Source: Oscillospiraceae bacterium (GTDB lineage Bacteria; Bacillota; Clostridia; UBA1212; UBA1255). Taken from it: a stretch of 64,000 nt of DNA. The notes beneath the pieces were generated by a model. That model did not search any database, was not told the origin of the DNA, and saw nothing but the letters and a program-made list of their open reading frames with translations. Made by a program: the position numbers and the translations under genes. Position 1 is the stretch's first letter; each line of letters starts with the position of its first letter. This document shows positions 1-64,000 of the stretch, in pieces. The stretch lies in assembly GCA_015069185.1 (NCBI GenBank), contig SVJB01000010.1, positions 1 through 64,000 on the forward strand. The letters run 5' to 3'.

Positions 1-120
1 GACCAGTTTGCCCGATGTAACACACGGAATTAACGGAAATATCGGAAAGAAATAGCCCCGAAAACCGTAAAAAACGGGTCAAAAAGAGCGTTTACCAAGC
101 AAAATAAACTATAATTTTTG

Positions 121-162
121 TTTGGGAACTGGATGCCGCAGGTTCGAGCCCTGTCATCTCGA
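121..162 (+). pseudogene. 3' half of a tRNA-Pro(UGG) gene, probable attachment-site remnant
   Basis: Seen: a tRNA-Pro-like 3' half. It has an anticodon loop TTTGGGA (121-127, anticodon TGG), a 3' anticodon strand ACTGG, a variable loop, a T arm GCAGG/TTCGAGC/CCTGT (138-154), an acceptor strand CATCTCG and discriminator A162. The CCA end is not encoded. The matching 5' acceptor strand (CGAGATG) and 5' anticodon strand (CCAGT) are absent from the preceding 120 bases, so no cloverleaf can form. Known: tyrosine-recombinase elements often integrate in tRNA genes and leave a duplicated 3' portion at one end. Inference: the sequence to the left is the edge of an integrated element and this is its att copy. 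I see no supported gene in bases 1-120. Confidence 0.6.
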
Positions 163-164
163 CT

Positions 165-195
165 AAAAAAGCGATTCCGAAATGGAATCGCTTTT
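165..195. terminator. Bidirectional intrinsic terminator
   Basis: GCGATTCC/GGAATCGC stem with a short GAAAT-type loop, flanked by an A run on the left and a T run on the right. It can stop the tRNA remnant's strand and also the minus-strand UPF0316 gene that ends at 212. Confidence 0.75.
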
Positions 196-211
196 TCACA
201 TATATTACAAA

Positions 212-754
212 TTATTTCATCATACCATATCCACCGGCATATTTGCTAACCTCAGACGCAACCACAAACACTTTGCCATCGCAAGACTTTTTAATTTCCT
301 TAAGAACACGTGGCGTCTCTTTACGCGGGAGCACGATAAAGATCATATTCATTTTATCTACGGATCCATGACCTTCAAATACTGTATATCCCCTATCATT
401 GCTTTTTAAGTACTCAGTAATCTTCTCTGTACTCTCGTCACTGGCAATAAGCTCTAAGTTAGATGTACCAAGAGCAATTTTATTTTCTATAGTAGAGCCT
501 AGGAATAGGCCAGTTGCGTACCCAATACAATAAAACAACAACAGCAAAAGATTATCACCCAGAGTACTGATAATTGTAGATATTACAAGTCCCCAAATGG
601 CACACTCAACAAAGCCGAGACCTGCGGCCTTGAGTCGCTGCCCCTTAACCATCATACAAGTTTTAAGCGACTGAATTGTTATTTCGATTATTTTTGCTGC
701 ACAAATTATAATGCACACAAATGCGGGATGAATGGAGGACAAGAATTCTGACAT
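212..754 (-). CDS. UPF0316 / DUF2179 membrane protein
   Basis: A 180-residue protein. The N-terminal two thirds hold about three hydrophobic helices (near residues 10-25, 45-70 and 70-90). The C-terminal ~70 residues form a soluble alpha/beta DUF2179-type domain, with a GYTVFEGHGS segment followed by an IVLPRKE strand, as in the UPF0316 family (B. subtilis YebE relatives). The biochemical role is unknown; DUF2179 domains are thought to be small ligand- or membrane-associated modules. The ATG at 754 has a good upstream AAGGTGA site. The gene stands alone, with the terminator just beyond its stop and 106 bases separating it from the glycosidase gene upstream. Family assignment is by pattern recognition only. 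Confidence 0.75.
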   Translation of the reverse strand: MSEFLSSIHPAFVCIIICAAKIIEITIQSLKTCMMVKGQRLKAAGLGFVECAIWGLVISTIISTLGDNLLLLLFYCIGYATGLFLGSTIENKIALGTSNLELIASDESTEKITEYLKSNDRGYTVFEGHGSVDKMNMIFIVLPRKETPRVLKEIKKSCDGKVFVVASEVSKYAGGYGMMK

Positions 755-860
755 GATAAATCACCTTTCTAAAATCTTTATATATTTATTATAAAAATAC
801 ACCAAAAACGGAATTGATACAAGAAAAGTACATAAATCTACCAATGAATATATTAACACA

Positions 861-2693
861 TTATTTCATTTTGAGCCAGCTACAAAACTCAGATTGTTCA
901 TCCCATGTACTGCCTGCTGAAAAATAGTCAATCATAGATATTTCGTCGCCACTGTCAGTTGATACTTTTGCCCTCACAATACAATCAATATCGTCAGCGT
1001 CATCAAGAACAACCTGAGTGGTGCCACGTTGTACAGCTTGCTTCATATCCACCTGCTTATAAATATCTTCCTGAGTTCTGCGATCGCGGGCAAGTAAGAT
1101 AGGGCCACGCATCACGGCAACAAGATTATCGCCAAGTCTGTTAGAGCCTCGAGGTGATTCAAATACTCTCACAGTCAGATCCATGTCAACATCAACACAG
1201 TCTCCGTTATTCCATTTTCTGTTAATAACAGCATATGTACCGGGCCTTGCATCTACAGATACCGGAGCGCCATTTATACATACTTGATACCGGCCACACC
1301 AACCTGGTACTCGCAGTAGCAGTGAGAACTCATTATCTGTTGTTACCTGTGAAAACCTGGCAGTAAATTTACCTTCTTTCGGATATTCTGACACTGTCGT
1401 AAGCTTAACACTACCACCATCTGTAAGATCAAACACAGCTTCTCCCGACACATAAAACTGCACCACAGGACCTTGTTTACTATTCATAAAAGCTGTAAAC
1501 GGCACTAAAGCAAGACCTGACGGACCATTAGCTGTACAGCAACTAAGATCAAACCCATCAATATTAAAGCTGTAATTTACTTTCGGATTGCGCAAACCAT
1601 TGAATCTAGGAAAATACTCAAAGAACTCTCCATCCGGGCGTATAGCACCAATGAGAATATTATAGCAACTACGCTCAATCTCATCTGCAATTGTGCTATC
1701 TCCCGTAAGGCGTAGCAGCTGATAGCACAGCTTCATCCACGTAACTGTAACACATGTCTCCATCATAAGAGTAATATCAGGATTTGTCTGCTCATACTTA
1801 GTATAATTCCATTGCTCACCTGTACCGGGGCCAAGATTATACGGAGCATCTGCACCACCTGAGCCAAGAAGCGTTATTTCCTGCTCCAACAACTTATAAT
1901 AAAAGCGAAGAGCTGTTTCTTTCCATTTCTCAATACCTGTTGCGCGATAATACTCCACCAATCCCTCAAAACAAGACATCATCTCATATGCTTTTGCAAT
2001 ACTCTCCTCCGGAACGCCGTTATTACCAATATCTTTTGGATCCTTACCCTGATAAATACTTTCAAATAAATTTTCACGGGAGCATGCACCACTCTCCACT
2101 ATATATGTAGCAAAATCAAGATATCTCTGTTCTCCTGTTATATGGTAAATTTTAACAATAGGTTCCAGAATCGAAGATGACTCAATACCGCAAAAGGCCC
2201 AACCGGTCTCTGTAATAGGTGTCAGGGGCGCCTCACCTACCTGAGAGATAGTAAAGTCAGCCGCCTTCTTGATACATTTAAGAACATCTTCTCTACCGGT
2301 AATCTCATAATATCCAAGCAAACCAAGCAAAGAGTACTTGCGCTCCCACAGATCAGAGCCGTGCGTACCATTAGGCTGTTTCTCATATGGAACAGTACTG
2401 ATACAACCGTCAGGCAGCTGAATGCTCAACATATCCTCCACAGTCTCATCCAGCACAGCTTTGAGCTCCGGATCCTGACTATATTTATACGTAAGGCTAC
2501 CTGCCCTCATAAGCTTACCCCAGAACTCACCTGTAGCAAACTGATCTGCTTTATTTCTGTAATAATCTGCCAATGATCTGAAGTTTATCTTCTTAAGTGT
2601 ATTCTCGGTAATCAACTTAATCATATCATCAAACACACCATCAAGTCTCACAGCACCTATAGGCAGCTGATAAAAAACATCTTCTCTTATCAT
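861..2693 (-). CDS. GH127-like beta-L-arabinofuranosidase family protein (DUF1680)
   Basis: A 610-residue cytoplasmic protein with no signal peptide. It shows the family layout: an (alpha/alpha)6 barrel (about 1-400) followed by beta-sandwich domains. Seen: E312 and C314 in an METC motif, and the adjacent cysteine pair C385-C386 in DLSCCTANG. In the characterised GH127 enzyme HypBA1 the equivalent Glu/Cys and Cys-Cys residues bind zinc and one Cys is the nucleophile, so the active-site residues look intact. Known members remove beta-L-arabinofuranose or related sugars. The exact substrate is not readable, and related families (GH137, GH146 and unclassified DUF1680) remain possible. Its ATG overlaps the stop of the upstream exported glycosidase by 4 bases (ATGA), implying translational coupling and a shared AraC-type control. 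Confidence 0.8.
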   Translation of the reverse strand: MIREDVFYQLPIGAVRLDGVFDDMIKLITENTLKKINFRSLADYYRNKADQFATGEFWGKLMRAGSLTYKYSQDPELKAVLDETVEDMLSIQLPDGCISTVPYEKQPNGTHGSDLWERKYSLLGLLGYYEITGREDVLKCIKKAADFTISQVGEAPLTPITETGWAFCGIESSSILEPIVKIYHITGEQRYLDFATYIVESGACSRENLFESIYQGKDPKDIGNNGVPEESIAKAYEMMSCFEGLVEYYRATGIEKWKETALRFYYKLLEQEITLLGSGGADAPYNLGPGTGEQWNYTKYEQTNPDITLMMETCVTVTWMKLCYQLLRLTGDSTIADEIERSCYNILIGAIRPDGEFFEYFPRFNGLRNPKVNYSFNIDGFDLSCCTANGPSGLALVPFTAFMNSKQGPVVQFYVSGEAVFDLTDGGSVKLTTVSEYPKEGKFTARFSQVTTDNEFSLLLRVPGWCGRYQVCINGAPVSVDARPGTYAVINRKWNNGDCVDVDMDLTVRVFESPRGSNRLGDNLVAVMRGPILLARDRRTQEDIYKQVDMKQAVQRGTTQVVLDDADDIDCIVRAKVSTDSGDEISMIDYFSAGSTWDEQSEFCSWLKMK

Positions 2694-4738
2694 GCTTTCT
2701 TCCCTTTCTTCTTCTTTGAGATGATTATCGCAATTACCTCAGCAATTAAAAGTGCTGCAACTCCGATTATGCCAAACACAAGCGGTAATGATATGGATGA
2801 CTTTGGACTGTCGCTATCAGCCTTGTCACCTACCTGTGAAAATTTATAGCAAAAACGTTCATTAGGCGCGCAGTCACCATTTAAGTAGAACGCCAGAGCG
2901 TCACCCTCTGTTTCCATGCCACTATTGTCAGCCCACTTAAAGTTAAATGAAATCTCATCTTGCTGGCCGAATCCAAGCAAGTCCTTTGGAATGCTTATCA
3001 TCATTTTGTTGTCAGTAACTGTATACGGAATATTGTCAGACACAACACTCCAGTTATACCCACCGTTGCTGCGTTCCAGGGTTGTAATGCCCTCACGTAC
3101 GTTTGTGCGGTTAACTATGTAGTCAAAGCCTTCCCAGTTGGGATTATCTGATGATACCTGAAGTAGCAGATTCATCCAATCGCTGTCTGTGTATGGAGTA
3201 ATATTATTAACTGTCTCAACATAAAAATATATGTTGTTCTCATCGTAAGTCACTTTAGAAGTTTTAAAGTCATTACGGCCGGTGTCGTTTGTATATGTAA
3301 CGCGATAACCAATGCTCTTAGCATCTCTGTGTGCGATGTCACCTATGTCATCGCGGTACTCATACTGTATATCTGACCACTGGTCAAAGCTACCCTTAAC
3401 ATCAATATTCTTAGCCGGCATGTCCTGATTATTTATAGCACTGCCCTTATAACGTCTTATATTGATAACAAGCTGGTTATAGAAATTATCAGACAGATTA
3501 CCCTCTCTTGTAGGCTCCGCATCTCTACTGAATTCTGTAGAAAACACATCGCAGAAGCCACCGAACACGGGTGTTTCCTTCTTGGAGCTGGCAGCCCAAT
3601 CCGGAATATCGAGAAATCTTGCAGCAATCCATTCGTTCCACCCTGTAATAAGGATCATGCTGGGATCCAGCTCTATAGCCCTGTCAAACTGTTGTTGCAG
3701 ATTAGCACCATATTCACTCTTATATTCTTCACTAATGGGATTATTTGTCAGTACATTATTGCCACCAACCGTATAACTACGACCTCTTGCAATAAAGTTG
3801 CCGTTCTCATCCTGCGCACTCATAAAGTCAAGTGAGTCAGTCCAGTTCTGTGCTACGCCTACAGTAACTATCTCGCAGTCATTAGTCTCAGTGTATCCCG
3901 GCTCCTGCGGATAAATAGACAGCCACGGCCATGCATTTGCCTCAGTCACAGGTGTATATAGCGGATGTGGTTTCCTGTATGTAAAGAAGTCCTTAATCTC
4001 ATCCGGTACTGTACTATTCTGGGCCAGTATCAGAGGCTTACCCTCCCAATGGAACCAGAGATTCTTATATTCTTCTTTTGAATAAAAGTCCTTGTAAAAA
4101 CGCTTGATAGCAGGTCCGTTATATTCTCCATTCCATGTAAGCAGCAGCACCACGCCCGGCGTATCTCCGCCCTCATTCTGTATTTGAGCAAATGTATCCA
4201 GCAGATTGCGCAAAGAGCTTTCTGTATATCCCGAAGGACTATGCGCACCGCTGGCATAATAGTTAGAATAGTCAATAATAATAGCATCAATACCGGCATC
4301 AGTCAGCATCTGAGCATGCTTTCTCACAACATAGTCATCTTGTGATAAGTCGTAGTAACCAAATAATGGCTCACCCCAGTAGTGATAGGAAATCTCCGGT
4401 CCCCACACACGTTTGTTTGTCAGCGCGTCCTCGTTGTCACGTATTATCTGTGAAACATTTCTGGGCGCCTTCTTATCAGCGTTTACAGTGCCATTCATAA
4501 AATCTCTGTGCCATATGTGGTAGAAAATACCAACAAATCTATCCTTCTGTACTTTGTCTGTTTCCCGCGCAGCAGGAGTGGTCCTGCCAAGAGCATCGGT
4601 CACCACCCAGCTATCACTGTTAACATTCCATTCCTCAGCATTAACTTTCATTTCTACACCTCCAATAAATAAGCCTTGTGTCAAAGCAAGAAATAAAACC
4701 ATTGCTATAATTGATTTGATAATAGAACTTTTTTTCAT
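2690..4738 (-). CDS. Exported GH99/GH71-like glycosidase with CBM9-like domain and C-terminal membrane anchor
   Basis: Start chosen at the ATG at 4738 (682 residues), which has GAGGTG at the right distance and begins a signal peptide MKKSSIIKSI. An in-frame earlier start has no ribosome site. Domains: a signal peptide (1-~35); a TIM-barrel-like domain with IFYHIW, HYWGEPLFGYY, IIIDYSNYY, LLLTWNGE and TGWNEWIAARF motifs, resembling GH99/GH71-like proteins; a CBM9/DOMON-like beta-sandwich (~450-620, containing NIYFYVET and FDYIVNRTN); and a C-terminal transmembrane helix ending KKKKGKKA. The catalytic family is not certain. It is paralogous to the protein at 9358-11385. As first gene of a two-gene operon with the GH127-like enzyme, it probably cleaves a polysaccharide at the cell surface, with products handled inside. 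Confidence 0.7.
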   Translation of the reverse strand: MKKSSIIKSIIAMVLFLALTQGLFIGGVEMKVNAEEWNVNSDSWVVTDALGRTTPAARETDKVQKDRFVGIFYHIWHRDFMNGTVNADKKAPRNVSQIIRDNEDALTNKRVWGPEISYHYWGEPLFGYYDLSQDDYVVRKHAQMLTDAGIDAIIIDYSNYYASGAHSPSGYTESSLRNLLDTFAQIQNEGGDTPGVVLLLTWNGEYNGPAIKRFYKDFYSKEEYKNLWFHWEGKPLILAQNSTVPDEIKDFFTYRKPHPLYTPVTEANAWPWLSIYPQEPGYTETNDCEIVTVGVAQNWTDSLDFMSAQDENGNFIARGRSYTVGGNNVLTNNPISEEYKSEYGANLQQQFDRAIELDPSMILITGWNEWIAARFLDIPDWAASSKKETPVFGGFCDVFSTEFSRDAEPTREGNLSDNFYNQLVINIRRYKGSAINNQDMPAKNIDVKGSFDQWSDIQYEYRDDIGDIAHRDAKSIGYRVTYTNDTGRNDFKTSKVTYDENNIYFYVETVNNITPYTDSDWMNLLLQVSSDNPNWEGFDYIVNRTNVREGITTLERSNGGYNWSVVSDNIPYTVTDNKMMISIPKDLLGFGQQDEISFNFKWADNSGMETEGDALAFYLNGDCAPNERFCYKFSQVGDKADSDSPKSSISLPLVFGIIGVAALLIAEVIAIIISKKKKGKKA

Positions 4739-4758
4739 ATTGTTCACCTCTTGAACGT

Positions 4759-4787
4759 AGTGTAACATGGCTTTACCCTATATGAAA
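4759..4787 (-). promoter_or_regulatory. Candidate promoter of the GH99-like/GH127-like operon
   Basis: Read on the minus strand: TTTCAT, 17 bases, TACACT. The -35 is poor and abuts the direct repeats at 4787-4825, the layout expected of an activator-dependent promoter. Inference from sequence only. Confidence 0.4.
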
Positions 4788-4825
4788 TAGGTGTTATTCC
4801 TGTATTTTCATAGGCTTATTCCTGT
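4787..4825. promoter_or_regulatory. Candidate AraC-type operator: two direct repeats
   Basis: Two copies of ATAGGnnTTATTCCTGT (4787-4803 with one extra base, and 4810-4825), spaced 22-23 bases apart, about two helical turns. AraC/XylS regulators bind direct half-sites at this spacing. The block touches the -35 of the glycosidase promoter on one side and ends 7 bases before the araC-type gene's own -35 on the other, so it could serve both activation and autoregulation. Confidence 0.5.
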
Positions 4826-4832
4826 TTGTATC

Positions 4833-4861
4833 TTGAACTCGGTAAAAATACAGTGTATTAT
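4833..4861 (+). promoter_or_regulatory. Candidate sigma-A promoter of the AraC-type gene
   Basis: TTGAAC, 17-base spacer, TATTAT. It lies 35 bases upstream of the ATG at 4896, which carries a GGAG ribosome site. Confidence 0.55.
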
Positions 4862-4895
4862 ATAAATATATTTATTTTTCACGGAGATAATAATT

Positions 4896-5783
4896 ATGAA
4901 AACATATAGATTCGATGACATAGCAAGACAGAATGAACTGATTTGTATGAACGAGTCTATGTATAATCACGGGCTGGCTGTACATGATCATGATTTCTTT
5001 GAGATTACGTATATTCTCAAAGGAAAAGGCCTATACACTCAAAACAGGAAAACAACACCTATTTCAGAGGGTGATCTGGTAATGGTGGCACCCAGAGACA
5101 TACATAGATTTGAACCTCTTACAAATGATTTTCACTGGATAAACTGCATATTCCGTCCGGAGGCATTAGATATTCACGGTAAACATCCCTCTCTATCAGA
5201 GCTATTGACACTAGACTGGGATAACTCAGATATACCGCAGGAAATCCCCCATGAGATATTCTTGAGAAAGAAAGGCGATATTTTTAAAAATATATTTTCT
5301 GATATGAAGAAAGAATATATCAAATCCGGAAATGGATACCGCAAGATTATGCGTATGCAGCTGCGGCTTCTACTAACAAAGATCAGCTTTGCGTATAGCC
5401 CGGATCCACAAGAAGATCCATCCACCGGTATGACAGCTGAAGCTTTGAAGCTGTTAGTGCAAAGCTTCTTTAACTCCTCAGCCCTTTATTCAAAGATCAC
5501 CTTGGACGAACTGGCCGCCAAGGCCCATGTAACACCAAAGTATTTTTCCGAGCTTTTTAAGAAGAAAACAGGACTCTGTCTTAGTGAATATATGTGCATG
5601 CTGCGTATAAACAGAGCCGCTGAGTTGCTTATAAGTACAGATGCAAATATTGAAGAGATAATGCACTATGTGGGATATAGCGACAGTAAGTTCTTCTACA
5701 GGGCATTTAAAAAGTATTATGAAATAACTCCGGCGCAATACAGAAAGAAACACGAGACAACCAATACGGCGTCTCGTGTCTGA
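4896..5783 (+). CDS. AraC family transcriptional regulator (cupin sensor plus double HTH)
   Basis: A 295-residue regulator. Residues ~20-90 form an AraC-type cupin sensor domain (HDHDFFEITYILKGKG, then EGDLVMVAPRDIHRF). Residues ~185-285 are the AraC DNA-binding domain with two helix-turn-helix units: LDELAAKAHVTPKYFSELFK, and a second containing IEEIMHYVGYSDSKFFYRAFK followed by the family signature TPAQYRKK. Such proteins usually sense a sugar or oligosaccharide and activate an adjacent glycan-utilisation operon. It is transcribed divergently from the two glycosidase genes with operator-like repeats between them. The last 34 bases of coding sequence also hold an inverted repeat that probably terminates the convergent gene. 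Confidence 0.9.
   Translation: MKTYRFDDIARQNELICMNESMYNHGLAVHDHDFFEITYILKGKGLYTQNRKTTPISEGDLVMVAPRDIHRFEPLTNDFHWINCIFRPEALDIHGKHPSLSELLTLDWDNSDIPQEIPHEIFLRKKGDIFKNIFSDMKKEYIKSGNGYRKIMRMQLRLLLTKISFAYSPDPQEDPSTGMTAEALKLLVQSFFNSSALYSKITLDELAAKAHVTPKYFSELFKKKTGLCLSEYMCMLRINRAAELLISTDANIEEIMHYVGYSDSKFFYRAFKKYYEITPAQYRKKHETTNTASRV
5750..5779 (-). terminator. Terminator hairpin embedded in the 3' end of the AraC-type gene
   Basis: ACACGAGAC/GTCTCGTGT, a perfect 9-bp stem with a 12-base loop. On the minus strand it is followed by TTCTTTCT, so it fits a terminator for the zinc-ribbon gene ending at 5812. On the plus strand no T run follows. Confidence 0.5.
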
Positions 5784-5811
5784 AAAAGCGAAAATATTTA
5801 TCACTTATCGT

Positions 5812-6471
5812 CTAATTGTTTGTAGGAGTTAACTGAGCCTCTGCCTCCATCGCAGCTTGCTGCTTTGCGATAATATTATTAACCATTTCTGTCATATGCT
5901 TTGTTCGACCCATGTTGATACCTGCAAAGATGGCCGGATAACCGGCAAAAAGAATGGCGATAACCATGCACCCGGCACTGTTATATGTATCAACCACAGG
6001 TCTTAAATCCGTATGAACAGTTTTCATCAAAGCTTCACGCTTGCCCTTCATAATGCCTGATGCAATTGTAACAGGCAACATTTCAAGAATCACATATATT
6101 GCATATGTAAGTCCCATAGCAATAACTCCAACAGCCGCCTCACGATCTCCGACTTGAGCAAATGATATTCCTATGATAAAAAACAGAACTGCAAAAGCAC
6201 CAAATATTATCGACAGAACCAAGAAAACAATATTAGTTATCTTCCACGCAAGTCGCTCCCATTTTATAAGATCATAATATAGATCAAGACAACGCTGTTC
6301 CATATCCTGACATTCCTGAGCCTGTGCCAAAACCGGGTCATATACATACTGTACCTCCGGTACTACCGGTATGTATTCCGGTATCTCAACCTCTTGGCAA
6401 CTAGCTCCGCATCTAGGACAGAACCTGGCTTCATCTACAACCTGTGTACCACATACAGCACAATATTTCAT
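5812..6471 (-). CDS. Zinc-ribbon membrane protein (paralogue 1 of 3)
   Basis: Start set at the ATG at 6471, preceded by GGAGGG. The 219-residue product begins with a zinc ribbon (MKYCAVCG, then FCPRCGASC: four cysteines in two CxxC pairs), followed by a proline/valine-rich linker. It then has four likely transmembrane helices in two pairs: near 95-125 and 130-155, and near 180-205 with a short helix before the C-terminus. The last segment (MGRTKHMTEMVNNIIAKQQ) aligns in position with KTKSNKEMI-type segments in the two paralogues at 7927-8565 and 8580-9263. No enzymatic motif is visible. The zinc-ribbon plus multi-helix layout is common in Firmicutes proteins of unknown role. Confidence 0.7.
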   Translation of the reverse strand: MKYCAVCGTQVVDEARFCPRCGASCQEVEIPEYIPVVPEVQYVYDPVLAQAQECQDMEQRCLDLYYDLIKWERLAWKITNIVFLVLSIIFGAFAVLFFIIGISFAQVGDREAAVGVIAMGLTYAIYVILEMLPVTIASGIMKGKREALMKTVHTDLRPVVDTYNSAGCMVIAILFAGYPAIFAGINMGRTKHMTEMVNNIIAKQQAAMEAEAQLTPTNN

Positions 6472-6586
6472 ATAAATCCCTCCGATAAAATAGTCTTTGT
6501 AAAATACCGTCACTCTACTTCCGTTTCACCTTTCGAGAATAGCATAATTAATATTATTTTGCAACAGAATTACGACATTTAATTAA

Positions 6587-6615
6587 TTGTTTTTTTTACT
6601 AATGCATGATAGAAT
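6587..6615 (+). promoter_or_regulatory. Candidate promoter of the cysteine desulfidase gene
   Basis: TTGTTT, 17 bases, TAGAAT, located 34 bases before the chosen ATG at 6650. Confidence 0.45.
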
Positions 6616-6649
6616 CAATTAGCATAAATAACAAAATTTGGAGATATAT

Positions 6650-7930
6650 ATGATTTCAGACAAAGTTTACAGCACATATATTGATATTCTCAACTGGGAA
6701 TTAGTGCCAGCTATGGGCTGCACGGAGCCCATCTCCCTTGCCTACGGCGCAGCAAAGTGTAAAGAAATACTCGGCTGCATACCAACACGCATTGTAGCGC
6801 GCTGCAGCGGTAATATTGTAAAAAATGTACGTTGTGTAAAGATTCCTCACTCCGAAGGTATGACCGGTATCGCCTCCGCAGTTGTATTAGGTGCCCTTGG
6901 CGGCAACAGTGACAAAGAGCTTGAGGTATTATGCGATGTAACAGAAAAAGATATCGAAAACACCCGTAAATATATTGCCGAGGACAAGTGTGAAGTCAAG
7001 CTACTTGATAGTACATCTCCACTGCACTTTATATTGACAATGGAAGGAAATGGCAACATTGCAGAAGTTGAGATCTGTGAAAATCATACCAACATTATCA
7101 GGATCGAAAAAAATGGTGAAATAATCTTCAAAAAAGCATTCAGTGCACATATTGAGACTCCGGAATACGGTCTATTGAATCTTGATAGCATCAAGGAGTT
7201 TGCAGATAGTGTAGCAATAGATGATGTTAAGGAAGTTATTAACAGACAGATTACATACAACATGGCAATTGCCAAAGAAGGCTTTGATGGCAAATATGGT
7301 ATCGGAATCGCGAAGATCATCACTGAATCATACCCGGATAATACCATAACAAAAATGAAAGCGCTGGCAGCCTCAGCTTCCGAGGCTCGAATGGGTGGTT
7401 GCGAGCTACCTGTTATTGTAAACTCCGGCAGCGGTAATCAAGGCATCACCGCTTCTGTCCCTGTGATTGTATTTGCCCGAGAGAAAGGTTACAGTGAGGA
7501 AAAACTTATTAGAGGTCTTGTTTTTTCTAATCTGCTGGCTGTATATCAAAAAATATATATTGGTACTTTATCTGCTTTTTGCGGTGCAGTATCTGCCGCT
7601 TGTAGCGCAGGTGCTACGATCACATATATGTGTGACGGATCAACAGAACGTATACGTAGTACTATTGAAAATACTTTGGCAAATATTCCCGGTATTATCT
7701 GCGACGGAGCAAAAATATCCTGTGCAGCAAAAATTGCCACTTCAGTGGACGCAGCATACCTGGCCCATAAAATGGCAATGAAAGATGCTTCTTATGTTCC
7801 TCACACCGGTATCCTCCAGGCTACAATCTCAGAAACAATATCCTGCGTTGGTACTATCGGCAAGGATGGAATGAAAGAAACTGATCGTGAGATTCTTAAA
7901 ATCATGATGAATGGCGATGAATGTATTTAA
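6650..7930 (+). CDS. cyuA: L-cysteine desulfidase / UPF0597 (CyuA/CdsA family)
   Basis: The ATG at 6650 is used because GGAG lies six bases upstream; an in-frame TTG 12 bases earlier lacks a site. The 426-residue protein carries the family signature VPAMGCTEPISLAY with C24, plus a C-terminal cysteine pair separated by six residues (IICDGAKISCAAK) and a SAACSAGA segment. These match the cysteines that hold the [4Fe-4S] cluster in archaeal CdsA. Known members convert L-cysteine to pyruvate, ammonia and sulfide; related domains occur in iron-sulfur L-serine dehydratases, so serine is an alternative substrate. The gene's last 4 bases overlap the end of the convergent zinc-ribbon gene. No transporter or regulator gene is adjacent. 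Confidence 0.85.
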   Translation: MISDKVYSTYIDILNWELVPAMGCTEPISLAYGAAKCKEILGCIPTRIVARCSGNIVKNVRCVKIPHSEGMTGIASAVVLGALGGNSDKELEVLCDVTEKDIENTRKYIAEDKCEVKLLDSTSPLHFILTMEGNGNIAEVEICENHTNIIRIEKNGEIIFKKAFSAHIETPEYGLLNLDSIKEFADSVAIDDVKEVINRQITYNMAIAKEGFDGKYGIGIAKIITESYPDNTITKMKALAASASEARMGGCELPVIVNSGSGNQGITASVPVIVFAREKGYSEEKLIRGLVFSNLLAVYQKIYIGTLSAFCGAVSAACSAGATITYMCDGSTERIRSTIENTLANIPGIICDGAKISCAAKIATSVDAAYLAHKMAMKDASYVPHTGILQATISETISCVGTIGKDGMKETDREILKIMMNGDECI

Positions 7931-8565
7931 ACTATATCATTTCTGATTCCATTTTTCTGCTTTTCTGTAATCTTATCGATTAAGGCTTTATTAGATTTTG
8001 TTTTCACAAACAATATAATCGCAAATATCATTGCAATACTATTGAAAAATGCTCCCAGAATTATTTTACTGACAGTTGCTATCTTCTCGGAAGATTGGGC
8101 AAAATCATTGTATATATCCTTCTGGTAGTCATCTAACTTAGATGAAATTGTCATACCAACGATTCCCGGCGTTGTGAAAGCGGCCGTAATAAAAGTACAT
8201 TCAATTATATCACTCCACTGACTAGCCTCCTCTATGTCACCAGTTAAGTACGCTAATAACATAACACTCAATATAAAGCCAAAAAACATACCAATTGAAA
8301 ATAAAATAACACCAAAAATTTTCCAAAAACGTCTCTGATCGTTTACAAGATCATTGTAGTTATTAAGGAATAATAGCTCCTGCTCAACTTCAGGATCAAT
8401 GGCTGCGGGTTGAGGTACAACAGGTGTCGGAACATAGTAGACCGGTCCTGCATACTGGGGTTGAGTATTACGCGGTGGCATCAACGGAGCTGATTTTGCG
8501 CCACATGCGGTACAAAACTTTGCCTCATCAGTTAATCTATTTCCACATTTGATACAAAATTTCAT
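7927..8565 (-). CDS. Zinc-ribbon membrane protein (paralogue 2 of 3)
   Basis: A 212-residue protein with an N-terminal zinc ribbon (MKFCIKCG, then FCTACGAKS). A proline-rich linker (~25-55) and about four transmembrane helices follow (near 85-110, 120-145 and 170-195, the last long enough for a re-entrant pair). The C-terminus ends KTKSNKALIDKITEKQ. It is closely similar in plan and C-terminal sequence to the neighbour at 8580-9263. The two are co-directional, 14 bases apart, and probably co-transcribed. Function unknown. Confidence 0.7.
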   Translation of the reverse strand: MKFCIKCGNRLTDEAKFCTACGAKSAPLMPPRNTQPQYAGPVYYVPTPVVPQPAAIDPEVEQELLFLNNYNDLVNDQRRFWKIFGVILFSIGMFFGFILSVMLLAYLTGDIEEASQWSDIIECTFITAAFTTPGIVGMTISSKLDDYQKDIYNDFAQSSEKIATVSKIILGAFFNSIAMIFAIILFVKTKSNKALIDKITEKQKNGIRNDIV

Positions 8566-8579
8566 AGTATACTCCTTGC

Positions 8580-9263
8580 TTAATATGTGTTGCCTGCTTG
8601 TTTGCCAGCCTGCTGTCTTGCACTTATACGCGCAATCATCTCTTTGTTTGACTTTGTTTTCACTAAGTTTATTATAGCAAATATCATTGCTACAGTATTA
8701 AACAATCCACCCAGAACTATATTCCCCGCCGAGCCGGCTTTTTCAGAAGCAGGTATGATATCATCATAAATAACATTATTTACTTTTCTTTTGGATCCTG
8801 ATATGGCGATGCAAACAATACCAACAGGTATATATGCTATTGCATATGCCAATGAGTAGATGAGCGACATCATGTTCTCCGGTGTTTTTTCTGCTCCTGC
8901 CGATATATCTATCCATGAAAAGAACGCGGAGAATAACATCAGAGCCCCTACGCACAACCCGATAATACCAAATACAAACCATATTACCCTCTCTGTATTC
9001 AGTAATTTGACATAGGAGTCTATAAATTCTTTCTCCTCTGCAATATACGGATCGTATTCAGCATATTCATATACGGTATTGACATATAATGGAATGTCCT
9101 GTTCTGCTTCAAATGGATCTGTTTCTTCTATTCCCTGATTTTGAGAATGCAGCGGCAAAGCCTCCGGAGACGGCGCTTGCATTGGAATAGATTTCTTACC
9201 ACAGTGCATACAAAAAACATCACTATCATTCATTTGATTGCCACATTGAACACAATATTTCAT
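8580..9263 (-). CDS. Zinc-ribbon membrane protein (paralogue 3 of 3)
   Basis: The start is the ATG at 9263 with GGGAGG upstream. A longer in-frame reading would run through the terminator hairpin at 9312-9340 and into the neighbouring gene, so it is rejected. The 227-residue product has the ribbon MKYCVQCG...FCMHCGKKS, an acidic linker, then about four membrane helices, ending KTKSNKEMIARISARQQ. The VKTKSNK segment is identical in the paralogue downstream. Upstream gene of the likely two-gene unit with 7927-8565. Confidence 0.7.
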   Translation of the reverse strand: MKYCVQCGNQMNDSDVFCMHCGKKSIPMQAPSPEALPLHSQNQGIEETDPFEAEQDIPLYVNTVYEYAEYDPYIAEEKEFIDSYVKLLNTERVIWFVFGIIGLCVGALMLFSAFFSWIDISAGAEKTPENMMSLIYSLAYAIAYIPVGIVCIAISGSKRKVNNVIYDDIIPASEKAGSAGNIVLGGLFNTVAMIFAIINLVKTKSNKEMIARISARQQAGKQAGNTY

Positions 9264-9311
9264 TTCAATACCTCCCAAATATAGGTTATGAGTATAATAA
9301 CAGACCATATA

Positions 9312-9340
9312 AGAAAAAGCAACTTTATGTTGCTTTTTCT
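9312..9340 (-). terminator. Intrinsic terminator after the second GH99-like gene
   Basis: AGAAAAAGCAAC/GTTGCTTTTTCT, a 12-bp perfect stem with a 5-base loop and a T-rich end in either direction. It lies between the stop at 9358 and the zinc-ribbon start at 9263. Confidence 0.8.
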
Positions 9341-9357
9341 TGGTAAATTCAGATATA

Positions 9358-11385
9358 TTATTTTTTCTTTTTGATGATAAGTGCACATGCCGCAACAAAC
9401 AGTACCTGAATCATTGCGGAAGCATTACCACCGGAGCAGCCTGTGCAGCCCTCCGAAGTAGGCTCTTCTGGAGTATCATCAATTACTGTCTTTGCAATAG
9501 CACCTGTAAACTGGAACATAAATCTGCCACCGGGGGCTACATCACCATACTGATAGAAGTCTAAAATGTCACCGCTATCTTCAGTTGTATTGTCTGCTCT
9601 GGTATTATCTGCCCACTTGAAGTTAAACTCAGGAGCTTTTGATGTGTCCGTCATACCGAGAGCTTCACGAGGCACTGCAATCTGTAGGCGCTTACCCTGC
9701 ACACTGAATTTTGCTGTGCCAACTGATTCAAAATTCCAACCACCTGTTGATTTCTCAACAGAAGCATCAAAGCCATTTGGAGATACTCTGTTAATAATAT
9801 ACTCAAAGCCTTCCCAATTAGGAGTAATTCCCGTATGATCAGTATCTATAAGCAGTCGCATCCACGCAGGGTCTGTAGATGGTGTGAGTTCCTCTAATGT
9901 CTCAACCATGAAGTACACATACTCATTATCGTACGCAACTTTAGTTGTTACTATATCATTACGCATAGTGTTGCTCTCATATTTATTAGTGCCCCAACCC
10001 TTTGAATCACGTTCGATTGTACTTCCTGTATAGTGGTCAAAGCTAAGAAGTACATCAGCCCATTGGTCATCACTGGAATTGATATTGATTGTTTTATTAA
10101 CATTCTTATCTTCTGTTGCCAAGTCAGGCGCATCTACACCCTTGTATTTTCTTACATTGCTTACAAGCTGATAATAGAAATAATCCTTAAGTATACCTTT
10201 ACTTGGCTCAATATCACGGCTAAACTCTGCATTATATTGATCAGGGAAAGCATTTGTAGTGCTCTGCCATTCCTGATGACGTCCGGCAATCCATTCATTC
10301 CAACCTGTAATGAAAATAAAGTCAGGATCAACCTCGAGTGCATAATCCCATTGTTGTTGGAAGTTTAGTCCGTAGAAATATGCATTTTCAGTATCTTTAT
10401 TAATTGTAACTGTTTCATTCTTATATGTATATGAATAGGAGTAATCATCCTTTGCATATCCTCTTCCGTATACACCACCACGATAGTCATTCATAGCAAC
10501 CAGGCCATGCTCACTTGCATTTTGCGCCACATTAACTGTCATCTGCTCCACACTGCCGTCTTCACGCACGCCATATTTTGCCTGTGGATAAACAGAGCAC
10601 CAGCCCCAATAATTCTGATCAATAGTTCTGTCACTTACAAAATATGATGGCTCGTTCTTACGGAATGTGAAAAATTCAGCGATTTCAGCCTCTTTCTTGT
10701 TTTCTAAGTTAAGGCATTCAGGATGTGCCATAACCAGAGGCTTACCTTCCCACATAAACCACAAATCCTGATACTTTCCTTTAGAATAAATATCACTGTA
10801 AAGCAGTTTTAATTCTGTTTTTGATTCCTCATTAGGTGCAAAATTAAGCATGAAAGCAACTTGCGGTGTATCTACTCCTTGCGCTCTTGCTTCAGCAAAG
10901 ACTTCAAAGAGTACTGTATATCCTTCTCGCCATGTAAATGTTCCGTTTGTACAGTCAAATATTACAACATCAACATCAGCATCTGCCAGCATCTCTGCGT
11001 GCTTTCTGACAACATATCTATCAGAGTTTACATAATAACCAAACAAAGGCTCATCCCAGAAATATGGAGTGCCTGATGATGTGTTCTTCCATGCCTCATG
11101 ATTCCAGTCGTTGCGCGCCTCCGGATACTGGTTGATAATCTCAGTTACGTTGTATGCTTTCTTTCCCGATGATTGTGATAAATGCCATGTCCAATAGAAT
11201 ATGCCTACAAACTTTTCGTTATCCTTATCCCCTACATCAGCATGGGATACAACTGTCCTGCCAAGACCATCTACTGCCGCCCAAGAGCCGGGATTAATAT
11301 TTGCGGCCTGTGTCTGAACGGTGCCTGCAAAACAAGAAATAACTATCATAAATGTTAATACAAGAGAAAATAATTTTTTAGACAT
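9358..11385 (-). CDS. Exported GH99/GH71-like protein with Cys-Gly-rich C-terminal anchor
   Basis: A 675-residue paralogue of the protein at 2690-4738. It starts at an ATG with GGGAGG and a signal peptide ending near residue 28. The TIM-barrel-like domain shows FVGIFYWTWH, FWDEPLFGYY, VVIFDCTNGT and ITGWNEWIAGRH. A CBM9/DOMON-like domain follows (~430-610: VYFMVETLEE, FEYIINRVSP, FNFKWADN). The C-terminus differs from the paralogue: SEGCTGCSGGNAS, then a single hydrophobic helix and a KKKK end, a cysteine/glycine-rich anchor reminiscent of known bacterial sorting tails. Substrate unknown. It is divergent from the lactaldehyde-reductase-like gene 108 bases away, which may share its regulation, and followed by a strong terminator. 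Confidence 0.7.
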   Translation of the reverse strand: MSKKLFSLVLTFMIVISCFAGTVQTQAANINPGSWAAVDGLGRTVVSHADVGDKDNEKFVGIFYWTWHLSQSSGKKAYNVTEIINQYPEARNDWNHEAWKNTSSGTPYFWDEPLFGYYVNSDRYVVRKHAEMLADADVDVVIFDCTNGTFTWREGYTVLFEVFAEARAQGVDTPQVAFMLNFAPNEESKTELKLLYSDIYSKGKYQDLWFMWEGKPLVMAHPECLNLENKKEAEIAEFFTFRKNEPSYFVSDRTIDQNYWGWCSVYPQAKYGVREDGSVEQMTVNVAQNASEHGLVAMNDYRGGVYGRGYAKDDYSYSYTYKNETVTINKDTENAYFYGLNFQQQWDYALEVDPDFIFITGWNEWIAGRHQEWQSTTNAFPDQYNAEFSRDIEPSKGILKDYFYYQLVSNVRKYKGVDAPDLATEDKNVNKTININSSDDQWADVLLSFDHYTGSTIERDSKGWGTNKYESNTMRNDIVTTKVAYDNEYVYFMVETLEELTPSTDPAWMRLLIDTDHTGITPNWEGFEYIINRVSPNGFDASVEKSTGGWNFESVGTAKFSVQGKRLQIAVPREALGMTDTSKAPEFNFKWADNTRADNTTEDSGDILDFYQYGDVAPGGRFMFQFTGAIAKTVIDDTPEEPTSEGCTGCSGGNASAMIQVLFVAACALIIKKKK

Positions 11386-11493
11386 ATGAACCTCCCTGAA
11401 TGTTACTTTTCACAGATTGTATCATATTAAAACTCATTTAACAATAATTTTGTGACATACTATTAATAAACTATATTCAGGAGGTATTTAAAT

Positions 11494-12642
11494 ATGGCTA
11501 ACAGATTTGTATTAAATGAAACTTCTTATCATGGTAGCGGTGCTATTAACTGCATCCCTGACGAGATCAAAGGACGTGGATTTAAGAAAGTGTTTGTGGC
11601 GTCTGATCCAGACCTGGTTCGATTTGGTGTTACTAAAAAGGTGACAAACGTGCTGGATGATAGCGGTATTGATTATGAGATTTATTCAGATATTAAGGCA
11701 AATCCTACAATTGAGAATGTCCAAGGCGGAGTTAGCGCTTTTAAAAAGATGGGTGCAGATTGTATTGTCGCAATAGGAGGAGGCTCTTCTATGGACACAG
11801 CTAAGGCAGTTGGTATTATAATAAATAACCCTGAGTTTGCAGATGTGCGTTCGCTGGAAGGCGTGGCACCCACCAAGAACAAATGTGTGCCTATTATTGC
11901 TGTGCCAACAACTGCAGGCACAGCCGCAGAAGTTACAATTAATTACGTTATTACTGATGCGCAGAACAATCGAAAAATGGTGTGTGTGGATGTGCACGAC
12001 ATCCCGGTTGTTGCTGTAGTGGATCCGGATATGATGTCAACTATGCCCAAAGGTCTTACTGCTGCTACAGGAATGGATGCTCTTACCCACGCAATTGAAG
12101 GATATATTACTAAAGGAGCATGGGAGCTTTCCGATATGTTCCATCTAAAATCAATAGAAATTATTGCAAAATCACTTCGCGGTGCTGTTGCCGGTACTCC
12201 AGAAGGTCGTGAAGGGATGGCTCTTGGTCAGTATGTGGCCGGTATGGGATTTTCTAATGTAGGTCTTGGTATTGTTCATTCTATGGCCCACCCACTGGGC
12301 GCACTTTACGATACACCACACGGTATCGCGAATGCAATTATCCTCCCTACTGTTATGGAGTACAATGCACCGGCAACAGGTGAGAAGTATAAGTATATTG
12401 CTCAAGCTATGGGTGTTAGTGGAACGAATAATATGTCGCAAGAAGATTACCGCAAGGCTGCAATAGATGCAGTTCGCCGACTTTCTTTGGATGTTGGCAT
12501 CCCGGCGGATCTTAAAGATATTGTCAAGAAGGAAGATGTAGCTTTCCTGGCTCAGTCTGCGTACGATGATGCTTGTCGTCCGGGAAATCCGAGAGATACT
12601 AGTGTTGAAGAGATTACTGAGCTTTATATGAAGTTATTATAA
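11494..12642 (+). CDS. fucO: Iron-containing alcohol dehydrogenase, lactaldehyde reductase (FucO) type
   Basis: A 382-residue group III alcohol dehydrogenase. Seen: the FucO-like start MANRFVLNETSYHGSGAI, the nucleotide-binding GGGSSMDTAKA, and the metal-binding region TGMDALTHAIEGY with HSMAHPLGALYDTPHG, which together give the Asp and three His ligands of this family. FucO reduces L-lactaldehyde from fucose or rhamnose breakdown to 1,2-propanediol; 1,3-propanediol or butanol dehydrogenase activity cannot be excluded. The ATG at 11494 has AGGAGG. It is the only gene in its transcription unit and is followed by the hairpin array at 12738, which may serve as its terminator. No other fucose or rhamnose genes are adjacent. 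Confidence 0.8.
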   Translation: MANRFVLNETSYHGSGAINCIPDEIKGRGFKKVFVASDPDLVRFGVTKKVTNVLDDSGIDYEIYSDIKANPTIENVQGGVSAFKKMGADCIVAIGGGSSMDTAKAVGIIINNPEFADVRSLEGVAPTKNKCVPIIAVPTTAGTAAEVTINYVITDAQNNRKMVCVDVHDIPVVAVVDPDMMSTMPKGLTAATGMDALTHAIEGYITKGAWELSDMFHLKSIEIIAKSLRGAVAGTPEGREGMALGQYVAGMGFSNVGLGIVHSMAHPLGALYDTPHGIANAIILPTVMEYNAPATGEKYKYIAQAMGVSGTNNMSQEDYRKAAIDAVRRLSLDVGIPADLKDIVKKEDVAFLAQSAYDDACRPGNPRDTSVEEITELYMKLL

Positions 12643-12737
12643 TAAAGCAGTAGAAGTAAAGTTATAATCAGGCGGCATTTTTGATGCTTAATATTTTATG
12701 CACTTTAGGTATAGTTAATTTAGTAGTAAGTTTATTT

Positions 12738-13276
12738 AGTTTTTGAAATTTCCTGGGCGAAATTCAAAAACTACGGCTTGTTTGAGGCGGGCTACGCTTG
12801 TAGTGTGTTAGCTTGGGCTTTAGTTTTTGAAATTTCCTGGACAAAATTCAAAAACTACGGCTTGTTTGAGGCGAGCTACGCTTGTAGTGTGTTAGCTTGG
12901 GCTTTAGTTTTTGAATTTTCCTGGGCGAAATTCAAAAACTACGGCTTGTTTGAGGCGGGCTACGCTTGTAGTGTGTTAGCTTGGGCTTTAGTTTTTGAAA
13001 TTTCCTGGACAAAATTCAAAAACTACGGCTTGTTCGAGGCGAGCTACGCTTGTAGTGTGTTAGCTTGGGCTTTAGTTTTTGAAATTTCCTGGGCGAAATT
13101 CAAAAACTACGGCTTGTTTGAGGCGAGCTACGCTTGTAGTGTGTTAGTTTGGACTTTAGTTTTTGAAATTTCCTGGACAAAATTCAAAAACTACGGCTTG
13201 TTTGAGGCGGGCTACGCTTGTAGTGTGTTAGTTTGGGCTTTAGTTTTTGAAATTTCCTGGGCAAAATTCAAAAACT
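12738..13276. repeat. 84-bp tandem array with seven hairpins
   Basis: This fills the 693-base gap between convergent genes. Seven copies of a ~35-base imperfect palindrome (AGTTTTTGAAATTT, 8-base loop, AAATTCAAAAACT) start at 12738, 12822, 12906, 12990, 13074, 13158 and 13242, exactly 84 bases apart. The 49-base segments between them are also conserved and contain a smaller CTACgcttGTAG hairpin. Loops come in two versions (GGGCG-like and GGACA-like). The last copy has a longer stem because the right flank CTAAAGCCCAAAAC pairs with the preceding GTTTGGGCTTTAG. One plus-strand frame is open through the array, but it has only a TTG start and no ribosome site, so I do not call a gene. Nothing else is visible in the gap. 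Confidence 0.95.
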
Positions 13277-13335
13277 AAAGCCCAAAACAAGATTAGACCA
13301 GTAGCCTAATTTTAAATTATAAACTTTAATTAGAA

Positions 13336-14316
13336 TCACTTTAAGATTTGTCTCGAAATATATTTATGGCGAGGTTTTGTTTTTTCAATCAAACTCATTT
13401 CATATTTGATTTTTTCTTTGAGGTCTGAGGGTAAGTCCCAATGGATAGCACAATCGTCAGGCATGGTCAGCCATACAAGATCTATTGGCAATTCTCCAGT
13501 AGCAGAAAAACGAGCCAGTGCACTATACATAGGCTCAATATCAAGGTTGGACTTGCCGCAAGCACAGAAACAAATCAGATTCTTGCCAAGAACATATCCA
13601 TTATCAAAATAATCAATAAGTTTTGTATGGGTGCGGCTAACATACTCCGGATCATCCATCACTCCAAAAAGCTCAACTAAAATTTTCTGACCGCCGCGAA
13701 TAATTGTAAAATCAGGTAAATATTGGCAGCCAGTTACTTCTCCTATAAAAGGTTCTTCATAACAACTAACTAATCCACAGTCGCAAAGGACGCTATTTAA
13801 AATCATTTCTCCACGAGATGCAAAAAAATCGCCTCTCTCATTTTTGCATGTATATGTACCAAAGCCACGCTTTACACGATATTCAGTATGACGCTTGCGA
13901 TGGTTCTGAGCTGTCTTTATAGCATCGGAAAGAGAAGCTGATTCATCCGGATGAATTTCGTTATACGGACAATTCATAATAGATACAAGAAGTTCTTCAT
14001 ATGTCTTTACTGTAAATTCTAATGTTTTGATTCGCGCTTGTAGAAAAAGATAATTTTCTATTTCCTCGTGCCTTTTCTCAAATTCACTTTTTTTCATATA
14101 TCGATACTTTACCTTGCCTTTCTTGTCCGTATACTTTAAGTGCGGAAATTTGTACACATATACATATCGTACACCTTTGATGGTACGAATCACTTTACGC
14201 GGAAAGAATTTTACGCAAGGAGCGCCTATAGATATATTTACTTTATTATATAGTTTCTCCAAGTCTTGCAATGCTTGCTTGTGCAATCTACCGATCTCTT
14301 CTCTAATATTTATCAT
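13336..14316 (-). CDS. Uncharacterised protein with PD-(D/E)XK-like nuclease segment
   Basis: A 326-residue soluble protein. The N-terminal ~100 residues are basic and helical. Residues ~165-230 show a nuclease-like core: SRGEMILNS (conserved Glu), CYEEPF, YLPDFTI and ILVELFG. The PD...(D/E)x-hydrophobic spacing fits a PD-(D/E)XK fold, with the usual Lys replaced (VELFG). Several cysteines (CDCG, CFCACG) could bind metal. I do not recognise a named family. It stands alone beside the hairpin array. A role in acting on DNA is inference; similar orphan nucleases occur in mobile elements. Confidence 0.5.
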   Translation of the reverse strand: MINIREEIGRLHKQALQDLEKLYNKVNISIGAPCVKFFPRKVIRTIKGVRYVYVYKFPHLKYTDKKGKVKYRYMKKSEFEKRHEEIENYLFLQARIKTLEFTVKTYEELLVSIMNCPYNEIHPDESASLSDAIKTAQNHRKRHTEYRVKRGFGTYTCKNERGDFFASRGEMILNSVLCDCGLVSCYEEPFIGEVTGCQYLPDFTIIRGGQKILVELFGVMDDPEYVSRTHTKLIDYFDNGYVLGKNLICFCACGKSNLDIEPMYSALARFSATGELPIDLVWLTMPDDCAIHWDLPSDLKEKIKYEMSLIEKTKPRHKYISRQILK

Positions 14317-14417
14317 TTATCACCAATCTCCATGTTTTTTGAAATAAATTGAATTATTTATTTTTTAGAACATATATGCCACCGAGACAGGAATTATGAC
14401 AAATAAAATAAAAAAAA

Positions 14418-14434
14418 GAAGTCCAAAAGACTTC
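14418..14434 (-). terminator. Terminator of the SGNH hydrolase operon
   Basis: GAAGTC/GACTTC stem with a 5-base loop. On the minus strand it is followed by a run of eight T residues, 19 bases past the stop at 14453. Confidence 0.75.
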
Positions 14435-14452
14435 TCTTTTGACGTGAATAAA

Positions 14453-15106
14453 TTATAAACTACGTAAGAACGCTGCGATCTTCTCTGCTAAAATCACATG
14501 GCCTGCATCGTTAGGATGTAATCCATCCGGAACATACTTATCTTTCAGTACCTGAACTTTTGGTTGAATACCATATGATGCATACAGATCAAGAACCGGT
14601 AGCGAATAATATTCCGCCACTTCTCGAATAGCGTCAACATATTGCTTCAGTGTTCTGAAAACCAATCCGCCGTGTTCATACTTTGGCTGTTCAGAATCCA
14701 AACGATGAATAGGTGTCATAATAATAATCTTTGAATCCGGGTAACGATTAATTAGTGTGTTATATAAAACATGAAGGGCTCCATAAAAAGAATCCTCTGT
14801 CCGATCAGACATGTTGCCCAAGGGTGCATCACCATGACCATAATCATTGGTACCGCCAAAAACCATAACAACATCACAATCAGGATCCATTTCCGACACT
14901 CTTCCTATAAAATAAAGATCATGCCTGTCGCATGCAGACGGATTCTTTTGAATTGCTATACGTGTACCACCAATTCCATAGTTTCTGGAAATGATACCAT
15001 AATTATCTGCAAGCAAATTGGTAAATCGTTTTTCTTCTGAAGATACACCGTGTCCCTCAGTAATACTATCTCCCAAAAAATTTATTTTTAGATTTCTTAA
15101 ATCCAT
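14453..15106 (-). CDS. SGNH/GDSL-family hydrolase
   Basis: A 217-residue cytoplasmic enzyme with the SGNH blocks in order: LGDSITEGHG (nucleophile Ser, residues ~11-20), a Gly in the region GIGGTRIA, GGTNDYGHGD (Asn, block III) and DGLHPNDAGH (Asp and His, block V). Such enzymes are esterases, often acetyl-esterases acting on carbohydrates. The substrate is unknown. It is the last gene of a co-directional set (TspO, heparinase-like, isomerase, two membrane paralogues) that ends at the terminator at 14418. The association with a lyase and a sugar isomerase supports deacetylation of an oligosaccharide, which is inference. Confidence 0.85.
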   Translation of the reverse strand: MDLRNLKINFLGDSITEGHGVSSEEKRFTNLLADNYGIISRNYGIGGTRIAIQKNPSACDRHDLYFIGRVSEMDPDCDVVMVFGGTNDYGHGDAPLGNMSDRTEDSFYGALHVLYNTLINRYPDSKIIIMTPIHRLDSEQPKYEHGGLVFRTLKQYVDAIREVAEYYSLPVLDLYASYGIQPKVQVLKDKYVPDGLHPNDAGHVILAEKIAAFLRSL

Positions 15107-15123
15107 ATTGCCACCTCAAAATA

Positions 15124-15834
15124 TCAAACTCTCTCTTCGCCCTCAACAGTAATAACCACATTATCATCGTTATGCTCTTCCTGATTAAACTCGAAATCGT
15201 CATACGGATTTTTGAATGATTGTTTATTGCCAATACACAAAGCAAGTAACAATAGCAAATAAGGAACGAGAGAAATAATATTAAAAACTATATCATACTT
15301 ACACTGTAGAGCCTCTGTAACACCGGAATCTGTAAACATGAAAAACAGCGGTACAGGCCAAACAAGTATAAGCCTAATTATATGAACTACAATAGAAATG
15401 TTTGCAGTATGTCGTTGACAATCTAGTTTAATTGCATTCATATAGAAAAATGCACAAGCCCAACAAATAATACATATCAACGCTGCCGTCAAGGTTGGGA
15501 TCATACTTAAATACATTTTAAACACACCAAGACCAAGTATATCTGCAATTATCTCAAAAACATTTCTATCAGAGCTACCCATTTCGTTTACAACAAAATA
15601 AAGATCTGATTTGTGAAAAGAAATAACAAACCAAGATGTACACAAGGATGCAACCAACTGCATCACAGCCGTAACAATCCCCAAAGTCCTCGATTGTTTT
15701 TGTTTAAGTGCGATAATTAAAAAAATCGCAAAAAAAGCTAATCCAAAAAATAAAGAAACGCAGACTGATCTTAGCGTATAGTCTGCGCTTAATTCAGTCT
15801 GCATATTTTCGATTAACTTTAAAATTGTATCCAT
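15124..15834 (-). CDS. Multi-pass membrane protein (paralogue of 15838-16587)
   Basis: A 236-residue protein with about five membrane helices. It shares with its neighbour the layout ADYTLRSVCVSLFFGLAFF, then KQKQSRTLGIVTAVMQL and SWFVISFHKSD (neighbour: AWYVISFHKAT). The C-terminus is acidic. ATG 15834 is chosen; a TTG one codon earlier directly abuts the upstream stop, and no clear ribosome site is visible, so coupling to the upstream gene is likely. No known domain recognised. Confidence 0.65.
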   Translation of the reverse strand: MDTILKLIENMQTELSADYTLRSVCVSLFFGLAFFAIFLIIALKQKQSRTLGIVTAVMQLVASLCTSWFVISFHKSDLYFVVNEMGSSDRNVFEIIADILGLGVFKMYLSMIPTLTAALICIICWACAFFYMNAIKLDCQRHTANISIVVHIIRLILVWPVPLFFMFTDSGVTEALQCKYDIVFNIISLVPYLLLLLALCIGNKQSFKNPYDDFEFNQEEHNDDNVVITVEGEERV

Positions 15835-15837
15835 CAA

Positions 15838-16587
15838 TTATTCTGCTGATTCAACATCAGAAGATACTTCAGTATCAGCAACGGGAGCCTCATCAACAAC
15901 AGGAGCCTCAACCACAGGCTCAACAACAGGCTCAACAATAGGTGCCTCAACTACAGCCTCTACAGCAATAACATCCTCTTTCTTGCCACCAACCATAACA
16001 CCGATAAACATCAAAATGTATGGAATAGCACATGCGATAAAGAAAATCATGTCATTTTTTGCCTGTGCTTCTTCAGTAATACCTTTAAATAAACTGGTAA
16101 ACGGAATCGGGCTGATGAAAACATATCTTAAAATTTGTAAAATAAGAGCAAAAATGCTTAAAACTTTAAGACTGCATGACTTTACTTTGACAATATAAAT
16201 CAAACCAAACAACCAGCCAACGAGAACGAGAATAGAAGCAGCAAGAAGCGGAAGTATACCAATTAACATATCTATCATTGCCTCTCCCAAGGCAGCAGCC
16301 GCTGCGTCCTTCGCCTCTTCCATAGTAGAACCAGTTCCCTCTACAACTGTGAAAAATGTTGCCTTGTGAAAACTAATTACATACCATGCAGAGCTGATAG
16401 CTGAAGCCAGTTGAATTATAGCTGTAGCAATACCGAGACCTCTTGCTTTTGGTTGCTTAATTGCAGCAATTAGAAACATTGCAAAGAAAACAACACCAAA
16501 AATAGCAGCGGTTATGTAAGCCTTTTGTACATACTCCGGGCTAAGGTCGGCTTGTAACTTGTCAAAAAATTCCGAAAACTTTTCCAT
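15838..16587 (-). CDS. Multi-pass membrane protein with Val/Pro/Glu-rich tail
   Basis: A 249-residue protein with about five membrane helices (near 20-42, 52-75, 108-135, 145-170 and 180-200). The C-terminal ~45 residues are low-complexity VEAP/VEPVVE repeats. It is paralogous to the next gene, pointing to tandem duplication. Its job in this operon is unknown; no transporter motif is visible. The start ATG at 16587 has a purine-rich AAAGGGGAAAA site. Confidence 0.65.
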   Translation of the reverse strand: MEKFSEFFDKLQADLSPEYVQKAYITAAIFGVVFFAMFLIAAIKQPKARGLGIATAIIQLASAISSAWYVISFHKATFFTVVEGTGSTMEEAKDAAAAALGEAMIDMLIGILPLLAASILVLVGWLFGLIYIVKVKSCSLKVLSIFALILQILRYVFISPIPFTSLFKGITEEAQAKNDMIFFIACAIPYILMFIGVMVGGKKEDVIAVEAVVEAPIVEPVVEPVVEAPVVDEAPVADTEVSSDVESAE

Positions 16588-16639
16588 GTATATTTTCCCC
16601 TTTCGAATATTTACATACCTATGTATTAAAGCACATTAA

Positions 16640-17422
16640 TCAATTAAAATCAATGCAATTATTTAAAAATTCTGCATCTGCCGCAAAATTCTCATCACTA
16701 TCTTCTTTGCAGAATTCAATAATATAGTTATGAGCACAATTATGCCTTTTCATCATGTCAATATAAGTTTGCCAACTAGAAGCATCATCTGTAAGCATTT
16801 TACGAATAGTAGGTTTTCCCTCTTTGCCATATGACCAATTATATACATGAAGATTAACTACATACTCTCCAAGAGCAGCAATATCTCTTACATTGTCATC
16901 ATATTCATATAAAGGCTGCCAATATGTGCGAATATTCTCACGATCAACCATTTCTAACAGCTTAACTGAACTGGCGCCTGTATCATTTATGGTATTGTTA
17001 TGGAACTCCATACATACAGTAATATCATATTCCTTTGCTATATCAGATACCATACGAAGCTTCTGTGCTGTCTGTTCGTAATCTTCCTCTGTACAATCTA
17101 CAGAGGACTTGTGAGCAGACCAAATTCTAACAACTTTGCAGCCCAGAGCCTCAGCAGTACGACAAACAGTATCAAAGCCTTGCTTACCTGCCCAATAATA
17201 GCTACCGTATGAAAACACTTGAAGTCCTGCTGCACGTGTGAGCTCTCCTACTCTCTTTGCATTCTCAAGATCACCACACGGCACGTGGATATCTCCACCC
17301 CACTCTATTCCATCAAGGTTATTAGCCTTTGCAATAGCAATAACTTCTTCGCAGGTTTTCTTTCTGAAAGTAACAGATGTCAATCCTGTCTTAGCCTTAC
17401 TATTCTCTCTACCCATTATCAA
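16640..17422 (-). CDS. Sugar phosphate isomerase/epimerase (xylose isomerase-like TIM barrel)
   Basis: A 260-residue AP-endonuclease-2/xylose-isomerase-like TIM barrel. Seen: TSVTFRKKTCEEVIAIAKAN with LDGIEWGGD, VRIWSAHKSS, CMEFHNNTINDTG and YIIEFCKED. The conserved acidic and His residues of this fold (IEWGGD, MEFHNN, HVYNW, IIEFC) are compatible with divalent-metal isomerase or epimerase chemistry. The TTG at 17422 is kept because AAAGGA sits seven bases upstream; the ATG two codons later (17416) is the alternative. It lies just downstream of the heparinase-like gene and probably processes its product sugar. The exact substrate cannot be told. Confidence 0.75.
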   Translation of the reverse strand: MIMGRENSKAKTGLTSVTFRKKTCEEVIAIAKANNLDGIEWGGDIHVPCGDLENAKRVGELTRAAGLQVFSYGSYYWAGKQGFDTVCRTAEALGCKVVRIWSAHKSSVDCTEEDYEQTAQKLRMVSDIAKEYDITVCMEFHNNTINDTGASSVKLLEMVDRENIRTYWQPLYEYDDNVRDIAALGEYVVNLHVYNWSYGKEGKPTIRKMLTDDASSWQTYIDMMKRHNCAHNYIIEFCKEDSDENFAADAEFLNNCIDFN

Positions 17423-17468
17423 ATACCAATCCTTTCTAAAATCAGTCGCTGATAATTATATATCAAAA

Positions 17469-19319
17469 TCACTCAACAGTAAACATGAATAAACGATCAT
17501 TAACGGGTACTTTGGTTGTCAGTGTGATACGATATAACGTATCTACACCCCAACGTGCCGGTATATTATGAGTCTCAGGCCAAGCTTTATCAAGCGCCTC
17601 AATGTTATATTCTAAAATAGGATCATAACATATTGTCTTACCGCATAGCACAAAGCTATGGTCAAATAATTTTTCCGGAGGATATAATGTAATAAGACTG
17701 AACATAACTGTACCTTCTCCTACGAACTCAACAAGATCGGAAATCTCGATACGTGATCCATTGATCACAGCCCCTCTCTTATAGCATTTAAGTCCGGCTG
17801 CCTCCGGATATGCATCTGTCAATTCAAAAGAAAAAGCACCTGTTTTCTCATCATATTTGTAGTCCCTTGCCTTATATGACAAACCATCATGCTGTGCAAC
17901 ACCATTAAAAGTAGCACAATTATGATAATCAGATCTCATTGACCAGATTGTGTACCGCTCCTTGCTAAAAGTCCTCTTAGTATACTCACCACATCCGGCA
18001 TCGACAAATAAAGGTTGTCCATCAGCAAAGACAATAAACGAACCCACATCATTGTGATTGTGACCCTCTGCGTTAGAGCCACCTTTAAGCGACAAATACA
18101 AACCTTTATTCAAATCTGTAAACTGCCTGGACCCTGCAATACCAAGCTTCTCAAAAATAAAGTACTTCACAGGCACATATTTAGTAGAAGGTATACGCTC
18201 TTGCGTAAGGAAACGCAAAGATCTATAACATAGATAATCATCTAGCCGGGACTCTGTAAGTTTACCTCCCAATTTCCATGCACCATAACTCTGCATTTCG
18301 GAAGATCCACACAGTTGGCCCCATTGATATACAACAATCGGTTGTGGCATTGCTCCTGCCGATGCATCTGCAAAATTAATAACTCGATTCTCGCTTATAA
18401 CAGCACGTACTGCAAACTCACCTGCTTTGCGCATATACGGGTCTTTGAAAATATTTATATACCCATTTGTCATGTCATATAATACAAGTCCTGCATTAAA
18501 TAGTGCCCCACCTGAAACATTCCAATAACCGGGCCCCTCTTCACAGGCGCCATCCTCACTGCACTGGACAAGATAATTATCAAGATATTGCATACTTTTC
18601 TCAATAATAATATATCGAGTAGCCAGATTGCTACAGGTGAGAGCACAAACAGATAGAACATTTGAAACAATCCATGGTGTCCAATTATTGACAACGTTTC
18701 CTCTGATGCCACTCCACAAACCATGTTCCCACATAGCGCAGTCATCAAGGTAAGGCTTAATAATCCTGCGCTCTAACTCGTACAATATACGTTGATTGAT
18801 AAGAACGGTAACCGAGTCAAATACTTCTCTACACAAATGATACACCATAGCAAGGCTACTGCCTGTGGTTGCAGCAAACAAATCGATATAGTCTACCTCT
18901 TCTTTAAATGCATACGGCAGACAGGTATTCACTCCGGCCATCGGTTGATTGTGAGCCGGAAGGACCCAGGTGGTCTCTTCCAGAATATGCCAAACCACAT
19001 CTATCAGCTTCTTGGTGAAACGCCCTTCGCCTTCTAGTTTCTCTGCCAGAGCCAAATCAAGCATCATCGATCGTCTGTCAAAAAACTTTTTTTCATACAC
19101 TGAGCGATTGCCGTTTTCTGCAAACATCATATATTCTGATGCATTAAGCAACGGAATATCAACTGTAAGCCATTTTGCCCCTCGTGCGATAGCCGGCTGA
19201 GTATGTTCGGGATTGATTTTCTCTCCATCCGGCAAATCAACGAACAAACGAAAGTCTTCGAATGGAACTACATGTCCTGCAATTTTATACTGTTTTTCAG
19301 CAAATAATCGTCTTTTCAT
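17469..19319 (-). CDS. Heparinase II/III-like polysaccharide lyase family protein
   Basis: Start at the ATG at 19319 (616 residues, GGTGG site). No signal peptide is seen, so it is probably intracellular and acts on imported oligosaccharides. The N-terminal two thirds form an alpha/alpha toroid (for example WVLPAHNQPMAGVNT, GLWSGIRGNVVNNWTPW, EEGPGYWNVSGG). The C-terminal beta-sandwich has the diagnostic HNHNDVGSFIVFADG with FVDAGCGEYT, as in heparinase II/III and alginate-lyase-like proteins that cleave uronic-acid polymers by elimination. The specific uronate polymer cannot be inferred. It is followed 46 bases later by the isomerase gene. Confidence 0.8.
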   Translation of the reverse strand: MKRRLFAEKQYKIAGHVVPFEDFRLFVDLPDGEKINPEHTQPAIARGAKWLTVDIPLLNASEYMMFAENGNRSVYEKKFFDRRSMMLDLALAEKLEGEGRFTKKLIDVVWHILEETTWVLPAHNQPMAGVNTCLPYAFKEEVDYIDLFAATTGSSLAMVYHLCREVFDSVTVLINQRILYELERRIIKPYLDDCAMWEHGLWSGIRGNVVNNWTPWIVSNVLSVCALTCSNLATRYIIIEKSMQYLDNYLVQCSEDGACEEGPGYWNVSGGALFNAGLVLYDMTNGYINIFKDPYMRKAGEFAVRAVISENRVINFADASAGAMPQPIVVYQWGQLCGSSEMQSYGAWKLGGKLTESRLDDYLCYRSLRFLTQERIPSTKYVPVKYFIFEKLGIAGSRQFTDLNKGLYLSLKGGSNAEGHNHNDVGSFIVFADGQPLFVDAGCGEYTKRTFSKERYTIWSMRSDYHNCATFNGVAQHDGLSYKARDYKYDEKTGAFSFELTDAYPEAAGLKCYKRGAVINGSRIEISDLVEFVGEGTVMFSLITLYPPEKLFDHSFVLCGKTICYDPILEYNIEALDKAWPETHNIPARWGVDTLYRITLTTKVPVNDRLFMFTVE

Positions 19320-19353
19320 AAGTAAAACCACCAATTCAAATTAATCATGTTTA

Positions 19354-19851
19354 CTATACATGTACAGTATTCAACCACCAGATTCCTGCATTCAGATAAC
19401 CTGCAAAGCTGACCCAAACAATATACGGAATCTGCAAATATGCCGCCACTTGATATACTTTCTTATACTCAACTACGGTACACACAATCAGATATAAAAG
19501 CACCAAGAGCCATGCAAGCGCGACTAAAAAGCTTCGTAAATTAAAGAATATTATGCTCCATGTAAAATTAAACGCCAGGCTGGCTATGTAGTACATCAGG
19601 CCTGAACGTGCTGCCTGCAGATTATTCTCTCTTCTATTCCAGATTATTGCAGAACTAATTCCCATCAGAATATATAAAATTGTCCATACAACAGGAAACA
19701 AGAAAGCCGGCGGCGCGAGCGGTGGAGTCTTAACCTCGGCATAAATGTTCATATTCTCCTTTGTCAGCAAAGCCGATAAAATCCCAACGGCCAGAGGTAT
19801 CACGATAGCAACTATGTAACTTCTGATATTAGCCCTTCTTCCAGATAACAT
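19354..19851 (-). CDS. tspO: TspO/MBR family membrane protein
   Basis: A 165-residue, five-helix protein typical of TspO (tryptophan-rich sensory protein / benzodiazepine-receptor family). Seen: YAEVKTPPLAPPAFLFPVVW with the PP...FP..W signature, YILMGISSAIIW, LAFNFTWSIIFF and a C-terminal YIVWVSFAGYLNAGIWWLN. Family members bind tetrapyrroles and related ligands. AAGGAG precedes the ATG. It is the first gene of the co-directional set running to 14453, 34 bases before the lyase gene; the functional link to the lyase is unclear. Confidence 0.9.
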   Translation of the reverse strand: MLSGRRANIRSYIVAIVIPLAVGILSALLTKENMNIYAEVKTPPLAPPAFLFPVVWTILYILMGISSAIIWNRRENNLQAARSGLMYYIASLAFNFTWSIIFFNLRSFLVALAWLLVLLYLIVCTVVEYKKVYQVAAYLQIPYIVWVSFAGYLNAGIWWLNTVHV

Positions 19852-19946
19852 AAAAACTCCTTAAACAATTATGTCAATAAATAATATATATTAAGGATCT
19901 GGTGAAAAAATGTCGCATGAAATCAATCAAGTGCTATTCATTCTAT

Positions 19947-20183
19947 TTATATTGTAAAATACTTCTTCATCTCTTCTATCATGTCACAAATATTAACTTT
20001 AAGGGCACTGCAGAGTCTAAATAATATCTCTAATGTAGGTAGTCGTTTTCCATTTTCTATTGCACTAAGATGAGTTCTATTAATGCCTGCTAATCCACTT
20101 AATGTTTCTTGTGTCAACCCAGCCTTGCGTCTTGCTGCTCTGATTATATTTCCTACCTCCTGTGGATCAAGCCAATTTTCCAT
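19947..20183 (-). CDS. Small XRE-family transcriptional regulator
   Basis: A 78-residue single-domain Cro/C1-type helix-turn-helix protein: IRAARRKAGLTQETLSGLAG, then INRTHLSAIENGKRLPTLE. The ATG at 20183 has AGGAG nine bases upstream and is preferred over a TTG three codons earlier. Target unknown. The 224 bases upstream to the next gene are AT-rich, with no clear RNA or operator. Confidence 0.85.
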   Translation of the reverse strand: MENWLDPQEVGNIIRAARRKAGLTQETLSGLAGINRTHLSAIENGKRLPTLEILFRLCSALKVNICDMIEEMKKYFTI

Positions 20184-20407
20184 AATAAACAACTCCTATA
20201 ATAATATTTTTATACAGTACTATTTATAACATTTATCACAATTTTTTCAATATATTTTTTGAAATTTTTATAGGAAATTGGCGGTTAAATAAAAAAATAA
20301 TATGCATTGCACTTAGTGGTTGAAATAATTAGTACTAAAATCAGCAGGATAGAGAATTTTTATCATAAATATTCCGCTCATGTTTTTGTAGTTATTGTAC
20401 ATAGTAT

Positions 20408-21124
20408 CTATTGCTGTATAATATAATTTGCACCTATGATTGACTTTAATAATTCAATAATTTTAGGATTTCGTTTTATTTTATACCTAATTGAAAAGTA
20501 AAGAAATATACAGCCAAAAACAAATACAATTAAAGACCAAAAACAGCCACCCGTCATTCCAAATAAGTAAACTTTATTTTCTGAGGGTGATCCTCTAAAA
20601 AAATCAACTACAAATCTTAGTATTCCAAACCAAATCATGGCTATCGGCCATAACAAATCTTTAACATAAGATTTTTTTTCTAACACCAAAAGGAACAAAG
20701 CTAACAACAGCCATATAAACATTTCCAACAGAGCACTCGGAAATAATATATAATCATTAGAGGCTGAATATCCAATCGTTATTCCATAACAACATCCTTT
20801 TATCAGACAGTCAATTTTCGAACTGAAGCACGTAACAATTAATGGAATAGCAACAAAATCGCCTAATCTCCCTGTTTCTATTTTCAATAATTTACTCATA
20901 ATAATGATTAAAATTGCATCAAAAAGAATTAAACCATATAATCTTTTTCCAGCTATGTATCCACTTGCCAAATAAGATCCTATACTGGCTCCAATTGCTC
21001 CATTAATAGAGAAAGCAATATAAACCAAAAACATACATGGTAATGTAATATTATATTTTTTTCTTCTAAAAGCACAAAAGGGAAATGAAATAACAACTGC
21101 TAAGATTAAAACTAAAGCATTCAT
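20408..21124 (-). CDS. Lgt-like integral membrane protein (prolipoprotein diacylglyceryl transferase relative)
   Basis: Start at the ATG at 21124 with GAGGAG (238 residues). About seven membrane helices. The central segment GRLGDFVAIPLIVTCFSSKIDCLIKGCCYG and the later FGILRFVVDFFRG resemble Lgt and Lgt-like proteins (canonical ARIGCFLAGCCYG and ExxR regions). The Arg before GC-F in the canonical motif is replaced by Lys-Ile-Asp, so normal lipoprotein diacylglyceryl transferase activity is doubtful. It lies downstream of the IS110 remnant and may be recruited by the same event. A housekeeping lgt is expected elsewhere. Confidence 0.6.
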   Translation of the reverse strand: MNALVLILAVVISFPFCAFRRKKYNITLPCMFLVYIAFSINGAIGASIGSYLASGYIAGKRLYGLILFDAILIIIMSKLLKIETGRLGDFVAIPLIVTCFSSKIDCLIKGCCYGITIGYSASNDYILFPSALLEMFIWLLLALFLLVLEKKSYVKDLLWPIAMIWFGILRFVVDFFRGSPSENKVYLFGMTGGCFWSLIVFVFGCIFLYFSIRYKIKRNPKIIELLKSIIGANYIIQQ

Positions 21125-21224
21125 TTTATTTTCTCCTCGTATAATATTTTTAGATACAAATTTTGTATCTATATAACTTAATAAAATTTGTTCAATAGGC
21201 TTGTTAAGCCCATGATATAATTGT

Positions 21225-21486
21225 CTCAGCGTCAATCAGGTAATAGTTCTTTTTTCCTGTTGAACCGAGTTCGGTTACTTCATTTAAAAGTCTGTTCCCC
21301 GACATGGAAGTTAGCTTCAAACCTGCTGGCTGTTTGCTTAAGCTTCGGACAACCATTTAGCAGTGTAGTTTCGCATCTGTCCAACTTAAGCCGGATTCTT
21401 ATATGCGAGGGTGTTGATGCTCCATGATCATAGGTTTTACCAAGCCGATTGAACACTTAATTCTTATCACGAAAGAAGGTGATCTT
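21225..21486 (+). ncRNA. Candidate IS110 bridge RNA (guide RNA) region
   Basis: Directly after the TATAAT box and before the transposase start. Seen: a 5' stem-loop CAAtCAGG/CCTGtTG (21233-21262); hairpin AACCGAgtTCGGTT (21263-21276); GAAGttagCTTC (21307-21318); and a long stem formed by CTTAAG/CTTAAG and GGACA/TGTCC (21337-21390) enclosing a 26-base loop. A 5' stem-loop followed by stems with large open loops is the plan reported for bridge RNAs, whose loops specify target and donor DNA. Assignment rests on position and shape only; loop specificity cannot be read. Confidence 0.45.
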
Positions 21487-21597
21487 ATGACCCCACTTTA
21501 CGTTGGTATTGATGTAAGTAGTAAATCCAATGTTGTTTATCTTATGCTCCCTAACGGAGATAAAATTTGCAACTTCACTTTTAATATGGATTATTAA
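21487..21597 (+). pseudogene. IS110-family transposase, N-terminal fragment
   Basis: Thirty-six codons beginning MTPLYVGIDVSSKSNVVYLM, matching the start of the IS110 RuvC-like (DEDD) domain, where the Asp of GIDVS is the first catalytic acid. A GAAAGAAGGTG ribosome site precedes the ATG. The frame stops after CNFTFNMDY at the deletion junction. Full-length relatives are roughly 300-450 residues, so this is a non-functional remnant. Confidence 0.75.
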
Positions 21598-24500
21598 TGG
21601 TAAGATTTGTGCTAACCTCAAACTCAATACCATCATATATCAGAATTATAGTTTCAGCTTTAATCTCTCCGGCAGGTTCTTTCGCTTCAGAATTAGACAA
21701 AACACCTATCTTTTGTTCATTACCTCCATTACCCTTCCACGTATATGTAACACTGAACTTTTCTTCTTCGTTACTAAACGTCAAGTTTGCTTCTGAAGCA
21801 TATCCAAATCCACTCATCGTTATGGTAACACTTGGTTGAGTATATTCATGACTTTCAGAACACCAATCTGAGTTTATAGTACATTTAAAATATACCTCGG
21901 CTGAACTACCATCTGGACTTATCTGAGGAGATTCACCATCAGTATGTCCTTTTCCATTACCCTCTTTATCAACAGACATACTTCCACTTGGATCAATCTT
22001 TGTAATTTTTACAGATGGTGTAGTGGATTTAACAGTATACCTTGGCATAGCAACTATTACAGCATTATCTGCACCTTTATACTCAACCGTCTTGTTTATG
22101 TCTATTATAGAAAAACTAAATTTAGTAGGTGTATATGTTCCTGCATATAAAAGCGTAAATGATTTATCTTGTACATACACTTTTCCGCTTTCATTAGCAA
22201 CAAGTTCGATATTAAATTCATCAAGAGGAATACCATTGCTTGTATAACCACCATGTTGAGCTGAGTTTCTATCATACTTATATGTAAGTGTAATTTTATT
22301 ATTAGGAATATTCAATTTATTATTTTCAAAGTCATAGATTTGAACTTCAATTCTCATATCATGATCTTTGGTTATTTCATGAGCCTGCATAAAAGTACCT
22401 TCAAGCACATTATCTTTTTGGCCAACAAAATGTATGCTTATTGATTCAATTACTTTAGTTGTATTGTCTTCTCCGCTAACATCAAACAATATTGGACTAT
22501 TTTTATCACACCAATTTCCACCTTCATCATATACATCCCAAATGCTTACCGACTCAATTTTCCAGTAACCATCTTGTGTACCCTTATCTGTATTGGGAAT
22601 TCTATAACTAAACGTAGAAACGGGCACTGTCTCTCCTTCACTTTCAAAATTATCAGTTTTTACCAAAACACCATCAACAATATAACGGTCATTTGTTTTT
22701 AAATTCAGTATAACAGCAGAAGTTGATTTTTCAGCAGTCGATGCATATGCAAGCTGAATATTTAACTTCGCATCATTATTTGGTGCATATTGTTCTTTTA
22801 CTGGCTCAAATCCATAATACTTTGGTGCTTTTGGTGACCTAATTATAAACCTTGGTGACTCAGTTGCTATTGAAATAATGTTCTCACCAACAGTTACATT
22901 TGCGAAAACAAATATACCCGCACCAACATCAATTGCATTAAACTCACCCTCATAATATTCTGTAGCAGAGTTCCATATAATTTCACATGTTTTTTTAACT
23001 AGACTAGAAGTGTTGAGTCTATATGTCAATGTTACAGTATTATTAGTACTCAATCCAGTCATAGCAACACCTGTATCATCGTAAATCCTAACCTTCATTT
23101 TCAAAGGCAGCGCTTCATCTGCCATTTCAGAAGGTAAAGTGAAGTCATTCAAACTATCAGTAAACACTCTCGCTGTTATGCCCAAACTTACTGATATGTA
23201 CTTTCTTAAATTTTCCGCAAGTTCTACATACTTACCATCTAGAATCAAATACTGCAATTCATAGTCTCCAGATGTAAGGAATGTTGCAGTTCCTGTCCAA
23301 ATGCCAGCAACTGAATTATATACAAAACTCACTGATGCAGTTGTACCGTCTTTTTTAATGAATCTACCAGACACGGTTTTAGGTAATTTTTTTTCATCGC
23401 TTGAAGCAAACTTTATTGATACAGAGGTGGAAACAGAACGCTCTGCAGTCAAAGCTGCTGCATTATTAGTTTCACTCGCGGTCCACGTAACATTGCTTAT
23501 TGTAAATCCATGTACAACCACCTGCGGCCTTTGTTCTAAATCATATTCAACTCCATCTAGTTGTACACTTCTTAATATATACTTTCCAGGAGACATAAAT
23601 GTATAGTCTGCAATCCAAACCCCATCATTATTGGGGCAAGTAAAGTTTGTAATAACAGGTTCTCGTGTACCCTGAGCTGCATTTATAGATCGAATGAAAA
23701 AAGCTGTTACTTTACTAGGCTGTGCGCCATTTATGTACACGGTCACTTTTGTTGTCATTGGCTCTGTAGCAGTATCATAATCAAATTCTTTAACAGAAGT
23801 ATCTGCAGATACTACAACTTCTTTATCTGCGAGTTTCTCATTCGTAATTGGATATAAGGAAACACTTGTACCAAATTGAATATTAAATTGGCCCTGTATA
23901 TCCGAAGCAGCAAGAACATCATCATTTGTTAGCTTTGTACCATCAAGATACATAATTATGGTTATTCGTTTAGCAACATTTCTTTCAAGATCTGTAATCG
24001 CAGATAAGACTCTTCCATCATAGTCCATTCCCAAATCAATACTCTCAGAAGGATCTAAGACCAAAGGAACAATAACTTTTCCATTATCAGCATAATAATG
24101 TTCAGTGTCCATAATTGCAGCGGCTAGCAAGTTACCACCATCATCTACAAAAGCAACATTCATTGCAGCCAATAACTTCAAGCTTTTCGCTTGATCTTCC
24201 GGTGAATCTACATAATAAACATAGCAACTTCCACTTCCCTGTGTTGTACTATTTACTGATAATCCTGCACTCTTATCCCAAACACGATTCTCACCTTCGT
24301 ATCCAATCACCGTTTCAACTTCTATCATTTTTGGAATTGGTGTATTACTGCCTATTTCCTCTGTAACATCACGATGTGATCCCGAAACATACCATTTTTT
24401 TTCTTCTGATATGTAATACACTTCCAATGTATTATTTTCACTACTGCCATCCTCCAGGGTTTTTTCAAGAGTTATAGTATACAGATCTACTACAGTAGTA

Positions 24501-26059
24501 CCATCTTTGGCAACGGCTGTAGCTCTAACATTTTTTGTTTCGGTTAATATGTTGCCTTGTAATGTCAAATAACTGCCAGAAGCATTTGTTCTTACCCATA
24601 AATCAATAGCTACTCCAAATGTATCTTTTGCAACTTCAACGCCTTTTCCACCATTATTTATTCCACCTTCAGCAGGACTATCCGTTGCATATTTGATATC
24701 GACGGAAAAGTGTGACGGAAGACTTGCATCAGTTGTAATCAATGCATATATTGTACCATCCATAGTCATTCCCAATCTTTTACCTGTTGCTTGTACTTTT
24801 AATCCCTTACCACCATTATACTCAGAACCAACATTCATGTTTGAACCCACGCGTTCTTCAAAACGTTTAAGTATTCCATTAGTTATTACTGCATAACATG
24901 TTTTATTGTTATACGAAAGCGCATCTGATGCGCCAATACTATTTATTTCTTTTTTTTCACTACTTCCTTTAACTTGAACAGTACATTTTCCTATATTAAT
25001 AAAATTTTCAATAATTGCCGGTAATCCAGAATCCACCCATTTAATTGTATCAAGCTTAACAATCTCTTTGATTTTATTCAAATCCGTCAATACTTGGTTG
25101 TAGTCTTTCTTAAATTGCTCAAATTGTTTTATTTTGATTTTATTTTTGTTTAACTGTGAATCAGACACAGACATCAAAGACTCAGCTGTATATATTGTAT
25201 ATGCACTTGTATCCCCTCCGTTAAGTACATACAATTGAAGATTAGCACTTAAAACAATCGCTTCTAATTCCTGCTCCATTGCAAGCACAAACTCTGCATA
25301 CATGTTACAAAAATCACTTACCACAGTTTCGTCCATAGTAGGATTCGTTAACGACTCAGAATCTTCCTGAGAAGCATTCATCCTTGCAGTCATATATGTT
25401 CCCATTATTGAAGCAAGTGATGTCATATATGTACTATTTTGTGTAATACTCAAATATGTATTTGCAGCACGAGCATTTGCAGATTCCGCATCTGTTTGGG
25501 TTTCATATAATCCTATAGCATATTCACTAGCTTCGCCCATTTTAGTAGAGGTAATTGCACGTACTCCTAGTTTATTCGAAACCTCAAATCGGCTAGATAA
25601 TTCAACCCATGTGGCATAAGCAAAACTACTATTCAACCTTTCAACACGACCATCAGCCGTATATTCTGCACCATATAGTGGACTATTAGTCAAATCGGAT
25701 TTATTTAACAAAGCAGGACGTAAAATAAGATTATCTAATCCGTACACAGGATCTGACAAATTAATTAAGTTACCCCAAGTAATATTCTTTTTACTAAGGT
25801 CTTTATTACTATCTCCCACTTGAGAGGTGGCCGGCTCATTCTTTCCTGTAGCCAACGCTATCTCCAAGTTACCATTTGCAGCCACTGAGGTAGTAACTCC
25901 TGATACCTCAGGATTCTGAGATAATGCCAGCCAAGCAAATGAAACCATTGTCATCATAACAGTTGACAATACCAAAAGGATTGTGACAGTAATAACACGT
26001 TCCTTAAGTCCAACTAATGCTTTTGTATATTCAGTTATATTTTTCTTCGTTTCATTCAT
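21581..26059 (-). CDS. Large SipW-cognate/TasA-like fibre protein with Ig-like repeats
   Basis: Start at the ATG at 26059, which overlaps the preceding stop (TAATG) and has GAGGAG; 1492 residues. The N-terminus is a SipW-cognate-type signal (helix, then SFAWLALSQNPEVSG). Residues ~1-640 are clearly paralogous to the protein at 39656-41749 (WGNL, YGLD, DGRV and a C-terminal YLDGTKLTNDDV segment). About 850 extra residues hold repeated Ig-like beta-modules of roughly 100 residues (WIADYTFMSPGKYILRSVQLDG and WTGTATFLTSGDYELQYLI are aligned repeats). It is secreted, probably structural. It is the last gene of the long operon and its stop lies at the IS110 junction, so the natural C-terminus may have been lost. 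Confidence 0.65.
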   Translation of the reverse strand: MNETKKNITEYTKALVGLKERVITVTILLVLSTVMMTMVSFAWLALSQNPEVSGVTTSVAANGNLEIALATGKNEPATSQVGDSNKDLSKKNITWGNLINLSDPVYGLDNLILRPALLNKSDLTNSPLYGAEYTADGRVERLNSSFAYATWVELSSRFEVSNKLGVRAITSTKMGEASEYAIGLYETQTDAESANARAANTYLSITQNSTYMTSLASIMGTYMTARMNASQEDSESLTNPTMDETVVSDFCNMYAEFVLAMEQELEAIVLSANLQLYVLNGGDTSAYTIYTAESLMSVSDSQLNKNKIKIKQFEQFKKDYNQVLTDLNKIKEIVKLDTIKWVDSGLPAIIENFINIGKCTVQVKGSSEKKEINSIGASDALSYNNKTCYAVITNGILKRFEERVGSNMNVGSEYNGGKGLKVQATGKRLGMTMDGTIYALITTDASLPSHFSVDIKYATDSPAEGGINNGGKGVEVAKDTFGVAIDLWVRTNASGSYLTLQGNILTETKNVRATAVAKDGTTVVDLYTITLEKTLEDGSSENNTLEVYYISEEKKWYVSGSHRDVTEEIGSNTPIPKMIEVETVIGYEGENRVWDKSAGLSVNSTTQGSGSCYVYYVDSPEDQAKSLKLLAAMNVAFVDDGGNLLAAAIMDTEHYYADNGKVIVPLVLDPSESIDLGMDYDGRVLSAITDLERNVAKRITIIMYLDGTKLTNDDVLAASDIQGQFNIQFGTSVSLYPITNEKLADKEVVVSADTSVKEFDYDTATEPMTTKVTVYINGAQPSKVTAFFIRSINAAQGTREPVITNFTCPNNDGVWIADYTFMSPGKYILRSVQLDGVEYDLEQRPQVVVHGFTISNVTWTASETNNAAALTAERSVSTSVSIKFASSDEKKLPKTVSGRFIKKDGTTASVSFVYNSVAGIWTGTATFLTSGDYELQYLILDGKYVELAENLRKYISVSLGITARVFTDSLNDFTLPSEMADEALPLKMKVRIYDDTGVAMTGLSTNNTVTLTYRLNTSSLVKKTCEIIWNSATEYYEGEFNAIDVGAGIFVFANVTVGENIISIATESPRFIIRSPKAPKYYGFEPVKEQYAPNNDAKLNIQLAYASTAEKSTSAVILNLKTNDRYIVDGVLVKTDNFESEGETVPVSTFSYRIPNTDKGTQDGYWKIESVSIWDVYDEGGNWCDKNSPILFDVSGEDNTTKVIESISIHFVGQKDNVLEGTFMQAHEITKDHDMRIEVQIYDFENNKLNIPNNKITLTYKYDRNSAQHGGYTSNGIPLDEFNIELVANESGKVYVQDKSFTLLYAGTYTPTKFSFSIIDINKTVEYKGADNAVIVAMPRYTVKSTTPSVKITKIDPSGSMSVDKEGNGKGHTDGESPQISPDGSSAEVYFKCTINSDWCSESHEYTQPSVTITMSGFGYASEANLTFSNEEEKFSVTYTWKGNGGNEQKIGVLSNSEAKEPAGEIKAETIILIYDGIEFEVSTNLTINNPY

Positions 26060-26721
26060 TACAGGATTGCTCCTCTCTTCTGTGCATGTACCTCGGATAT
26101 ATCTATCCATAATTTGTCAGTCATAATATTGTTATCATATATAGTCAGCGTAGCTGTTAATTCACTTTGTATACCGCCCAGTAATAACCATCTTAAGTCG
26201 TCATCACTACCAGCAGAATCATAAAAACAGTATACCCAAAAACCATTATAATCGTCAATACCCAGCTGCTTATAATAATCAATACACTCATTATAAAACG
26301 GAGAATTAACACTTAAATAATGAGCCTGTGCCGTATATAGTTTTGACGATGTTTGAGAAGTCTTCAGAGTCATTTCTATAGAGCCTGATGAATCAGTACC
26401 GATATCACTGGTATCAGGAACAATCACCCTTATTTTTAAATAAATATCATCTATTGCCGGGACATATCCGTCTGCATCACTACTATTACTCAAAATAAAA
26501 TCTACACTACTACTTTCAGAATTCCATTTGATATCTGTTGTATTCGCACCGGATTCATCGTATATATAATAGTTACTTATCTTTTGTACAGTATACATAG
26601 CATTCTCGCTAAAGCTGGATCTGTATCTGCCGAGAGTTACATGACCAGGTAACAATACACATATACTAATCACCAGCACAAATGTAAATCTGATAACATT
26701 TTTTATAGCTTTATTAGTCAT
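26059..26721 (-). CDS. Small exported protein with SipW-cognate-type N-terminus
   Basis: 220 residues, ATG at 26721 with AAAGGAGAGG. An N-terminal hydrophobic helix is followed by TLGRYRSSFSENAMYTV, as in SipW-cognate leaders, then a beta-rich domain of ~180 residues (VDFILSNSSDADGYVPAIDD, YLKIRVIVPDTSD) that resembles the TasA/CalY beta-sandwich. There is no C-terminal anchor. Position between the beta-helix protein and the largest fibre protein, with overlapping stop/start to the latter, suggests a minor subunit or fibre starter. Function inferred from context only. Confidence 0.55.
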   Translation of the reverse strand: MTNKAIKNVIRFTFVLVISICVLLPGHVTLGRYRSSFSENAMYTVQKISNYYIYDESGANTTDIKWNSESSSVDFILSNSSDADGYVPAIDDIYLKIRVIVPDTSDIGTDSSGSIEMTLKTSQTSSKLYTAQAHYLSVNSPFYNECIDYYKQLGIDDYNGFWVYCFYDSAGSDDDLRWLLLGGIQSELTATLTIYDNNIMTDKLWIDISEVHAQKRGAIL

Positions 26722-26740
26722 ATAACCTCTCCTTTCTGTA

Positions 26741-28687
26741 TTATTCAGTAGTTTTCTCTGTAACTACATACATACCGGTATTATCTTCCGATACAGTCAT
26801 CTCCGAGTCAGTATGCAAGTAAGCATCCACATTAGTATTATAGGAACCACTCTTGACAACTATATCTGCATTTGAAGCAGTGGACATATACTTACGCACT
26901 GCTAATGCATTCTCACTAGTCACAACTGTTTTCTCACCTGATACTGTCACAAGGATTGTAGTGTCATAGTTTGCTTCAACATATATGCCATCACCGGTAT
27001 CAGTCCATCCACTGTTTGAATAAGCAGGTTCATTAGCAACTCCTGTACCTGTCACAACACAATCTACAATATCAACAATGCCGCCCTTAACAACAACACC
27101 TGTCATGCCGGTAAGCGTACTATCCTCTACCAACATGTAGCTATTCTGTAATTGAGGATGATAGATTGCAGTATAATAGCCACTAACATTGCTGTTCTTC
27201 ACAGTTATATTTGTACCCCAACTGCTTCCATTTGCGAGTATTCCTGCATATCCATTTCCTGAAATAACGCTATTTTCAATAACAATATTTGTTACTTCGT
27301 CAGAATCATCTGCGTTTCCATAAACATATACACCAATCTCACCGGCTGATATATTACTATCAGTAATACGGATATTAGAATCTACACCCACATTATTCTT
27401 ATTATCCTGTATCTTAACACCATCTACAACATCAGAAATAATAACATCTTCCAAAATAACGGTAGCACCACTAGAATATACAGCTATATCAGTTGTTGCA
27501 GTATTGCCATTAGCCGTCGTATACTCGCTACCCTTGAGAGTGCCATTCTGAATCAATAAAACAGAGCCAACATCAGCCACAATAATATTATCTTTGACTG
27601 TGGATGTCAGAGTGTGTCCGTTCAAATCGATCATTGTGCTGGTTCCATTAATCAAAGCCACAGCTTCAGATAAAACAATATCATTATCTAAAGTTATCAG
27701 ATTAACATTTGAACTATTAAGAGCTTCCATAAATTGTTCTGTTGTATTTACGGGAACTGCATCATCTTTACTGTTGTATCCTGTTATTGTAATCTTTGCA
27801 GTATAAGTATCTGTAGCACCATTATCAGCATTGATACCTAGCTGTGTATCACGTTCCATGTTCGTAATAATTTCATCATACGAACACAAATATGCCCATA
27901 CACCATATCCATCATCATTTACATCGACAGGATAATAACCTGATTCTGTTTTTTCTGTAACATCAATCGTGCCTTCAAATCCGTCATTACTGGATATCTG
28001 ATATAGAAATTCACTAACAGTAGTGTTTCCATCAATCCGATCAAGACTACCATTAATAAAAGTGGTTCTTGTTTCATCAAACTCATATTCAATAGGTCTG
28101 ATATACTCCTTGATATCTACAATGGATACACCATTTTCACCGGTACTCATCGTACCAAGAACATAATATCCCAACACATCATATACCCACTGCCAATGTA
28201 AATCAGGTGTTATTCTGCTTTGAGGAAATAGTGTATATGTGTAGCCGTAGCCAGAGCTAACATATACTCTGTTCATTTTTTCATTATTACGCACAGCAGA
28301 TACATCTGTATAAAAATAAAATCTTTTCTGCATTTCCTCAGACATTTGTGTCTTAGACACATTAACTCCCGCAGCAACAAGTCCGTCACCATCATTATTC
28401 AGAATCAATGAGATAGCACCATCATCGCCCGGAGCCGCACTAATTGCTTGGCTTTCTAAAACTACATCACCGTTAAAATTCCATTTTTCAGTTGTAAAAG
28501 ACAGGCCTCCCGTTTGAACAACATTTGTCTGCCAAGCTATTGTAAGTGAAAATATAAGAACAATTGTAAGCACTACTGTTATAATACCCAGCATTGCTCT
28601 CATAAAAATATTCTTCTTAAGGCTTCTCAAAACAGAACCTAGTCCATGTCGAGAATTACAATCATTCTGTTTATTCTCGTTTCTCAC
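26741..28687 (-). CDS. Exported protein: TasA-like N-domain plus parallel beta-helix
   Basis: A 648-residue protein. The GTG start at 28687 overlaps the SipW gene's end by 17 bases and has AGAGGAG upstream. The N-terminus has a hydrophobic helix (~28-50) ending TIAWQTNVVQTGG. A TasA-like region follows (SLILNNDGDGLVAAGVNVS). Residues ~320-590 form a right-handed beta-helix: TMIDLNGHTLTS, VLLIQNGTLKGS and then short repeats of the kind NIVIENSVISGNG and NITVKNSNVSGYY. The end (SGSYNTNVDAYL) resembles SGQYDADVTDYL in the 2019-residue dockerin protein. Probably a surface adhesin or glycan-binding component. Confidence 0.65.
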   Translation of the reverse strand: MRNENKQNDCNSRHGLGSVLRSLKKNIFMRAMLGIITVVLTIVLIFSLTIAWQTNVVQTGGLSFTTEKWNFNGDVVLESQAISAAPGDDGAISLILNNDGDGLVAAGVNVSKTQMSEEMQKRFYFYTDVSAVRNNEKMNRVYVSSGYGYTYTLFPQSRITPDLHWQWVYDVLGYYVLGTMSTGENGVSIVDIKEYIRPIEYEFDETRTTFINGSLDRIDGNTTVSEFLYQISSNDGFEGTIDVTEKTESGYYPVDVNDDGYGVWAYLCSYDEIITNMERDTQLGINADNGATDTYTAKITITGYNSKDDAVPVNTTEQFMEALNSSNVNLITLDNDIVLSEAVALINGTSTMIDLNGHTLTSTVKDNIIVADVGSVLLIQNGTLKGSEYTTANGNTATTDIAVYSSGATVILEDVIISDVVDGVKIQDNKNNVGVDSNIRITDSNISAGEIGVYVYGNADDSDEVTNIVIENSVISGNGYAGILANGSSWGTNITVKNSNVSGYYTAIYHPQLQNSYMLVEDSTLTGMTGVVVKGGIVDIVDCVVTGTGVANEPAYSNSGWTDTGDGIYVEANYDTTILVTVSGEKTVVTSENALAVRKYMSTASNADIVVKSGSYNTNVDAYLHTDSEMTVSEDNTGMYVVTEKTTE

Positions 28688-29390
28688 TTAGATTCATCTC
28701 CTCTAATATTTCTTTGCGAAGGCGTTCGATCATCTCTTCTTCTGTTTCCTCATGTTTGCCTTCTTCGGTATCAGCATTATCTTTCTTTTCATCTGCAGCC
28801 AGCTCATCCATAGCCGCCATTACATCTTTTCGCATTTTACTAACGCAACTCGACAATATAATCCCGGCAATTATTAAACATGGAATAGCAATAGCCGCAA
28901 CAAAACTGTATTTATTGGTGAAAAAAGCAATAAAACTACAAAATCCACTGTCACCAGAGCACCAAATAACTGTACCAATATAATTATTTTCTTTAACATA
29001 AGTTGAATCTATAGAGAGATTCGCGTCGCCTTTTGTTTGAAGTATCACATCGTTATTACTAGTAAATACATCAACTACTCTGTGCGTTATTATCTTTCCC
29101 TGTGTTTCAGAAGATTGTGATTTAAATGTAACTACATCACCTTTCTTAACATCCGTAATATCCTGCTGTTTCGTGAGAGTCAGAGAGCCTACCGGCATCG
29201 TAGGCTCCATACTGCCGGTAACTATTCTAAAGAAACTATAACCACCAACAGATACATACCCTTTAGTCAGTATCTGTACCGTAACAAATAAGCATACACA
29301 AACAGCTATAGTAAGCAAGCCTGTAGCACACCAACCAATAATACGATATATAAGTTTCTTTCGTCTGCTCTTAGCAGCTGTATCAGTCAT
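28671..29390 (-). CDS. sipW: SipW-type signal peptidase I (S26B), copy 1
   Basis: A 239-residue membrane protease with an N-terminal transmembrane helix (~20-42) and a second one (~165-190). Seen: GSMEPTMPVGSL with catalytic Ser60, and ITHRVV with His103. The Ser-His rather than Ser-Lys dyad marks the ER-type/SipW class. The C-terminal ~45 residues are charged and cytoplasmic. Known: B. subtilis SipW processes TasA and TapA in the matrix operon. Here it lies among several SipW-cognate-type substrates and next to the beta-helix protein, so it likely processes this half of the locus. A second copy is at 37679-38494. Confidence 0.85.
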   Translation of the reverse strand: MTDTAAKSRRKKLIYRIIGWCATGLLTIAVCVCLFVTVQILTKGYVSVGGYSFFRIVTGSMEPTMPVGSLTLTKQQDITDVKKGDVVTFKSQSSETQGKIITHRVVDVFTSNNDVILQTKGDANLSIDSTYVKENNYIGTVIWCSGDSGFCSFIAFFTNKYSFVAAIAIPCLIIAGIILSSCVSKMRKDVMAAMDELAADEKKDNADTEEGKHEETEEEMIERLRKEILEEMNLSEKRE

Positions 29391-29406
29391 TAACTATTAC
29401 TCCATT

Positions 29407-31083
29407 TTATTCTTCATCATCAGATATATCATAATCAACCAAAGGTGTATCGTCAGATTCTTTTCTTCTCTTACGTAATATGAATGTTGTTATTAATGCA
29501 ACAAACGCAAGGTTAAGTACTAAACTCACCCAGAACAAAATTGGCCACACGCGATGCATTCCCATGTTACAGAAATCATAATCAGGTTCTGTAGGGATAG
29601 GTTTCTCAATAATAACAGTGCTACCTGCCAACTCTGACATTTTCTTAATAATTTCCGACAATAATTGAGCTATCTCCTCAGCACATTTATTAATAGCATT
29701 CTGATCTCGGCCTGTCAGTAAAATCTGTGCTTCATTTAATAGCTTATGCATTTTGTCCCATAGATCTGCAATTTCATTTGATTCTGTATATTTATTTACT
29801 TCGTCTATGGCTGCAAGCAATGCAGAATAATCCACTCTAACAAGTTTCTCAATTGCTTCTTTGAGGGATGTTGCCGCCATATCAACAGCAGATTGTACTG
29901 TGCTATTAGTCGCCGTATAAGCATATTCAAGAGCTTCTATCATTTCATTCCAACTATCAACAAGATAATCCATTTCATTAAGGCTCTCTGCGACAGCAAT
30001 CTGTCTAAGCAACTCAGTATAATCAATATTTTCTGATGCAGTAGCCCTTACCAATGCTTCTATGGCGTGCTCCAGATCAGACGCAGCCTTATCAACAGCG
30101 TTTTGATTTGTACTACTTAAAGCAGCACGTGCTTTTGAGAGTGCTGACTTGAGTTGTGACCATGACTCCGGCGTGTAGTTAACTTCTTTTAACCCCTCTG
30201 CGATGCCAATTTGTCTCCTTAATTCGTAATAATTTACATCCGGATCATTTTCCTTTTGTTCAAGGTCATTAATAGCTGCCTTAAGTTGACTTGCGGCATT
30301 ATTTACAGTAAGCTGATCTTTACTGTTCAAAGCTTCTTTAGCATTACTTAATGCTTTTTCCAGCTCATTCCAGGATTCCTCAGTATAGTCATCCTTAACA
30401 AGATCCTCAGCTCGTTGAATTTGCTTTTTTAACTCTGAATAATCAACAGATAATTCCACAAGATTGTCAATTGCACTTTTTAATTCCTTAGCTCGTTTAT
30501 CTACCTCATCCTGGCTTCTGCTGGTTAACGCACCACGCGCATTAGCTAAGGCTGTTTTCATTTTTGCCCAGGATACAGCTGTATACTTTGACTCATTAAG
30601 AGTCTCTGCCCGTGCAATTTGTGCTTTTAGTGCGTCAAAGTTAATAGAATTCACAATAGTAACAGTTGCATAATCATATTTGTAATCCGGCTCCGACGGC
30701 AAATCACCGTCTTCTGTTACTGTTTCATAAACAAATGTAATATCACACACATTTCCAGCCTGCGCTGTGTTAGCAACAGTAAGTCTCAAAATAACCGTAA
30801 CATCTATATTTTTTGTGCCATAAAATGAGACAACACCATTATCTGGATTGTAGAATCCTTGTAAACCTGTAACCTCAACATCAACCTGTGAAAAAATATC
30901 AGGATTTGACAAATTAACCGTTCCGTTTATTCCTGCAATACCGGTATAACTGAATTCAACAACAATCTGCTCATTAGGTTCCCCCGATACATCAGCATTT
31001 ACTGTCTCAGCCAGTACCGGAATAGTACTGAAACACAGTAACAGACATATAACAAGAATTGTATATTTATAAAACGATTTCAT
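29407..31083 (-). CDS. Membrane-anchored FIVAR-repeat protein with cohesin-like N-domain
   Basis: A 558-residue protein: signal peptide (1-25); beta-domain (~30-150: VEFSYTGIAGINGTVNLSN, GVVSFYGTKNIDVTVILRL, AQAGNVCDITFVYE); five ~65-residue FIVAR-type helical repeats (pattern xDYxELxxQIxxAExL, YTxESWxxL, QxxVxxAAxxLxxAI) at ~150-490; a transmembrane helix (~510-535) and a charged tail. The N-domain resembles cohesins in length, in its GINGT and GVxxxG elements and in the late AxxGxxCxIxF strand; this is tentative. Paralogue of 44468-46054. Likely displayed on the cell surface; the upstream LRR gene's stop lies inside its ribosome site. Confidence 0.65.
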   Translation of the reverse strand: MKSFYKYTILVICLLLCFSTIPVLAETVNADVSGEPNEQIVVEFSYTGIAGINGTVNLSNPDIFSQVDVEVTGLQGFYNPDNGVVSFYGTKNIDVTVILRLTVANTAQAGNVCDITFVYETVTEDGDLPSEPDYKYDYATVTIVNSINFDALKAQIARAETLNESKYTAVSWAKMKTALANARGALTSRSQDEVDKRAKELKSAIDNLVELSVDYSELKKQIQRAEDLVKDDYTEESWNELEKALSNAKEALNSKDQLTVNNAASQLKAAINDLEQKENDPDVNYYELRRQIGIAEGLKEVNYTPESWSQLKSALSKARAALSSTNQNAVDKAASDLEHAIEALVRATASENIDYTELLRQIAVAESLNEMDYLVDSWNEMIEALEYAYTATNSTVQSAVDMAATSLKEAIEKLVRVDYSALLAAIDEVNKYTESNEIADLWDKMHKLLNEAQILLTGRDQNAINKCAEEIAQLLSEIIKKMSELAGSTVIIEKPIPTEPDYDFCNMGMHRVWPILFWVSLVLNLAFVALITTFILRKRRKESDDTPLVDYDISDDEE

Positions 31084-31086
31084 TTA

Positions 31087-32883
31087 TTAATTGCCTCCCG
31101 ACATAATCTTCTTCTGTTTACGCTTGTTCATAATTCCCATGAATACACCAACAACAACAGCGCAACCAACTAAAACACCAATCATAATCCATGTAACTTG
31201 TTTGAAACCTAATCCCCATGAGGATTCTAATCCGGTTGTAACATATTCAATCTTTTCTAGTCTCTCAATAGCCCCATACTGAGCCAACAGCTCATCTGGT
31301 ATTATGACATCATCTGTTTTCTCATTTGGGACATTCACACCAATTACATACTCTGTCTTATCATTTACAGATGCAAGATAAAAATGTGCATTTCCACTAT
31401 TATCAACCGCAACAGCTTGCAGCCTTGTGTGTGTACCATCCTTCTCTACCTGATACAAAAATGCATTTGAGTTTGTTTCTGATTGTGGTAATTTAATGAT
31501 AACCTCTGCATTTAATTTGGCAGATTCTGTAAAAGTCACTTTGTAACAATCATCTGTACCAAGTTTATCACGACTATTACCAGAGGCTTCCTCCACAGTA
31601 TATGAATAGTCTGTCTTACCAACAATATCTGTTTTCTTTGTTTCAGAACAATCAACCCGCCATGTAGAACCATTAGGAGTCACAACAGTAAGAGTCATAT
31701 CACGATTGGCCATATCTGCAAGGAAATTATTATCAAGACTGCCTTCTTTTACATAAACGATAACATCTGTATCGATTGTACCGGCCTGATCAGACAGTGT
31801 TGCATTAGTAGATTTTAATATCTGATTTACTGTATTCTTTGCGTCCGTCCAGCTATTCTTATCTTCAAGAGATACTTTAATATCTATGTCGTATGTGCCG
31901 GTTTGTTCACTGTCCTTAACATACGAATGCTCTATGGTTGTAACCACTGTCATAGAATCATTTTCTGTAACAGTAGTATTAGTTTGAACTACACTACCAT
32001 CTTCTGATTCTGTATATGTACTGGACATGTTGCTTTCAGAAGGAGTTCCGTTAGTAACTGCACCATAATGAACAAACTGAGGTAGGTCTTCTACAATACA
32101 ATTCTTTATCTCACTACGATTTTCTTCCGTTCCTGAAAAATACACGTTACATAGATCTGTGCAATTCTTAAATGCATAACGCTCTACACTCTTTACTGTT
32201 TCGGGTAGCGTAACTATAGAAAGTTTCTCACAACCATAAAAGGTCCACTCTGGTACATATTTTAAATTTGCATTTATTTCCGCAATGATTAAGTTCTTGC
32301 AATATGCAAATACGGATACACCCATCTCACTGAGGTATGACGGTATCGTAATTGTAGTTAGTGCTTCACAATTAAAAAATGCAATATTGTCAATTTTCTT
32401 TAAGCTATATGGAAATCTTACAGACACAAGTTTCTTGCAGTTGTAGAAAGCAGCTCTTCTAATCTCACTGAGTGTATTACCTAACTTAATTGATTCAAGA
32501 CCTGTACATTCTGCAAAAGCATACGAACCTATTTTATTTACTGAATCCGGCAATATAACAGACCTAAGACCAGTACACTCATAAAAAGCAAGATTACCAA
32601 TTGTTGTTATTTTATCCGACAACACCAATCTTGTAATTTGATCTCTGACAGGATACCATGGCGCCATATCCGGTTCTCTGAAGTCTGTCATAGCTCCTTC
32701 ACCTGTAATAGTTAGAGTGCCTGCGCTATATGACCACTTCAACTTGTCACCACATGTACCGCTTGTTATAAACTCCTTTTGTTCAGTTGCATACACAGGA
32801 AGAACAGTAGAAAGTACTAATATCAGTACTAATAAAACTGATACGATTTGGTAAATATTAAATTTATTATTCTTTTTCACCAT
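31087..32883 (-). CDS. BspA-like leucine-rich-repeat (LRR_5) surface protein
   Basis: A 598-residue protein: signal peptide (~1-32); a short beta-domain (CGDKLKWSYSAGTLTITGEG); six to seven ~23-residue LRR_5 repeats (~85-260) such as IGNLAFYECTGLRSVILPDS and IGSYAFAECTGLESIKL; a beta-rich region with a repeated Val/Thr-rich segment; and a C-terminal transmembrane helix (WIMIGVLVGCAVVVGVFMG) with a basic tail. Known: BspA-type LRRs mediate surface binding, often to host proteins or other bacteria. The ATG at 32883 has GAGAGGAA. It sits between a TasA-like subunit and a FIVAR protein in the operon. Confidence 0.85.
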   Translation of the reverse strand: MVKKNNKFNIYQIVSVLLVLILVLSTVLPVYATEQKEFITSGTCGDKLKWSYSAGTLTITGEGAMTDFREPDMAPWYPVRDQITRLVLSDKITTIGNLAFYECTGLRSVILPDSVNKIGSYAFAECTGLESIKLGNTLSEIRRAAFYNCKKLVSVRFPYSLKKIDNIAFFNCEALTTITIPSYLSEMGVSVFAYCKNLIIAEINANLKYVPEWTFYGCEKLSIVTLPETVKSVERYAFKNCTDLCNVYFSGTEENRSEIKNCIVEDLPQFVHYGAVTNGTPSESNMSSTYTESEDGSVVQTNTTVTENDSMTVVTTIEHSYVKDSEQTGTYDIDIKVSLEDKNSWTDAKNTVNQILKSTNATLSDQAGTIDTDVIVYVKEGSLDNNFLADMANRDMTLTVVTPNGSTWRVDCSETKKTDIVGKTDYSYTVEEASGNSRDKLGTDDCYKVTFTESAKLNAEVIIKLPQSETNSNAFLYQVEKDGTHTRLQAVAVDNSGNAHFYLASVNDKTEYVIGVNVPNEKTDDVIIPDELLAQYGAIERLEKIEYVTTGLESSWGLGFKQVTWIMIGVLVGCAVVVGVFMGIMNKRKQKKIMSGGN

Positions 32884-32897
32884 TTTCTACATTCCTC

Positions 32898-34226
32898 TCA
32901 ATTACTACCTGCAAGTTCAAGACTAAGCGCCAGATCTGATATATCAATACTATCGCCACAGTCTATATCCTGTCCCTCTAACCATATGAAAGTTCTGATT
33001 CTCTGAGGTACATCTTTCTGTAATTTTACAATATAAACATCATCTGTAGCGCCGGCTTTGTTCATTGCATTCAGGGTCTCCGCGCTTACCTTGGCATTAT
33101 CTGATGCGTTATTATACAAATCCGTCGTTTTCTTTATAAAACTGCCTCTTCTCACATATGGAGAAAACTGTCTTTGTAAGTAATCTTCGTAAAATATTCT
33201 CTTGGCATCCTGAACAGATTCAATGTCCTTTCCTATAGTGGCAGCTTGAAATATTTCATTAATGGCAATGTGATTACTATCAGTCCTGGTAATCCATGAA
33301 TTTGTTAGCTGTACACTTAATCTGTTACTGATGTTTGCCTCATATACATCAGTTCCGTTCCATCCAAGCGGAGAAGTCATATAGTATGAATTATCATTAA
33401 GTAATGGATGATAATCCGCATTTGGCTCAAATATTGTGAAACGGTACTCACTGGAATACCACATATTTCCTCCGGGGATTTGATATGATCCCCTCAATCT
33501 TGAATATCGGGAATCAAAGCTGTAGCTATTCTGATAATAATACATTGTATTATCAACTACATAATCCTCGTTAACAAGGAATCCAACACGCGCTGAAGCT
33601 TGCGCGCTGCCACCACTTAAAGTAAGTGTATATGAACCTGCTTCTGTCTGTTCTGGTGTCATTAGCTCCAGTACATAACTTCCCTGGTTATCGTCTCCCT
33701 TGGACACTCTAAGGGTGTAATCAGTACCCGGTGATACAACCCAAAAATCAAAATATGCATAACTGCCTTTTGATGCTTCGGTATTATCTTTTTCTAAATT
33801 AGCATGCTCTAACGCATATTCCATTGTAAAGCCAGTAATAGGTTTTAATTGTCCTGCTACTGCGCCACCTGATATTACTTCATTATCCAGTATTCCATAC
33901 CTCTCCGGCAGGAACCAATATACCCCATCAGCCGTTGATACAGGTGATAGTGGCGCCAGATTATTCAGATAATCATACTCATCATACAATCTAAAATTCA
34001 AAGTATCGCTAAAGTGTCCCGGATAGTTATATGTCACACCATCCACTGTCTCAGTCAGATTTGCAGCTACAAGGATAGTATTGCCACCGCCTATTGTTAT
34101 CTGAATCCCCTCAACAACAGGCGTTGACGACAAAGTCATCCACGCATATGTTATAGTAACTATCATAGCTACTGATAATACCAATGCCATAAGTGCTGCA
34201 ATTAATTTAGCAATAGCTTTATTCAT
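32898..34226 (-). CDS. SipW-cognate/TasA-like exported subunit with WLEGxDxDC motif
   Basis: 442 residues. The N-terminus has a hydrophobic helix ending ITYAWMTLSSTPVVEG, a SipW-cognate leader like those at 39656 and 21581. The middle is beta-rich with aromatic segments (DGVYWFLPERYG, YYFWVVSPG-like stretches). Near the C-terminus is FIWLEGQDIDCGDSIDIS, shared with the subunits at 38559-39557 and 41870-42907. No anchor follows. Inference: a fibre or pilin-like subunit released or assembled after SipW cleavage. It is the first gene after the ATPase/partner pair. Confidence 0.65.
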   Translation of the reverse strand: MNKAIAKLIAALMALVLSVAMIVTITYAWMTLSSTPVVEGIQITIGGGNTILVAANLTETVDGVTYNYPGHFSDTLNFRLYDEYDYLNNLAPLSPVSTADGVYWFLPERYGILDNEVISGGAVAGQLKPITGFTMEYALEHANLEKDNTEASKGSYAYFDFWVVSPGTDYTLRVSKGDDNQGSYVLELMTPEQTEAGSYTLTLSGGSAQASARVGFLVNEDYVVDNTMYYYQNSYSFDSRYSRLRGSYQIPGGNMWYSSEYRFTIFEPNADYHPLLNDNSYYMTSPLGWNGTDVYEANISNRLSVQLTNSWITRTDSNHIAINEIFQAATIGKDIESVQDAKRIFYEDYLQRQFSPYVRRGSFIKKTTDLYNNASDNAKVSAETLNAMNKAGATDDVYIVKLQKDVPQRIRTFIWLEGQDIDCGDSIDISDLALSLELAGSN

Positions 34227-34240
34227 CGAATCAATTCCCT

Positions 34241-36043
34241 TTATTTCTTCATTGAAGCTTTCCTTGCTTCTGCACGCTCTTTGCGGATCCGGTCACGCTC
34301 AGCCTGTGCCTTCTTTTCTTGCTCCTTCTGCTCAAGACGCATAAATTTACGTCCGTTCAAAGCAGCTCTGAAATATGCCAATTCTTTTATATACATAGAT
34401 ACGCTCTCAAACTCTCTCTCTTGCTGCAAGGCTCTTTCTTGTCTTGCCTGTTCTTCAAGCTTGATTCTCTCTTGTTCTTTGCGTTCTGCCTCTTCACGCA
34501 GTGCACGCTGTTGCAATTCGATTTCTTCTCGTATTTTTCTTTCTTTCTCTTCTCTACGTCTTAGTCTCTCCCTTTGAATTTCTTCATTCTTAAGACGCTC
34601 TGTTTCCTCTAATATCCATGCTGCGTCCTCGAAATCCTGACGCGTGGTCTCCTCAGCCTTGCTGTTTTCTGCCCTCATCTCAAGGCGATCTTCAAAATAT
34701 TTCTGGAAGAACTGAATTTCCTCTTTGAAAAGCTTACTGCGACGTCTCATTTCCTGTTCACGTTCCATACGCTCAATCATCTGACGTTCTCTCTCAGCTT
34801 CCTTCTCCATACGGATACGTTCACGCTCTGCAGCTTTTTCCTGACGAATACGCTCACGTTCGGCGGCTTTCTCCTGACGGATACGTTCCTGCTCCGCTTT
34901 CTTACGCTGAGCCTGTTCCTCTACAAGCCTACGACGCTCAGCAGCTTCTTCCTGCATTAACTGATCCTTTGTCAACTCTTCTATAAGAACCTTGCGTATC
35001 TCAACATCAGGCAGATTGTAATCTTCTGTTAATTCCTCAATAATTTCTTTTATAAACTTAGGCTTGAGCGAATGCCTCTTCTCCTTCAAAGGAGCGGGCA
35101 GCTGTCTATCCTTATCTCGTTCAAGATGTCCTTTGAGTACAAGATAATTAAACAATATGTTGTGATAAATATCCCGCTCAAAATGCTCATTAATTGCCGG
35201 ATTCTGTTCAATAATCTTGATAGTGTATCCAATATCCTGATATCCTCTGAGGAACTCAAACAAGTGCATAATCGTCTTGTAATTGGGATCTTTCTTAAGG
35301 ACATTTGTCTTAGTAACAGTGCCTTTTACTCTCGGCTTATTCATTAATCTCTGTGCAAACGGTGATGTCATCAAAATAGATAATACTCTATGAATCTTTG
35401 CGATTCTGTTGAAAACATCGCTGTTCTTATCCTCAGTATCCAGGGCGCTGTCAGTATCCTTAATATGCATATACATTTCCATGTGCATATTCTCAGTAGC
35501 TGTCACCATATCTGAATCAATCCTGAGCTTGGCACCAAATTCATCACTCATTGATTCGAGAAGCGCATCATGACGGATTTTCACAAACTGATGAGCCATT
35601 TCCAGCGCTGTGAAAACAAGTCTGTTCTCGTAAATACCGGTAGAATCTTCACGAAACTTCTGCATTAGCTTAGAAGGACGTACATCACCTGTGTCTTCTT
35701 CATACTTCTCAACCAAAGAGGCATGCTGGGCCAGGTGTCTTACTACATCGCTACCGGACTTCTTGGCGTTGGCAACGTTTACGATAATTTCTTCTTCTTT
35801 GATAATATTTCTCGGAGATTCAATAATATGCTGGAAAGCCTTGAGAGAACTCTCAATACTGTCTACCCAGGCAGTATCTACCACCTTCTCTACTCTTCTA
35901 TTGGAAAATTGGAAGCGATTGTCAGAACGTGATATAGCTTCCATAAAAAATTCATAGAAATCAGTACTGCCAAGAGACCTAACAATACTCCTTACAAACT
36001 TTTCATATATAGGATCTATTATTTCAATATCCTTCTTCGCCAA
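34241..36043 (-). CDS. DUF2357-like partner of the McrB-type ATPase, long coiled coil
   Basis: A TTG start at 36043 is chosen: GAGGAG lies ten bases upstream, giving MAKKDIEIIDPIYEKF; an earlier in-frame TTG overlaps that site. 600 residues, no signal or membrane segment. Residues ~1-350 are helical with IYENRLVFTALEMAHQF, reminiscent of the ENR element in DUF2357 proteins that partner McrB-type ATPases. Residues ~360-600 are an extremely charged Glu/Arg/Lys coiled coil (repeated RIRQEKAAERE). No PD-(D/E)XK nuclease motif is visible, unlike McrC. It ends 24 bases before the ATPase gene begins downstream in coordinates and is co-transcribed with it. The family call is tentative. Confidence 0.5.
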   Translation of the reverse strand: MAKKDIEIIDPIYEKFVRSIVRSLGSTDFYEFFMEAISRSDNRFQFSNRRVEKVVDTAWVDSIESSLKAFQHIIESPRNIIKEEEIIVNVANAKKSGSDVVRHLAQHASLVEKYEEDTGDVRPSKLMQKFREDSTGIYENRLVFTALEMAHQFVKIRHDALLESMSDEFGAKLRIDSDMVTATENMHMEMYMHIKDTDSALDTEDKNSDVFNRIAKIHRVLSILMTSPFAQRLMNKPRVKGTVTKTNVLKKDPNYKTIMHLFEFLRGYQDIGYTIKIIEQNPAINEHFERDIYHNILFNYLVLKGHLERDKDRQLPAPLKEKRHSLKPKFIKEIIEELTEDYNLPDVEIRKVLIEELTKDQLMQEEAAERRRLVEEQAQRKKAEQERIRQEKAAERERIRQEKAAERERIRMEKEAERERQMIERMEREQEMRRRSKLFKEEIQFFQKYFEDRLEMRAENSKAEETTRQDFEDAAWILEETERLKNEEIQRERLRRREEKERKIREEIELQQRALREEAERKEQERIKLEEQARQERALQQEREFESVSMYIKELAYFRAALNGRKFMRLEQKEQEKKAQAERDRIRKERAEARKASMKK

Positions 36044-36067
36044 TTTCTGACATCTCCTCAAATGTTA

Positions 36068-37663
36068 TCAGTTATTCTTCTTCAAGTATTCTACATACTC
36101 TTTGCAAATTTTCATTGTATTCTTTCCGAATACTTTATCCAGATAACTATTAAATTTAGTTAACTCTTCTTTCAAAAATCCAAGGCTCAAAGATTCAAAT
36201 TTTCTTAAAACCTTCTTCGCTACGATAAAGTCAATCGCTTGTATCTCTGTACCGCCACATGCTACAAAGCATGGCACGAATTCCTTAATCTGCTTCATAA
36301 CACGGTTACCAAAGGCAAGTCTGAAAGCTTTAATAATATATGCATTCACTTCTTCGAGTTTATTTTCCATTTCCTCAGACATTGGATAATCTTGCTTTGC
36401 CTGTGCGAACATCTGATTCAGATGATCTGTTGACACGATGACCGGAGGAGTGTCTTCGCATTCAAATGCATCTGCTCTGCTGTCTAAGTCTATAGGAATA
36501 GCACGGTCGTAAACTTTGTCGGCTACTGCAAATGTGGAGTCATCGTTGTTGATGGTACCTACAAACCATACATTATTAGGTATCTGTACTGTACCATGGT
36601 TAATGAGGCATGGGTCGTTATCCCACACTGCAGTAACAATATCTACTTTCCATTCCTCCTGACGTGGCATCTCAAGGATTGATAACATCTCGGCAAAGTA
36701 ATACTCAACACGCGCGATGTTCATCTCGTCCAAGATAACCATATGAGGATCTCTATAGTAGTTACTTTCATAAATAGCCTTCAAAAACTCTGTTTCTGAA
36801 TATTTTTTAGTAAATTCGTTGTAATATCCGTAAAGCTCTGTACGTTCACGCCAAGACGGTTGTACAGATACTACAGTAGTATCTTTCTGTACAAATTTAC
36901 CGAATGCATAGGGCAAACTGGTCTTACCTGTACCTGATATACCCTGGAGAATGATAATTCTTGTAGTACCAAGTGACGCCATAAAGTATCTCATCATGTC
37001 AATATCATAATACAGTTTGAGCTTTGACGCTGCGAAATTACGGAATTGCTCACAAAATTCTGCAAGAGTTATAGTGTTGTTATACACCGGCTCTATATAC
37101 TGAGTCTTGTACAGGTTGTCAATTGTAGTAAGTCGGAAGAATCTGCTCTCAGACGGATCTACACATGGTGATTCAAAAGTATTGCGGTTCTTATTCAGGA
37201 TTGCACTCTCATCAGTTTCCTCTGTTTTCTCACCGTCAGTAGGCTCTTGTTCTGCTTCCAACTCCTTGAGTACACTACTATCACCACTTAGTGTAGCAAC
37301 CTTCATAGCAAGAAGCTTATCTTTCTCATAATTTGCTCTGAGCAAATCACGTTGCAGGTTTCTCACCTGCTTTACTAATTCATCATATTTCTTAGGAGAT
37401 ATACGGAATCTAAATATTTTCTTACAAAGCTTTACAAGGAAAATAATTGCTACTATTATAAGTGCAATCAAAATAATATTAACAACAATCATCATTACCC
37501 ACTCAAAGACAGAAAACTCTCCGTAATGATCCTGAATCCTGTCCATTCTCTTAGGAAAGTTAAAAATACTGCCTAAAAAGCTCCATATAGCTTTGAGTAA
37601 AGCAACAAATTTCTTAAAAATATTTCCAAAATCGCTGTAAAAATACTTTAAAAAGTTATCCAT
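36068..37663 (-). CDS. Membrane-anchored McrB-type AAA ATPase
   Basis: A 531-residue protein. Residues 53-79 form a transmembrane helix and ~88-140 a coiled coil. The AAA domain has Walker A GISGTGKTS (241-249), Walker B MVILDEMN (308-314) followed by the McrB-type YYFAEMLSILE, sensor GTINNDDST (369-377) and an Arg finger in VYDRAIPIDLD (384-394). These features place it in the McrB/dynein-like AAA_5 branch rather than FtsH or secretion ATPases. The membrane anchor and gene context argue against a restriction role. Inference: with the coiled-coil partner it drives remodelling, assembly or export of the surface structure at the cytoplasmic face. It follows the second SipW gene by 15 bases. Confidence 0.8.
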   Translation of the reverse strand: MDNFLKYFYSDFGNIFKKFVALLKAIWSFLGSIFNFPKRMDRIQDHYGEFSVFEWVMMIVVNIILIALIIVAIIFLVKLCKKIFRFRISPKKYDELVKQVRNLQRDLLRANYEKDKLLAMKVATLSGDSSVLKELEAEQEPTDGEKTEETDESAILNKNRNTFESPCVDPSESRFFRLTTIDNLYKTQYIEPVYNNTITLAEFCEQFRNFAASKLKLYYDIDMMRYFMASLGTTRIIILQGISGTGKTSLPYAFGKFVQKDTTVVSVQPSWRERTELYGYYNEFTKKYSETEFLKAIYESNYYRDPHMVILDEMNIARVEYYFAEMLSILEMPRQEEWKVDIVTAVWDNDPCLINHGTVQIPNNVWFVGTINNDDSTFAVADKVYDRAIPIDLDSRADAFECEDTPPVIVSTDHLNQMFAQAKQDYPMSEEMENKLEEVNAYIIKAFRLAFGNRVMKQIKEFVPCFVACGGTEIQAIDFIVAKKVLRKFESLSLGFLKEELTKFNSYLDKVFGKNTMKICKEYVEYLKKNN

Positions 37664-37678
37664 GTCCCGTTATCTCTT

Positions 37679-38494
37679 TTATTCCTGTGTGTTATTTTCT
37701 TCTGTCTTATCACTAATATCTGTAGCGCTTGTTGCCGGGGTCTCAGCTTCCTTTTCCTGAGCCATAGATGCAAGCAACTCGGCGCGAAGCTTCTCTCGGA
37801 GCTCTGCCTCTAAGGCTGCCCTCTCTGCATCTTTTCTATCCTGCTCTGCCTTCTGAGCTTCAATAAGGTCTTCTGTACGACCTCTCTCCTGCTCATACTT
37901 AATTCTATTCTTAACATTCTGATATTCAAACAGAACGCGGAAGAACTGTACTAAGTGGAAGATAAAGAAGATAAATACCGGAACAACTACTATAAGGAGG
38001 AATCCTGTTGGTGATTGTAAGTAATCAAACACCTTACCAAGCCCCGGTATGCGGAATTGATATTTACCTATAACCTCTGATTCATGTACTGTAAGCGGGT
38101 CGACTGTGCTGTTGTTGTCACCTTGAGTCTCAAAGATCAGATAATCGCCACCATTATAGATATTTACAATTCTATGGGTGTTGAGAACTCTCTCTCCATC
38201 AATGACGGTCCAATATGTGATTATATCGCCCTTTCTGAGTTTGGAAGGTTCTTTTACTGCAGTATCAATTACCATATCACCGGCTTTTATAGTGGGTGAC
38301 ATTGATTCTGTTTGTATGGATAAAAGTCTCAATCCAAATATGCTTGGCGCACCGTGTCCTGATTGTGTTACAAATGAAATCCAGGTACAGATAGCTGCAA
38401 TAACAATTGCTACAATAAGTACTATGTTAACAATGGTACTTATTACCTTACTCGCCGGTTTTTTTGGCTTTTGAGTCGTAGCTTCTCCTTTCAT
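37679..38494 (-). CDS. sipW: SipW-type signal peptidase I (S26B), copy 2
   Basis: Start at the ATG at 38494 (271 residues; GGAGG upstream). A longer reading would begin inside the neighbouring gene and lacks a site. Seen: a first transmembrane helix (~19-42), SMSPTIKAGD with Ser64, NTHRIV with His107, GDNNSTVDPL, and a second transmembrane helix (~150-172). A charged cytoplasmic tail follows. The Ser-His dyad again marks the SipW class. Paralogue of 28671-29390. It probably serves the subunits at 38559 and 39656 immediately upstream. Confidence 0.85.
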   Translation of the reverse strand: MKGEATTQKPKKPASKVISTIVNIVLIVAIVIAAICTWISFVTQSGHGAPSIFGLRLLSIQTESMSPTIKAGDMVIDTAVKEPSKLRKGDIITYWTVIDGERVLNTHRIVNIYNGGDYLIFETQGDNNSTVDPLTVHESEVIGKYQFRIPGLGKVFDYLQSPTGFLLIVVVPVFIFFIFHLVQFFRVLFEYQNVKNRIKYEQERGRTEDLIEAQKAEQDRKDAERAALEAELREKLRAELLASMAQEKEAETPATSATDISDKTEENNTQE

Positions 38495-38558
38495 TATTTT
38501 CCTCCTCCGCCGTATTATCACGGCATATTTTATATATAAAACAAAATTGTTTCCTAAT

Positions 38559-39557
38559 TTATTCGATTGGTACGAGACCGGATTGTCCCTCAACCTCAGC
38601 TTTGAATTGTACATTTGCTATTATTTGTGCTTCTTTTACTTTATTAGTACAATCCACATCCTGGCCTTCAAGCCATACATACAGTTTTATCTGAACTTTT
38701 TCATTCTTTACCATTTTGAAAAGCTCTGTAGAGCTGGTAAATTCTCCAAATGTGTGTATCTGGACATCTCTCTGTACAGGCTCTGCTTCTGTCCAGTAAG
38801 ATGTAGTCTGTGTGATTATCCTCTCTCTAGGTACAAGTGTATCTGTGCCATCGAGACTTGGAGTATCAATATAGCCCTCAATATCATCTATGTGTGTATC
38901 ACAATTGGGCTCGTAAATATAAAATTCAACATTCTCGGTAAGGCTGTTGTCATCAGCAAGACGAGTCACCTTGATTCCGATACGCACTGCATTCTCCGCT
39001 CCTTTTCCAGCGTTATCATGCATTATCTCGTCGCTATTCCATAAAGGTGTACCTATAAGGTATGTACCTGCCCCACTAACACCATCAGATATCTCTACTG
39101 CAGGTGTCAGATATACTGTTACGTTCTGATCTGTATAAGCATAGAAAGTACCCATACAGTAGTATCCCTGATTGTCGCTCCGGTTGGCATTGCGCTCGTC
39201 TGACAGTGGCTCCCAGCCTTTTATCCTGCCATCTATACCATACTCCGCAGCATAGAAGATTTGATTTTCCTCAGACCACGACACAGGTCTGAGAGGTGCC
39301 GCCTCATCCACCATGTCTATATATGACAACTGTTGCCCCCAGTCATCGGTATCCGGCGTGAGTGCAATGGATAATCCCGTATCTGTAGCAACATATAAAG
39401 ACATACTACTTACTCGCGGTGATTTACTTAGCGAGAACCATGTATAGGAGGCAACAGTGAGCAAAATCAGAAGAAATAAAGTAGCATAAAAATATATAAA
39501 GATCAGTGTTCTCTTTTTTATTTTTCTTTCTTTGTTTTCGATTCTGGATTGATCCAC
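38559..39557 (-). CDS. SipW-cognate/TasA-like exported subunit with WLEGxDxDC motif
   Basis: A GTG start at 39557 is chosen for the GGAG seven bases upstream; an earlier in-frame GTG lies inside the hairpin at 39601-39633 and has no site. 332 residues: a charged N-terminus (VDQSRIENKERKIKKR), a hydrophobic helix ending SYTWFSLSKSPRVSS (SipW-cognate), then a beta domain with TPDTDDWGQQLSYIDMVD, YYCMGTFYAYTD and near the end LYVWLEGQDVDCTNKVKEAQ. The motif and layout match 32898-34226 and, at the C-terminus, 41870-42907. No anchor. Probable fibre subunit. Confidence 0.6.
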   Translation of the reverse strand: MDQSRIENKERKIKKRTLIFIYFYATLFLLILLTVASYTWFSLSKSPRVSSMSLYVATDTGLSIALTPDTDDWGQQLSYIDMVDEAAPLRPVSWSEENQIFYAAEYGIDGRIKGWEPLSDERNANRSDNQGYYCMGTFYAYTDQNVTVYLTPAVEISDGVSGAGTYLIGTPLWNSDEIMHDNAGKGAENAVRIGIKVTRLADDNSLTENVEFYIYEPNCDTHIDDIEGYIDTPSLDGTDTLVPRERIITQTTSYWTEAEPVQRDVQIHTFGEFTSSTELFKMVKNEKVQIKLYVWLEGQDVDCTNKVKEAQIIANVQFKAEVEGQSGLVPIE

Positions 39558-39600
39558 GTTTGTCTCCTTCCTCGCTTGGGTAATATCATCTTTGGTGGTA

Positions 39601-39633
39601 TACCACACTCACAGAGTGGCTGTGAGTGTGGTA
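39601..39633 (-). other. Long hairpin in the operon, no T run
   Basis: TACCACACTCACAG/CTGTGAGTGTGGTA, a 14-bp perfect stem with a 5-base loop, 23 bases after the stop of the gene at 39656. On the minus strand it is followed by TACCACC, so it lacks the T tract of a terminator. Possible processing or stabilising element that adjusts subunit ratios. Confidence 0.7.
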
Positions 39634-39655
39634 AAAAATCCTAATTAAGCATCAA

Positions 39656-41749
39656 TTAATTTTGCGCGTCTTGCTTTAGACCCGCATCTGTCATAGGTAC
39701 AAGAGTTGCACTACTTGCAAATTGAAGATTCATTTTACCGGTCATAGATGTTAAACTTGTAGCAGCAACATCTTCATTACCAATTGTATTTCCATCAAGA
39801 TACACAAGCACGGAAACATGTTTTGCCTGATTTTGGGGCATTGAAGTAATAATATTATCAGTAAGTTTTCTCTCTTCTATGCCAGTTGCTTTGGCAGAAA
39901 TAGTAGAAGTTTCAGGTTTTGTATATTCAGTATTACAAGCTATATCAGTATAATATTTATCCCCACTCTTATACACTGTTTGCGTTGTCGAATCTGTATT
40001 TGTTACAGTATAATATTCAACTTCTTCATACAAGTACATCTTCGCAGTAATACCGTCAGCACCAAGCTCTGCATTCGCTACATCTAACTTTGCATAGGCG
40101 TAAATTGTATTTGTTGTTGTACCAGGTTGGAAGAAAACAATTCTGATACATTCCATCAAATCCTTAACATTTTCATCTGAGAAATCATTTGTCGTACCAG
40201 CAAATGTCATTGTACTTCCAGCACCAAAAGTATCAGCAGTCGAGTCATTATCCTGGTAAATTCTATCAATTCCATCAGCTTGTAATAGCAGGTTGGACTC
40301 CGATGCATTAGTTTTGAACGCAAGATCAATAATATAACCATAGAACTCTGTAATTGGCATTGTTCCAGTAGCACCACCATCTGGAGACCCTGTAGCTGTA
40401 GTCGCAGTATTAACCATTGAAAGATATGAAGGAGCAACGTTTGATACAGTTTCCATACGTGCATTAACTTCATTTAATTTAATTCCATTATACTCAACTT
40501 CTTCAATAGTTACAGATGCATTGTAATCACCACAGTGATCAGCAACATCTGCATACACACCGCCACCAGAAGCGATGGTAACCTTAAGACCTCCGCTGGC
40601 AACCGCATTAACCAATTCACTCATATGGTCCTTAACGGCACTTGCACTAATACCATTAATTTTCATATTATCCACATCAGCTAATTTATACATAGGTGTA
40701 AAAAGTCCAATCGTAGCACCATCTGTACTATCAGACCATTCTATTGTTGAATAGTTAGCCATAGTTACCAAATCACTCTTTGCACTATTAACATTTGCTT
40801 TTGTTGTTTTTAATGCTTCTATATAAGTGTTAAGTTCACTAGGTAATGTCACGCCGTGTCCATTCAGACCATTAATTACAGAATCAAGAGTTGCACCAGT
40901 TGCCGATACTAAACCATTGACACCTATGTAAGCCTCTTCTGTTTGACCTTTACTTGATGCATAAACTAAAATATACTGCATATATGCTTCTTCAATTTTT
41001 GGTATAACCTTTGTAAGAAGATCATCTACAATTTTTTGTAAGGCTGCAACATCTGTCTGCGAATATGTTGTGCTTGAACCAGCTTTCTTTATCGCAATAT
41101 TTGCCAGTGTAGAACCATTTTCATTTAATGACTGTGCGGCATACTTCTTTGCTAATGAGGTTGCAGTATCAGCAGCTGAAAGAGCATTCTTGTAGGAAAG
41201 CTGTCTTGCAGTCATTCCAGATGCTACACCAACAGCTCTAACACCATATCCTCTATATCCATCTGTATCAGAAGTAGGATAGAACTTTCCCTCTCTATAA
41301 ATACCAATTAAAGCATTAGCATCAAGAGTAGATACCCTACCGTCTGATCCATACGAAGGTGTTTTTAATACTGTAGTGCCGAAAGTATTTGTCTCCTTAT
41401 TTAAATTCAAAAGAGACGGATATAATGTTATTTGATCTAAACCGTAAAATCCGTTATCTGATACATCAACTAAATTACCCCAATATGTATTTACTACATC
41501 CTGAGATTGACTCAGTAACTCTCCTTCGTTATAAACAAACTGACCATTTGCATCTGCTGTTAATAATAGCATTTCTAATGCACCATTTGCGCCCACTGCT
41601 GTTTTAATACCTGTTACTTCTGGCGCTGTTGACAATGTGAACCACGCATATGTCGAAGACACAACCATGATTACAGCAACAAGCAACATACAGATTGCTG
41701 CAATAAGCTTACTCTTTATACCGGACATAAGCTTTTTGTTTTCGTTCAT
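39656..41749 (-). CDS. SipW-cognate/TasA-like major fibre protein candidate
   Basis: Start at the ATG at 41749 (AAAGGAG site), 697 residues. The N-terminus MNENKKLMSGIKSK leads into a hydrophobic helix ending STYAWFTLSTAPEVTG, the clearest SipW-cognate leader here. The body is Ala/Thr/Ser/Gly-rich with few charged repeats, consistent with a secreted structural protein. Paralogous over its length to residues ~1-640 of the protein at 21581-26059. The C-terminal segment VYLDGNTIGNEDVAATSLTS aligns with IMYLDGTKLTNDDV there and is similar in position to the WLEGxDxDC motif of the shorter subunits. No anchor or LPXTG. Possible major subunit; the hairpin after its stop could stabilise its message. 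Confidence 0.65.
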   Translation of the reverse strand: MNENKKLMSGIKSKLIAAICMLLVAVIMVVSSTYAWFTLSTAPEVTGIKTAVGANGALEMLLLTADANGQFVYNEGELLSQSQDVVNTYWGNLVDVSDNGFYGLDQITLYPSLLNLNKETNTFGTTVLKTPSYGSDGRVSTLDANALIGIYREGKFYPTSDTDGYRGYGVRAVGVASGMTARQLSYKNALSAADTATSLAKKYAAQSLNENGSTLANIAIKKAGSSTTYSQTDVAALQKIVDDLLTKVIPKIEEAYMQYILVYASSKGQTEEAYIGVNGLVSATGATLDSVINGLNGHGVTLPSELNTYIEALKTTKANVNSAKSDLVTMANYSTIEWSDSTDGATIGLFTPMYKLADVDNMKINGISASAVKDHMSELVNAVASGGLKVTIASGGGVYADVADHCGDYNASVTIEEVEYNGIKLNEVNARMETVSNVAPSYLSMVNTATTATGSPDGGATGTMPITEFYGYIIDLAFKTNASESNLLLQADGIDRIYQDNDSTADTFGAGSTMTFAGTTNDFSDENVKDLMECIRIVFFQPGTTTNTIYAYAKLDVANAELGADGITAKMYLYEEVEYYTVTNTDSTTQTVYKSGDKYYTDIACNTEYTKPETSTISAKATGIEERKLTDNIITSMPQNQAKHVSVLVYLDGNTIGNEDVAATSLTSMTGKMNLQFASSATLVPMTDAGLKQDAQN

Positions 41750-41824
41750 TTTTGAATTTCTCCTTTCAAAAAATAAAAGTGTTTTGCGTTTCACGCGACA
41801 TGGTCACGCAAGTCCGCCGACTCT

Positions 41825-41871
41825 ATGTAAACATTTCTTCTAGCGAGCGCCGCTTGAATCATGTAAACATT
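41825..41871. repeat. Duplicated ATGTAAACATT motif
   Basis: Two copies (41825-41835 and 41861-41871) 36 bases apart in the 120-base gap between genes, separated by a GC-rich segment with a small AGCG-type hairpin. Further toward 41790 are repeated CACGC elements. It could be a second regulatory input within the operon; function not known. Confidence 0.4.
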
Positions 41872-42907
41872 ACTTTTCTTCATCATCAATTACAGTGATG
41901 TAGAAGTCCAATCCAAGATGTCCTCCAATGAGTTCATCTGTACAATCGGGATCATCTCCCTCAAGCCATATAACAACTGTATATTTATGCCATTCATCCG
42001 GTTGCACTCCTTCATGCAAGCCTTCTGTAACCACATCATCTGATATGAAAGGCTTAGGAAGTACACGCCAATAGGTCAATATATCAGTCTCATATACGAC
42101 TTCGTACTGCAATTCAGGTTCCTTGGTCTGATCATATAACTGAAGATCGGTATATCCTCTTGATGAATCATCCTTGGCAGGCAGAGCCTGAATCTCACCA
42201 TTTTCTTGCGCATGTGCATAGAAAGACATCTCGCCATCAACAAAAACCATTACCCAAGCTGCATCAGCCAATGAACGGCTTTCAGATCTTAATCTGAGCT
42301 TCCATTGATAATCCAAAGCTTTCTTCCCATCATTCTTTACATAGAACGTATGAGCAAAATAATAGTCATTATGTGATCCACCTTCATGATCTCCTATGTC
42401 CGCAGGTATATCTTGTATTGATACACATGGAACCCCCTCTGCAGGAGTACTGAACAAATGCGACACAGGATTACTAAAGTCGGCCTCTTCGGAAAGAATC
42501 AATCCTTCTTCGAATAGCTCATCAGACATACTTATTGTAAAGTGTCCACGAAGTTCTGTTACATATGACACACCAAGTAACAAGAGAAGCAACAATCCTG
42601 CTAATGCAAGTAACAACCATCCTCCATGGCGTCCGAAGAACCACCACAATAGCGCTAAGAATCTGTTTTTATCAAAGTACAAACCAAGGCTTGAAGCTGT
42701 AAGCTCGAATTCCTTCTTACTCTTAATCCCCATTGCCTTCATTTCTTTACGAAGCTTCTTACGACCTGCCTTGATCGCAATCACTTCGTCTCTAGTGAGT
42801 ACAACGCCTCCTCTTCTTTTCTTAAAAATCGGTCTTCGTTGTTTTCTCTCCTCACCGGTTACTTTCGGCTCTTTCTGATTTTTTTTCTTTCCATCATTTT
42901 CAGCCAT
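41870..42907 (-). CDS. Membrane-anchored TasA/CalY-like protein with WLEGDDPDC motif
   Basis: 345 residues. An unusually long, very basic cytoplasmic N-terminus (~1-92, Lys/Arg-rich) precedes one transmembrane helix (~95-115, a Leu-rich LALAGLLLLLLLGVSYV). The outer domain contains TFYVKNDGKKALDYQWKLRL, as in TasA/CalY-like sandwiches, and ends with VVIWLEGDDPDCTDELIGGHLGLDFY, the motif shared with the two secreted subunits. It lacks a SipW-cognate leader and would stay in the membrane, so it may be the base or anchor of the structure. The ATG at 42907 has an AGGAG about fifteen bases upstream, a poor spacing. Confidence 0.55.
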   Translation of the reverse strand: MAENDGKKKNQKEPKVTGEERKQRRPIFKKRRGGVVLTRDEVIAIKAGRKKLRKEMKAMGIKSKKEFELTASSLGLYFDKNRFLALLWWFFGRHGGWLLLALAGLLLLLLLGVSYVTELRGHFTISMSDELFEEGLILSEEADFSNPVSHLFSTPAEGVPCVSIQDIPADIGDHEGGSHNDYYFAHTFYVKNDGKKALDYQWKLRLRSESRSLADAAWVMVFVDGEMSFYAHAQENGEIQALPAKDDSSRGYTDLQLYDQTKEPELQYEVVYETDILTYWRVLPKPFISDDVVTEGLHEGVQPDEWHKYTVVIWLEGDDPDCTDELIGGHLGLDFYITVIDDEEK

Positions 42908-42926
42908 TTATTATCTTCTGTACTCC

Positions 42927-44402
42927 TTATACCTGTTCTCTTGCCAGAGAATCCAGTATCATATCATCCTCGTTTACTTCAATACCGGTCATAGTGCCTG
43001 ACGTACATCTCACACCACAAGCAAACAACCATCTTAATGTATCATAATTGTCTGCCCGTCCACCAAATACAGTAAATCCTTGTCTGATAAGTTTTGTTAT
43101 AGCATTAGCTGTATCCTGCTGCATATATAGTTCCGGATCAATACGCACTGCAGTAATTCCCATCTCAATTAATCTTTCCGATGGTATACTATCAGGATGA
43201 TATCCATCCAGCACTAATCTAATGCCATTTCTGGTGTATCTCCTTATTACTTCCATCTGTGCTTTTGTAGATGTAAGCAGTACACTCTCAGGAATTGTCA
43301 GCATAATTGCATGTTTATCAATAGGTTGGTCAATGAAAAGCTGATTAAACTTCTGGAGCTGTGTCTCTAGACCATAGAATTCCGGAAGCATATTAAGCAT
43401 TATTCCATCAACCTTTAAATTACAATTGTTTATACGAAGAACTGCATCAGTAGCCTCATACAAGAAGTACCAGGATAAATCCTCTGTAAGATTTGTTCTT
43501 TGGAATAATTCTTGTAAATCTTGCATACCTTCTGTACTTTCCGGTTCTCCGATAATACCTCCAAACCAAGGAGTAGCTTCATACATTACTATACTGCCCT
43601 GATCGTCACACATCATTGGTCTGTATTTGAGTCCCATCATTCTACTTGGTCTCTTATCTACCAGACCTATTGTCTTTGGAAGTGTACGAGTATAGCTTAT
43701 GTATTTGTTATATATTGCCTGGCATTCTTCTCTTGCCTCTTTGAGTACCTCAATTAATTCCGGAGACCATTTAGTTCCTGAAGCAAGAATAAGTTCTTCC
43801 ATTGCAAGTTCAAATGGTTCCTCTGACTTAGTCTCTGCAGCAATACGATCTAATTCCTTTGCTATACCAACTATCTGGGCAATAGGACTTATATCGCTAC
43901 CCAGGCGTCCTTCAGGATATCCGGATCCATCCCATCTTTCCATGTGTTGTTCACATGATTCTCGTATCATGAGCCACGGAATATTATTCGTAGGCAATTC
44001 TTCAAGTTCGCCTTTACGCTTACGGGCAGCTTTGGCACTTCTTTCTTGAAGAGTAGCAACAAGCAATCTTCCGTCTGTTGTATATTTACGATATACTGCT
44101 CTCTCTTCTCCGGTAAAGTCTCTTTGTAATATCTGATACTCCGGAGGCACCAAAGCTTTACCTAACTGATGGTACATACCACATTTGTATGCAAGATCAG
44201 AATACTGACCTCTCATACGATTTTCTCCATCCTTGGTATTCATACCAAATTTAAGCTTGCACGCTTGTACAAACAGAACCTGGGTATAAGCAGCCACTCT
44301 TACAGATTGTTGCCTTATGATAGGCGATAATCCTCTAAAAGCCTCATCCCACGTTTCATATTCTTTTCTTTTCCAGTTCTGTTCTTTGGTAAAAATACCC
44401 AT
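42927..44402 (-). CDS. Degenerate HD-GYP plus EAL-like protein
   Basis: Start at the second ATG (44402), with AGGAG seven bases upstream; 491 residues. Residues ~25-200 follow the HD-GYP layout (CGMYHQLGKALVPPE, then ERWDGSGYPEGRLGSDISP). The metal-binding HD is changed to HQ and other ligand His residues are absent (YTTDG in place of HxxxG). Residues ~230-480 resemble an EAL domain (LDGYHPDSIPSERLIEMGI then AVRIDPELY, in place of DDFGxGYSS...KIDxxF), with catalytic acids missing. Known: inactive HD-GYP and EAL proteins act as c-di-GMP sensors or scaffolds. Its place between structural genes suggests it controls the system post-translationally; that is inference. Confidence 0.7.
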   Translation of the reverse strand: MGIFTKEQNWKRKEYETWDEAFRGLSPIIRQQSVRVAAYTQVLFVQACKLKFGMNTKDGENRMRGQYSDLAYKCGMYHQLGKALVPPEYQILQRDFTGEERAVYRKYTTDGRLLVATLQERSAKAARKRKGELEELPTNNIPWLMIRESCEQHMERWDGSGYPEGRLGSDISPIAQIVGIAKELDRIAAETKSEEPFELAMEELILASGTKWSPELIEVLKEAREECQAIYNKYISYTRTLPKTIGLVDKRPSRMMGLKYRPMMCDDQGSIVMYEATPWFGGIIGEPESTEGMQDLQELFQRTNLTEDLSWYFLYEATDAVLRINNCNLKVDGIMLNMLPEFYGLETQLQKFNQLFIDQPIDKHAIMLTIPESVLLTSTKAQMEVIRRYTRNGIRLVLDGYHPDSIPSERLIEMGITAVRIDPELYMQQDTANAITKLIRQGFTVFGGRADNYDTLRWLFACGVRCTSGTMTGIEVNEDDMILDSLAREQV

Positions 44403-44426
44403 TTTCATTCTCCTAAGACACTAATC

Positions 44427-44456
44427 CCCGACTGGCTCTTTATAGAGCCAATCGGG
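44427..44456 (-). other. Hairpin after the FIVAR gene, no T run
   Basis: CCCGACTGGCTCT/AGAGCCAATCGGG (12 of 13 pairs) between the FIVAR gene and the next gene in the operon. On the minus strand it is followed by GATTAG, so it is not a typical terminator. Same arrangement as the hairpin at 39601-39633. Confidence 0.65.
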
Positions 44457-44467
44457 TTATAATATCA

Positions 44468-46054
44468 TTATCTAACTGTAGTTCTTTTCTTTGAATAAAC
44501 AAGTGAAGCAGTTGCTACAACAAGTACAACTATTGAGAGGATAAGCATTACAGAGCTATCTCCTGTCTCGTTATCATTGAGCTTCAATGCATTTACAGAC
44601 TGTGTTAAAGCTGCTGTGGCATTATTAATCTCTTCTTGTGTAGTAGCATTCTCACGTGTAGCACGTGCATTAGCTAACTCTTCAATCATTTTATTCCATG
44701 ATTCCTCAGTATATTTATCCTTCTCTTTACTCTCTGCTTCTGCAATAATCTTGTCAAGTGCAGTATAGTCAAGAGGCTTAACTACAGGTTTCTTTTCTAA
44801 CGCATCTATGGCATTCTTAAGAGCGATTGCTGCATTAGTAATCTCATCCTGTGTTGTTGCATTGTTTACAAGAGCTTTTGCTGCTGCCAGAGCATCTGCC
44901 ATTGGACCCCATGTCTCTGCAGTATAATCATCCTCTACAAGACCTTCTGTTCTTGCAATCTGATTATTAAGTTCTGTATAGTCAAGAGGTGTCACAACAG
45001 GTTTTTCTACAAGTGCGGCAATTGCATCTTTAAGAGCTTTTGCAGCTGCATCTACTTCCTCTTGTGTCTTCGCATCAGTAAGAGCGCTGCGTGCACTCCC
45101 GAGGGCTACAATCATAGCCGCCCAAGATTCTGTTGTATATTGGTCTTCGTCCTTTGACTCAGCATCTTTAATTTGTGCATTCAACTCATCGTAGTTAAGA
45201 GGTGTCACAACAGGTTTCTTTTCTAACGCATCTATAGCATTTTTAAGAGCTGTTGCTGCATTAGTAATTTCATCCTGTGTTGTTGCATTGTTTACAAGAG
45301 CTTTTGCTGCTGCCAAAGCATCTGCCATTGGACCCCATGTTTCTGCAGTATAATCATCCTCTACAAGACCTTCTGTTCTTGCAATCTGATTATTGAGTTC
45401 TGTATAGTCAAGAGGTATCACAACAGGTTTCTTTTCTAACGCATCTATAGCATTCTTAAGAGCTGTTGCTGCATCAGTAATCTCATCCTGTGTTGTAGCA
45501 TTGCCTAACAAGCTCTCTGCTTTATCTAAAGCATCCTTCACGATCGTCCAAGATTCTGTTGTATATTCATCCTCTACCAGATTAGCAGTCCGTGCAATTT
45601 GTGCTTCGAGTTCTGAATAGTCAATAATATAAAGTGTTATCTTATCATATGAATATTCTGGTATAGACGGTAATCCTGCCTCTGCATCCGGTATCTCGTA
45701 TTCAAATTGTATCACGCACTCGTCGCCAATCTTTGCAGTATTTGCAATTGTGATATTAAGAGTGATAACAAAATCAATTGCTTGAGAACCATGATACATA
45801 AACACACCCGTATTCTCATTGAATGTAACTAAGTAATTATCAGTATCCATCTGAATATCACTTATCATATCCTTGTTAGAACAAGTAAATGTACCATTGA
45901 TACCTGTAATACCTTCATATTTAAATTCTACAGTCACAACCTTACCTGCCTCGGCAGCTGTTCTCTCAGGAACAGCTTGTGCGAAGGCCGGAATAATTGC
46001 ACTAAATGTTAACACTAAGGTAAGCAATAAAAATAATATAGTCTTTGTTTTCAT
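44468..46054 (-). CDS. Membrane-anchored FIVAR-repeat protein with cohesin-like N-domain (copy 2)
   Basis: 528 residues: signal peptide (1-~26, ending AFAQA); N-domain (~30-140: VEFKYEGITGINGTFTCSN, GVFMYHGSQAIDFVITLNI, AKIGDECVIQFEYE); five ~71-residue FIVAR-type repeats (~145-490); and a transmembrane helix with a YSKKRTTVR tail. The N-domain and overall plan match 29407-31083. Repeats 2 and 4 are almost identical. No LPXTG signal. The dockerin protein is encoded just upstream in the operon, so this N-domain is the natural candidate for its partner, but cohesin identity is unproven. AAGGAGG precedes the ATG. Confidence 0.7.
   Translation of the reverse strand: MKTKTILFLLLTLVLTFSAIIPAFAQAVPERTAAEAGKVVTVEFKYEGITGINGTFTCSNKDMISDIQMDTDNYLVTFNENTGVFMYHGSQAIDFVITLNITIANTAKIGDECVIQFEYEIPDAEAGLPSIPEYSYDKITLYIIDYSELEAQIARTANLVEDEYTTESWTIVKDALDKAESLLGNATTQDEITDAATALKNAIDALEKKPVVIPLDYTELNNQIARTEGLVEDDYTAETWGPMADALAAAKALVNNATTQDEITNAATALKNAIDALEKKPVVTPLNYDELNAQIKDAESKDEDQYTTESWAAMIVALGSARSALTDAKTQEEVDAAAKALKDAIAALVEKPVVTPLDYTELNNQIARTEGLVEDDYTAETWGPMADALAAAKALVNNATTQDEITNAAIALKNAIDALEKKPVVKPLDYTALDKIIAEAESKEKDKYTEESWNKMIEELANARATRENATTQEEINNATAALTQSVNALKLNDNETGDSSVMLILSIVVLVVATASLVYSKKRTTVR
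44792..45436 (-). repeat. Near-identical direct repeats within the FIVAR gene
   Basis: About 215 bases beginning at 44792 and at 45218 are nearly identical (offset 426 bases, exactly 142 codons, two repeat units). A third partial match starts at 45430. This indicates recent expansion by recombination, so repeat number may vary between strains or be misassembled. Confidence 0.8.
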
Positions 46055-46070
46055 TTATTTTGCCTCCTTC

Positions 46071-49000
46071 TCACACATTCGGTGTGTCAACCAGTGATGA
46101 TTCATACTCATCCCAGTAAACAAGTTTTCTTGCAACTTTAGTTGCATCACCGATATCGATTCTGCCGTTGTTGTTAATATCAGCTGCAAGCTTCTGGATA
46201 TCAGTGATATCTTTTAATTGAGCAAGACTCTGGTTTATAAGTACTGCGTCACCAGACTCAATACGTCCATTTCCGTTCACGTCACCTACTATAACAATAG
46301 TATATTCAATAGTAGCTTTGAGACCGGCTGCATTAGATGCTGTAGCAATCAGTTTTGTGCCATTGCACACAATTGCATTTGTATTACCATCACCAATAAC
46401 TATCTCAATAGAGTCAGCATATTTTGCATAGAAGGTAAAGAGATCTTTGAGGTCTCCTATCTTTACACCAAGATAATGAGCATCAAGATAAATAATTTTG
46501 TTCTCTGTATCAACTAATGAGCCAACAATCTTATCATGTGTACCAACTTCTGGTGTACCTGTTCCATCAATAAACTCAGGAGCAGTAACGCCAAATATGT
46601 CAATTGAAATGTATACCTTTGTAATATCAAGATCAACTGTCAAGCCATAGCCTCTGATAAGTTCAATAAAGATTTCTTTGCCAATGTTTTCTTTTGATAC
46701 TGTGTATGTGCCATCTGCATTTACAAAGCTTCCAATTAAACGATCATTTCCTGTGATATTAAGCTTGCGAGCAACAGCAGCTACGAGCTTTGCGATTGCA
46801 TCGAAGAGTTTCTCAAGCTCAACGACATCTGCCTCAACAATATCTTTAAGGCCAAGATTTGCTATCATTTCCTCAAAGCTATCATCCTTAGTAATATTCT
46901 TGAGAGCTTTTATAACCTGACTAATTTTGAGATTATTAAATGCTTTCTCAAGTTCTGTAAATGTGTATGTTGTGTAATATGCCTCAATACCTGCAACGAG
47001 ATCAGCTCTTTCCTGAGCACTCAAACCATCAGCAATCATAACAGCAATCATAATTGCATAATCAGGATTTTCAGTGAGATCAACTATAACACTACCGGAA
47101 GCATTCCAATCAAGTACAAAATTCTTATCGTTATTGCTATCAAAACCTTGATTCAAATCTACAGAAACATCAACATCTGTTGTATCATCAAGAGCACCAA
47201 AGATATCAGCAAGAAGCTGTTTATCTTCTTCAGTACCTGTAACGAGAATATTTAACTTATTAGTTTTCTCATTACTTGAATCAATAGAACCTGTGAGATA
47301 ATCACCGTCTTCAACATGTTCGAGTTTGATATTCCATGAACCTGTTGTCATATCATATGAGAGAATAGGTGTATCGCTGTTAATTGCATTCTCAATTGTT
47401 GCAAAATCTGTAATGTCAGCAAGAACTGTATTGATCAGAGCCTCCAGTTCGTTACTATCAACCATTTCTGTAATCTTGTTAATCAGATTCTTGCCTGTGT
47501 CCTCACCTGCATATAGACCAACAAAATCCTCAATAGTAATATCATATACTTTATTGCCATCGATATATAACTTATTAACTGTATAACCATTAAAGATTAA
47601 TTCTGAAACAATATCAACTGCAACTGCCTTAAGATTCGGTAAAGCCTCTGTAGCAAGTAAACCTGCATCAATCTCAACAGTTACATTTCCATCTGAATCC
47701 TTAACAATTGTGTAAATATCATTTATAACCACACCATCATCATTCTGGCTATATCCTGTCTTAAGATAATCAGTTACATCAGCATCATATTGGCCGGATA
47801 CAATTGTTACATTACCCGATATGACTCCGTCTACTCGTCCACACTCACCTGTAGTAAGAGTTGTATCTATTATTGTTAAATTTCCATTAGCAATAATATT
47901 ACCTGATACTCTCTGACCATTTAGGTTAAGCACTGTAGTATTGTTGAATACCAATCTGCTACTTGCATCAATATCGCTGAGAAGAACAACAAGTGAAGTA
48001 CCTGATAGAGTATTAAGTTTGGAAGCTATATCCTTAGTCAAACCAATCTTATTTGTTATGCCCTCTGCATTAATGTCAAAATACAGACCGTTGTATCTAT
48101 TGCCAAGATTCTCAAGAGCAACATTTAACGTAATATCAAGACCTGTATCGTACTCTGCAATCATCTTACCAAGATCACCCATATTGAGCTTATCAATAAT
48201 ATCTGCAATCGCAATATTACCTACTGCTGTTGTTGATTGCTCTTCATATGTAAAGGTAAAGGTCTTATAAGCATCGCATATAGCCTGGAATACTGTCTCA
48301 TAACCTGTAAGATTCAGTTTGTATCCAAGCATATTCAATGTATTCTCAATTGTCTGAGTTGTCACATTGCCTGTAAGCAAGGGCTCAATTATATCCTTTG
48401 CAAAACCTATAGCAATCTCACCGTTCAATGAGTTAATATCTGTGATATCTACATTATCTGTAGCAAGCAGTACAGCAAGATATGCTTCATATGCCTTTTC
48501 AGGTAATGTGAGGCTAATCTTTGTCTGACCATCTTCGCATACAAAGCTGAAGTACGGAGCAAGTTCATCTGCAAGAAGATTTCTTAACTTAACAATCATA
48601 TCAGATGCACTACCTAATGTTATATAGAAATCAACATTGCAGTTATCAGAAGATGAATTGCCAAGTTGCATTGTAGTCTTAACAAGCTGACCACCAAGAG
48701 CATTCAAAACAGCATTGGAAATAACATCGCCATCTAATACGAGATTCTTAATATTTCCATTTGCATCCATTGCACTAATAAGTGTATCAGATCCAAAACC
48801 GCTGTTCATAACAGCGTCAACAACTGCCTGCATTGAGATAGTAAGCACTGATTCATCATCAAGATAAAGAAGTCCTTTACCGTCAAGTCCGATATATGAA
48901 TATCCGGAGTTAACTAAGCCCATAGCAGCTTCCTGCATAGCAGACATCATATTGTTCATGTTATCTGCATTTACCTTTAATACGATTGAATATTTTCCAT

Positions 49001-52000
49001 CTTTCTCAATGAGTGCAAATCTAACTGCACCATTAGTTACGGAGCTATTCAAATCATTTACCATATTAACAAGATTTTCACGTTGAATATTTATTTCTTC
49101 ACGAAATACAGTATATTCTCTATTAACGTTATCAAAGAGTCTGTCGATCTGCTCTAATGTGAATTTGTATCCACTTGTCAGACCTGATTGGCCATCTATA
49201 ATATATTCATAACGTGTTGTTGCATTTCCTGCCGGGAGACTGATTGTCAGATTATTAACATCAATCTCTACAGAAGAAGAACCTTCTATATTTACTGTAT
49301 ATTTAATAGGAGTCCAAATGAATGAGTATGAAGAATCTAACTCTTTTGCAGCCTTACCTACGAAACTATCAAAATAGTTTTCGGTATAGTCAGTATTATA
49401 ATACTTAGTATCAATACCTAACTCTGCAATTTTCTCTTTAATAGCGTTAACAATCTTAGCAATATCTTCTTCATTGATAACATGATTTCTATCAAATGTT
49501 ATAGGATCAATGCTTATTGGTCTGCCACCTTGAACCTGAACACTTGCTGATATATTAACCTTTGTTTGAGCATTGATTATAATAGCTTCTGATTCGAGAT
49601 AAAGCTCACCATATGTATACTGAGAAGCATCTCCACTCATAAGCAGTGCATCAATAAGGTTTCCGAGATCTGCACTCTCAGTATCTATATACTCACTCGG
49701 AGGTGTGAGCGCTTCCTTAACATCCTTCATTGCTTTTTCCAGATTTTGAATCTTTTCAGCATATTCCGGGAAGCCTGCTGCTTCGACTAAAACCTCAAGA
49801 GCAGCTACCTTCTCATCATCTGCAAACATAGCAGTCAAATAACCACTAAGAATATTTATCTCATTTATAATAGCCTCACTATTCTTGTAGTAATATTCTA
49901 AGCCGCCAGTATATTCATTCAAATACGCGGACAACATAGTGTATATTTTAAGTTGGCTGCCATCTAAACAGTTATTGATAATGCTAGTAACAACAGACTT
50001 AAAGTATGCTTTGAGTTCATCACTTTTAGCAGGATCACTATGTAAATCTGTTACATCAATAACACCATTCAAAGCACCTAACTTAGTTTTATCAAGTTGA
50101 GCCATCTGATCAGCATAATTGCCAAGTCTGTCGAGAGCAGCCTTCTGATTTGCTGCATCTTCTGATAAAATGCCGGGCACTTTAAGTATCTCGAGTATCT
50201 CATCCTCTGGTATGTTAGAGAGTACCAGTCGGTAAATAACCTCTACACGGTTATAATCCGCTTCTGTGATTGTAGCAGTAGTGCCATCAAACTTATGAAC
50301 AAAGTTTCCTGAATCAGTTACTACAGTGTATGTATAAGGAACCCAATCAAGACCTGCATAGCTTGAATGATATTTATTGGCAGTAATCTGACCGTCATTT
50401 ACAGTAACAATATTTCCTTTGTTATCAGGATATCTGACACTGATCTGTCTGTCACCAACTACTACCGCATCAGATTTAAGAATTAAATACTGCTTACCGT
50501 TATATTCAAAATAACGATCATTCGCTATATCCTTAAGATTAGATGTAACGTATGACTTTCCTTCGCTTCGAGTAATATTAGTGTTACCTACCACTGTATA
50601 TACAGAACCCTCTGCATAATAGCTGCCATTTACTGAATAGTCGTATGCTTTTGTAGCATCACTGTGTGGCTCCAACATAAGCTTGTAGCCGTATGGTACT
50701 GATGATTCAGCACCCAAATATATTAATGTATAGTACTTAGGAGAATATGTTATAACGTATTCGATATCTTTTGTAATTGTGTCGGGAAGATCTGTTGTAG
50801 ATTGCTCAAATTGGTTAGCAATATACATATCGCCCCATTCATTAATTGAATCTGCAACAATACCACTTGCTGCAACTGCATCCAAAATCTCATCTTTTGT
50901 TGTTCCATCTGCAAGCGTGATTACTGTTGTGTTCTCATCTTTGACAACAAGCTCATTTGAACCTACAACACCACTGGCTGTCTTGATAACAACCTTAACT
51001 GTAACATCCGACATGCTCATGTTGTATGTTAACGTTTTTGAGCTTAAAACCAGTGGATTCTTAATAGTAGAAATTGTGGTCGTGTCGCCCAGCTCTGCTA
51101 CCATAACATCAAGCGCTGCATATGCAACTGAAGTCAAATCATCTCTAAGATATACGGCGTCAGCAATAATCCATGCATCATTTGCTACAGGCTCATTTGT
51201 TGCGCACCAAGTGTTGATAACACTCTTAAAGGCCATCCATTTGGTGTATGAAGCTTGATCAGTTGAATTTAAATATCCGTCAAGTAATTCATTATTGAGT
51301 AAAACATCTGTAGCAATAATACTGAGATTTGTATAAGCATCTTTTATTGTATCTATTACTTTCTGCCTGTTAACTACTACATATTCAACCTTTGAGTCAG
51401 CAGCAGTGTACTCCTCAACAAGTTTAGTTATATAAAAGTTTCCTATATCCTTAATTTGAGCATTAAGAGTATTAACCGCATTTATTGCAGGTTCCTTTAA
51501 TTGCGCTGATGCCCAACCCAAATCGATACCATTAGCCAATTGTTGTAAAACACCCATAGCTGCTTCGATAGTACCCAGCTGTGAACTTGATTCACCTGAA
51601 GCAATAATGCCCATATTAGCAATAGCCTGCTTCAACGCTGCAGGTGCATTTAGTATCGCACTCTGTGTAGCCTCGTCAATCTCAACAGTAACCTCATAAT
51701 CAACCTTTACAGAGAAGGCATCGCCGTCATATGCGTATGTACCTTTGCCGTCTGTAAGAGTTACGTTCTCGGTATTTTCGTTGGCATCAACTACAAATGC
51801 CTTTACAGGGCTCCACTTGTTGCCTGATGCGTCAGTAAAGCTCTTAGCTGTGATTGTCTTTGAGTCCAGATCTACAGAAATGAGATTATCACTATCTGTA
51901 GGCTTATTAAACTCATATGAATCACCGATAAGATAACCGGACTTCAGGATCTGCTCCTCAGCCTCTGTAAGCTCATAGTTCTCAGCTATAATCTTGCCGG

Positions 52001-52130
52001 CAGTCTTACTCTCTGTATCTACATCAGCAGATACGCCTGACCACCATACAGGACCGATTGCAGTAAACAGTATCGCAACTGCAAGCAAGAGAGACCATGA
52101 ACGTCTGAAAATTTTGGAATAGTCACTCAT
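46071..52130 (-). CDS. Giant exported protein with C-terminal dockerin
   Basis: 2019 residues, first gene of the operon; ATG at 52130 with AGGAGG. Signal peptide (~1-35). A very long Asn/Asp/Ile-rich body contains repeated beta-domains and a short beta-helix-like stretch (VLNLNGQRVSGNIIANGNL). The last ~65 residues are a type-I-like dockerin: GDVNGNGRIESGDAVLINQS and ADINNNGRIDIGDATKVARK, two calcium-loop plus helix units with acidic or Asn ligands at positions 1, 3, 5, 9 and 12. Dockerins bind cohesins in multi-protein complexes. No catalytic domain is recognised. Likely a giant surface or matrix component held by the FIVAR proteins (inferred). Confidence 0.8.
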   Translation of the reverse strand: MSDYSKIFRRSWSLLLAVAILFTAIGPVWWSGVSADVDTESKTAGKIIAENYELTEAEEQILKSGYLIGDSYEFNKPTDSDNLISVDLDSKTITAKSFTDASGNKWSPVKAFVVDANENTENVTLTDGKGTYAYDGDAFSVKVDYEVTVEIDEATQSAILNAPAALKQAIANMGIIASGESSSQLGTIEAAMGVLQQLANGIDLGWASAQLKEPAINAVNTLNAQIKDIGNFYITKLVEEYTAADSKVEYVVVNRQKVIDTIKDAYTNLSIIATDVLLNNELLDGYLNSTDQASYTKWMAFKSVINTWCATNEPVANDAWIIADAVYLRDDLTSVAYAALDVMVAELGDTTTISTIKNPLVLSSKTLTYNMSMSDVTVKVVIKTASGVVGSNELVVKDENTTVITLADGTTKDEILDAVAASGIVADSINEWGDMYIANQFEQSTTDLPDTITKDIEYVITYSPKYYTLIYLGAESSVPYGYKLMLEPHSDATKAYDYSVNGSYYAEGSVYTVVGNTNITRSEGKSYVTSNLKDIANDRYFEYNGKQYLILKSDAVVVGDRQISVRYPDNKGNIVTVNDGQITANKYHSSYAGLDWVPYTYTVVTDSGNFVHKFDGTTATITEADYNRVEVIYRLVLSNIPEDEILEILKVPGILSEDAANQKAALDRLGNYADQMAQLDKTKLGALNGVIDVTDLHSDPAKSDELKAYFKSVVTSIINNCLDGSQLKIYTMLSAYLNEYTGGLEYYYKNSEAIINEINILSGYLTAMFADDEKVAALEVLVEAAGFPEYAEKIQNLEKAMKDVKEALTPPSEYIDTESADLGNLIDALLMSGDASQYTYGELYLESEAIIINAQTKVNISASVQVQGGRPISIDPITFDRNHVINEEDIAKIVNAIKEKIAELGIDTKYYNTDYTENYFDSFVGKAAKELDSSYSFIWTPIKYTVNIEGSSSVEIDVNNLTISLPAGNATTRYEYIIDGQSGLTSGYKFTLEQIDRLFDNVNREYTVFREEINIQRENLVNMVNDLNSSVTNGAVRFALIEKDGKYSIVLKVNADNMNNMMSAMQEAAMGLVNSGYSYIGLDGKGLLYLDDESVLTISMQAVVDAVMNSGFGSDTLISAMDANGNIKNLVLDGDVISNAVLNALGGQLVKTTMQLGNSSSDNCNVDFYITLGSASDMIVKLRNLLADELAPYFSFVCEDGQTKISLTLPEKAYEAYLAVLLATDNVDITDINSLNGEIAIGFAKDIIEPLLTGNVTTQTIENTLNMLGYKLNLTGYETVFQAICDAYKTFTFTYEEQSTTAVGNIAIADIIDKLNMGDLGKMIAEYDTGLDITLNVALENLGNRYNGLYFDINAEGITNKIGLTKDIASKLNTLSGTSLVVLLSDIDASSRLVFNNTTVLNLNGQRVSGNIIANGNLTIIDTTLTTGECGRVDGVISGNVTIVSGQYDADVTDYLKTGYSQNDDGVVINDIYTIVKDSDGNVTVEIDAGLLATEALPNLKAVAVDIVSELIFNGYTVNKLYIDGNKVYDITIEDFVGLYAGEDTGKNLINKITEMVDSNELEALINTVLADITDFATIENAINSDTPILSYDMTTGSWNIKLEHVEDGDYLTGSIDSSNEKTNKLNILVTGTEEDKQLLADIFGALDDTTDVDVSVDLNQGFDSNNDKNFVLDWNASGSVIVDLTENPDYAIMIAVMIADGLSAQERADLVAGIEAYYTTYTFTELEKAFNNLKISQVIKALKNITKDDSFEEMIANLGLKDIVEADVVELEKLFDAIAKLVAAVARKLNITGNDRLIGSFVNADGTYTVSKENIGKEIFIELIRGYGLTVDLDITKVYISIDIFGVTAPEFIDGTGTPEVGTHDKIVGSLVDTENKIIYLDAHYLGVKIGDLKDLFTFYAKYADSIEIVIGDGNTNAIVCNGTKLIATASNAAGLKATIEYTIVIVGDVNGNGRIESGDAVLINQSLAQLKDITDIQKLAADINNNGRIDIGDATKVARKLVYWDEYESSLVDTPNV

Positions 52131-52198
52131 ATTCCTTTTCCTCCTAAAATAATAGCGTTTTAATATAAATAGATAAATCCATTCATATTTTATTTACA

Positions 52199-52239
52199 GT
52201 TACTCTGGCTGGGAGACATACTCTACCCCACCCTGTAAC
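52199..52239 (-). promoter_or_regulatory. Structured 5' leader of the fibre operon
   Basis: On the minus strand: GTTAC, then GGGTGGGG pairing with CTCCCAGCC across a 9-10-base loop, then closing GTAAC. The predicted transcript start (~52245) lies just outside the outer stem, so this fold would be at the extreme 5' end of the mRNA, about 70 bases before the start codon. It could protect the mRNA or sense a ligand; it does not match a riboswitch I know. Confidence 0.45.
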
Positions 52240-52251
52240 TATACATGAGAC

Positions 52252-52280
52252 ATCATAGCACACGCTTACAAAAAACACAA
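52252..52280 (-). promoter_or_regulatory. Candidate promoter of the ~30-kb fibre operon
   Basis: Read on the minus strand: TTGTGT, 17-base spacer, TATGAT. It is in the 301-base gap shared with divergent murA. No other comparable promoter was seen at the tightly packed genes downstream. Confidence 0.55.
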
Positions 52281-52296
52281 TACAAAATGCTTGTAT
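52280..52296. promoter_or_regulatory. Operator-like palindrome next to the fibre-operon -35
   Basis: ATACAA-AATGC-TTGTAT, touching the -35 hexamer. A following T run would make it a weak plus-strand terminator, but no plus-strand gene precedes it. Possible repressor or activator site. Confidence 0.3.
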
Positions 52297-52370
52297 TTTT
52301 TTCGTTTTTTATAGTACATTTTCAAAATAGTTTTATCAATGGTAATTGCAGGAAGTGCGTTTACAAATCA

Positions 52371-52400
52371 TTAACACATCCTCACCTTTGCACATAAAAT
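52371..52400 (+). promoter_or_regulatory. Candidate murA promoter
   Basis: TTAACA, 18 bases, TAAAAT, 31 bases before the murA ATG at 52432. Confidence 0.45.
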
Positions 52401-52431
52401 ATAGCGTGTATATCCAAAATGGGATGAGTAT

Positions 52432-53733
52432 ATGGCTACGTATAGATATGAAATAGCAGGCAGTGTTTTAAGTGGCAGAGTCGAGATCGGAGGCGCAAAG
52501 AACGCGGTGTTACCTATTCTTGCTGCCACTTTACTTAACAAAGGTACATCGTACATTTACAACGTACCCGACTTATCAGATATAGATGTAGCAATTGAAA
52601 TATTAAAAGCCTTTAACTGCAATGTAAGTCATGAAAATCATAGTGTTGTGGTAGATGCTTCCGATGCAATGTATACAAATATACCGCAAGAACTTACTTC
52701 AAAATGCAGAGCAACACTGGCTTTCTTGGGGGCCAGTCTGGGACGATTCGGTGAAGCCGATATAGCGTTTCCCGGAGGCTGTGTACTGGGCCCCAGGCCG
52801 GTTAATATGCATATTGAGGCATTGCATGCATTGGGGCTGGAAGTAAACGAGGATAACACTATACATGTACAAGGAAAACTACTGGACAGTGTATTGCAAC
52901 TGTCATATCCAAGCGTAGGTGTCACAGAGAATATTTTAATAATGGCAGCTGCAAGCCACCATACAATTATAATCAAGAATGCAGCAAGAGAACCTGAAAT
53001 TGTTAATCTTTGTAAATATCTTACTGAGACAGGAGCCAATATAGATGGTGCAGGTACGAGTACAATTGTTATAAAAGGAAGAGATATGATTGAATGCCAG
53101 GCTCATATAACTGTTATTCCTGACAGAATAGAGGCCGCCACATACATTACTGCCGGTGTGATGACCGGACGTGATGTAGAGGTGGCAAAATGTAACCCTC
53201 GTGATATCAGACGATTGCTTACTATATTAAGGAAAATGGGATGTGAGATTAATGTTTCAGAGGACACTGTACATGTAATAAAAGGTTTGTTAGATAAACA
53301 ATTGAACACACCTTTATATATTGTTGCAAAGCCCTACCCTGCTTTCCCTACAGATATGCAGCCGCTGATTATGCCGCTGTTATGCCTGATAGCAAGTGAA
53401 TATAGTCCATCTATTTTAGCAGATACAGTGTTTCCATATAGATACATGCTGGCAGAAGAACTCAGTAAAATGGGTGCCAAGATCCATAAGCGTACAGGAG
53501 CTGCGGTTATAACAGGATTAGAACGCATTGGTACCTGCAGGTTCACGGCTTCCAGAAATCTTATTTCTCATGATCTGAGAGGAGGAGCTGCTCTGATATT
53601 AGCAAGTCTCGCAACAGAACCTGGTACAGTTAGTAATGTATATGACGAGGGATATATAAAACGCGGTTATGAAAATATTTCAGAAAAATTTTCACAGATA
53701 GGTGGTAATGTGTCAGTAAAACTGTTAAAATAA
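52432..53733 (+). CDS. murA: UDP-N-acetylglucosamine 1-carboxyvinyltransferase (MurA)
   Basis: 433 residues. MurA adds enolpyruvate from PEP to UDP-GlcNAc, the first committed step of peptidoglycan synthesis, in the cytoplasm. Seen: the PEP/UDP-binding GGAKNAVLPILAATLL (catalytic Lys in KNA) near residues 20-35, and the mobile-loop PGGCVLGPRPVNMH with the catalytic Cys that fosfomycin alkylates, so a Cys-type enzyme. The late ERIGTCRFTASRNLISHDLRGGAAL segment is somewhat diverged. Gram-positives often carry two MurA copies; which one this is cannot be told. The glycosidase gene follows 31 bases later. Confidence 0.9.
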   Translation: MATYRYEIAGSVLSGRVEIGGAKNAVLPILAATLLNKGTSYIYNVPDLSDIDVAIEILKAFNCNVSHENHSVVVDASDAMYTNIPQELTSKCRATLAFLGASLGRFGEADIAFPGGCVLGPRPVNMHIEALHALGLEVNEDNTIHVQGKLLDSVLQLSYPSVGVTENILIMAAASHHTIIIKNAAREPEIVNLCKYLTETGANIDGAGTSTIVIKGRDMIECQAHITVIPDRIEAATYITAGVMTGRDVEVAKCNPRDIRRLLTILRKMGCEINVSEDTVHVIKGLLDKQLNTPLYIVAKPYPAFPTDMQPLIMPLLCLIASEYSPSILADTVFPYRYMLAEELSKMGAKIHKRTGAAVITGLERIGTCRFTASRNLISHDLRGGAALILASLATEPGTVSNVYDEGYIKRGYENISEKFSQIGGNVSVKLLK

Positions 53734-53764
53734 GCCCAATATTAAAATGCAAAGGAGACAGGAT

Positions 53765-56700
53765 ATGAATAAGAAACAATTACTTGATACATTTTCAAAT
53801 CCCGGGAACGAATATCGTGGTAAGCCTTTCTGGTCATGGAATGGCGAGTTAGAGGAGCAAGAGCTCATTCGTCAAGCTAATATTATGAAAGAAATGGGCT
53901 TAGGTGGATATTTTATGCATTCGCGTACAGGTCTTATTACTGAGTATCTTGGCGAAGAATGGTTTGATCTTATAAATGCCGTATCAGATGAGAGTGAGAA
54001 AATCGGTATGGAGGCATGGCTGTATGATGAGGACAGATGGCCCAGTGGCAGTGCCGGCGGTAAGGTTACAGTGGACGAGCAGTACAGGATTAAGTCTATA
54101 GAGCTGTTTGAGATGAGTCTTGAATATTACAAGGAGCATCAGGCAGAGTTTGATAGAGTGCTGGAGATTTTCACAGGTAAACCTGATGGATATAAGCTGT
54201 ATGACTATAAGAAGACTTGTGCCGACGAGCTTGGCGCTATGGATAAGCTGGCTGAGGGCTATAAGGTGCTGCTCTTTAAGGTGTCAAACGAAGCCCCGAA
54301 TAATAACTATAACGGAAATACTTATATTGATACTATGAGCTATAAGGCTACTGAGAAGTTTATTGAGCTGACTCATGAGAAGTATAAGGAAAAGTGCGGT
54401 GATAGACTGGGTACTACGATCAAGGGTATATTTACAGACGAGCCCCATAGAGGCCATCTGCTGGATAATCTGACTGAGGCAAACGGTGTGAAGCAGTGCA
54501 AGACCGCGTATACCGATGATTTGTTTGAGGAGTTTGAGAAGAGATATGGCTATGATATCCGCCCTATCCTGCCGGAGATTTTCTATCATATTGATGGCAA
54601 TCGTTTTTCCAGAGCACGTCTTAATTATGTAGATCTGGCAGACAACCTTTTCTTGGAAAGATTTGCAAAGCCTCTTAATGATTGGTGTATTGCAAATAAT
54701 ATTGAGTTTACAGGACATGTGCTGCATGAAGATTCATTAACTAACCAGACATCACCTCATGGATCATTGATGCGTTTTTACGAATATCAGGGTGTGCCCG
54801 GTGTTGATGTGCTGACAGAGTTTAATACTTGTTATTGGATTGTTAAGCAAATTGCGTCTGCTGCGAGACAGCTTGGTAAGAAATGGATGCTGTCTGAGCT
54901 GTATGGATGTACCGGATGGCAGTTTGATTTTAAGGGACAGAAGGCTACCGGTGATTGGCAGGCGCTGTATGGAATCAATTTGAGATGTCAGCATTTGTCA
55001 TGGTACTGTATGGAGGGAGAGTCTAAGCGTGACTACCCTGGCAGTATTCTCCATCAGTCTACATATTGGCAGGATTACTCATATTTAGAAACATATTTTG
55101 CACGTTTTGGCTTGATGATGATGCAAGGTAAGCCAATTTGCGATGTGCTTGTGATGAATCCTATTGAGAGCTTGTGGCCTCAGATTCATATTGGTTGGGC
55201 TCAGTGGATTAGTCTGAGAGATGAGTTGATTGCTCCGATTGAGCAGAATTATACGAAGCTTTTCCATATTCTGGCAGATAACCATATTGATTTTGACTAC
55301 GGCGAGGAGCAGATGATTGCCGGTATGTATAGCATTGATAAGGTAGACGGTGCTGTTGTGTTGCGTATTGGTCAGGCTTGTTATAGGACTGTTGTGGTGG
55401 CAGGTATGCTTACTATGAGACCTACTACTGCAAAGATTCTTAAAGAGTTCATGGAGGCCGGAGGCAGTGTTGTGTTTGCAGGAGACCTACCGGCATATAT
55501 TGACGCCCAGGAATCTACTTTACCTGATGAGCTATCTAAGATGGCAGGCGCAGTTAATGTTGCTTTTGAGGAAGATGATATTGTTAATGCTGTCAGAAAG
55601 AATGTATCATGTGATGTTGTTATATCAAACAAAGCTGTATTATCCCAGGTACGTTATGATGCAGATAATAACAGTGTGTATGTTGCTATGATTAATACTG
55701 ACCGCAAAGACTCTGTCAGAGATATTGAGATGACAGTTAATATTTCTTCCCTGCCGGTTAATGGTATTGATGTGAATAATGTTGTGGTTGAGCAGTGGGA
55801 TCTGGCAACAGGTATCAGATATAAAGTGCCTTGCCTGATTACAGATGGCATCCTTAAAGTTTGCTTTGACATGTACTCTGCCGCGGATAAGTTCTATGTA
55901 ATTACTACAAAGGCTTCATCTGATGATTATGATACGCTTGCGTGTCGTAGCCAGAAGATTGAGTCTATTGGTACTGTATCATCGTTGGATGCAGGGCTTG
56001 AGCTTGACTATAAGCTTAGCGAGAATAATGTGTGTGTACTTGATATGTGCGAGTGTGACTTTGATGGTCAGCATTTTGTTGGCGAAGCGCTTAAGGTAGA
56101 TCGTCAGGTGCGTGCTCATATCGGTATTGAGTCTCGTGGCGGTGAGATGCTGCAGCCTTGGTTTACCAAGCTCAACTGTAAAGATGTATACGGTGATTTG
56201 GTACTTAACTATGAGTTTTATTGTGATGAAGTACCTGCAGGACCTGTATTTGTTGCAGCAGAACGTCCTGAGAATTTTGAGTATTCAATCAACGGCATTA
56301 AGCTTGAGAATAAAGATTCTAATGATTTCTGGATTGATATTGCCTTTAAGAAGTTGTATATTCCTGCAGGAGCGATTGTTAAGGGTCGTAACGTGGTTAC
56401 CGCTAAGGTATCATTTATGAGAGCTACGAATATTGAGTCGCTGTATCTTGTTGGTGATTTTGGTGTTCACGTAGAGGGTAATAAGAGAACTCTTACCGCT
56501 CTGCCGGCATTGGTTGGTCTTAAGAATCTTGTTAATTATGATCTGCCCTTCTATACAGGTAAGATTACTTATGTGATACCGGCTGATGTTATTAAGGCTG
56601 CAAATAAAGATGCCAAAGTGCTGAAGATTGATAGCTTCTGTGGTTCATTACTTAAAGTGAATGGTTCTGCTTCCGGTGAGGAAGAGGCAGTTGTTATCGG

Positions 56701-56923
56701 TTGGGATCCTTATGAGGCAAATATTGAGAAGTTCTTAGAGCGCGGTGAGGATATTGAGCTGACACTTGTTTGCTCCAGACGTAATACTTACGGACCTTTG
56801 CATCTGACTCCCCCGATTCATAGTGCTTACGGTCCCGGACATTGGGTTACAGGTGGCGCACATTGGTCTGATGATTATATTCTTATCGACAGTGGTGTGT
56901 TTGGACTCTCTGTTGAGGGATGA
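53765..56923 (+). CDS. Large GH106-like glycosidase (alpha-L-rhamnosidase family relative)
   Basis: Start at the ATG at 53765 with GGAG nine bases upstream (1052 residues); an ATG six codons earlier overlaps that site. The N-terminal catalytic region shows FWSWNGELEEQELIRQANIM, GGYFMHSRTGL and EAWLYDEDRWPSG, as in GH106 and related large glycosidases. The rest is beta-rich, ending near HLTPPIHSAYGPGHWV. No signal peptide, so probably cytoplasmic and acting on imported oligosaccharides. Substrate is likely a rhamnose- or galactose-type side chain, not proven. It is inserted between murA and the dcw cluster and is functionally unrelated to them. A strong terminator follows. Confidence 0.7.
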   Translation: MNKKQLLDTFSNPGNEYRGKPFWSWNGELEEQELIRQANIMKEMGLGGYFMHSRTGLITEYLGEEWFDLINAVSDESEKIGMEAWLYDEDRWPSGSAGGKVTVDEQYRIKSIELFEMSLEYYKEHQAEFDRVLEIFTGKPDGYKLYDYKKTCADELGAMDKLAEGYKVLLFKVSNEAPNNNYNGNTYIDTMSYKATEKFIELTHEKYKEKCGDRLGTTIKGIFTDEPHRGHLLDNLTEANGVKQCKTAYTDDLFEEFEKRYGYDIRPILPEIFYHIDGNRFSRARLNYVDLADNLFLERFAKPLNDWCIANNIEFTGHVLHEDSLTNQTSPHGSLMRFYEYQGVPGVDVLTEFNTCYWIVKQIASAARQLGKKWMLSELYGCTGWQFDFKGQKATGDWQALYGINLRCQHLSWYCMEGESKRDYPGSILHQSTYWQDYSYLETYFARFGLMMMQGKPICDVLVMNPIESLWPQIHIGWAQWISLRDELIAPIEQNYTKLFHILADNHIDFDYGEEQMIAGMYSIDKVDGAVVLRIGQACYRTVVVAGMLTMRPTTAKILKEFMEAGGSVVFAGDLPAYIDAQESTLPDELSKMAGAVNVAFEEDDIVNAVRKNVSCDVVISNKAVLSQVRYDADNNSVYVAMINTDRKDSVRDIEMTVNISSLPVNGIDVNNVVVEQWDLATGIRYKVPCLITDGILKVCFDMYSAADKFYVITTKASSDDYDTLACRSQKIESIGTVSSLDAGLELDYKLSENNVCVLDMCECDFDGQHFVGEALKVDRQVRAHIGIESRGGEMLQPWFTKLNCKDVYGDLVLNYEFYCDEVPAGPVFVAAERPENFEYSINGIKLENKDSNDFWIDIAFKKLYIPAGAIVKGRNVVTAKVSFMRATNIESLYLVGDFGVHVEGNKRTLTALPALVGLKNLVNYDLPFYTGKITYVIPADVIKAANKDAKVLKIDSFCGSLLKVNGSASGEEEAVVIGWDPYEANIEKFLERGEDIELTLVCSRRNTYGPLHLTPPIHSAYGPGHWVTGGAHWSDDYILIDSGVFGLSVEG

Positions 56924-56952
56924 TGGACAGTTGAGATTGAGATTGTTGAAAA

Positions 56953-56980
56953 GGCGCGCAGCTTTGGTTGCGCGCCTCTT
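56953..56980 (+). terminator. Terminator after the GH106-like gene
   Basis: GGCGCGCA/TGCGCGCC, an 8-bp GC-rich stem with an 8-base loop, then TCTTTT. Confidence 0.85.
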
Positions 56981-56996
56981 TTGTTGCGGTTAGATT

Positions 56997-57031
56997 TTTT
57001 TGTGAATGGATGCGAGGGCTTTTCACAAAAA
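56997..57031. repeat. Inverted repeat between the convergent glycosidase and ftsW genes
   Basis: TTTTTGTGAA/TTCACAAAAA, a 10-bp perfect inverted repeat with a 15-base loop. It lies 18 bases past the ftsW stop and may act as its terminator, although an A run rather than a T run follows on the minus strand. Confidence 0.45.
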
Positions 57032-57048
57032 TTTGATAACAAAAAAAA

Positions 57049-58332
57049 TTAAAATTTATTGTAGTGAGACTGTTTGGAAATATTTAGCAGTACACCCATG
57101 GCTGCCAGCATGATGACCAGTGATGTGCCGCCGTAACTGAAAAGCGGCAGAGAGATGCCGGTTACAGGCATGGAGGCTGAAACAACCGCCAGATTCATCA
57201 GGACTTGTATAGCGATGAGGGATGTAATGCCAAAGGCCGCCAATGAACCAAAGCGGTCAGGAGCGTTGGCAGCAATTTTGTAGCCTCTGAATATGAAAAG
57301 CGCAAACAGGAGGATAACAACACTGACACCAACAAAACCCAACTCCTCTGCAAGGATTGAGAAAATAAAATCATTGTAGGGCTCAGGCAAATATAGATAC
57401 TTTTGTATACCCTGACCAAAGCCACGGCCAAAGAGCCCTCCGGAACCAATAGCGTACAGGGACTGTTTGATCTGATAGTCGTCAGCACCGGAGCCAGCAC
57501 CCTCCTCTTTGTTAAAGAAAACAGCTAAGCGCTCTGCAATATATTCAAAAGAAAGCTTATCAGACTTAATCAGATCTGGAAAAAAATGGGATATCAACAG
57601 AAAGCCGCCGATAAGCATGGCACCAAGCAATATAATAGCAATATATGTTGGCATCTTTACTTTACCCGCAAACATCATAACAATGAGAACAAAGCCACAA
57701 ATCACAAGGCAACTCATGTGAGGTTGCAGCATTATAAGCACAAAAGCCGCCCCTATAGGTATCAGATATATAACTATTCCCATCAGGCGCTGTGCTTTGT
57801 ATGCAAGACCCGGGCGAGAAAAAACGTAAGCCAGGAAGAATATAAGAGCTATTTTAAATATTTCTGACGGCTGGAATTCTATACCAAGATTGATCCAACG
57901 CCTGGCGTTGTTGCGGACTAAACCAAACAGCAAAACCATAACCAGCAGAAGCATGCTGGCTGCAAAGAACGGTATAGTAAAGCGCGCCCAGAATTTGTAA
58001 TTAACTTTGGCAAAGATAAACATGACAACCAGACCAAGAGATACGTATCCAAGTTGTTTTGTTAATATTGTATAAGCTGTAGAGGTCTCGGTCAGGCGGT
58101 AAGCGGAGGCAGTAGATGCACTAAAGACCATCATTGTGCCTATGCCCAGGAGCAAAATGATAGAAAGAAGTAGCCAGAAGTCCATTTGTTCATAACGAAG
58201 ACTTTCTCTGAATTTACTGGCGAGTCGCATAGATTTCTTCGTTTCTCTTTCTTTAAAAGCCTCTGCGTTATTGATACTGTTAGTGCTATTGGCAACAGAA
58301 GACTTTTCACCGGTAATATGATCCTGCTTCAT
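57049..58332 (-). CDS. ftsW: FtsW/SpoVE-type SEDS peptidoglycan polymerase
   Basis: ATG 58332 with GGAGG seven bases upstream (427 residues). A polytopic SEDS-family protein with about ten membrane helices after a 50-residue charged N-terminus. Seen: GIGTMMVFSAST, NLGIEFQPSEIFKIALIFFL, the long extracellular loop with SLYAIGSGGLFGRGFGQG and the late SASMPVTGISLPLFSYGGTS, all diagnostic of FtsW/RodA/SpoVE. It polymerises lipid II with a cognate class B PBP, here probably the one at 62293. Last gene of this dcw segment. FtsW and SpoVE cannot be told apart from sequence alone. Confidence 0.9.
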   Translation of the reverse strand: MKQDHITGEKSSVANSTNSINNAEAFKERETKKSMRLASKFRESLRYEQMDFWLLLSIILLLGIGTMMVFSASTASAYRLTETSTAYTILTKQLGYVSLGLVVMFIFAKVNYKFWARFTIPFFAASMLLLVMVLLFGLVRNNARRWINLGIEFQPSEIFKIALIFFLAYVFSRPGLAYKAQRLMGIVIYLIPIGAAFVLIMLQPHMSCLVICGFVLIVMMFAGKVKMPTYIAIILLGAMLIGGFLLISHFFPDLIKSDKLSFEYIAERLAVFFNKEEGAGSGADDYQIKQSLYAIGSGGLFGRGFGQGIQKYLYLPEPYNDFIFSILAEELGFVGVSVVILLFALFIFRGYKIAANAPDRFGSLAAFGITSLIAIQVLMNLAVVSASMPVTGISLPLFSYGGTSLVIMLAAMGVLLNISKQSHYNKF

Positions 58333-58368
58333 CACTCAACCTCCCTTCGTTAGCTTAAATATATGTGT

Positions 58369-59340
58369 TCACACTGCAAAATATGCTATAGCGCAGCACA
58401 CCAGTGTAAATATCCAGAAAATGGTAACAACTTTCTTCTCACTCCAACCCATCAGCTCAAAGTGATGATGTATCGGCGCCATTTTGAAAAGGCGTTTTCC
58501 ATGAGTGAGTTTATAATATGTAACTTGTAACATTACGGACATTGCTTCGATAACAAATAGCAGGCCTACAAGAAGTAGCATGAAGGGACGCTGCAACATT
58601 ATGACACATACACCAATAGCACCGCCCAGGGCAAGCGATCCTGTGTCGCCCATGAAAACTTTGGCAGGTTTGTAGTTAAATATCAGGAATCCCAGCAACC
58701 CACCGGCTACTATTATTGAGAAATACACGATGGAGGGATTGTCAAGTTTTAACATAGACACCAGCATGAAGAATATGAATACAATAAAAGAACTGCCGGC
58801 GCACAGTCCGTCAAGGCCGTCCGTCAGGTTTACTGCATTGGTTGCGGACAATAATACGAGAATCGATAGAGGGATAAAGCCCCAACCGATATCAAAGCTT
58901 ATAGTGGTGGCAAATAAATCTATGCACACAACCGTATTGAAGTCACGTATAAAATACATGTAACATGAAAAGCCAGCTGCTATGATGAAGAGCAAGGCCA
59001 TCTTCTGCTTGGCATTGAGACCGTCTTTGCTCTTGCGTTTTATTTTAAGTATATCATCCAGGAAGCCTACAACACCAAATCCAAACATTGTTATCATCAT
59101 TATGAGTATGTCTGTGTAGCCATAGCGCAGCGCCATAAATATAGCTGCCGGCAGCATCGCTGTCATAAATATCAATCCACCGATAGTGGGTGTCCCCTGC
59201 TTACTTAAATGTGTTTTAGGACCATTGTCGCGAACAGTTTGTCCGAATTTAAGACGTTTGAGTAGCGGTATGTATATTGGTCCAAACAAAACCGCAATTG
59301 CAAAGGATATAATAAAACATATTGTGATCTTTACTGCCAT
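58369..59340 (-). CDS. mraY: Phospho-N-acetylmuramoyl-pentapeptide transferase (MraY)
   Basis: 323 residues, ten predicted membrane helices. MraY transfers phospho-MurNAc-pentapeptide to undecaprenyl phosphate, forming lipid I. Seen: the early GQTVRDNGPKTHLSKQGTPT with GGLIF, the Asp-rich GFLDDILKIKRK, NAVNLTDGLDGLC, and the late MAPIHHHFELMGWSEKKVV containing the HHH active-site loop. Starts one base after the murF stop. The next gene in the usual order would be murD, but ftsW follows after 36 bases. Confidence 0.95.
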   Translation of the reverse strand: MAVKITICFIISFAIAVLFGPIYIPLLKRLKFGQTVRDNGPKTHLSKQGTPTIGGLIFMTAMLPAAIFMALRYGYTDILIMMITMFGFGVVGFLDDILKIKRKSKDGLNAKQKMALLFIIAAGFSCYMYFIRDFNTVVCIDLFATTISFDIGWGFIPLSILVLLSATNAVNLTDGLDGLCAGSSFIVFIFFMLVSMLKLDNPSIVYFSIIVAGGLLGFLIFNYKPAKVFMGDTGSLALGGAIGVCVIMLQRPFMLLLVGLLFVIEAMSVMLQVTYYKLTHGKRLFKMAPIHHHFELMGWSEKKVVTIFWIFTLVCCAIAYFAV

Positions 59341-59341
59341 C

Positions 59342-60799
59342 TTACTTCCCTCTTATATTATTTACGTATGTTACAGCTGCCTTAGCCACTTCATTCATCT
59401 GCATAGCATTGGACCCTTTGATAAGAAACGCCATAGAATTGCCTTTTTCTACCATAAAAATATCAATTAATGAGAATACAAGTCCTTTTGCGTCGTGTAG
59501 CTCGTCTGTGTGATAAGATGTATTCTTATATTTTTTTGTGTATAATTCTGCCAAATCTCCATACGCAATCATATAGTCTGAGCAGAATGAAGCGGTCTGT
59601 CCAACCTGCTCATGTGCTTTGCGTGAGAAAGAGCCCAGCTCGAGCATGTCTGCCAGAACAGCAACTTTGATGTCTGCATCCATATTGCGAAGTACAGTAA
59701 GAGCAGCGTTCATAGACTCCGGGCTGGCATTATATGTATCATCGATTATAGTAACATTTCCAAGCCGATGTATTTTCTGTCTCAGTGAATCCTCGTTATT
59801 GTATTCTGCTATAGCTGCGATTGCCTTAGCTGCATCTATCTCCGACATCCGAGCGCAAGCTATAGCTACAGTGGCATTGGCAACATTGTGGACGCCGGGT
59901 ATACTGATTTGTACTGTTGTCGTTTGGTTAGTCAAGCCATCAAGTAAGAACTCCTGACCATCCTGATGATCAGTTACATTGTAGTATCTGAAGTTACAGT
60001 CCTGTCGCATGCCAAAGTATTTGATAGTTATATCTGTTGCGCCATATTCTGACAGAATTTGGTTTACTAATGTTGTGTCAGACAACATATCGTCATCGCC
60101 GTTAAGTAATAGAATCGACTCTGGGGTATTTTCCATACCCTTTACGATTTCCAGCTTTGCTCGCAGTATGTTTTCCCTGGAACCAAGTAATTCCATGTGT
60201 GAAGTGCCAATATTTGTCACAACTCCTATATTAGGTCTGAATATCTTTGTCAAGTACTCTACCTGCCCCAGACCTCTCATGCCCATCTCACAAACTGCAT
60301 ATTCGGTATCCTCCGGCATGTCAAATATTGTCAAAGGAAAGCCAATCTCACTATTCTGATTTCCTTGTGTCTTGTGCACTTTACCACCTGCAGCAAGGCT
60401 ACAAGCAATCATTTCTTTTGTAGTGGTCTTACCCACGCTACCGGTTACTGCGATTTTCTTTCTAGGGAGTCCTCTGGTGGTTTCTTGCTCACGCAGTAAG
60501 CCACCGGCCAACTTACCCATAGCAAGTAAAGTATTATCCGTATACACTATATGCGCTATATTTTCGTACTGTGTCAAATCTTCTCTGTGATCTATCTGTG
60601 CCAGTATAAGTGTAGCACCATTCTCTATTGCTTTACCAACATATGAATGTCCATCCACTTTTTCACCTGGGAGAGCCACAAACATACTACCTGCAGTTGC
60701 TTTGCGTGAGTCCACACATACACCTTGTGCAACAATATCTGCTCCGGCATACTCTATATTATTTATATACTTGTACATTTTCTTAAGGGTTATTTGCAT
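59342..60799 (-). CDS. murF: UDP-MurNAc-tripeptide D-alanyl-D-alanine ligase (MurF)
   Basis: 485 residues. MurF adds the D-Ala-D-Ala dipeptide with ATP. Seen: the P-loop GSVGKTTTKEMIAC, HKTQGNQNSEIGFPLT, VCEMGMRGLGQVEYLT, the central Mur-ligase VTNIGTSHMELLGS and the C-terminal DDTYNASPESMNAAL with LADMLELG. Its ATG directly follows the murE stop (TAAATG), showing tight coupling. Confidence 0.95.
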   Translation of the reverse strand: MQITLKKMYKYINNIEYAGADIVAQGVCVDSRKATAGSMFVALPGEKVDGHSYVGKAIENGATLILAQIDHREDLTQYENIAHIVYTDNTLLAMGKLAGGLLREQETTRGLPRKKIAVTGSVGKTTTKEMIACSLAAGGKVHKTQGNQNSEIGFPLTIFDMPEDTEYAVCEMGMRGLGQVEYLTKIFRPNIGVVTNIGTSHMELLGSRENILRAKLEIVKGMENTPESILLLNGDDDMLSDTTLVNQILSEYGATDITIKYFGMRQDCNFRYYNVTDHQDGQEFLLDGLTNQTTTVQISIPGVHNVANATVAIACARMSEIDAAKAIAAIAEYNNEDSLRQKIHRLGNVTIIDDTYNASPESMNAALTVLRNMDADIKVAVLADMLELGSFSRKAHEQVGQTASFCSDYMIAYGDLAELYTKKYKNTSYHTDELHDAKGLVFSLIDIFMVEKGNSMAFLIKGSNAMQMNEVAKAAVTYVNNIRGK

Positions 60800-62293
60800 T
60801 TACTTCACCTTTCCAAGTGCCTGAGCTACTACTTCACGTTCATCAAAATGAACAGTGTGATCTTTAAATATCTGCTCGGTTTCGTGGCCTTTACCTGCCA
60901 AAATTATAACATCGCCAGGCTGGGCATTGTCGATAGCATACTCAATTGCCTTGCGTCTGTCAACAATACAAATATATTTTCCGTCAGTTTGTTTGATTCC
61001 TTCTTCTATATCTCTGACAATTGATTCAGGATCCTCGCTTCTGGGGTTATCCGATGTGATAATCGTAAAATCTGCGTGTTCACCGGCAGTCTTGCCCATC
61101 AGAGCCCGTGGCCTGTTTCTGTCACCACCACATCCAAATACGATTACAGTCCTGCGCGCGTACTCCTTGACTGTGTCAATTATATTTGCGATGCTGTCAG
61201 GATTGTGGGCATAGTCAATGAGTACTGAAAAGTCACGTCCTGTAGGAACATTCTCAGCTTTGCCCGGCACAAATACGTTACTAAGGCCATCTTTTATATA
61301 TTGCAGATCAATGCCTGCAATGTATGCAACAATAAAGGCACACATTGAATTATATACGGTGAAAAGCCCCGGAATAGGTACCTGTATATGGCTGATTATA
61401 GTTTGTTTGTTGTTTATTATGTCATATGAAACGTTATCAGGGTGTTTCTGTATGTTTATTGCTGTAAAGTCTGCTTTCTTGTCTGCATTTGTACTGAATG
61501 TATATATTTCAGGATGTAATTGACTTTTTCTGGCAGAATCAAGCATTATCTCTGCATAGTCGTTGTCTATGTTAATTATTGCGTTGTGGCACATTGTAAA
61601 CAACTTTGCTTTGGCTGCTGCATATTCTTCCATATTAGCGTGCTCATTGTCTCCTATGTGATCACGACTTAAGTTTGTAAATATTGCTGTATTGAATCTA
61701 AGGCCACCTACTCTGGACAAATGCAATCCTTGTGAGGATACCTCCATTATGCATGCCTTTGAGCCGGCTTCTAACATCTGGACAAGCATGGGCTGTATTT
61801 CGTTTGCTTCCGGTGTAGTACGAACAGCAGGGATCTGTTTAGTTCCTATGATGTTGTACATAGTACCAATGAGACCTGTATTTATATGAGCGCTGGTGAA
61901 AATTGAACGCACAAGATAAGATGTGGTGGTCTTACCTTTAGTACCGGTTATGCCAATTAGTGACAGTTTTGAAGACGGGTCATCATATAGCTTTGCACAC
62001 AGAGGGCCAAGAGCAGCACGGGTGTCCGGTAGACTAATGTATAGTACTTCCTGATGTTGTGTGCTATTTGCAGTGTCAGAGGGCTTTGCACCGTCATCTT
62101 GCATGAGAATAACTCTGGTGCCTCTGGATATAGCATCCGGAATATATTTGTGGCCATCTGTTACATAGCCTTTTATGCAAACAAAGATTGACTTACTGTC
62201 ACACAGGCGGCTGTTTGTTTGTATGCTTTCGATATCGAGCTGTGCAAAATGCTCCATATTGCTATTTAAATTTATTAAATCTTTTAGTTTCAT
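60800..62293 (-). CDS. murE: UDP-MurNAc-L-Ala-D-Glu:mDAP ligase (MurE)
   Basis: 497 residues. MurE adds the third amino acid of the stem peptide. Seen: the P-loop GTKGKTTTSYLVR, VRTTPEANEIQPML, MEVSSQGLHLSRV, FTNLSRDHIGDNEH and TSDNPRSEDPESI. The DNPR motif marks enzymes that add meso-diaminopimelate rather than lysine, so this cell has mDAP-type peptidoglycan. The end has LAGKGHE, as usual. Start overlaps the PBP stop by one base (TAATG). Confidence 0.95.
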   Translation of the reverse strand: MKLKDLINLNSNMEHFAQLDIESIQTNSRLCDSKSIFVCIKGYVTDGHKYIPDAISRGTRVILMQDDGAKPSDTANSTQHQEVLYISLPDTRAALGPLCAKLYDDPSSKLSLIGITGTKGKTTTSYLVRSIFTSAHINTGLIGTMYNIIGTKQIPAVRTTPEANEIQPMLVQMLEAGSKACIMEVSSQGLHLSRVGGLRFNTAIFTNLSRDHIGDNEHANMEEYAAAKAKLFTMCHNAIINIDNDYAEIMLDSARKSQLHPEIYTFSTNADKKADFTAINIQKHPDNVSYDIINNKQTIISHIQVPIPGLFTVYNSMCAFIVAYIAGIDLQYIKDGLSNVFVPGKAENVPTGRDFSVLIDYAHNPDSIANIIDTVKEYARRTVIVFGCGGDRNRPRALMGKTAGEHADFTIITSDNPRSEDPESIVRDIEEGIKQTDGKYICIVDRRKAIEYAIDNAQPGDVIILAGKGHETEQIFKDHTVHFDEREVVAQALGKVK

Positions 62294-64000
62294 TATCCTA
62301 GTGCCTCCGTGTCTTTGTTCTCTAGCTGGATTATGATAACGCTGCCTTTCTCAACTTTTGTGCCGGGTTCTATTGATTGAGATACAACTGTACCTATGTT
62401 ATCAGCCTTCATGTTCAGGCCAAGTTCGCTGAGTCTGTTATTGGCCTCCTGCAGGGTCAGCCCTACAAGATTGGGCACAGTAACAGTTGCCTTTTCTGGC
62501 TCTGCTTTTGTATATATTATCACTTTTGAGCCATTATTGATATACGTATTTGCAGCCGGCATCTGTTGTGTGACTATTGTGGTGTCATAATCGCCTGATG
62601 TATCTGCCACTGTGAAGGAAAAGCCTCTATCTTCCAGTATTTTTGTAGCCTCTTTGACAGTCTTACCTACGATATTGGGCACGTAAGATTTTACCATCAT
62701 GTTCTGGTCATCCAGGCTTGTATAACGATGTTCAATTTCCATATATGTCAGTATCTTCTCAAATAGATTTGCTGCTACAGGTGCTGCCTGACGACCGCCG
62801 GATGCAGAATCTACTGTTGGATGGTCAAGGACTACAAGAATGACCAGTTCGGGATCATCTGCAGGTGCGATGCCACAGAATGAAACGATGTATCTTCCAT
62901 CTATGTCGGTAGTTGTTGTTTCAGATGTTCCGGTCTTACCTGCAACCCGGTAGCCGGGTACATATGCGTTACTTCCGGTGCCGTCTGCTACTACCTGCTC
63001 TAACATGTTAAGTAATGACTGAGATGTTTGTTTGGATATTACCTGGCGTACCTCTTGAGTGTTATATTGTTTTATTATAAGGCCATCGCTGTTTACAACT
63101 TCCTTGACTATGCGTGGCGTGATGAGCTTACCACCGTTGGCGATGGCGCAGTATGCAGTAGCAAGTTGTATGGGCGTTATCTGAATTCTCTGGCCAAAAG
63201 CTGTTACGGCAAGGTCGATATCAGTCGGGTTTGTATGGAAAATACTGCCAGCTTCACCTTCTAGCTCTATGCCTGTTTTATCATTAAAGCCAAAAGACTT
63301 TATATATCGATAGAATGTGGGTAATCCGATTTTTTCAACAGCTAATCTGGCAAAAACAGGGTTACATGAATTCTTTACAGCTTCTTCAAATGTTTCTGAG
63401 CCGTGATTGCCGTATTTGCGCCAGCAGCTTATAGTCCAGCCGGATAGCTCGTATGGTGAGTCACTTACCATAGTAGCAGGTGTTATTAGATTTTCTTCTA
63501 ATCCGATAGCTGATGTTATTGATTTAAAAGTTGATCCAGGCTCATATGTATCAACTAAAGCTTTGTTACGCCAAACGGTTGAGTACAATATTTTAGTATC
63601 TTCTTCTGTATGACCATTCCAGTTATCGCTGATTATATTTTCAGGCTTGGCGTATGGATCATTCAGGTCATAATCCGGATATGATGCCATTGCAAGAATA
63701 TCGCCTGTATCAGGTTGCATTACGATAATCGTGCCACCTTGCTGTGCACCATATGTATCAATGGCATTTTTGAGTTCTTCTTCTACCATTCTCTGGATAG
63801 TTGCGTCAATTGTCATTGTAACATCATAGCCGTCAACGGGCTCTAGTCTGGTTACTTCATCGTATGGTAATTCGTTGCCGTATACATCTACCGCTGTTAT
63901 GATTCGTCCCGGTGTTCCTGACAAGTATTCGTCAAAGGTTGATTCTATGCCGCCAAGCAGTCCCTGGTCGTCTTTACCGGTGATGCCAATGAGATGAGAT
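62293..64000 (-). CDS. Class B penicillin-binding protein with two PASTA domains (SpoVD/FtsI type), partial
   Basis: Only the C-terminal part is in the window; the frame is open through the right edge, where KDDQGLLGGIESTFDEYLSG, a typical PBP2 linker, is readable. The transpeptidase domain has YEPGSTFKSI (SxxK serine), KNSCNPVFA (SxN) and GKTGTSETT (KTG). Two PASTA domains end it (VPNIVGKTVKEATKIL and VPNLVGLTLQEANNRL). Class B PBP partner of the FtsW/SpoVE protein in septal or spore-cortex peptidoglycan. PASTA domains and the order PBP-murE-murF-mraY-ftsW recall spoVD clusters. FtsI and SpoVD cannot be separated here. Confidence 0.9.
   Translation of the reverse strand, partial: SHLIGITGKDDQGLLGGIESTFDEYLSGTPGRIITAVDVYGNELPYDEVTRLEPVDGYDVTMTIDATIQRMVEEELKNAIDTYGAQQGGTIIVMQPDTGDILAMASYPDYDLNDPYAKPENIISDNWNGHTEEDTKILYSTVWRNKALVDTYEPGSTFKSITSAIGLEENLITPATMVSDSPYELSGWTISCWRKYGNHGSETFEEAVKNSCNPVFARLAVEKIGLPTFYRYIKSFGFNDKTGIELEGEAGSIFHTNPTDIDLAVTAFGQRIQITPIQLATAYCAIANGGKLITPRIVKEVVNSDGLIIKQYNTQEVRQVISKQTSQSLLNMLEQVVADGTGSNAYVPGYRVAGKTGTSETTTTDIDGRYIVSFCGIAPADDPELVILVVLDHPTVDSASGGRQAAPVAANLFEKILTYMEIEHRYTSLDDQNMMVKSYVPNIVGKTVKEATKILEDRGFSFTVADTSGDYDTTIVTQQMPAANTYINNGSKVIIYTKAEPEKATVTVPNLVGLTLQEANNRLSELGLNMKADNIGTVVSQSIEPGTKVEKGSVIIIQLENKDTEALG

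Follow-up and report, generated by a model that had tools for sequence, protein, structure and literature searches.

The locus between positions 52130 and 21581 of the window (the whole stretch of 64,000 nucleotides analysed) raises the question of what is built by a set of genes in which a restriction-type NTPase is encoded among signal peptidases and secreted proteins. All 16 ORFs are on the minus strand with intergenic gaps of -56 to +75 bases, confirming the same-direction, tightly packed arrangement given in the preliminary description; the ORF overlaps are a product of longest-ORF calling. No terminator-like site was found within the intergenic gaps. Promoter-like matches in the region were not more frequent than in shuffled sequence, and for this reason they were not used as evidence for or against the single promoter of the preliminary description. 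The fold of the 151-nt leader upstream of g1 gave z = -3.0 and contains one hairpin:

Leader hairpin, 52199..52239, minus strand: upstream of g1.

Since an Rfam scan of the window and the operon leader gave no family, and no evident sequence counterpart of the hairpin was seen upstream of g1 in G043 or G097, no riboswitch is claimed.

The core of the locus, which recurs in 80 sampled loci, consists of g4, a SipW peptidase, the NTPase g8 and its DUF2357 partner g9. These genes, together with a second peptidase gene, are as follows.

g4, 41870..42907, minus strand: bitopic protein with a cytosolic N-terminus, one membrane helix and a TasA-like ectodomain.
g7, 37679..38614, minus strand: SipW-type signal peptidase with a long charged cytosolic tail (NF046067, 8e-33; TIGR02228, 3e-26).
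g8, 36068..37663, minus strand: McrB-like AAA+ NTPase with an N-terminal membrane helix, a coiled-coil-like segment and the motif NNDD.
g9, 34241..36061, minus strand: McrC-like DUF2357 protein with a long charged coiled coil (PF09823, 8e-07, above the cut-off).
g13, 28671..29390, minus strand: second SipW-type signal peptidase with a charged cytosolic tail (TIGR02228, 3e-26).

The two SipW peptidases and the McrB-like membrane ATPase with a coiled-coil partner, all of which had been described beforehand, were recovered as g7 and g13 and as g8 and g9, respectively. For both peptidases TIGR02228 was above the cut-off and NF046067 was the best or second-best model; g7 carries the motifs SMSP...THR...GD, g13 carries TGSMEP...THR, and the start codon of g7 is probably internal (MKGEATTQ...). 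The best PDB matches of g8 were McrB (E = 3e-7 to 7e-7), and the McrB model PRK11331 matched at 1.4e-05. Its membrane helix is located at 59-77, next to the coiled-coil-like stretch; no FtsB/DivIC Pfam match was found for g8, and one alignment member had a weak FtsL match (E = 0.04). The motif NNDD, present in 90 of the 92 g8 homologs, fits NxD+D and reads equally as NxxD, and the alignment with E. coli McrB is ungapped there. PF09823 was above the cut-off also in several relatives of g9, and domain scans of g9 and seven relatives detected no nuclease domain, including PD-(D/E)xK.

The locus had been taken for an undescribed system, and this was not supported, because the core matches the CoCoPALM class, which Bell et al. 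2024 (eLife, PMC11090510) named in two sentences of the main text with further description deferred. The likeness lies in the McrB-like NTPase with its membrane helix and coiled-coil-like stretch, the coiled-coil DUF2357 McrC without detectable nuclease and the linked signal peptidase. The class is marked by a signature NxD, as opposed to NxxD, with D or E usually next, and by fusion of the NTPase to an FtsB-like membrane and coiled-coil segment; the g8 motif can be read as NxD. As far as sequence can tell, the NTPase/McrC/signal-peptidase core fits this class. What is new here, and not in that main text, is the TasA-like cargo, the uncleaved TasA-like g4, McrC-SipW fusions, a linked HD-GYP/EAL-type protein and a cohesin-dockerin pair.

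The cargo and related secreted proteins are encoded by the following genes.

g5, 39656..41794, minus strand: 712-aa TasA-like/SipW-type subunit with the SipW-type leader ...STYAWFTLSTAP.
g6, 38559..39608, minus strand: 349-aa TasA-like/SipW-type subunit with the leader ...ASYTWFSLSKSP.
g10, 32898..34226, minus strand: 442-aa TasA-like/SipW-type subunit (hhalign to the g6 family, 100%, E = 6e-43).
g14, 26741..28687, minus strand: 648-aa protein with a SipW-type leader and weak similarity to a right-handed beta-helix (pectate-lyase-like).
g15, 26059..26721, minus strand: 220-aa fast-evolving secreted protein.
g16, 21581..26110, minus strand: 1509-aa giant TasA-like/SipW-type subunit with the leader ...VSFAWLALSQNP.

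About six SipW-cognate or TasA-like subunits had been counted at first; SipW-type leaders with a common post-cleavage motif, AW-x-x-L-S-x-x-P, were found in g5, g6, g10 and g16, the leaders of g14 and g15 being less typical. Several subunits share a WLEGxDxDC C-terminus, and g5 and g16 are paralogues (30% identity over 596 aa). A profile match relates g4 to g6, yet g4 has no SipW cleavage motif; it is a candidate for the fibre base. Orthologs of g16 are present in most sister loci and g14 in 16 of 20, its match to PF20585 (E = 0.003) being below the cut-off; g15, with profile matches at the same position in 12 sister loci, is possibly a minor subunit. No Pfam or NCBIfam model of TasA or camelysin matched the operon proteins, and no TasA chain was found by profile. 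The AF2 model of g6 (pLDDT 90.8) gave as Foldseek top match the Sulfolobus 0406 filament (probability 0.89, E = 0.0098, not significant, with a low TM), and the list also includes bundling pili of Pyrobaculum. Within the examined flanks, 15 of the 80 NTPase loci had no recognised TasA-like subunit.

The set formed by g8, g9, g7, g13, g4, g5, g6, g10 and g16 is, on the sequence, encoded together, and from it we infer a motor function and a fibre. We consider it fairly probable that the operon serves surface-fibre biogenesis and is built around a CoCoPALM-type core, in which the NTPase and the McrC-like activator drive SipW processing and the assembly of TasA-like fibres; the surface fibre or matrix system of the preliminary description is supported as the best reading. 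Two characterised systems offer a comparison. TasA polymerises by donor-strand exchange once SipW has cleaved it (PMC9674648), and the tapA-sipW-tasA operon of Bacillus subtilis (PMC9674648, PMC10151520) resembles the present one in its SipW-type peptidase and its subunits with SipW-type leaders, of a jellyroll/donor-strand type that is putative for the window proteins; in the present operon, too, there are several subunits. The Bacillus locus has no NTPase, McrC, g4, HD/EAL or cohesin-dockerin protein, and the window subunits show no sequence match to TasA. In Clostridium perfringens, where SipW/BsaA filaments are known, sipW-bsaABCRSD likewise encodes a SipW-dependent filamentous matrix protein and extra secreted proteins in one clostridial operon, but its regulation is two-component, and an McrB/C-type NTPase is not reported (PMC7395162).

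The same genes could also serve regulated secretion or display with no fibre, the NTPase, McrC and SipW controlling the release of separate, non-polymerising adhesins or matrix proteins. The great diversity of the cargo in size (220-1509 aa), with LRR, beta-helix and FIVAR proteins included, and the weakness of the structural match between g6 and filament subunits would agree with it. However, the post-cleavage motif and C-terminus shared by several subunits fit polymerisation better, filament proteins are among the structural matches of g6, and characterised SipW substrates polymerise (PMC7395162, PMC9674648), so that we regard release without a fibre as rather unlikely.

Fibre biogenesis was also weighed against anti-phage defence, in which a relative of Type IV restriction would have membrane and surface parts that sense or block phage. 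The McrB ancestry of g8, its match to the PADLOC candidate-defence model PDC-M26A (E = 1e-44) and a patchy, horizontally acquired distribution are compatible with defence, but g9 and its relatives have no detected nuclease, there are no defence neighbours within the window, and g8 has a near-universal association with SipW and with a TasA-like protein that is not cleaved, SipW being close to the NTPase in 78 of 80 loci. Moreover, direct fusions of McrC with SipW occur in six other genomes, Ruminococcus albus and R. flavefaciens among them (6 of the 85 g9 ORFs); these natural fusions keep the peptidase motifs intact, and two of the six come from isolates. A defence function is therefore improbable. 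We judged the PDC-M26A match to reflect nothing more than the NTPase domain. PHROGs gave no matches, leaving a prophage origin without support.

The head of the operon carries a cohesin-dockerin pair, g1 and g2, listed here with the accessory LRR protein g11 and the second cohesin-fold protein, g12.

g1, 46071..52130, minus strand: 2019-aa secreted protein with a C-terminal type I dockerin (PF00404, E = 8e-12 to 9e-10).
g2, 44468..46054, minus strand: signal peptide, cohesin-fold domain, five FIVAR repeats and a C-terminal membrane helix.
g11, 31087..32883, minus strand: BspA-type LRR surface protein with a C-terminal membrane helix (PF13306, 2e-56).
g12, 29407..31083, minus strand: cohesin-fold domain, FIVAR repeats, membrane helix and cytosolic tail.

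The giant dockerin protein and the BspA LRR protein noted earlier are thus present as g1 and g11, and the cohesin-like FIVAR anchors, g2 and g12, were kept with a refinement: the fold is N-terminal and the anchors are membrane-spanning cohesins. The cohesin fold was modelled on the N-terminal domain of g12, to which g2 was aligned, and g12-type members have a conserved cytosolic tail, D-x-TPLVDYDI-x-DD. Dockerins were the best PDB matches of g1, G097 has a full-length ortholog (2015 aa, 42% identical), and dockerin-like C-termini are present in sister loci; domain scans and PDB comparison found no enzyme domain in g1. In the window-type branch, g2 and g12, as cohesins bound to the membrane, would hold g1, and the surface may be decorated with LRR or beta-helix proteins. 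The LRR gene g11, present in 2 of 20 sister loci, is accessory.

A cellulosome-like scaffold for polysaccharide breakdown, centred on g1 and the cohesins g2 and g12, would account for these real dockerin and cohesin modules and for the further dockerin proteins and a cohesin elsewhere in the genome. We consider it very improbable, because the operon has no glycoside hydrolase or dockerin-bearing degradative enzyme, the genome has only four dockerins, some core carriers have none, and the dockerin/cohesin part is an addition restricted to the window-type branch whereas the core spreads much further. Cellulosome-type cohesin-dockerin pairs (Ruminococcus flavefaciens ScaE and others) share with the present proteins the cohesin fold, seen in g2/g12, and the type I dockerin, seen at the end of g1. 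Here, however, the cohesins are unaccompanied by catalytic enzymes and are mounted on FIVAR stalks that end in a transmembrane segment; g12-type members have, in addition, their conserved cytosolic tail.

That the genes might occur together in this genome only was clearly not the case, since about 20 further Clostridia genomes have the operon with its gene order kept, far beyond chance. In addition, g4 and full-length g8 were found in exactly the same 10 of the 243 genomes of the class, in nine families (p ~6e-18, phylogeny ignored). Cargo genes turn over between loci; some of the genes missing from sister loci were ORF-picking artefacts due to longer opposite-strand ORFs, and tblastn restored them. 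Cultured carriers are Ruminococcus albus KH2T6, R. flavefaciens YAD2003, Anaerosporobacter faecicola and Lachnospiraceae 28-4. By these comparisons, the genes of the set are co-inherited across Clostridia. Despite the cargo turnover, it is scarcely credible that the McrB/C pair is a chance passenger in a surface-protein island. The conserved gene order contradicts this reading, and the co-occurrence of g4 with g8 and the McrC-SipW fusions refute it for practical purposes. The window lineage probably acquired the operon horizontally; GlmS was used as the yardstick instead of MurA, because MurA is divergent even within the genus. For the empty-site comparison, the contig of the same-genus genome G001 ends just past MurA.

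A degenerate c-di-GMP-type protein had also been proposed, and it was found in g3.

g3, 42927..44408, minus strand: cytosolic protein with a degenerate HD-GYP and a degenerate EAL domain (HD_5, E = 6e-13; EAL, E = 3e-11).

We take g3 to derive from a c-di-GMP phosphodiesterase, in which, through ligand losses, HD has become HQ, H has become Y and HH has become HM, and the EAL metal and lysine positions are replaced. Given the loss of these catalytic residues, and with no GGDEF protein detected in the window genome, g3 almost certainly has no c-di-GMP enzyme activity there. Window-type genomes mostly have no GGDEF enzymes, in Lachnospiraceae the linked c-di-GMP-type protein is an intact HD-GYP, and Ruminococcus has EAL partners; the intact or degenerate state of the regulator tracks the presence of diguanylate cyclases. 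The intact HD-GYP relatives suggest an ancestral c-di-GMP control, and in the window-type operon g3 probably acts without catalysis, as a regulator or a scaffold. FimX/LapD-type proteins are degenerate c-di-GMP receptors, and g3 is similar to them as a degenerate EAL protein linked to a putative surface-appendage machine, but c-di-GMP sensing is unlikely in the window genome because of the missing GGDEF enzyme.

For fibre biogenesis, the parts can be arranged as follows. The NTPase g8 would form a ring at the inner membrane face, g9 would stimulate it, by analogy with McrC stimulating McrB, and would link the ring to SipW, and NTP turnover would gate or power SipW cleavage and subunit release, after which the released subunits may polymerise by donor-strand exchange with g4 as base. 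The motor role is one that we infer, since none of the known SipW/TasA systems uses an NTPase for assembly. It is possible, and we put it forward tentatively, that this is a Gram-positive appendage machine of a new kind, in which the extrusion of donor-strand (TasA-type) fibres would be powered or gated by a membrane-tethered McrB-derived AAA+ ring, and the ring would be activated by an McrC-like protein to which the signal peptidase is physically attached. In some lineages this machine would also carry a cohesin-dockerin surface module and the relic of a c-di-GMP control protein.

In the literature found, CoCoPALMs are named but their cargo, architecture and function are undescribed; this locus and its relatives supply a cargo (TasA-like subunits of the SipW type), g4 as an obligate partner, the McrC-SipW fusion as a physical link, and a regulator. 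If the proposal is true, an NTPase of the restriction type has been co-opted for building surface fibres, and TasA-type fibres, whose assembly is thought to be spontaneous or chaperone-assisted, can be motor-driven. Because many Clostridia of the gut and rumen carry the system, among them the cultured species Ruminococcus albus and R. flavefaciens, this would bear on adhesion and biofilm in gut and rumen communities.

Contig C52, from a draft genome of 2.1 Mb with 85% completeness, carries the window. Sixteen ORFs follow one another on the minus strand with intergenic gaps of -56 to +75 bases, confirming that the genes are co-directional and tightly packed; the few overlaps disappear with internal starts (e.g. 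MKGEATTQ in g7). The regions concerned are:

52130-21581, minus strand: the operon, genes g1 to g16 counted from the 52130 end
29407-31083, minus strand: g12
52199-52239, minus strand: a hairpin, GTTACAGGGTGGGG...CCCAGCCAGAGTAAC, that lies in the leader ahead of g1 and is stable (fold z about -3.0)
52432-53733, transcribed divergently from the operon: a divergent MurA copy

Of the gene contents claimed in the preliminary description, the following were recovered with Pfam and NCBIfam: dockerin (g1), FIVAR (g2 and g12), HD and EAL (g3), SipW/TIGR02228 (g7 and g13), AAA (g8, the McrB-like NTPase), DUF2357 (g9, McrC-like) and LRR (g11). The same databases gave no credible family match for g4, g5, g6, g10, g15 and g16. 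Terminator-like sites were intragenic, with none between operon genes, and promoter-like sites in the window were not commoner than in shuffled sequence; a single transcript for the 16 genes is plausible. The leader hairpin matched no Rfam family and showed no evident conservation upstream in genomes G043 and G097.

When g8 was used as a query, a relative 70% identical over its full length was found in G043, which belongs to a different order; there, g1, a g2/g12-type gene, g3 to g10, g13 and g14 occur in the order seen in the window. Named genomes, when scanned, yielded at least 558 relatives, and the best 80 loci belong to Oscillospiraceae, Lachnospiraceae and Ruminococcus, including R. albus KH2T6, R. 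flavefaciens YAD2003 and Anaerosporobacter faecicola. SipW was present in 78, g9 in 75 and g4 in 66 of these 80, the missing genes being mostly cut by contig ends or masked by opposite-strand ORFs. The neighbourhood recurs beyond one genome, since in 20 loci of the window type 14 of the 16 genes were found, with order kept as far as contigs reach; the LRR gene g11 is accessory. In the genome of one locus (L049), the same contig encodes a dockerin protein of 2015 aa that aligns with g1 over 2,013 residues at 42% identity; the next gene encodes a cohesin/FIVAR protein of 1178 aa. In G025 and G027 (loci L032 and L035), core relatives adjoin single giant proteins of ~3,400 aa with membrane-type leaders, which would make these another cargo of this machine.

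Among 243 genomes sampled across the class, strong g4 matches were found in ten, from nine families, and full-length membrane-anchored g8 in exactly those ten (p about 6e-18 by random draw, ignoring phylogeny). Genomes with shorter McrB relatives only (e.g. G008, G253 and G146) were without g4. The window genome has a second McrB/DUF2357 locus (contig C16, 73.7-81.6 kb; L037/L038), as do its relatives, with G008, G010, G012, G013, G026 and G028 among the genomes concerned; the order is an McrB-like ATPase, a DUF2357 protein, another McrB-like ATPase and one or two large membrane proteins, and neither a SipW nor a TasA-like gene is near these loci.

In six loci (L093, L109, L115, L118, L126 and L128), g9 is 973-1026 aa long and runs from DUF2357 at its start through a coiled coil to a SipW-type peptidase that is complete and has the motifs GSMEPS, THR and GDAN; the R. 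flavefaciens protein matched TIGR02228 at 1.8e-29 (NCBIfam). The fusions occur in isolates and draft genomes, and five of the six loci have a separate SipW gene as well. Such fusions are direct evidence of joint action by peptidase and McrC-like protein.

The putative subunits g5, g6, g10 and g16 have in common a leader with [A/T]W-x-x-L-S-x-x-P at its end, beyond which they diverge, and the g10 and g6 profiles matched with 100% probability (E=6e-43). The g4 ectodomain gave a 98.7% match to the C-terminal half of g6, with the motif WLEGxDxDC in both, and an A-W cleavage motif after the g4 membrane helix was absent from g4 and every aligned relative. For the confident g6 model (pLDDT 90.8, pTM 0.82), the best structural match was the 0406 filament of Sulfolobus acidocaldarius (probability 0.89, E 0.0098, not significant), with Pyrobaculum bundling pili lower among the matches. 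These are related donor-strand filaments, and archaeal bundling pili have been described as TasA-like (PMC9674648); the modelled likeness of g6 to such filaments is suggestive.

The N-terminal domain of g2 and g12 best matched Ruminococcus cohesins among PDB sequences (E about 0.006), and a model from nine such sequences (pLDDT 92.5) had cohesins as top structural matches (E from 2e-05). At their C-termini, the g12-type proteins of the window and its relatives carry a membrane helix followed by a conserved cytosolic peptide, D-x-TPLVDYDI-x-DD; this suggests a partner in the cytosol, and the peptide may dock onto the cytosolic machine. The g2 protein ends with NETGD, a membrane helix and a tail that is short and basic, and since sortases are encoded elsewhere in the genome, it may be anchored by the helix or by sortase. 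A second cohesin-dockerin locus of this genome (contig C25, 7.5-25.0 kb; L039, L040) encodes two giant dockerin proteins (3293 and 2049 aa) and after them a protein of 424 aa that has both cohesin and cadherin-like domains.

The form of g3 tracks the g8 tree: in Lachnospiraceae it is an HD-GYP without EAL, its metal ligands intact; in Ruminococcus, a degenerate EAL on its own; in the window type, a degenerate HD+EAL fusion; and one branch has no partner, such 'none' calls being inflated by truncated or shadowed ORFs. Counts of GGDEF (diguanylate cyclase) agree with this, at 8-24 in eight HD-GYP-type genomes, 23-47 in seven EAL-type genomes, and zero in three members of the g3-less branch and in 12 of 17 window-type genomes. 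GGDEF is also absent from the window genome, while 8 of 14 control genomes have it. We infer an ancestral, or at least a linked, control by c-di-GMP, and window-type g3 would persist as a non-catalytic part.

The g8 protein is 64-75% identical to its window-type relatives (outliers L064 and L066, 56-58%), and GlmS, where found, is 46-49% identical to those genomes. Full-length g8 was not found in other sampled members of the host family. The contig is correctly placed because the gene order of the 52-68 kb flank matches that of the same-genus genome G001. The operon was likely acquired horizontally. The MurA copy shares 56-57% identity with that of the same-genus genome and no more than 42% was seen elsewhere.

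The system had been called undescribed, which is not supported for its core: NTPase, McrC and signal peptidase very probably constitute a CoCoPALM, a class named by Bell et al. (2024, eLife; PMC11090510). Two features of that class, the NxD motif and the FtsB-like segment, may or may not be shared by g8: its NNDD reads as NxD or as NxxD, and its membrane helix and coiled-coil-like stretch gave no FtsB/DivIC hit in Pfam. Their text adds only that exploration elsewhere is to come, and the main text leaves TasA unmentioned; no follow-up on CoCoPALMs was found in the open-licence literature. As a whole, the operon is a new form of such a system. With its parts, their conservation, the exact g4-g8 co-occurrence and the McrC-SipW fusion established by sequence, five steps may be proposed, in decreasing order of support. 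McrC would connect the NTPase to SipW, the NTPase would gate or drive processing, g4 would be the membrane base, donor-strand exchange would polymerise the subunits, and the giant outer protein might be added by cohesin-dockerin pairs. Overall, we somewhat favor the reading that the operon encodes an NTPase-McrC-SipW machine for TasA-like surface fibres.
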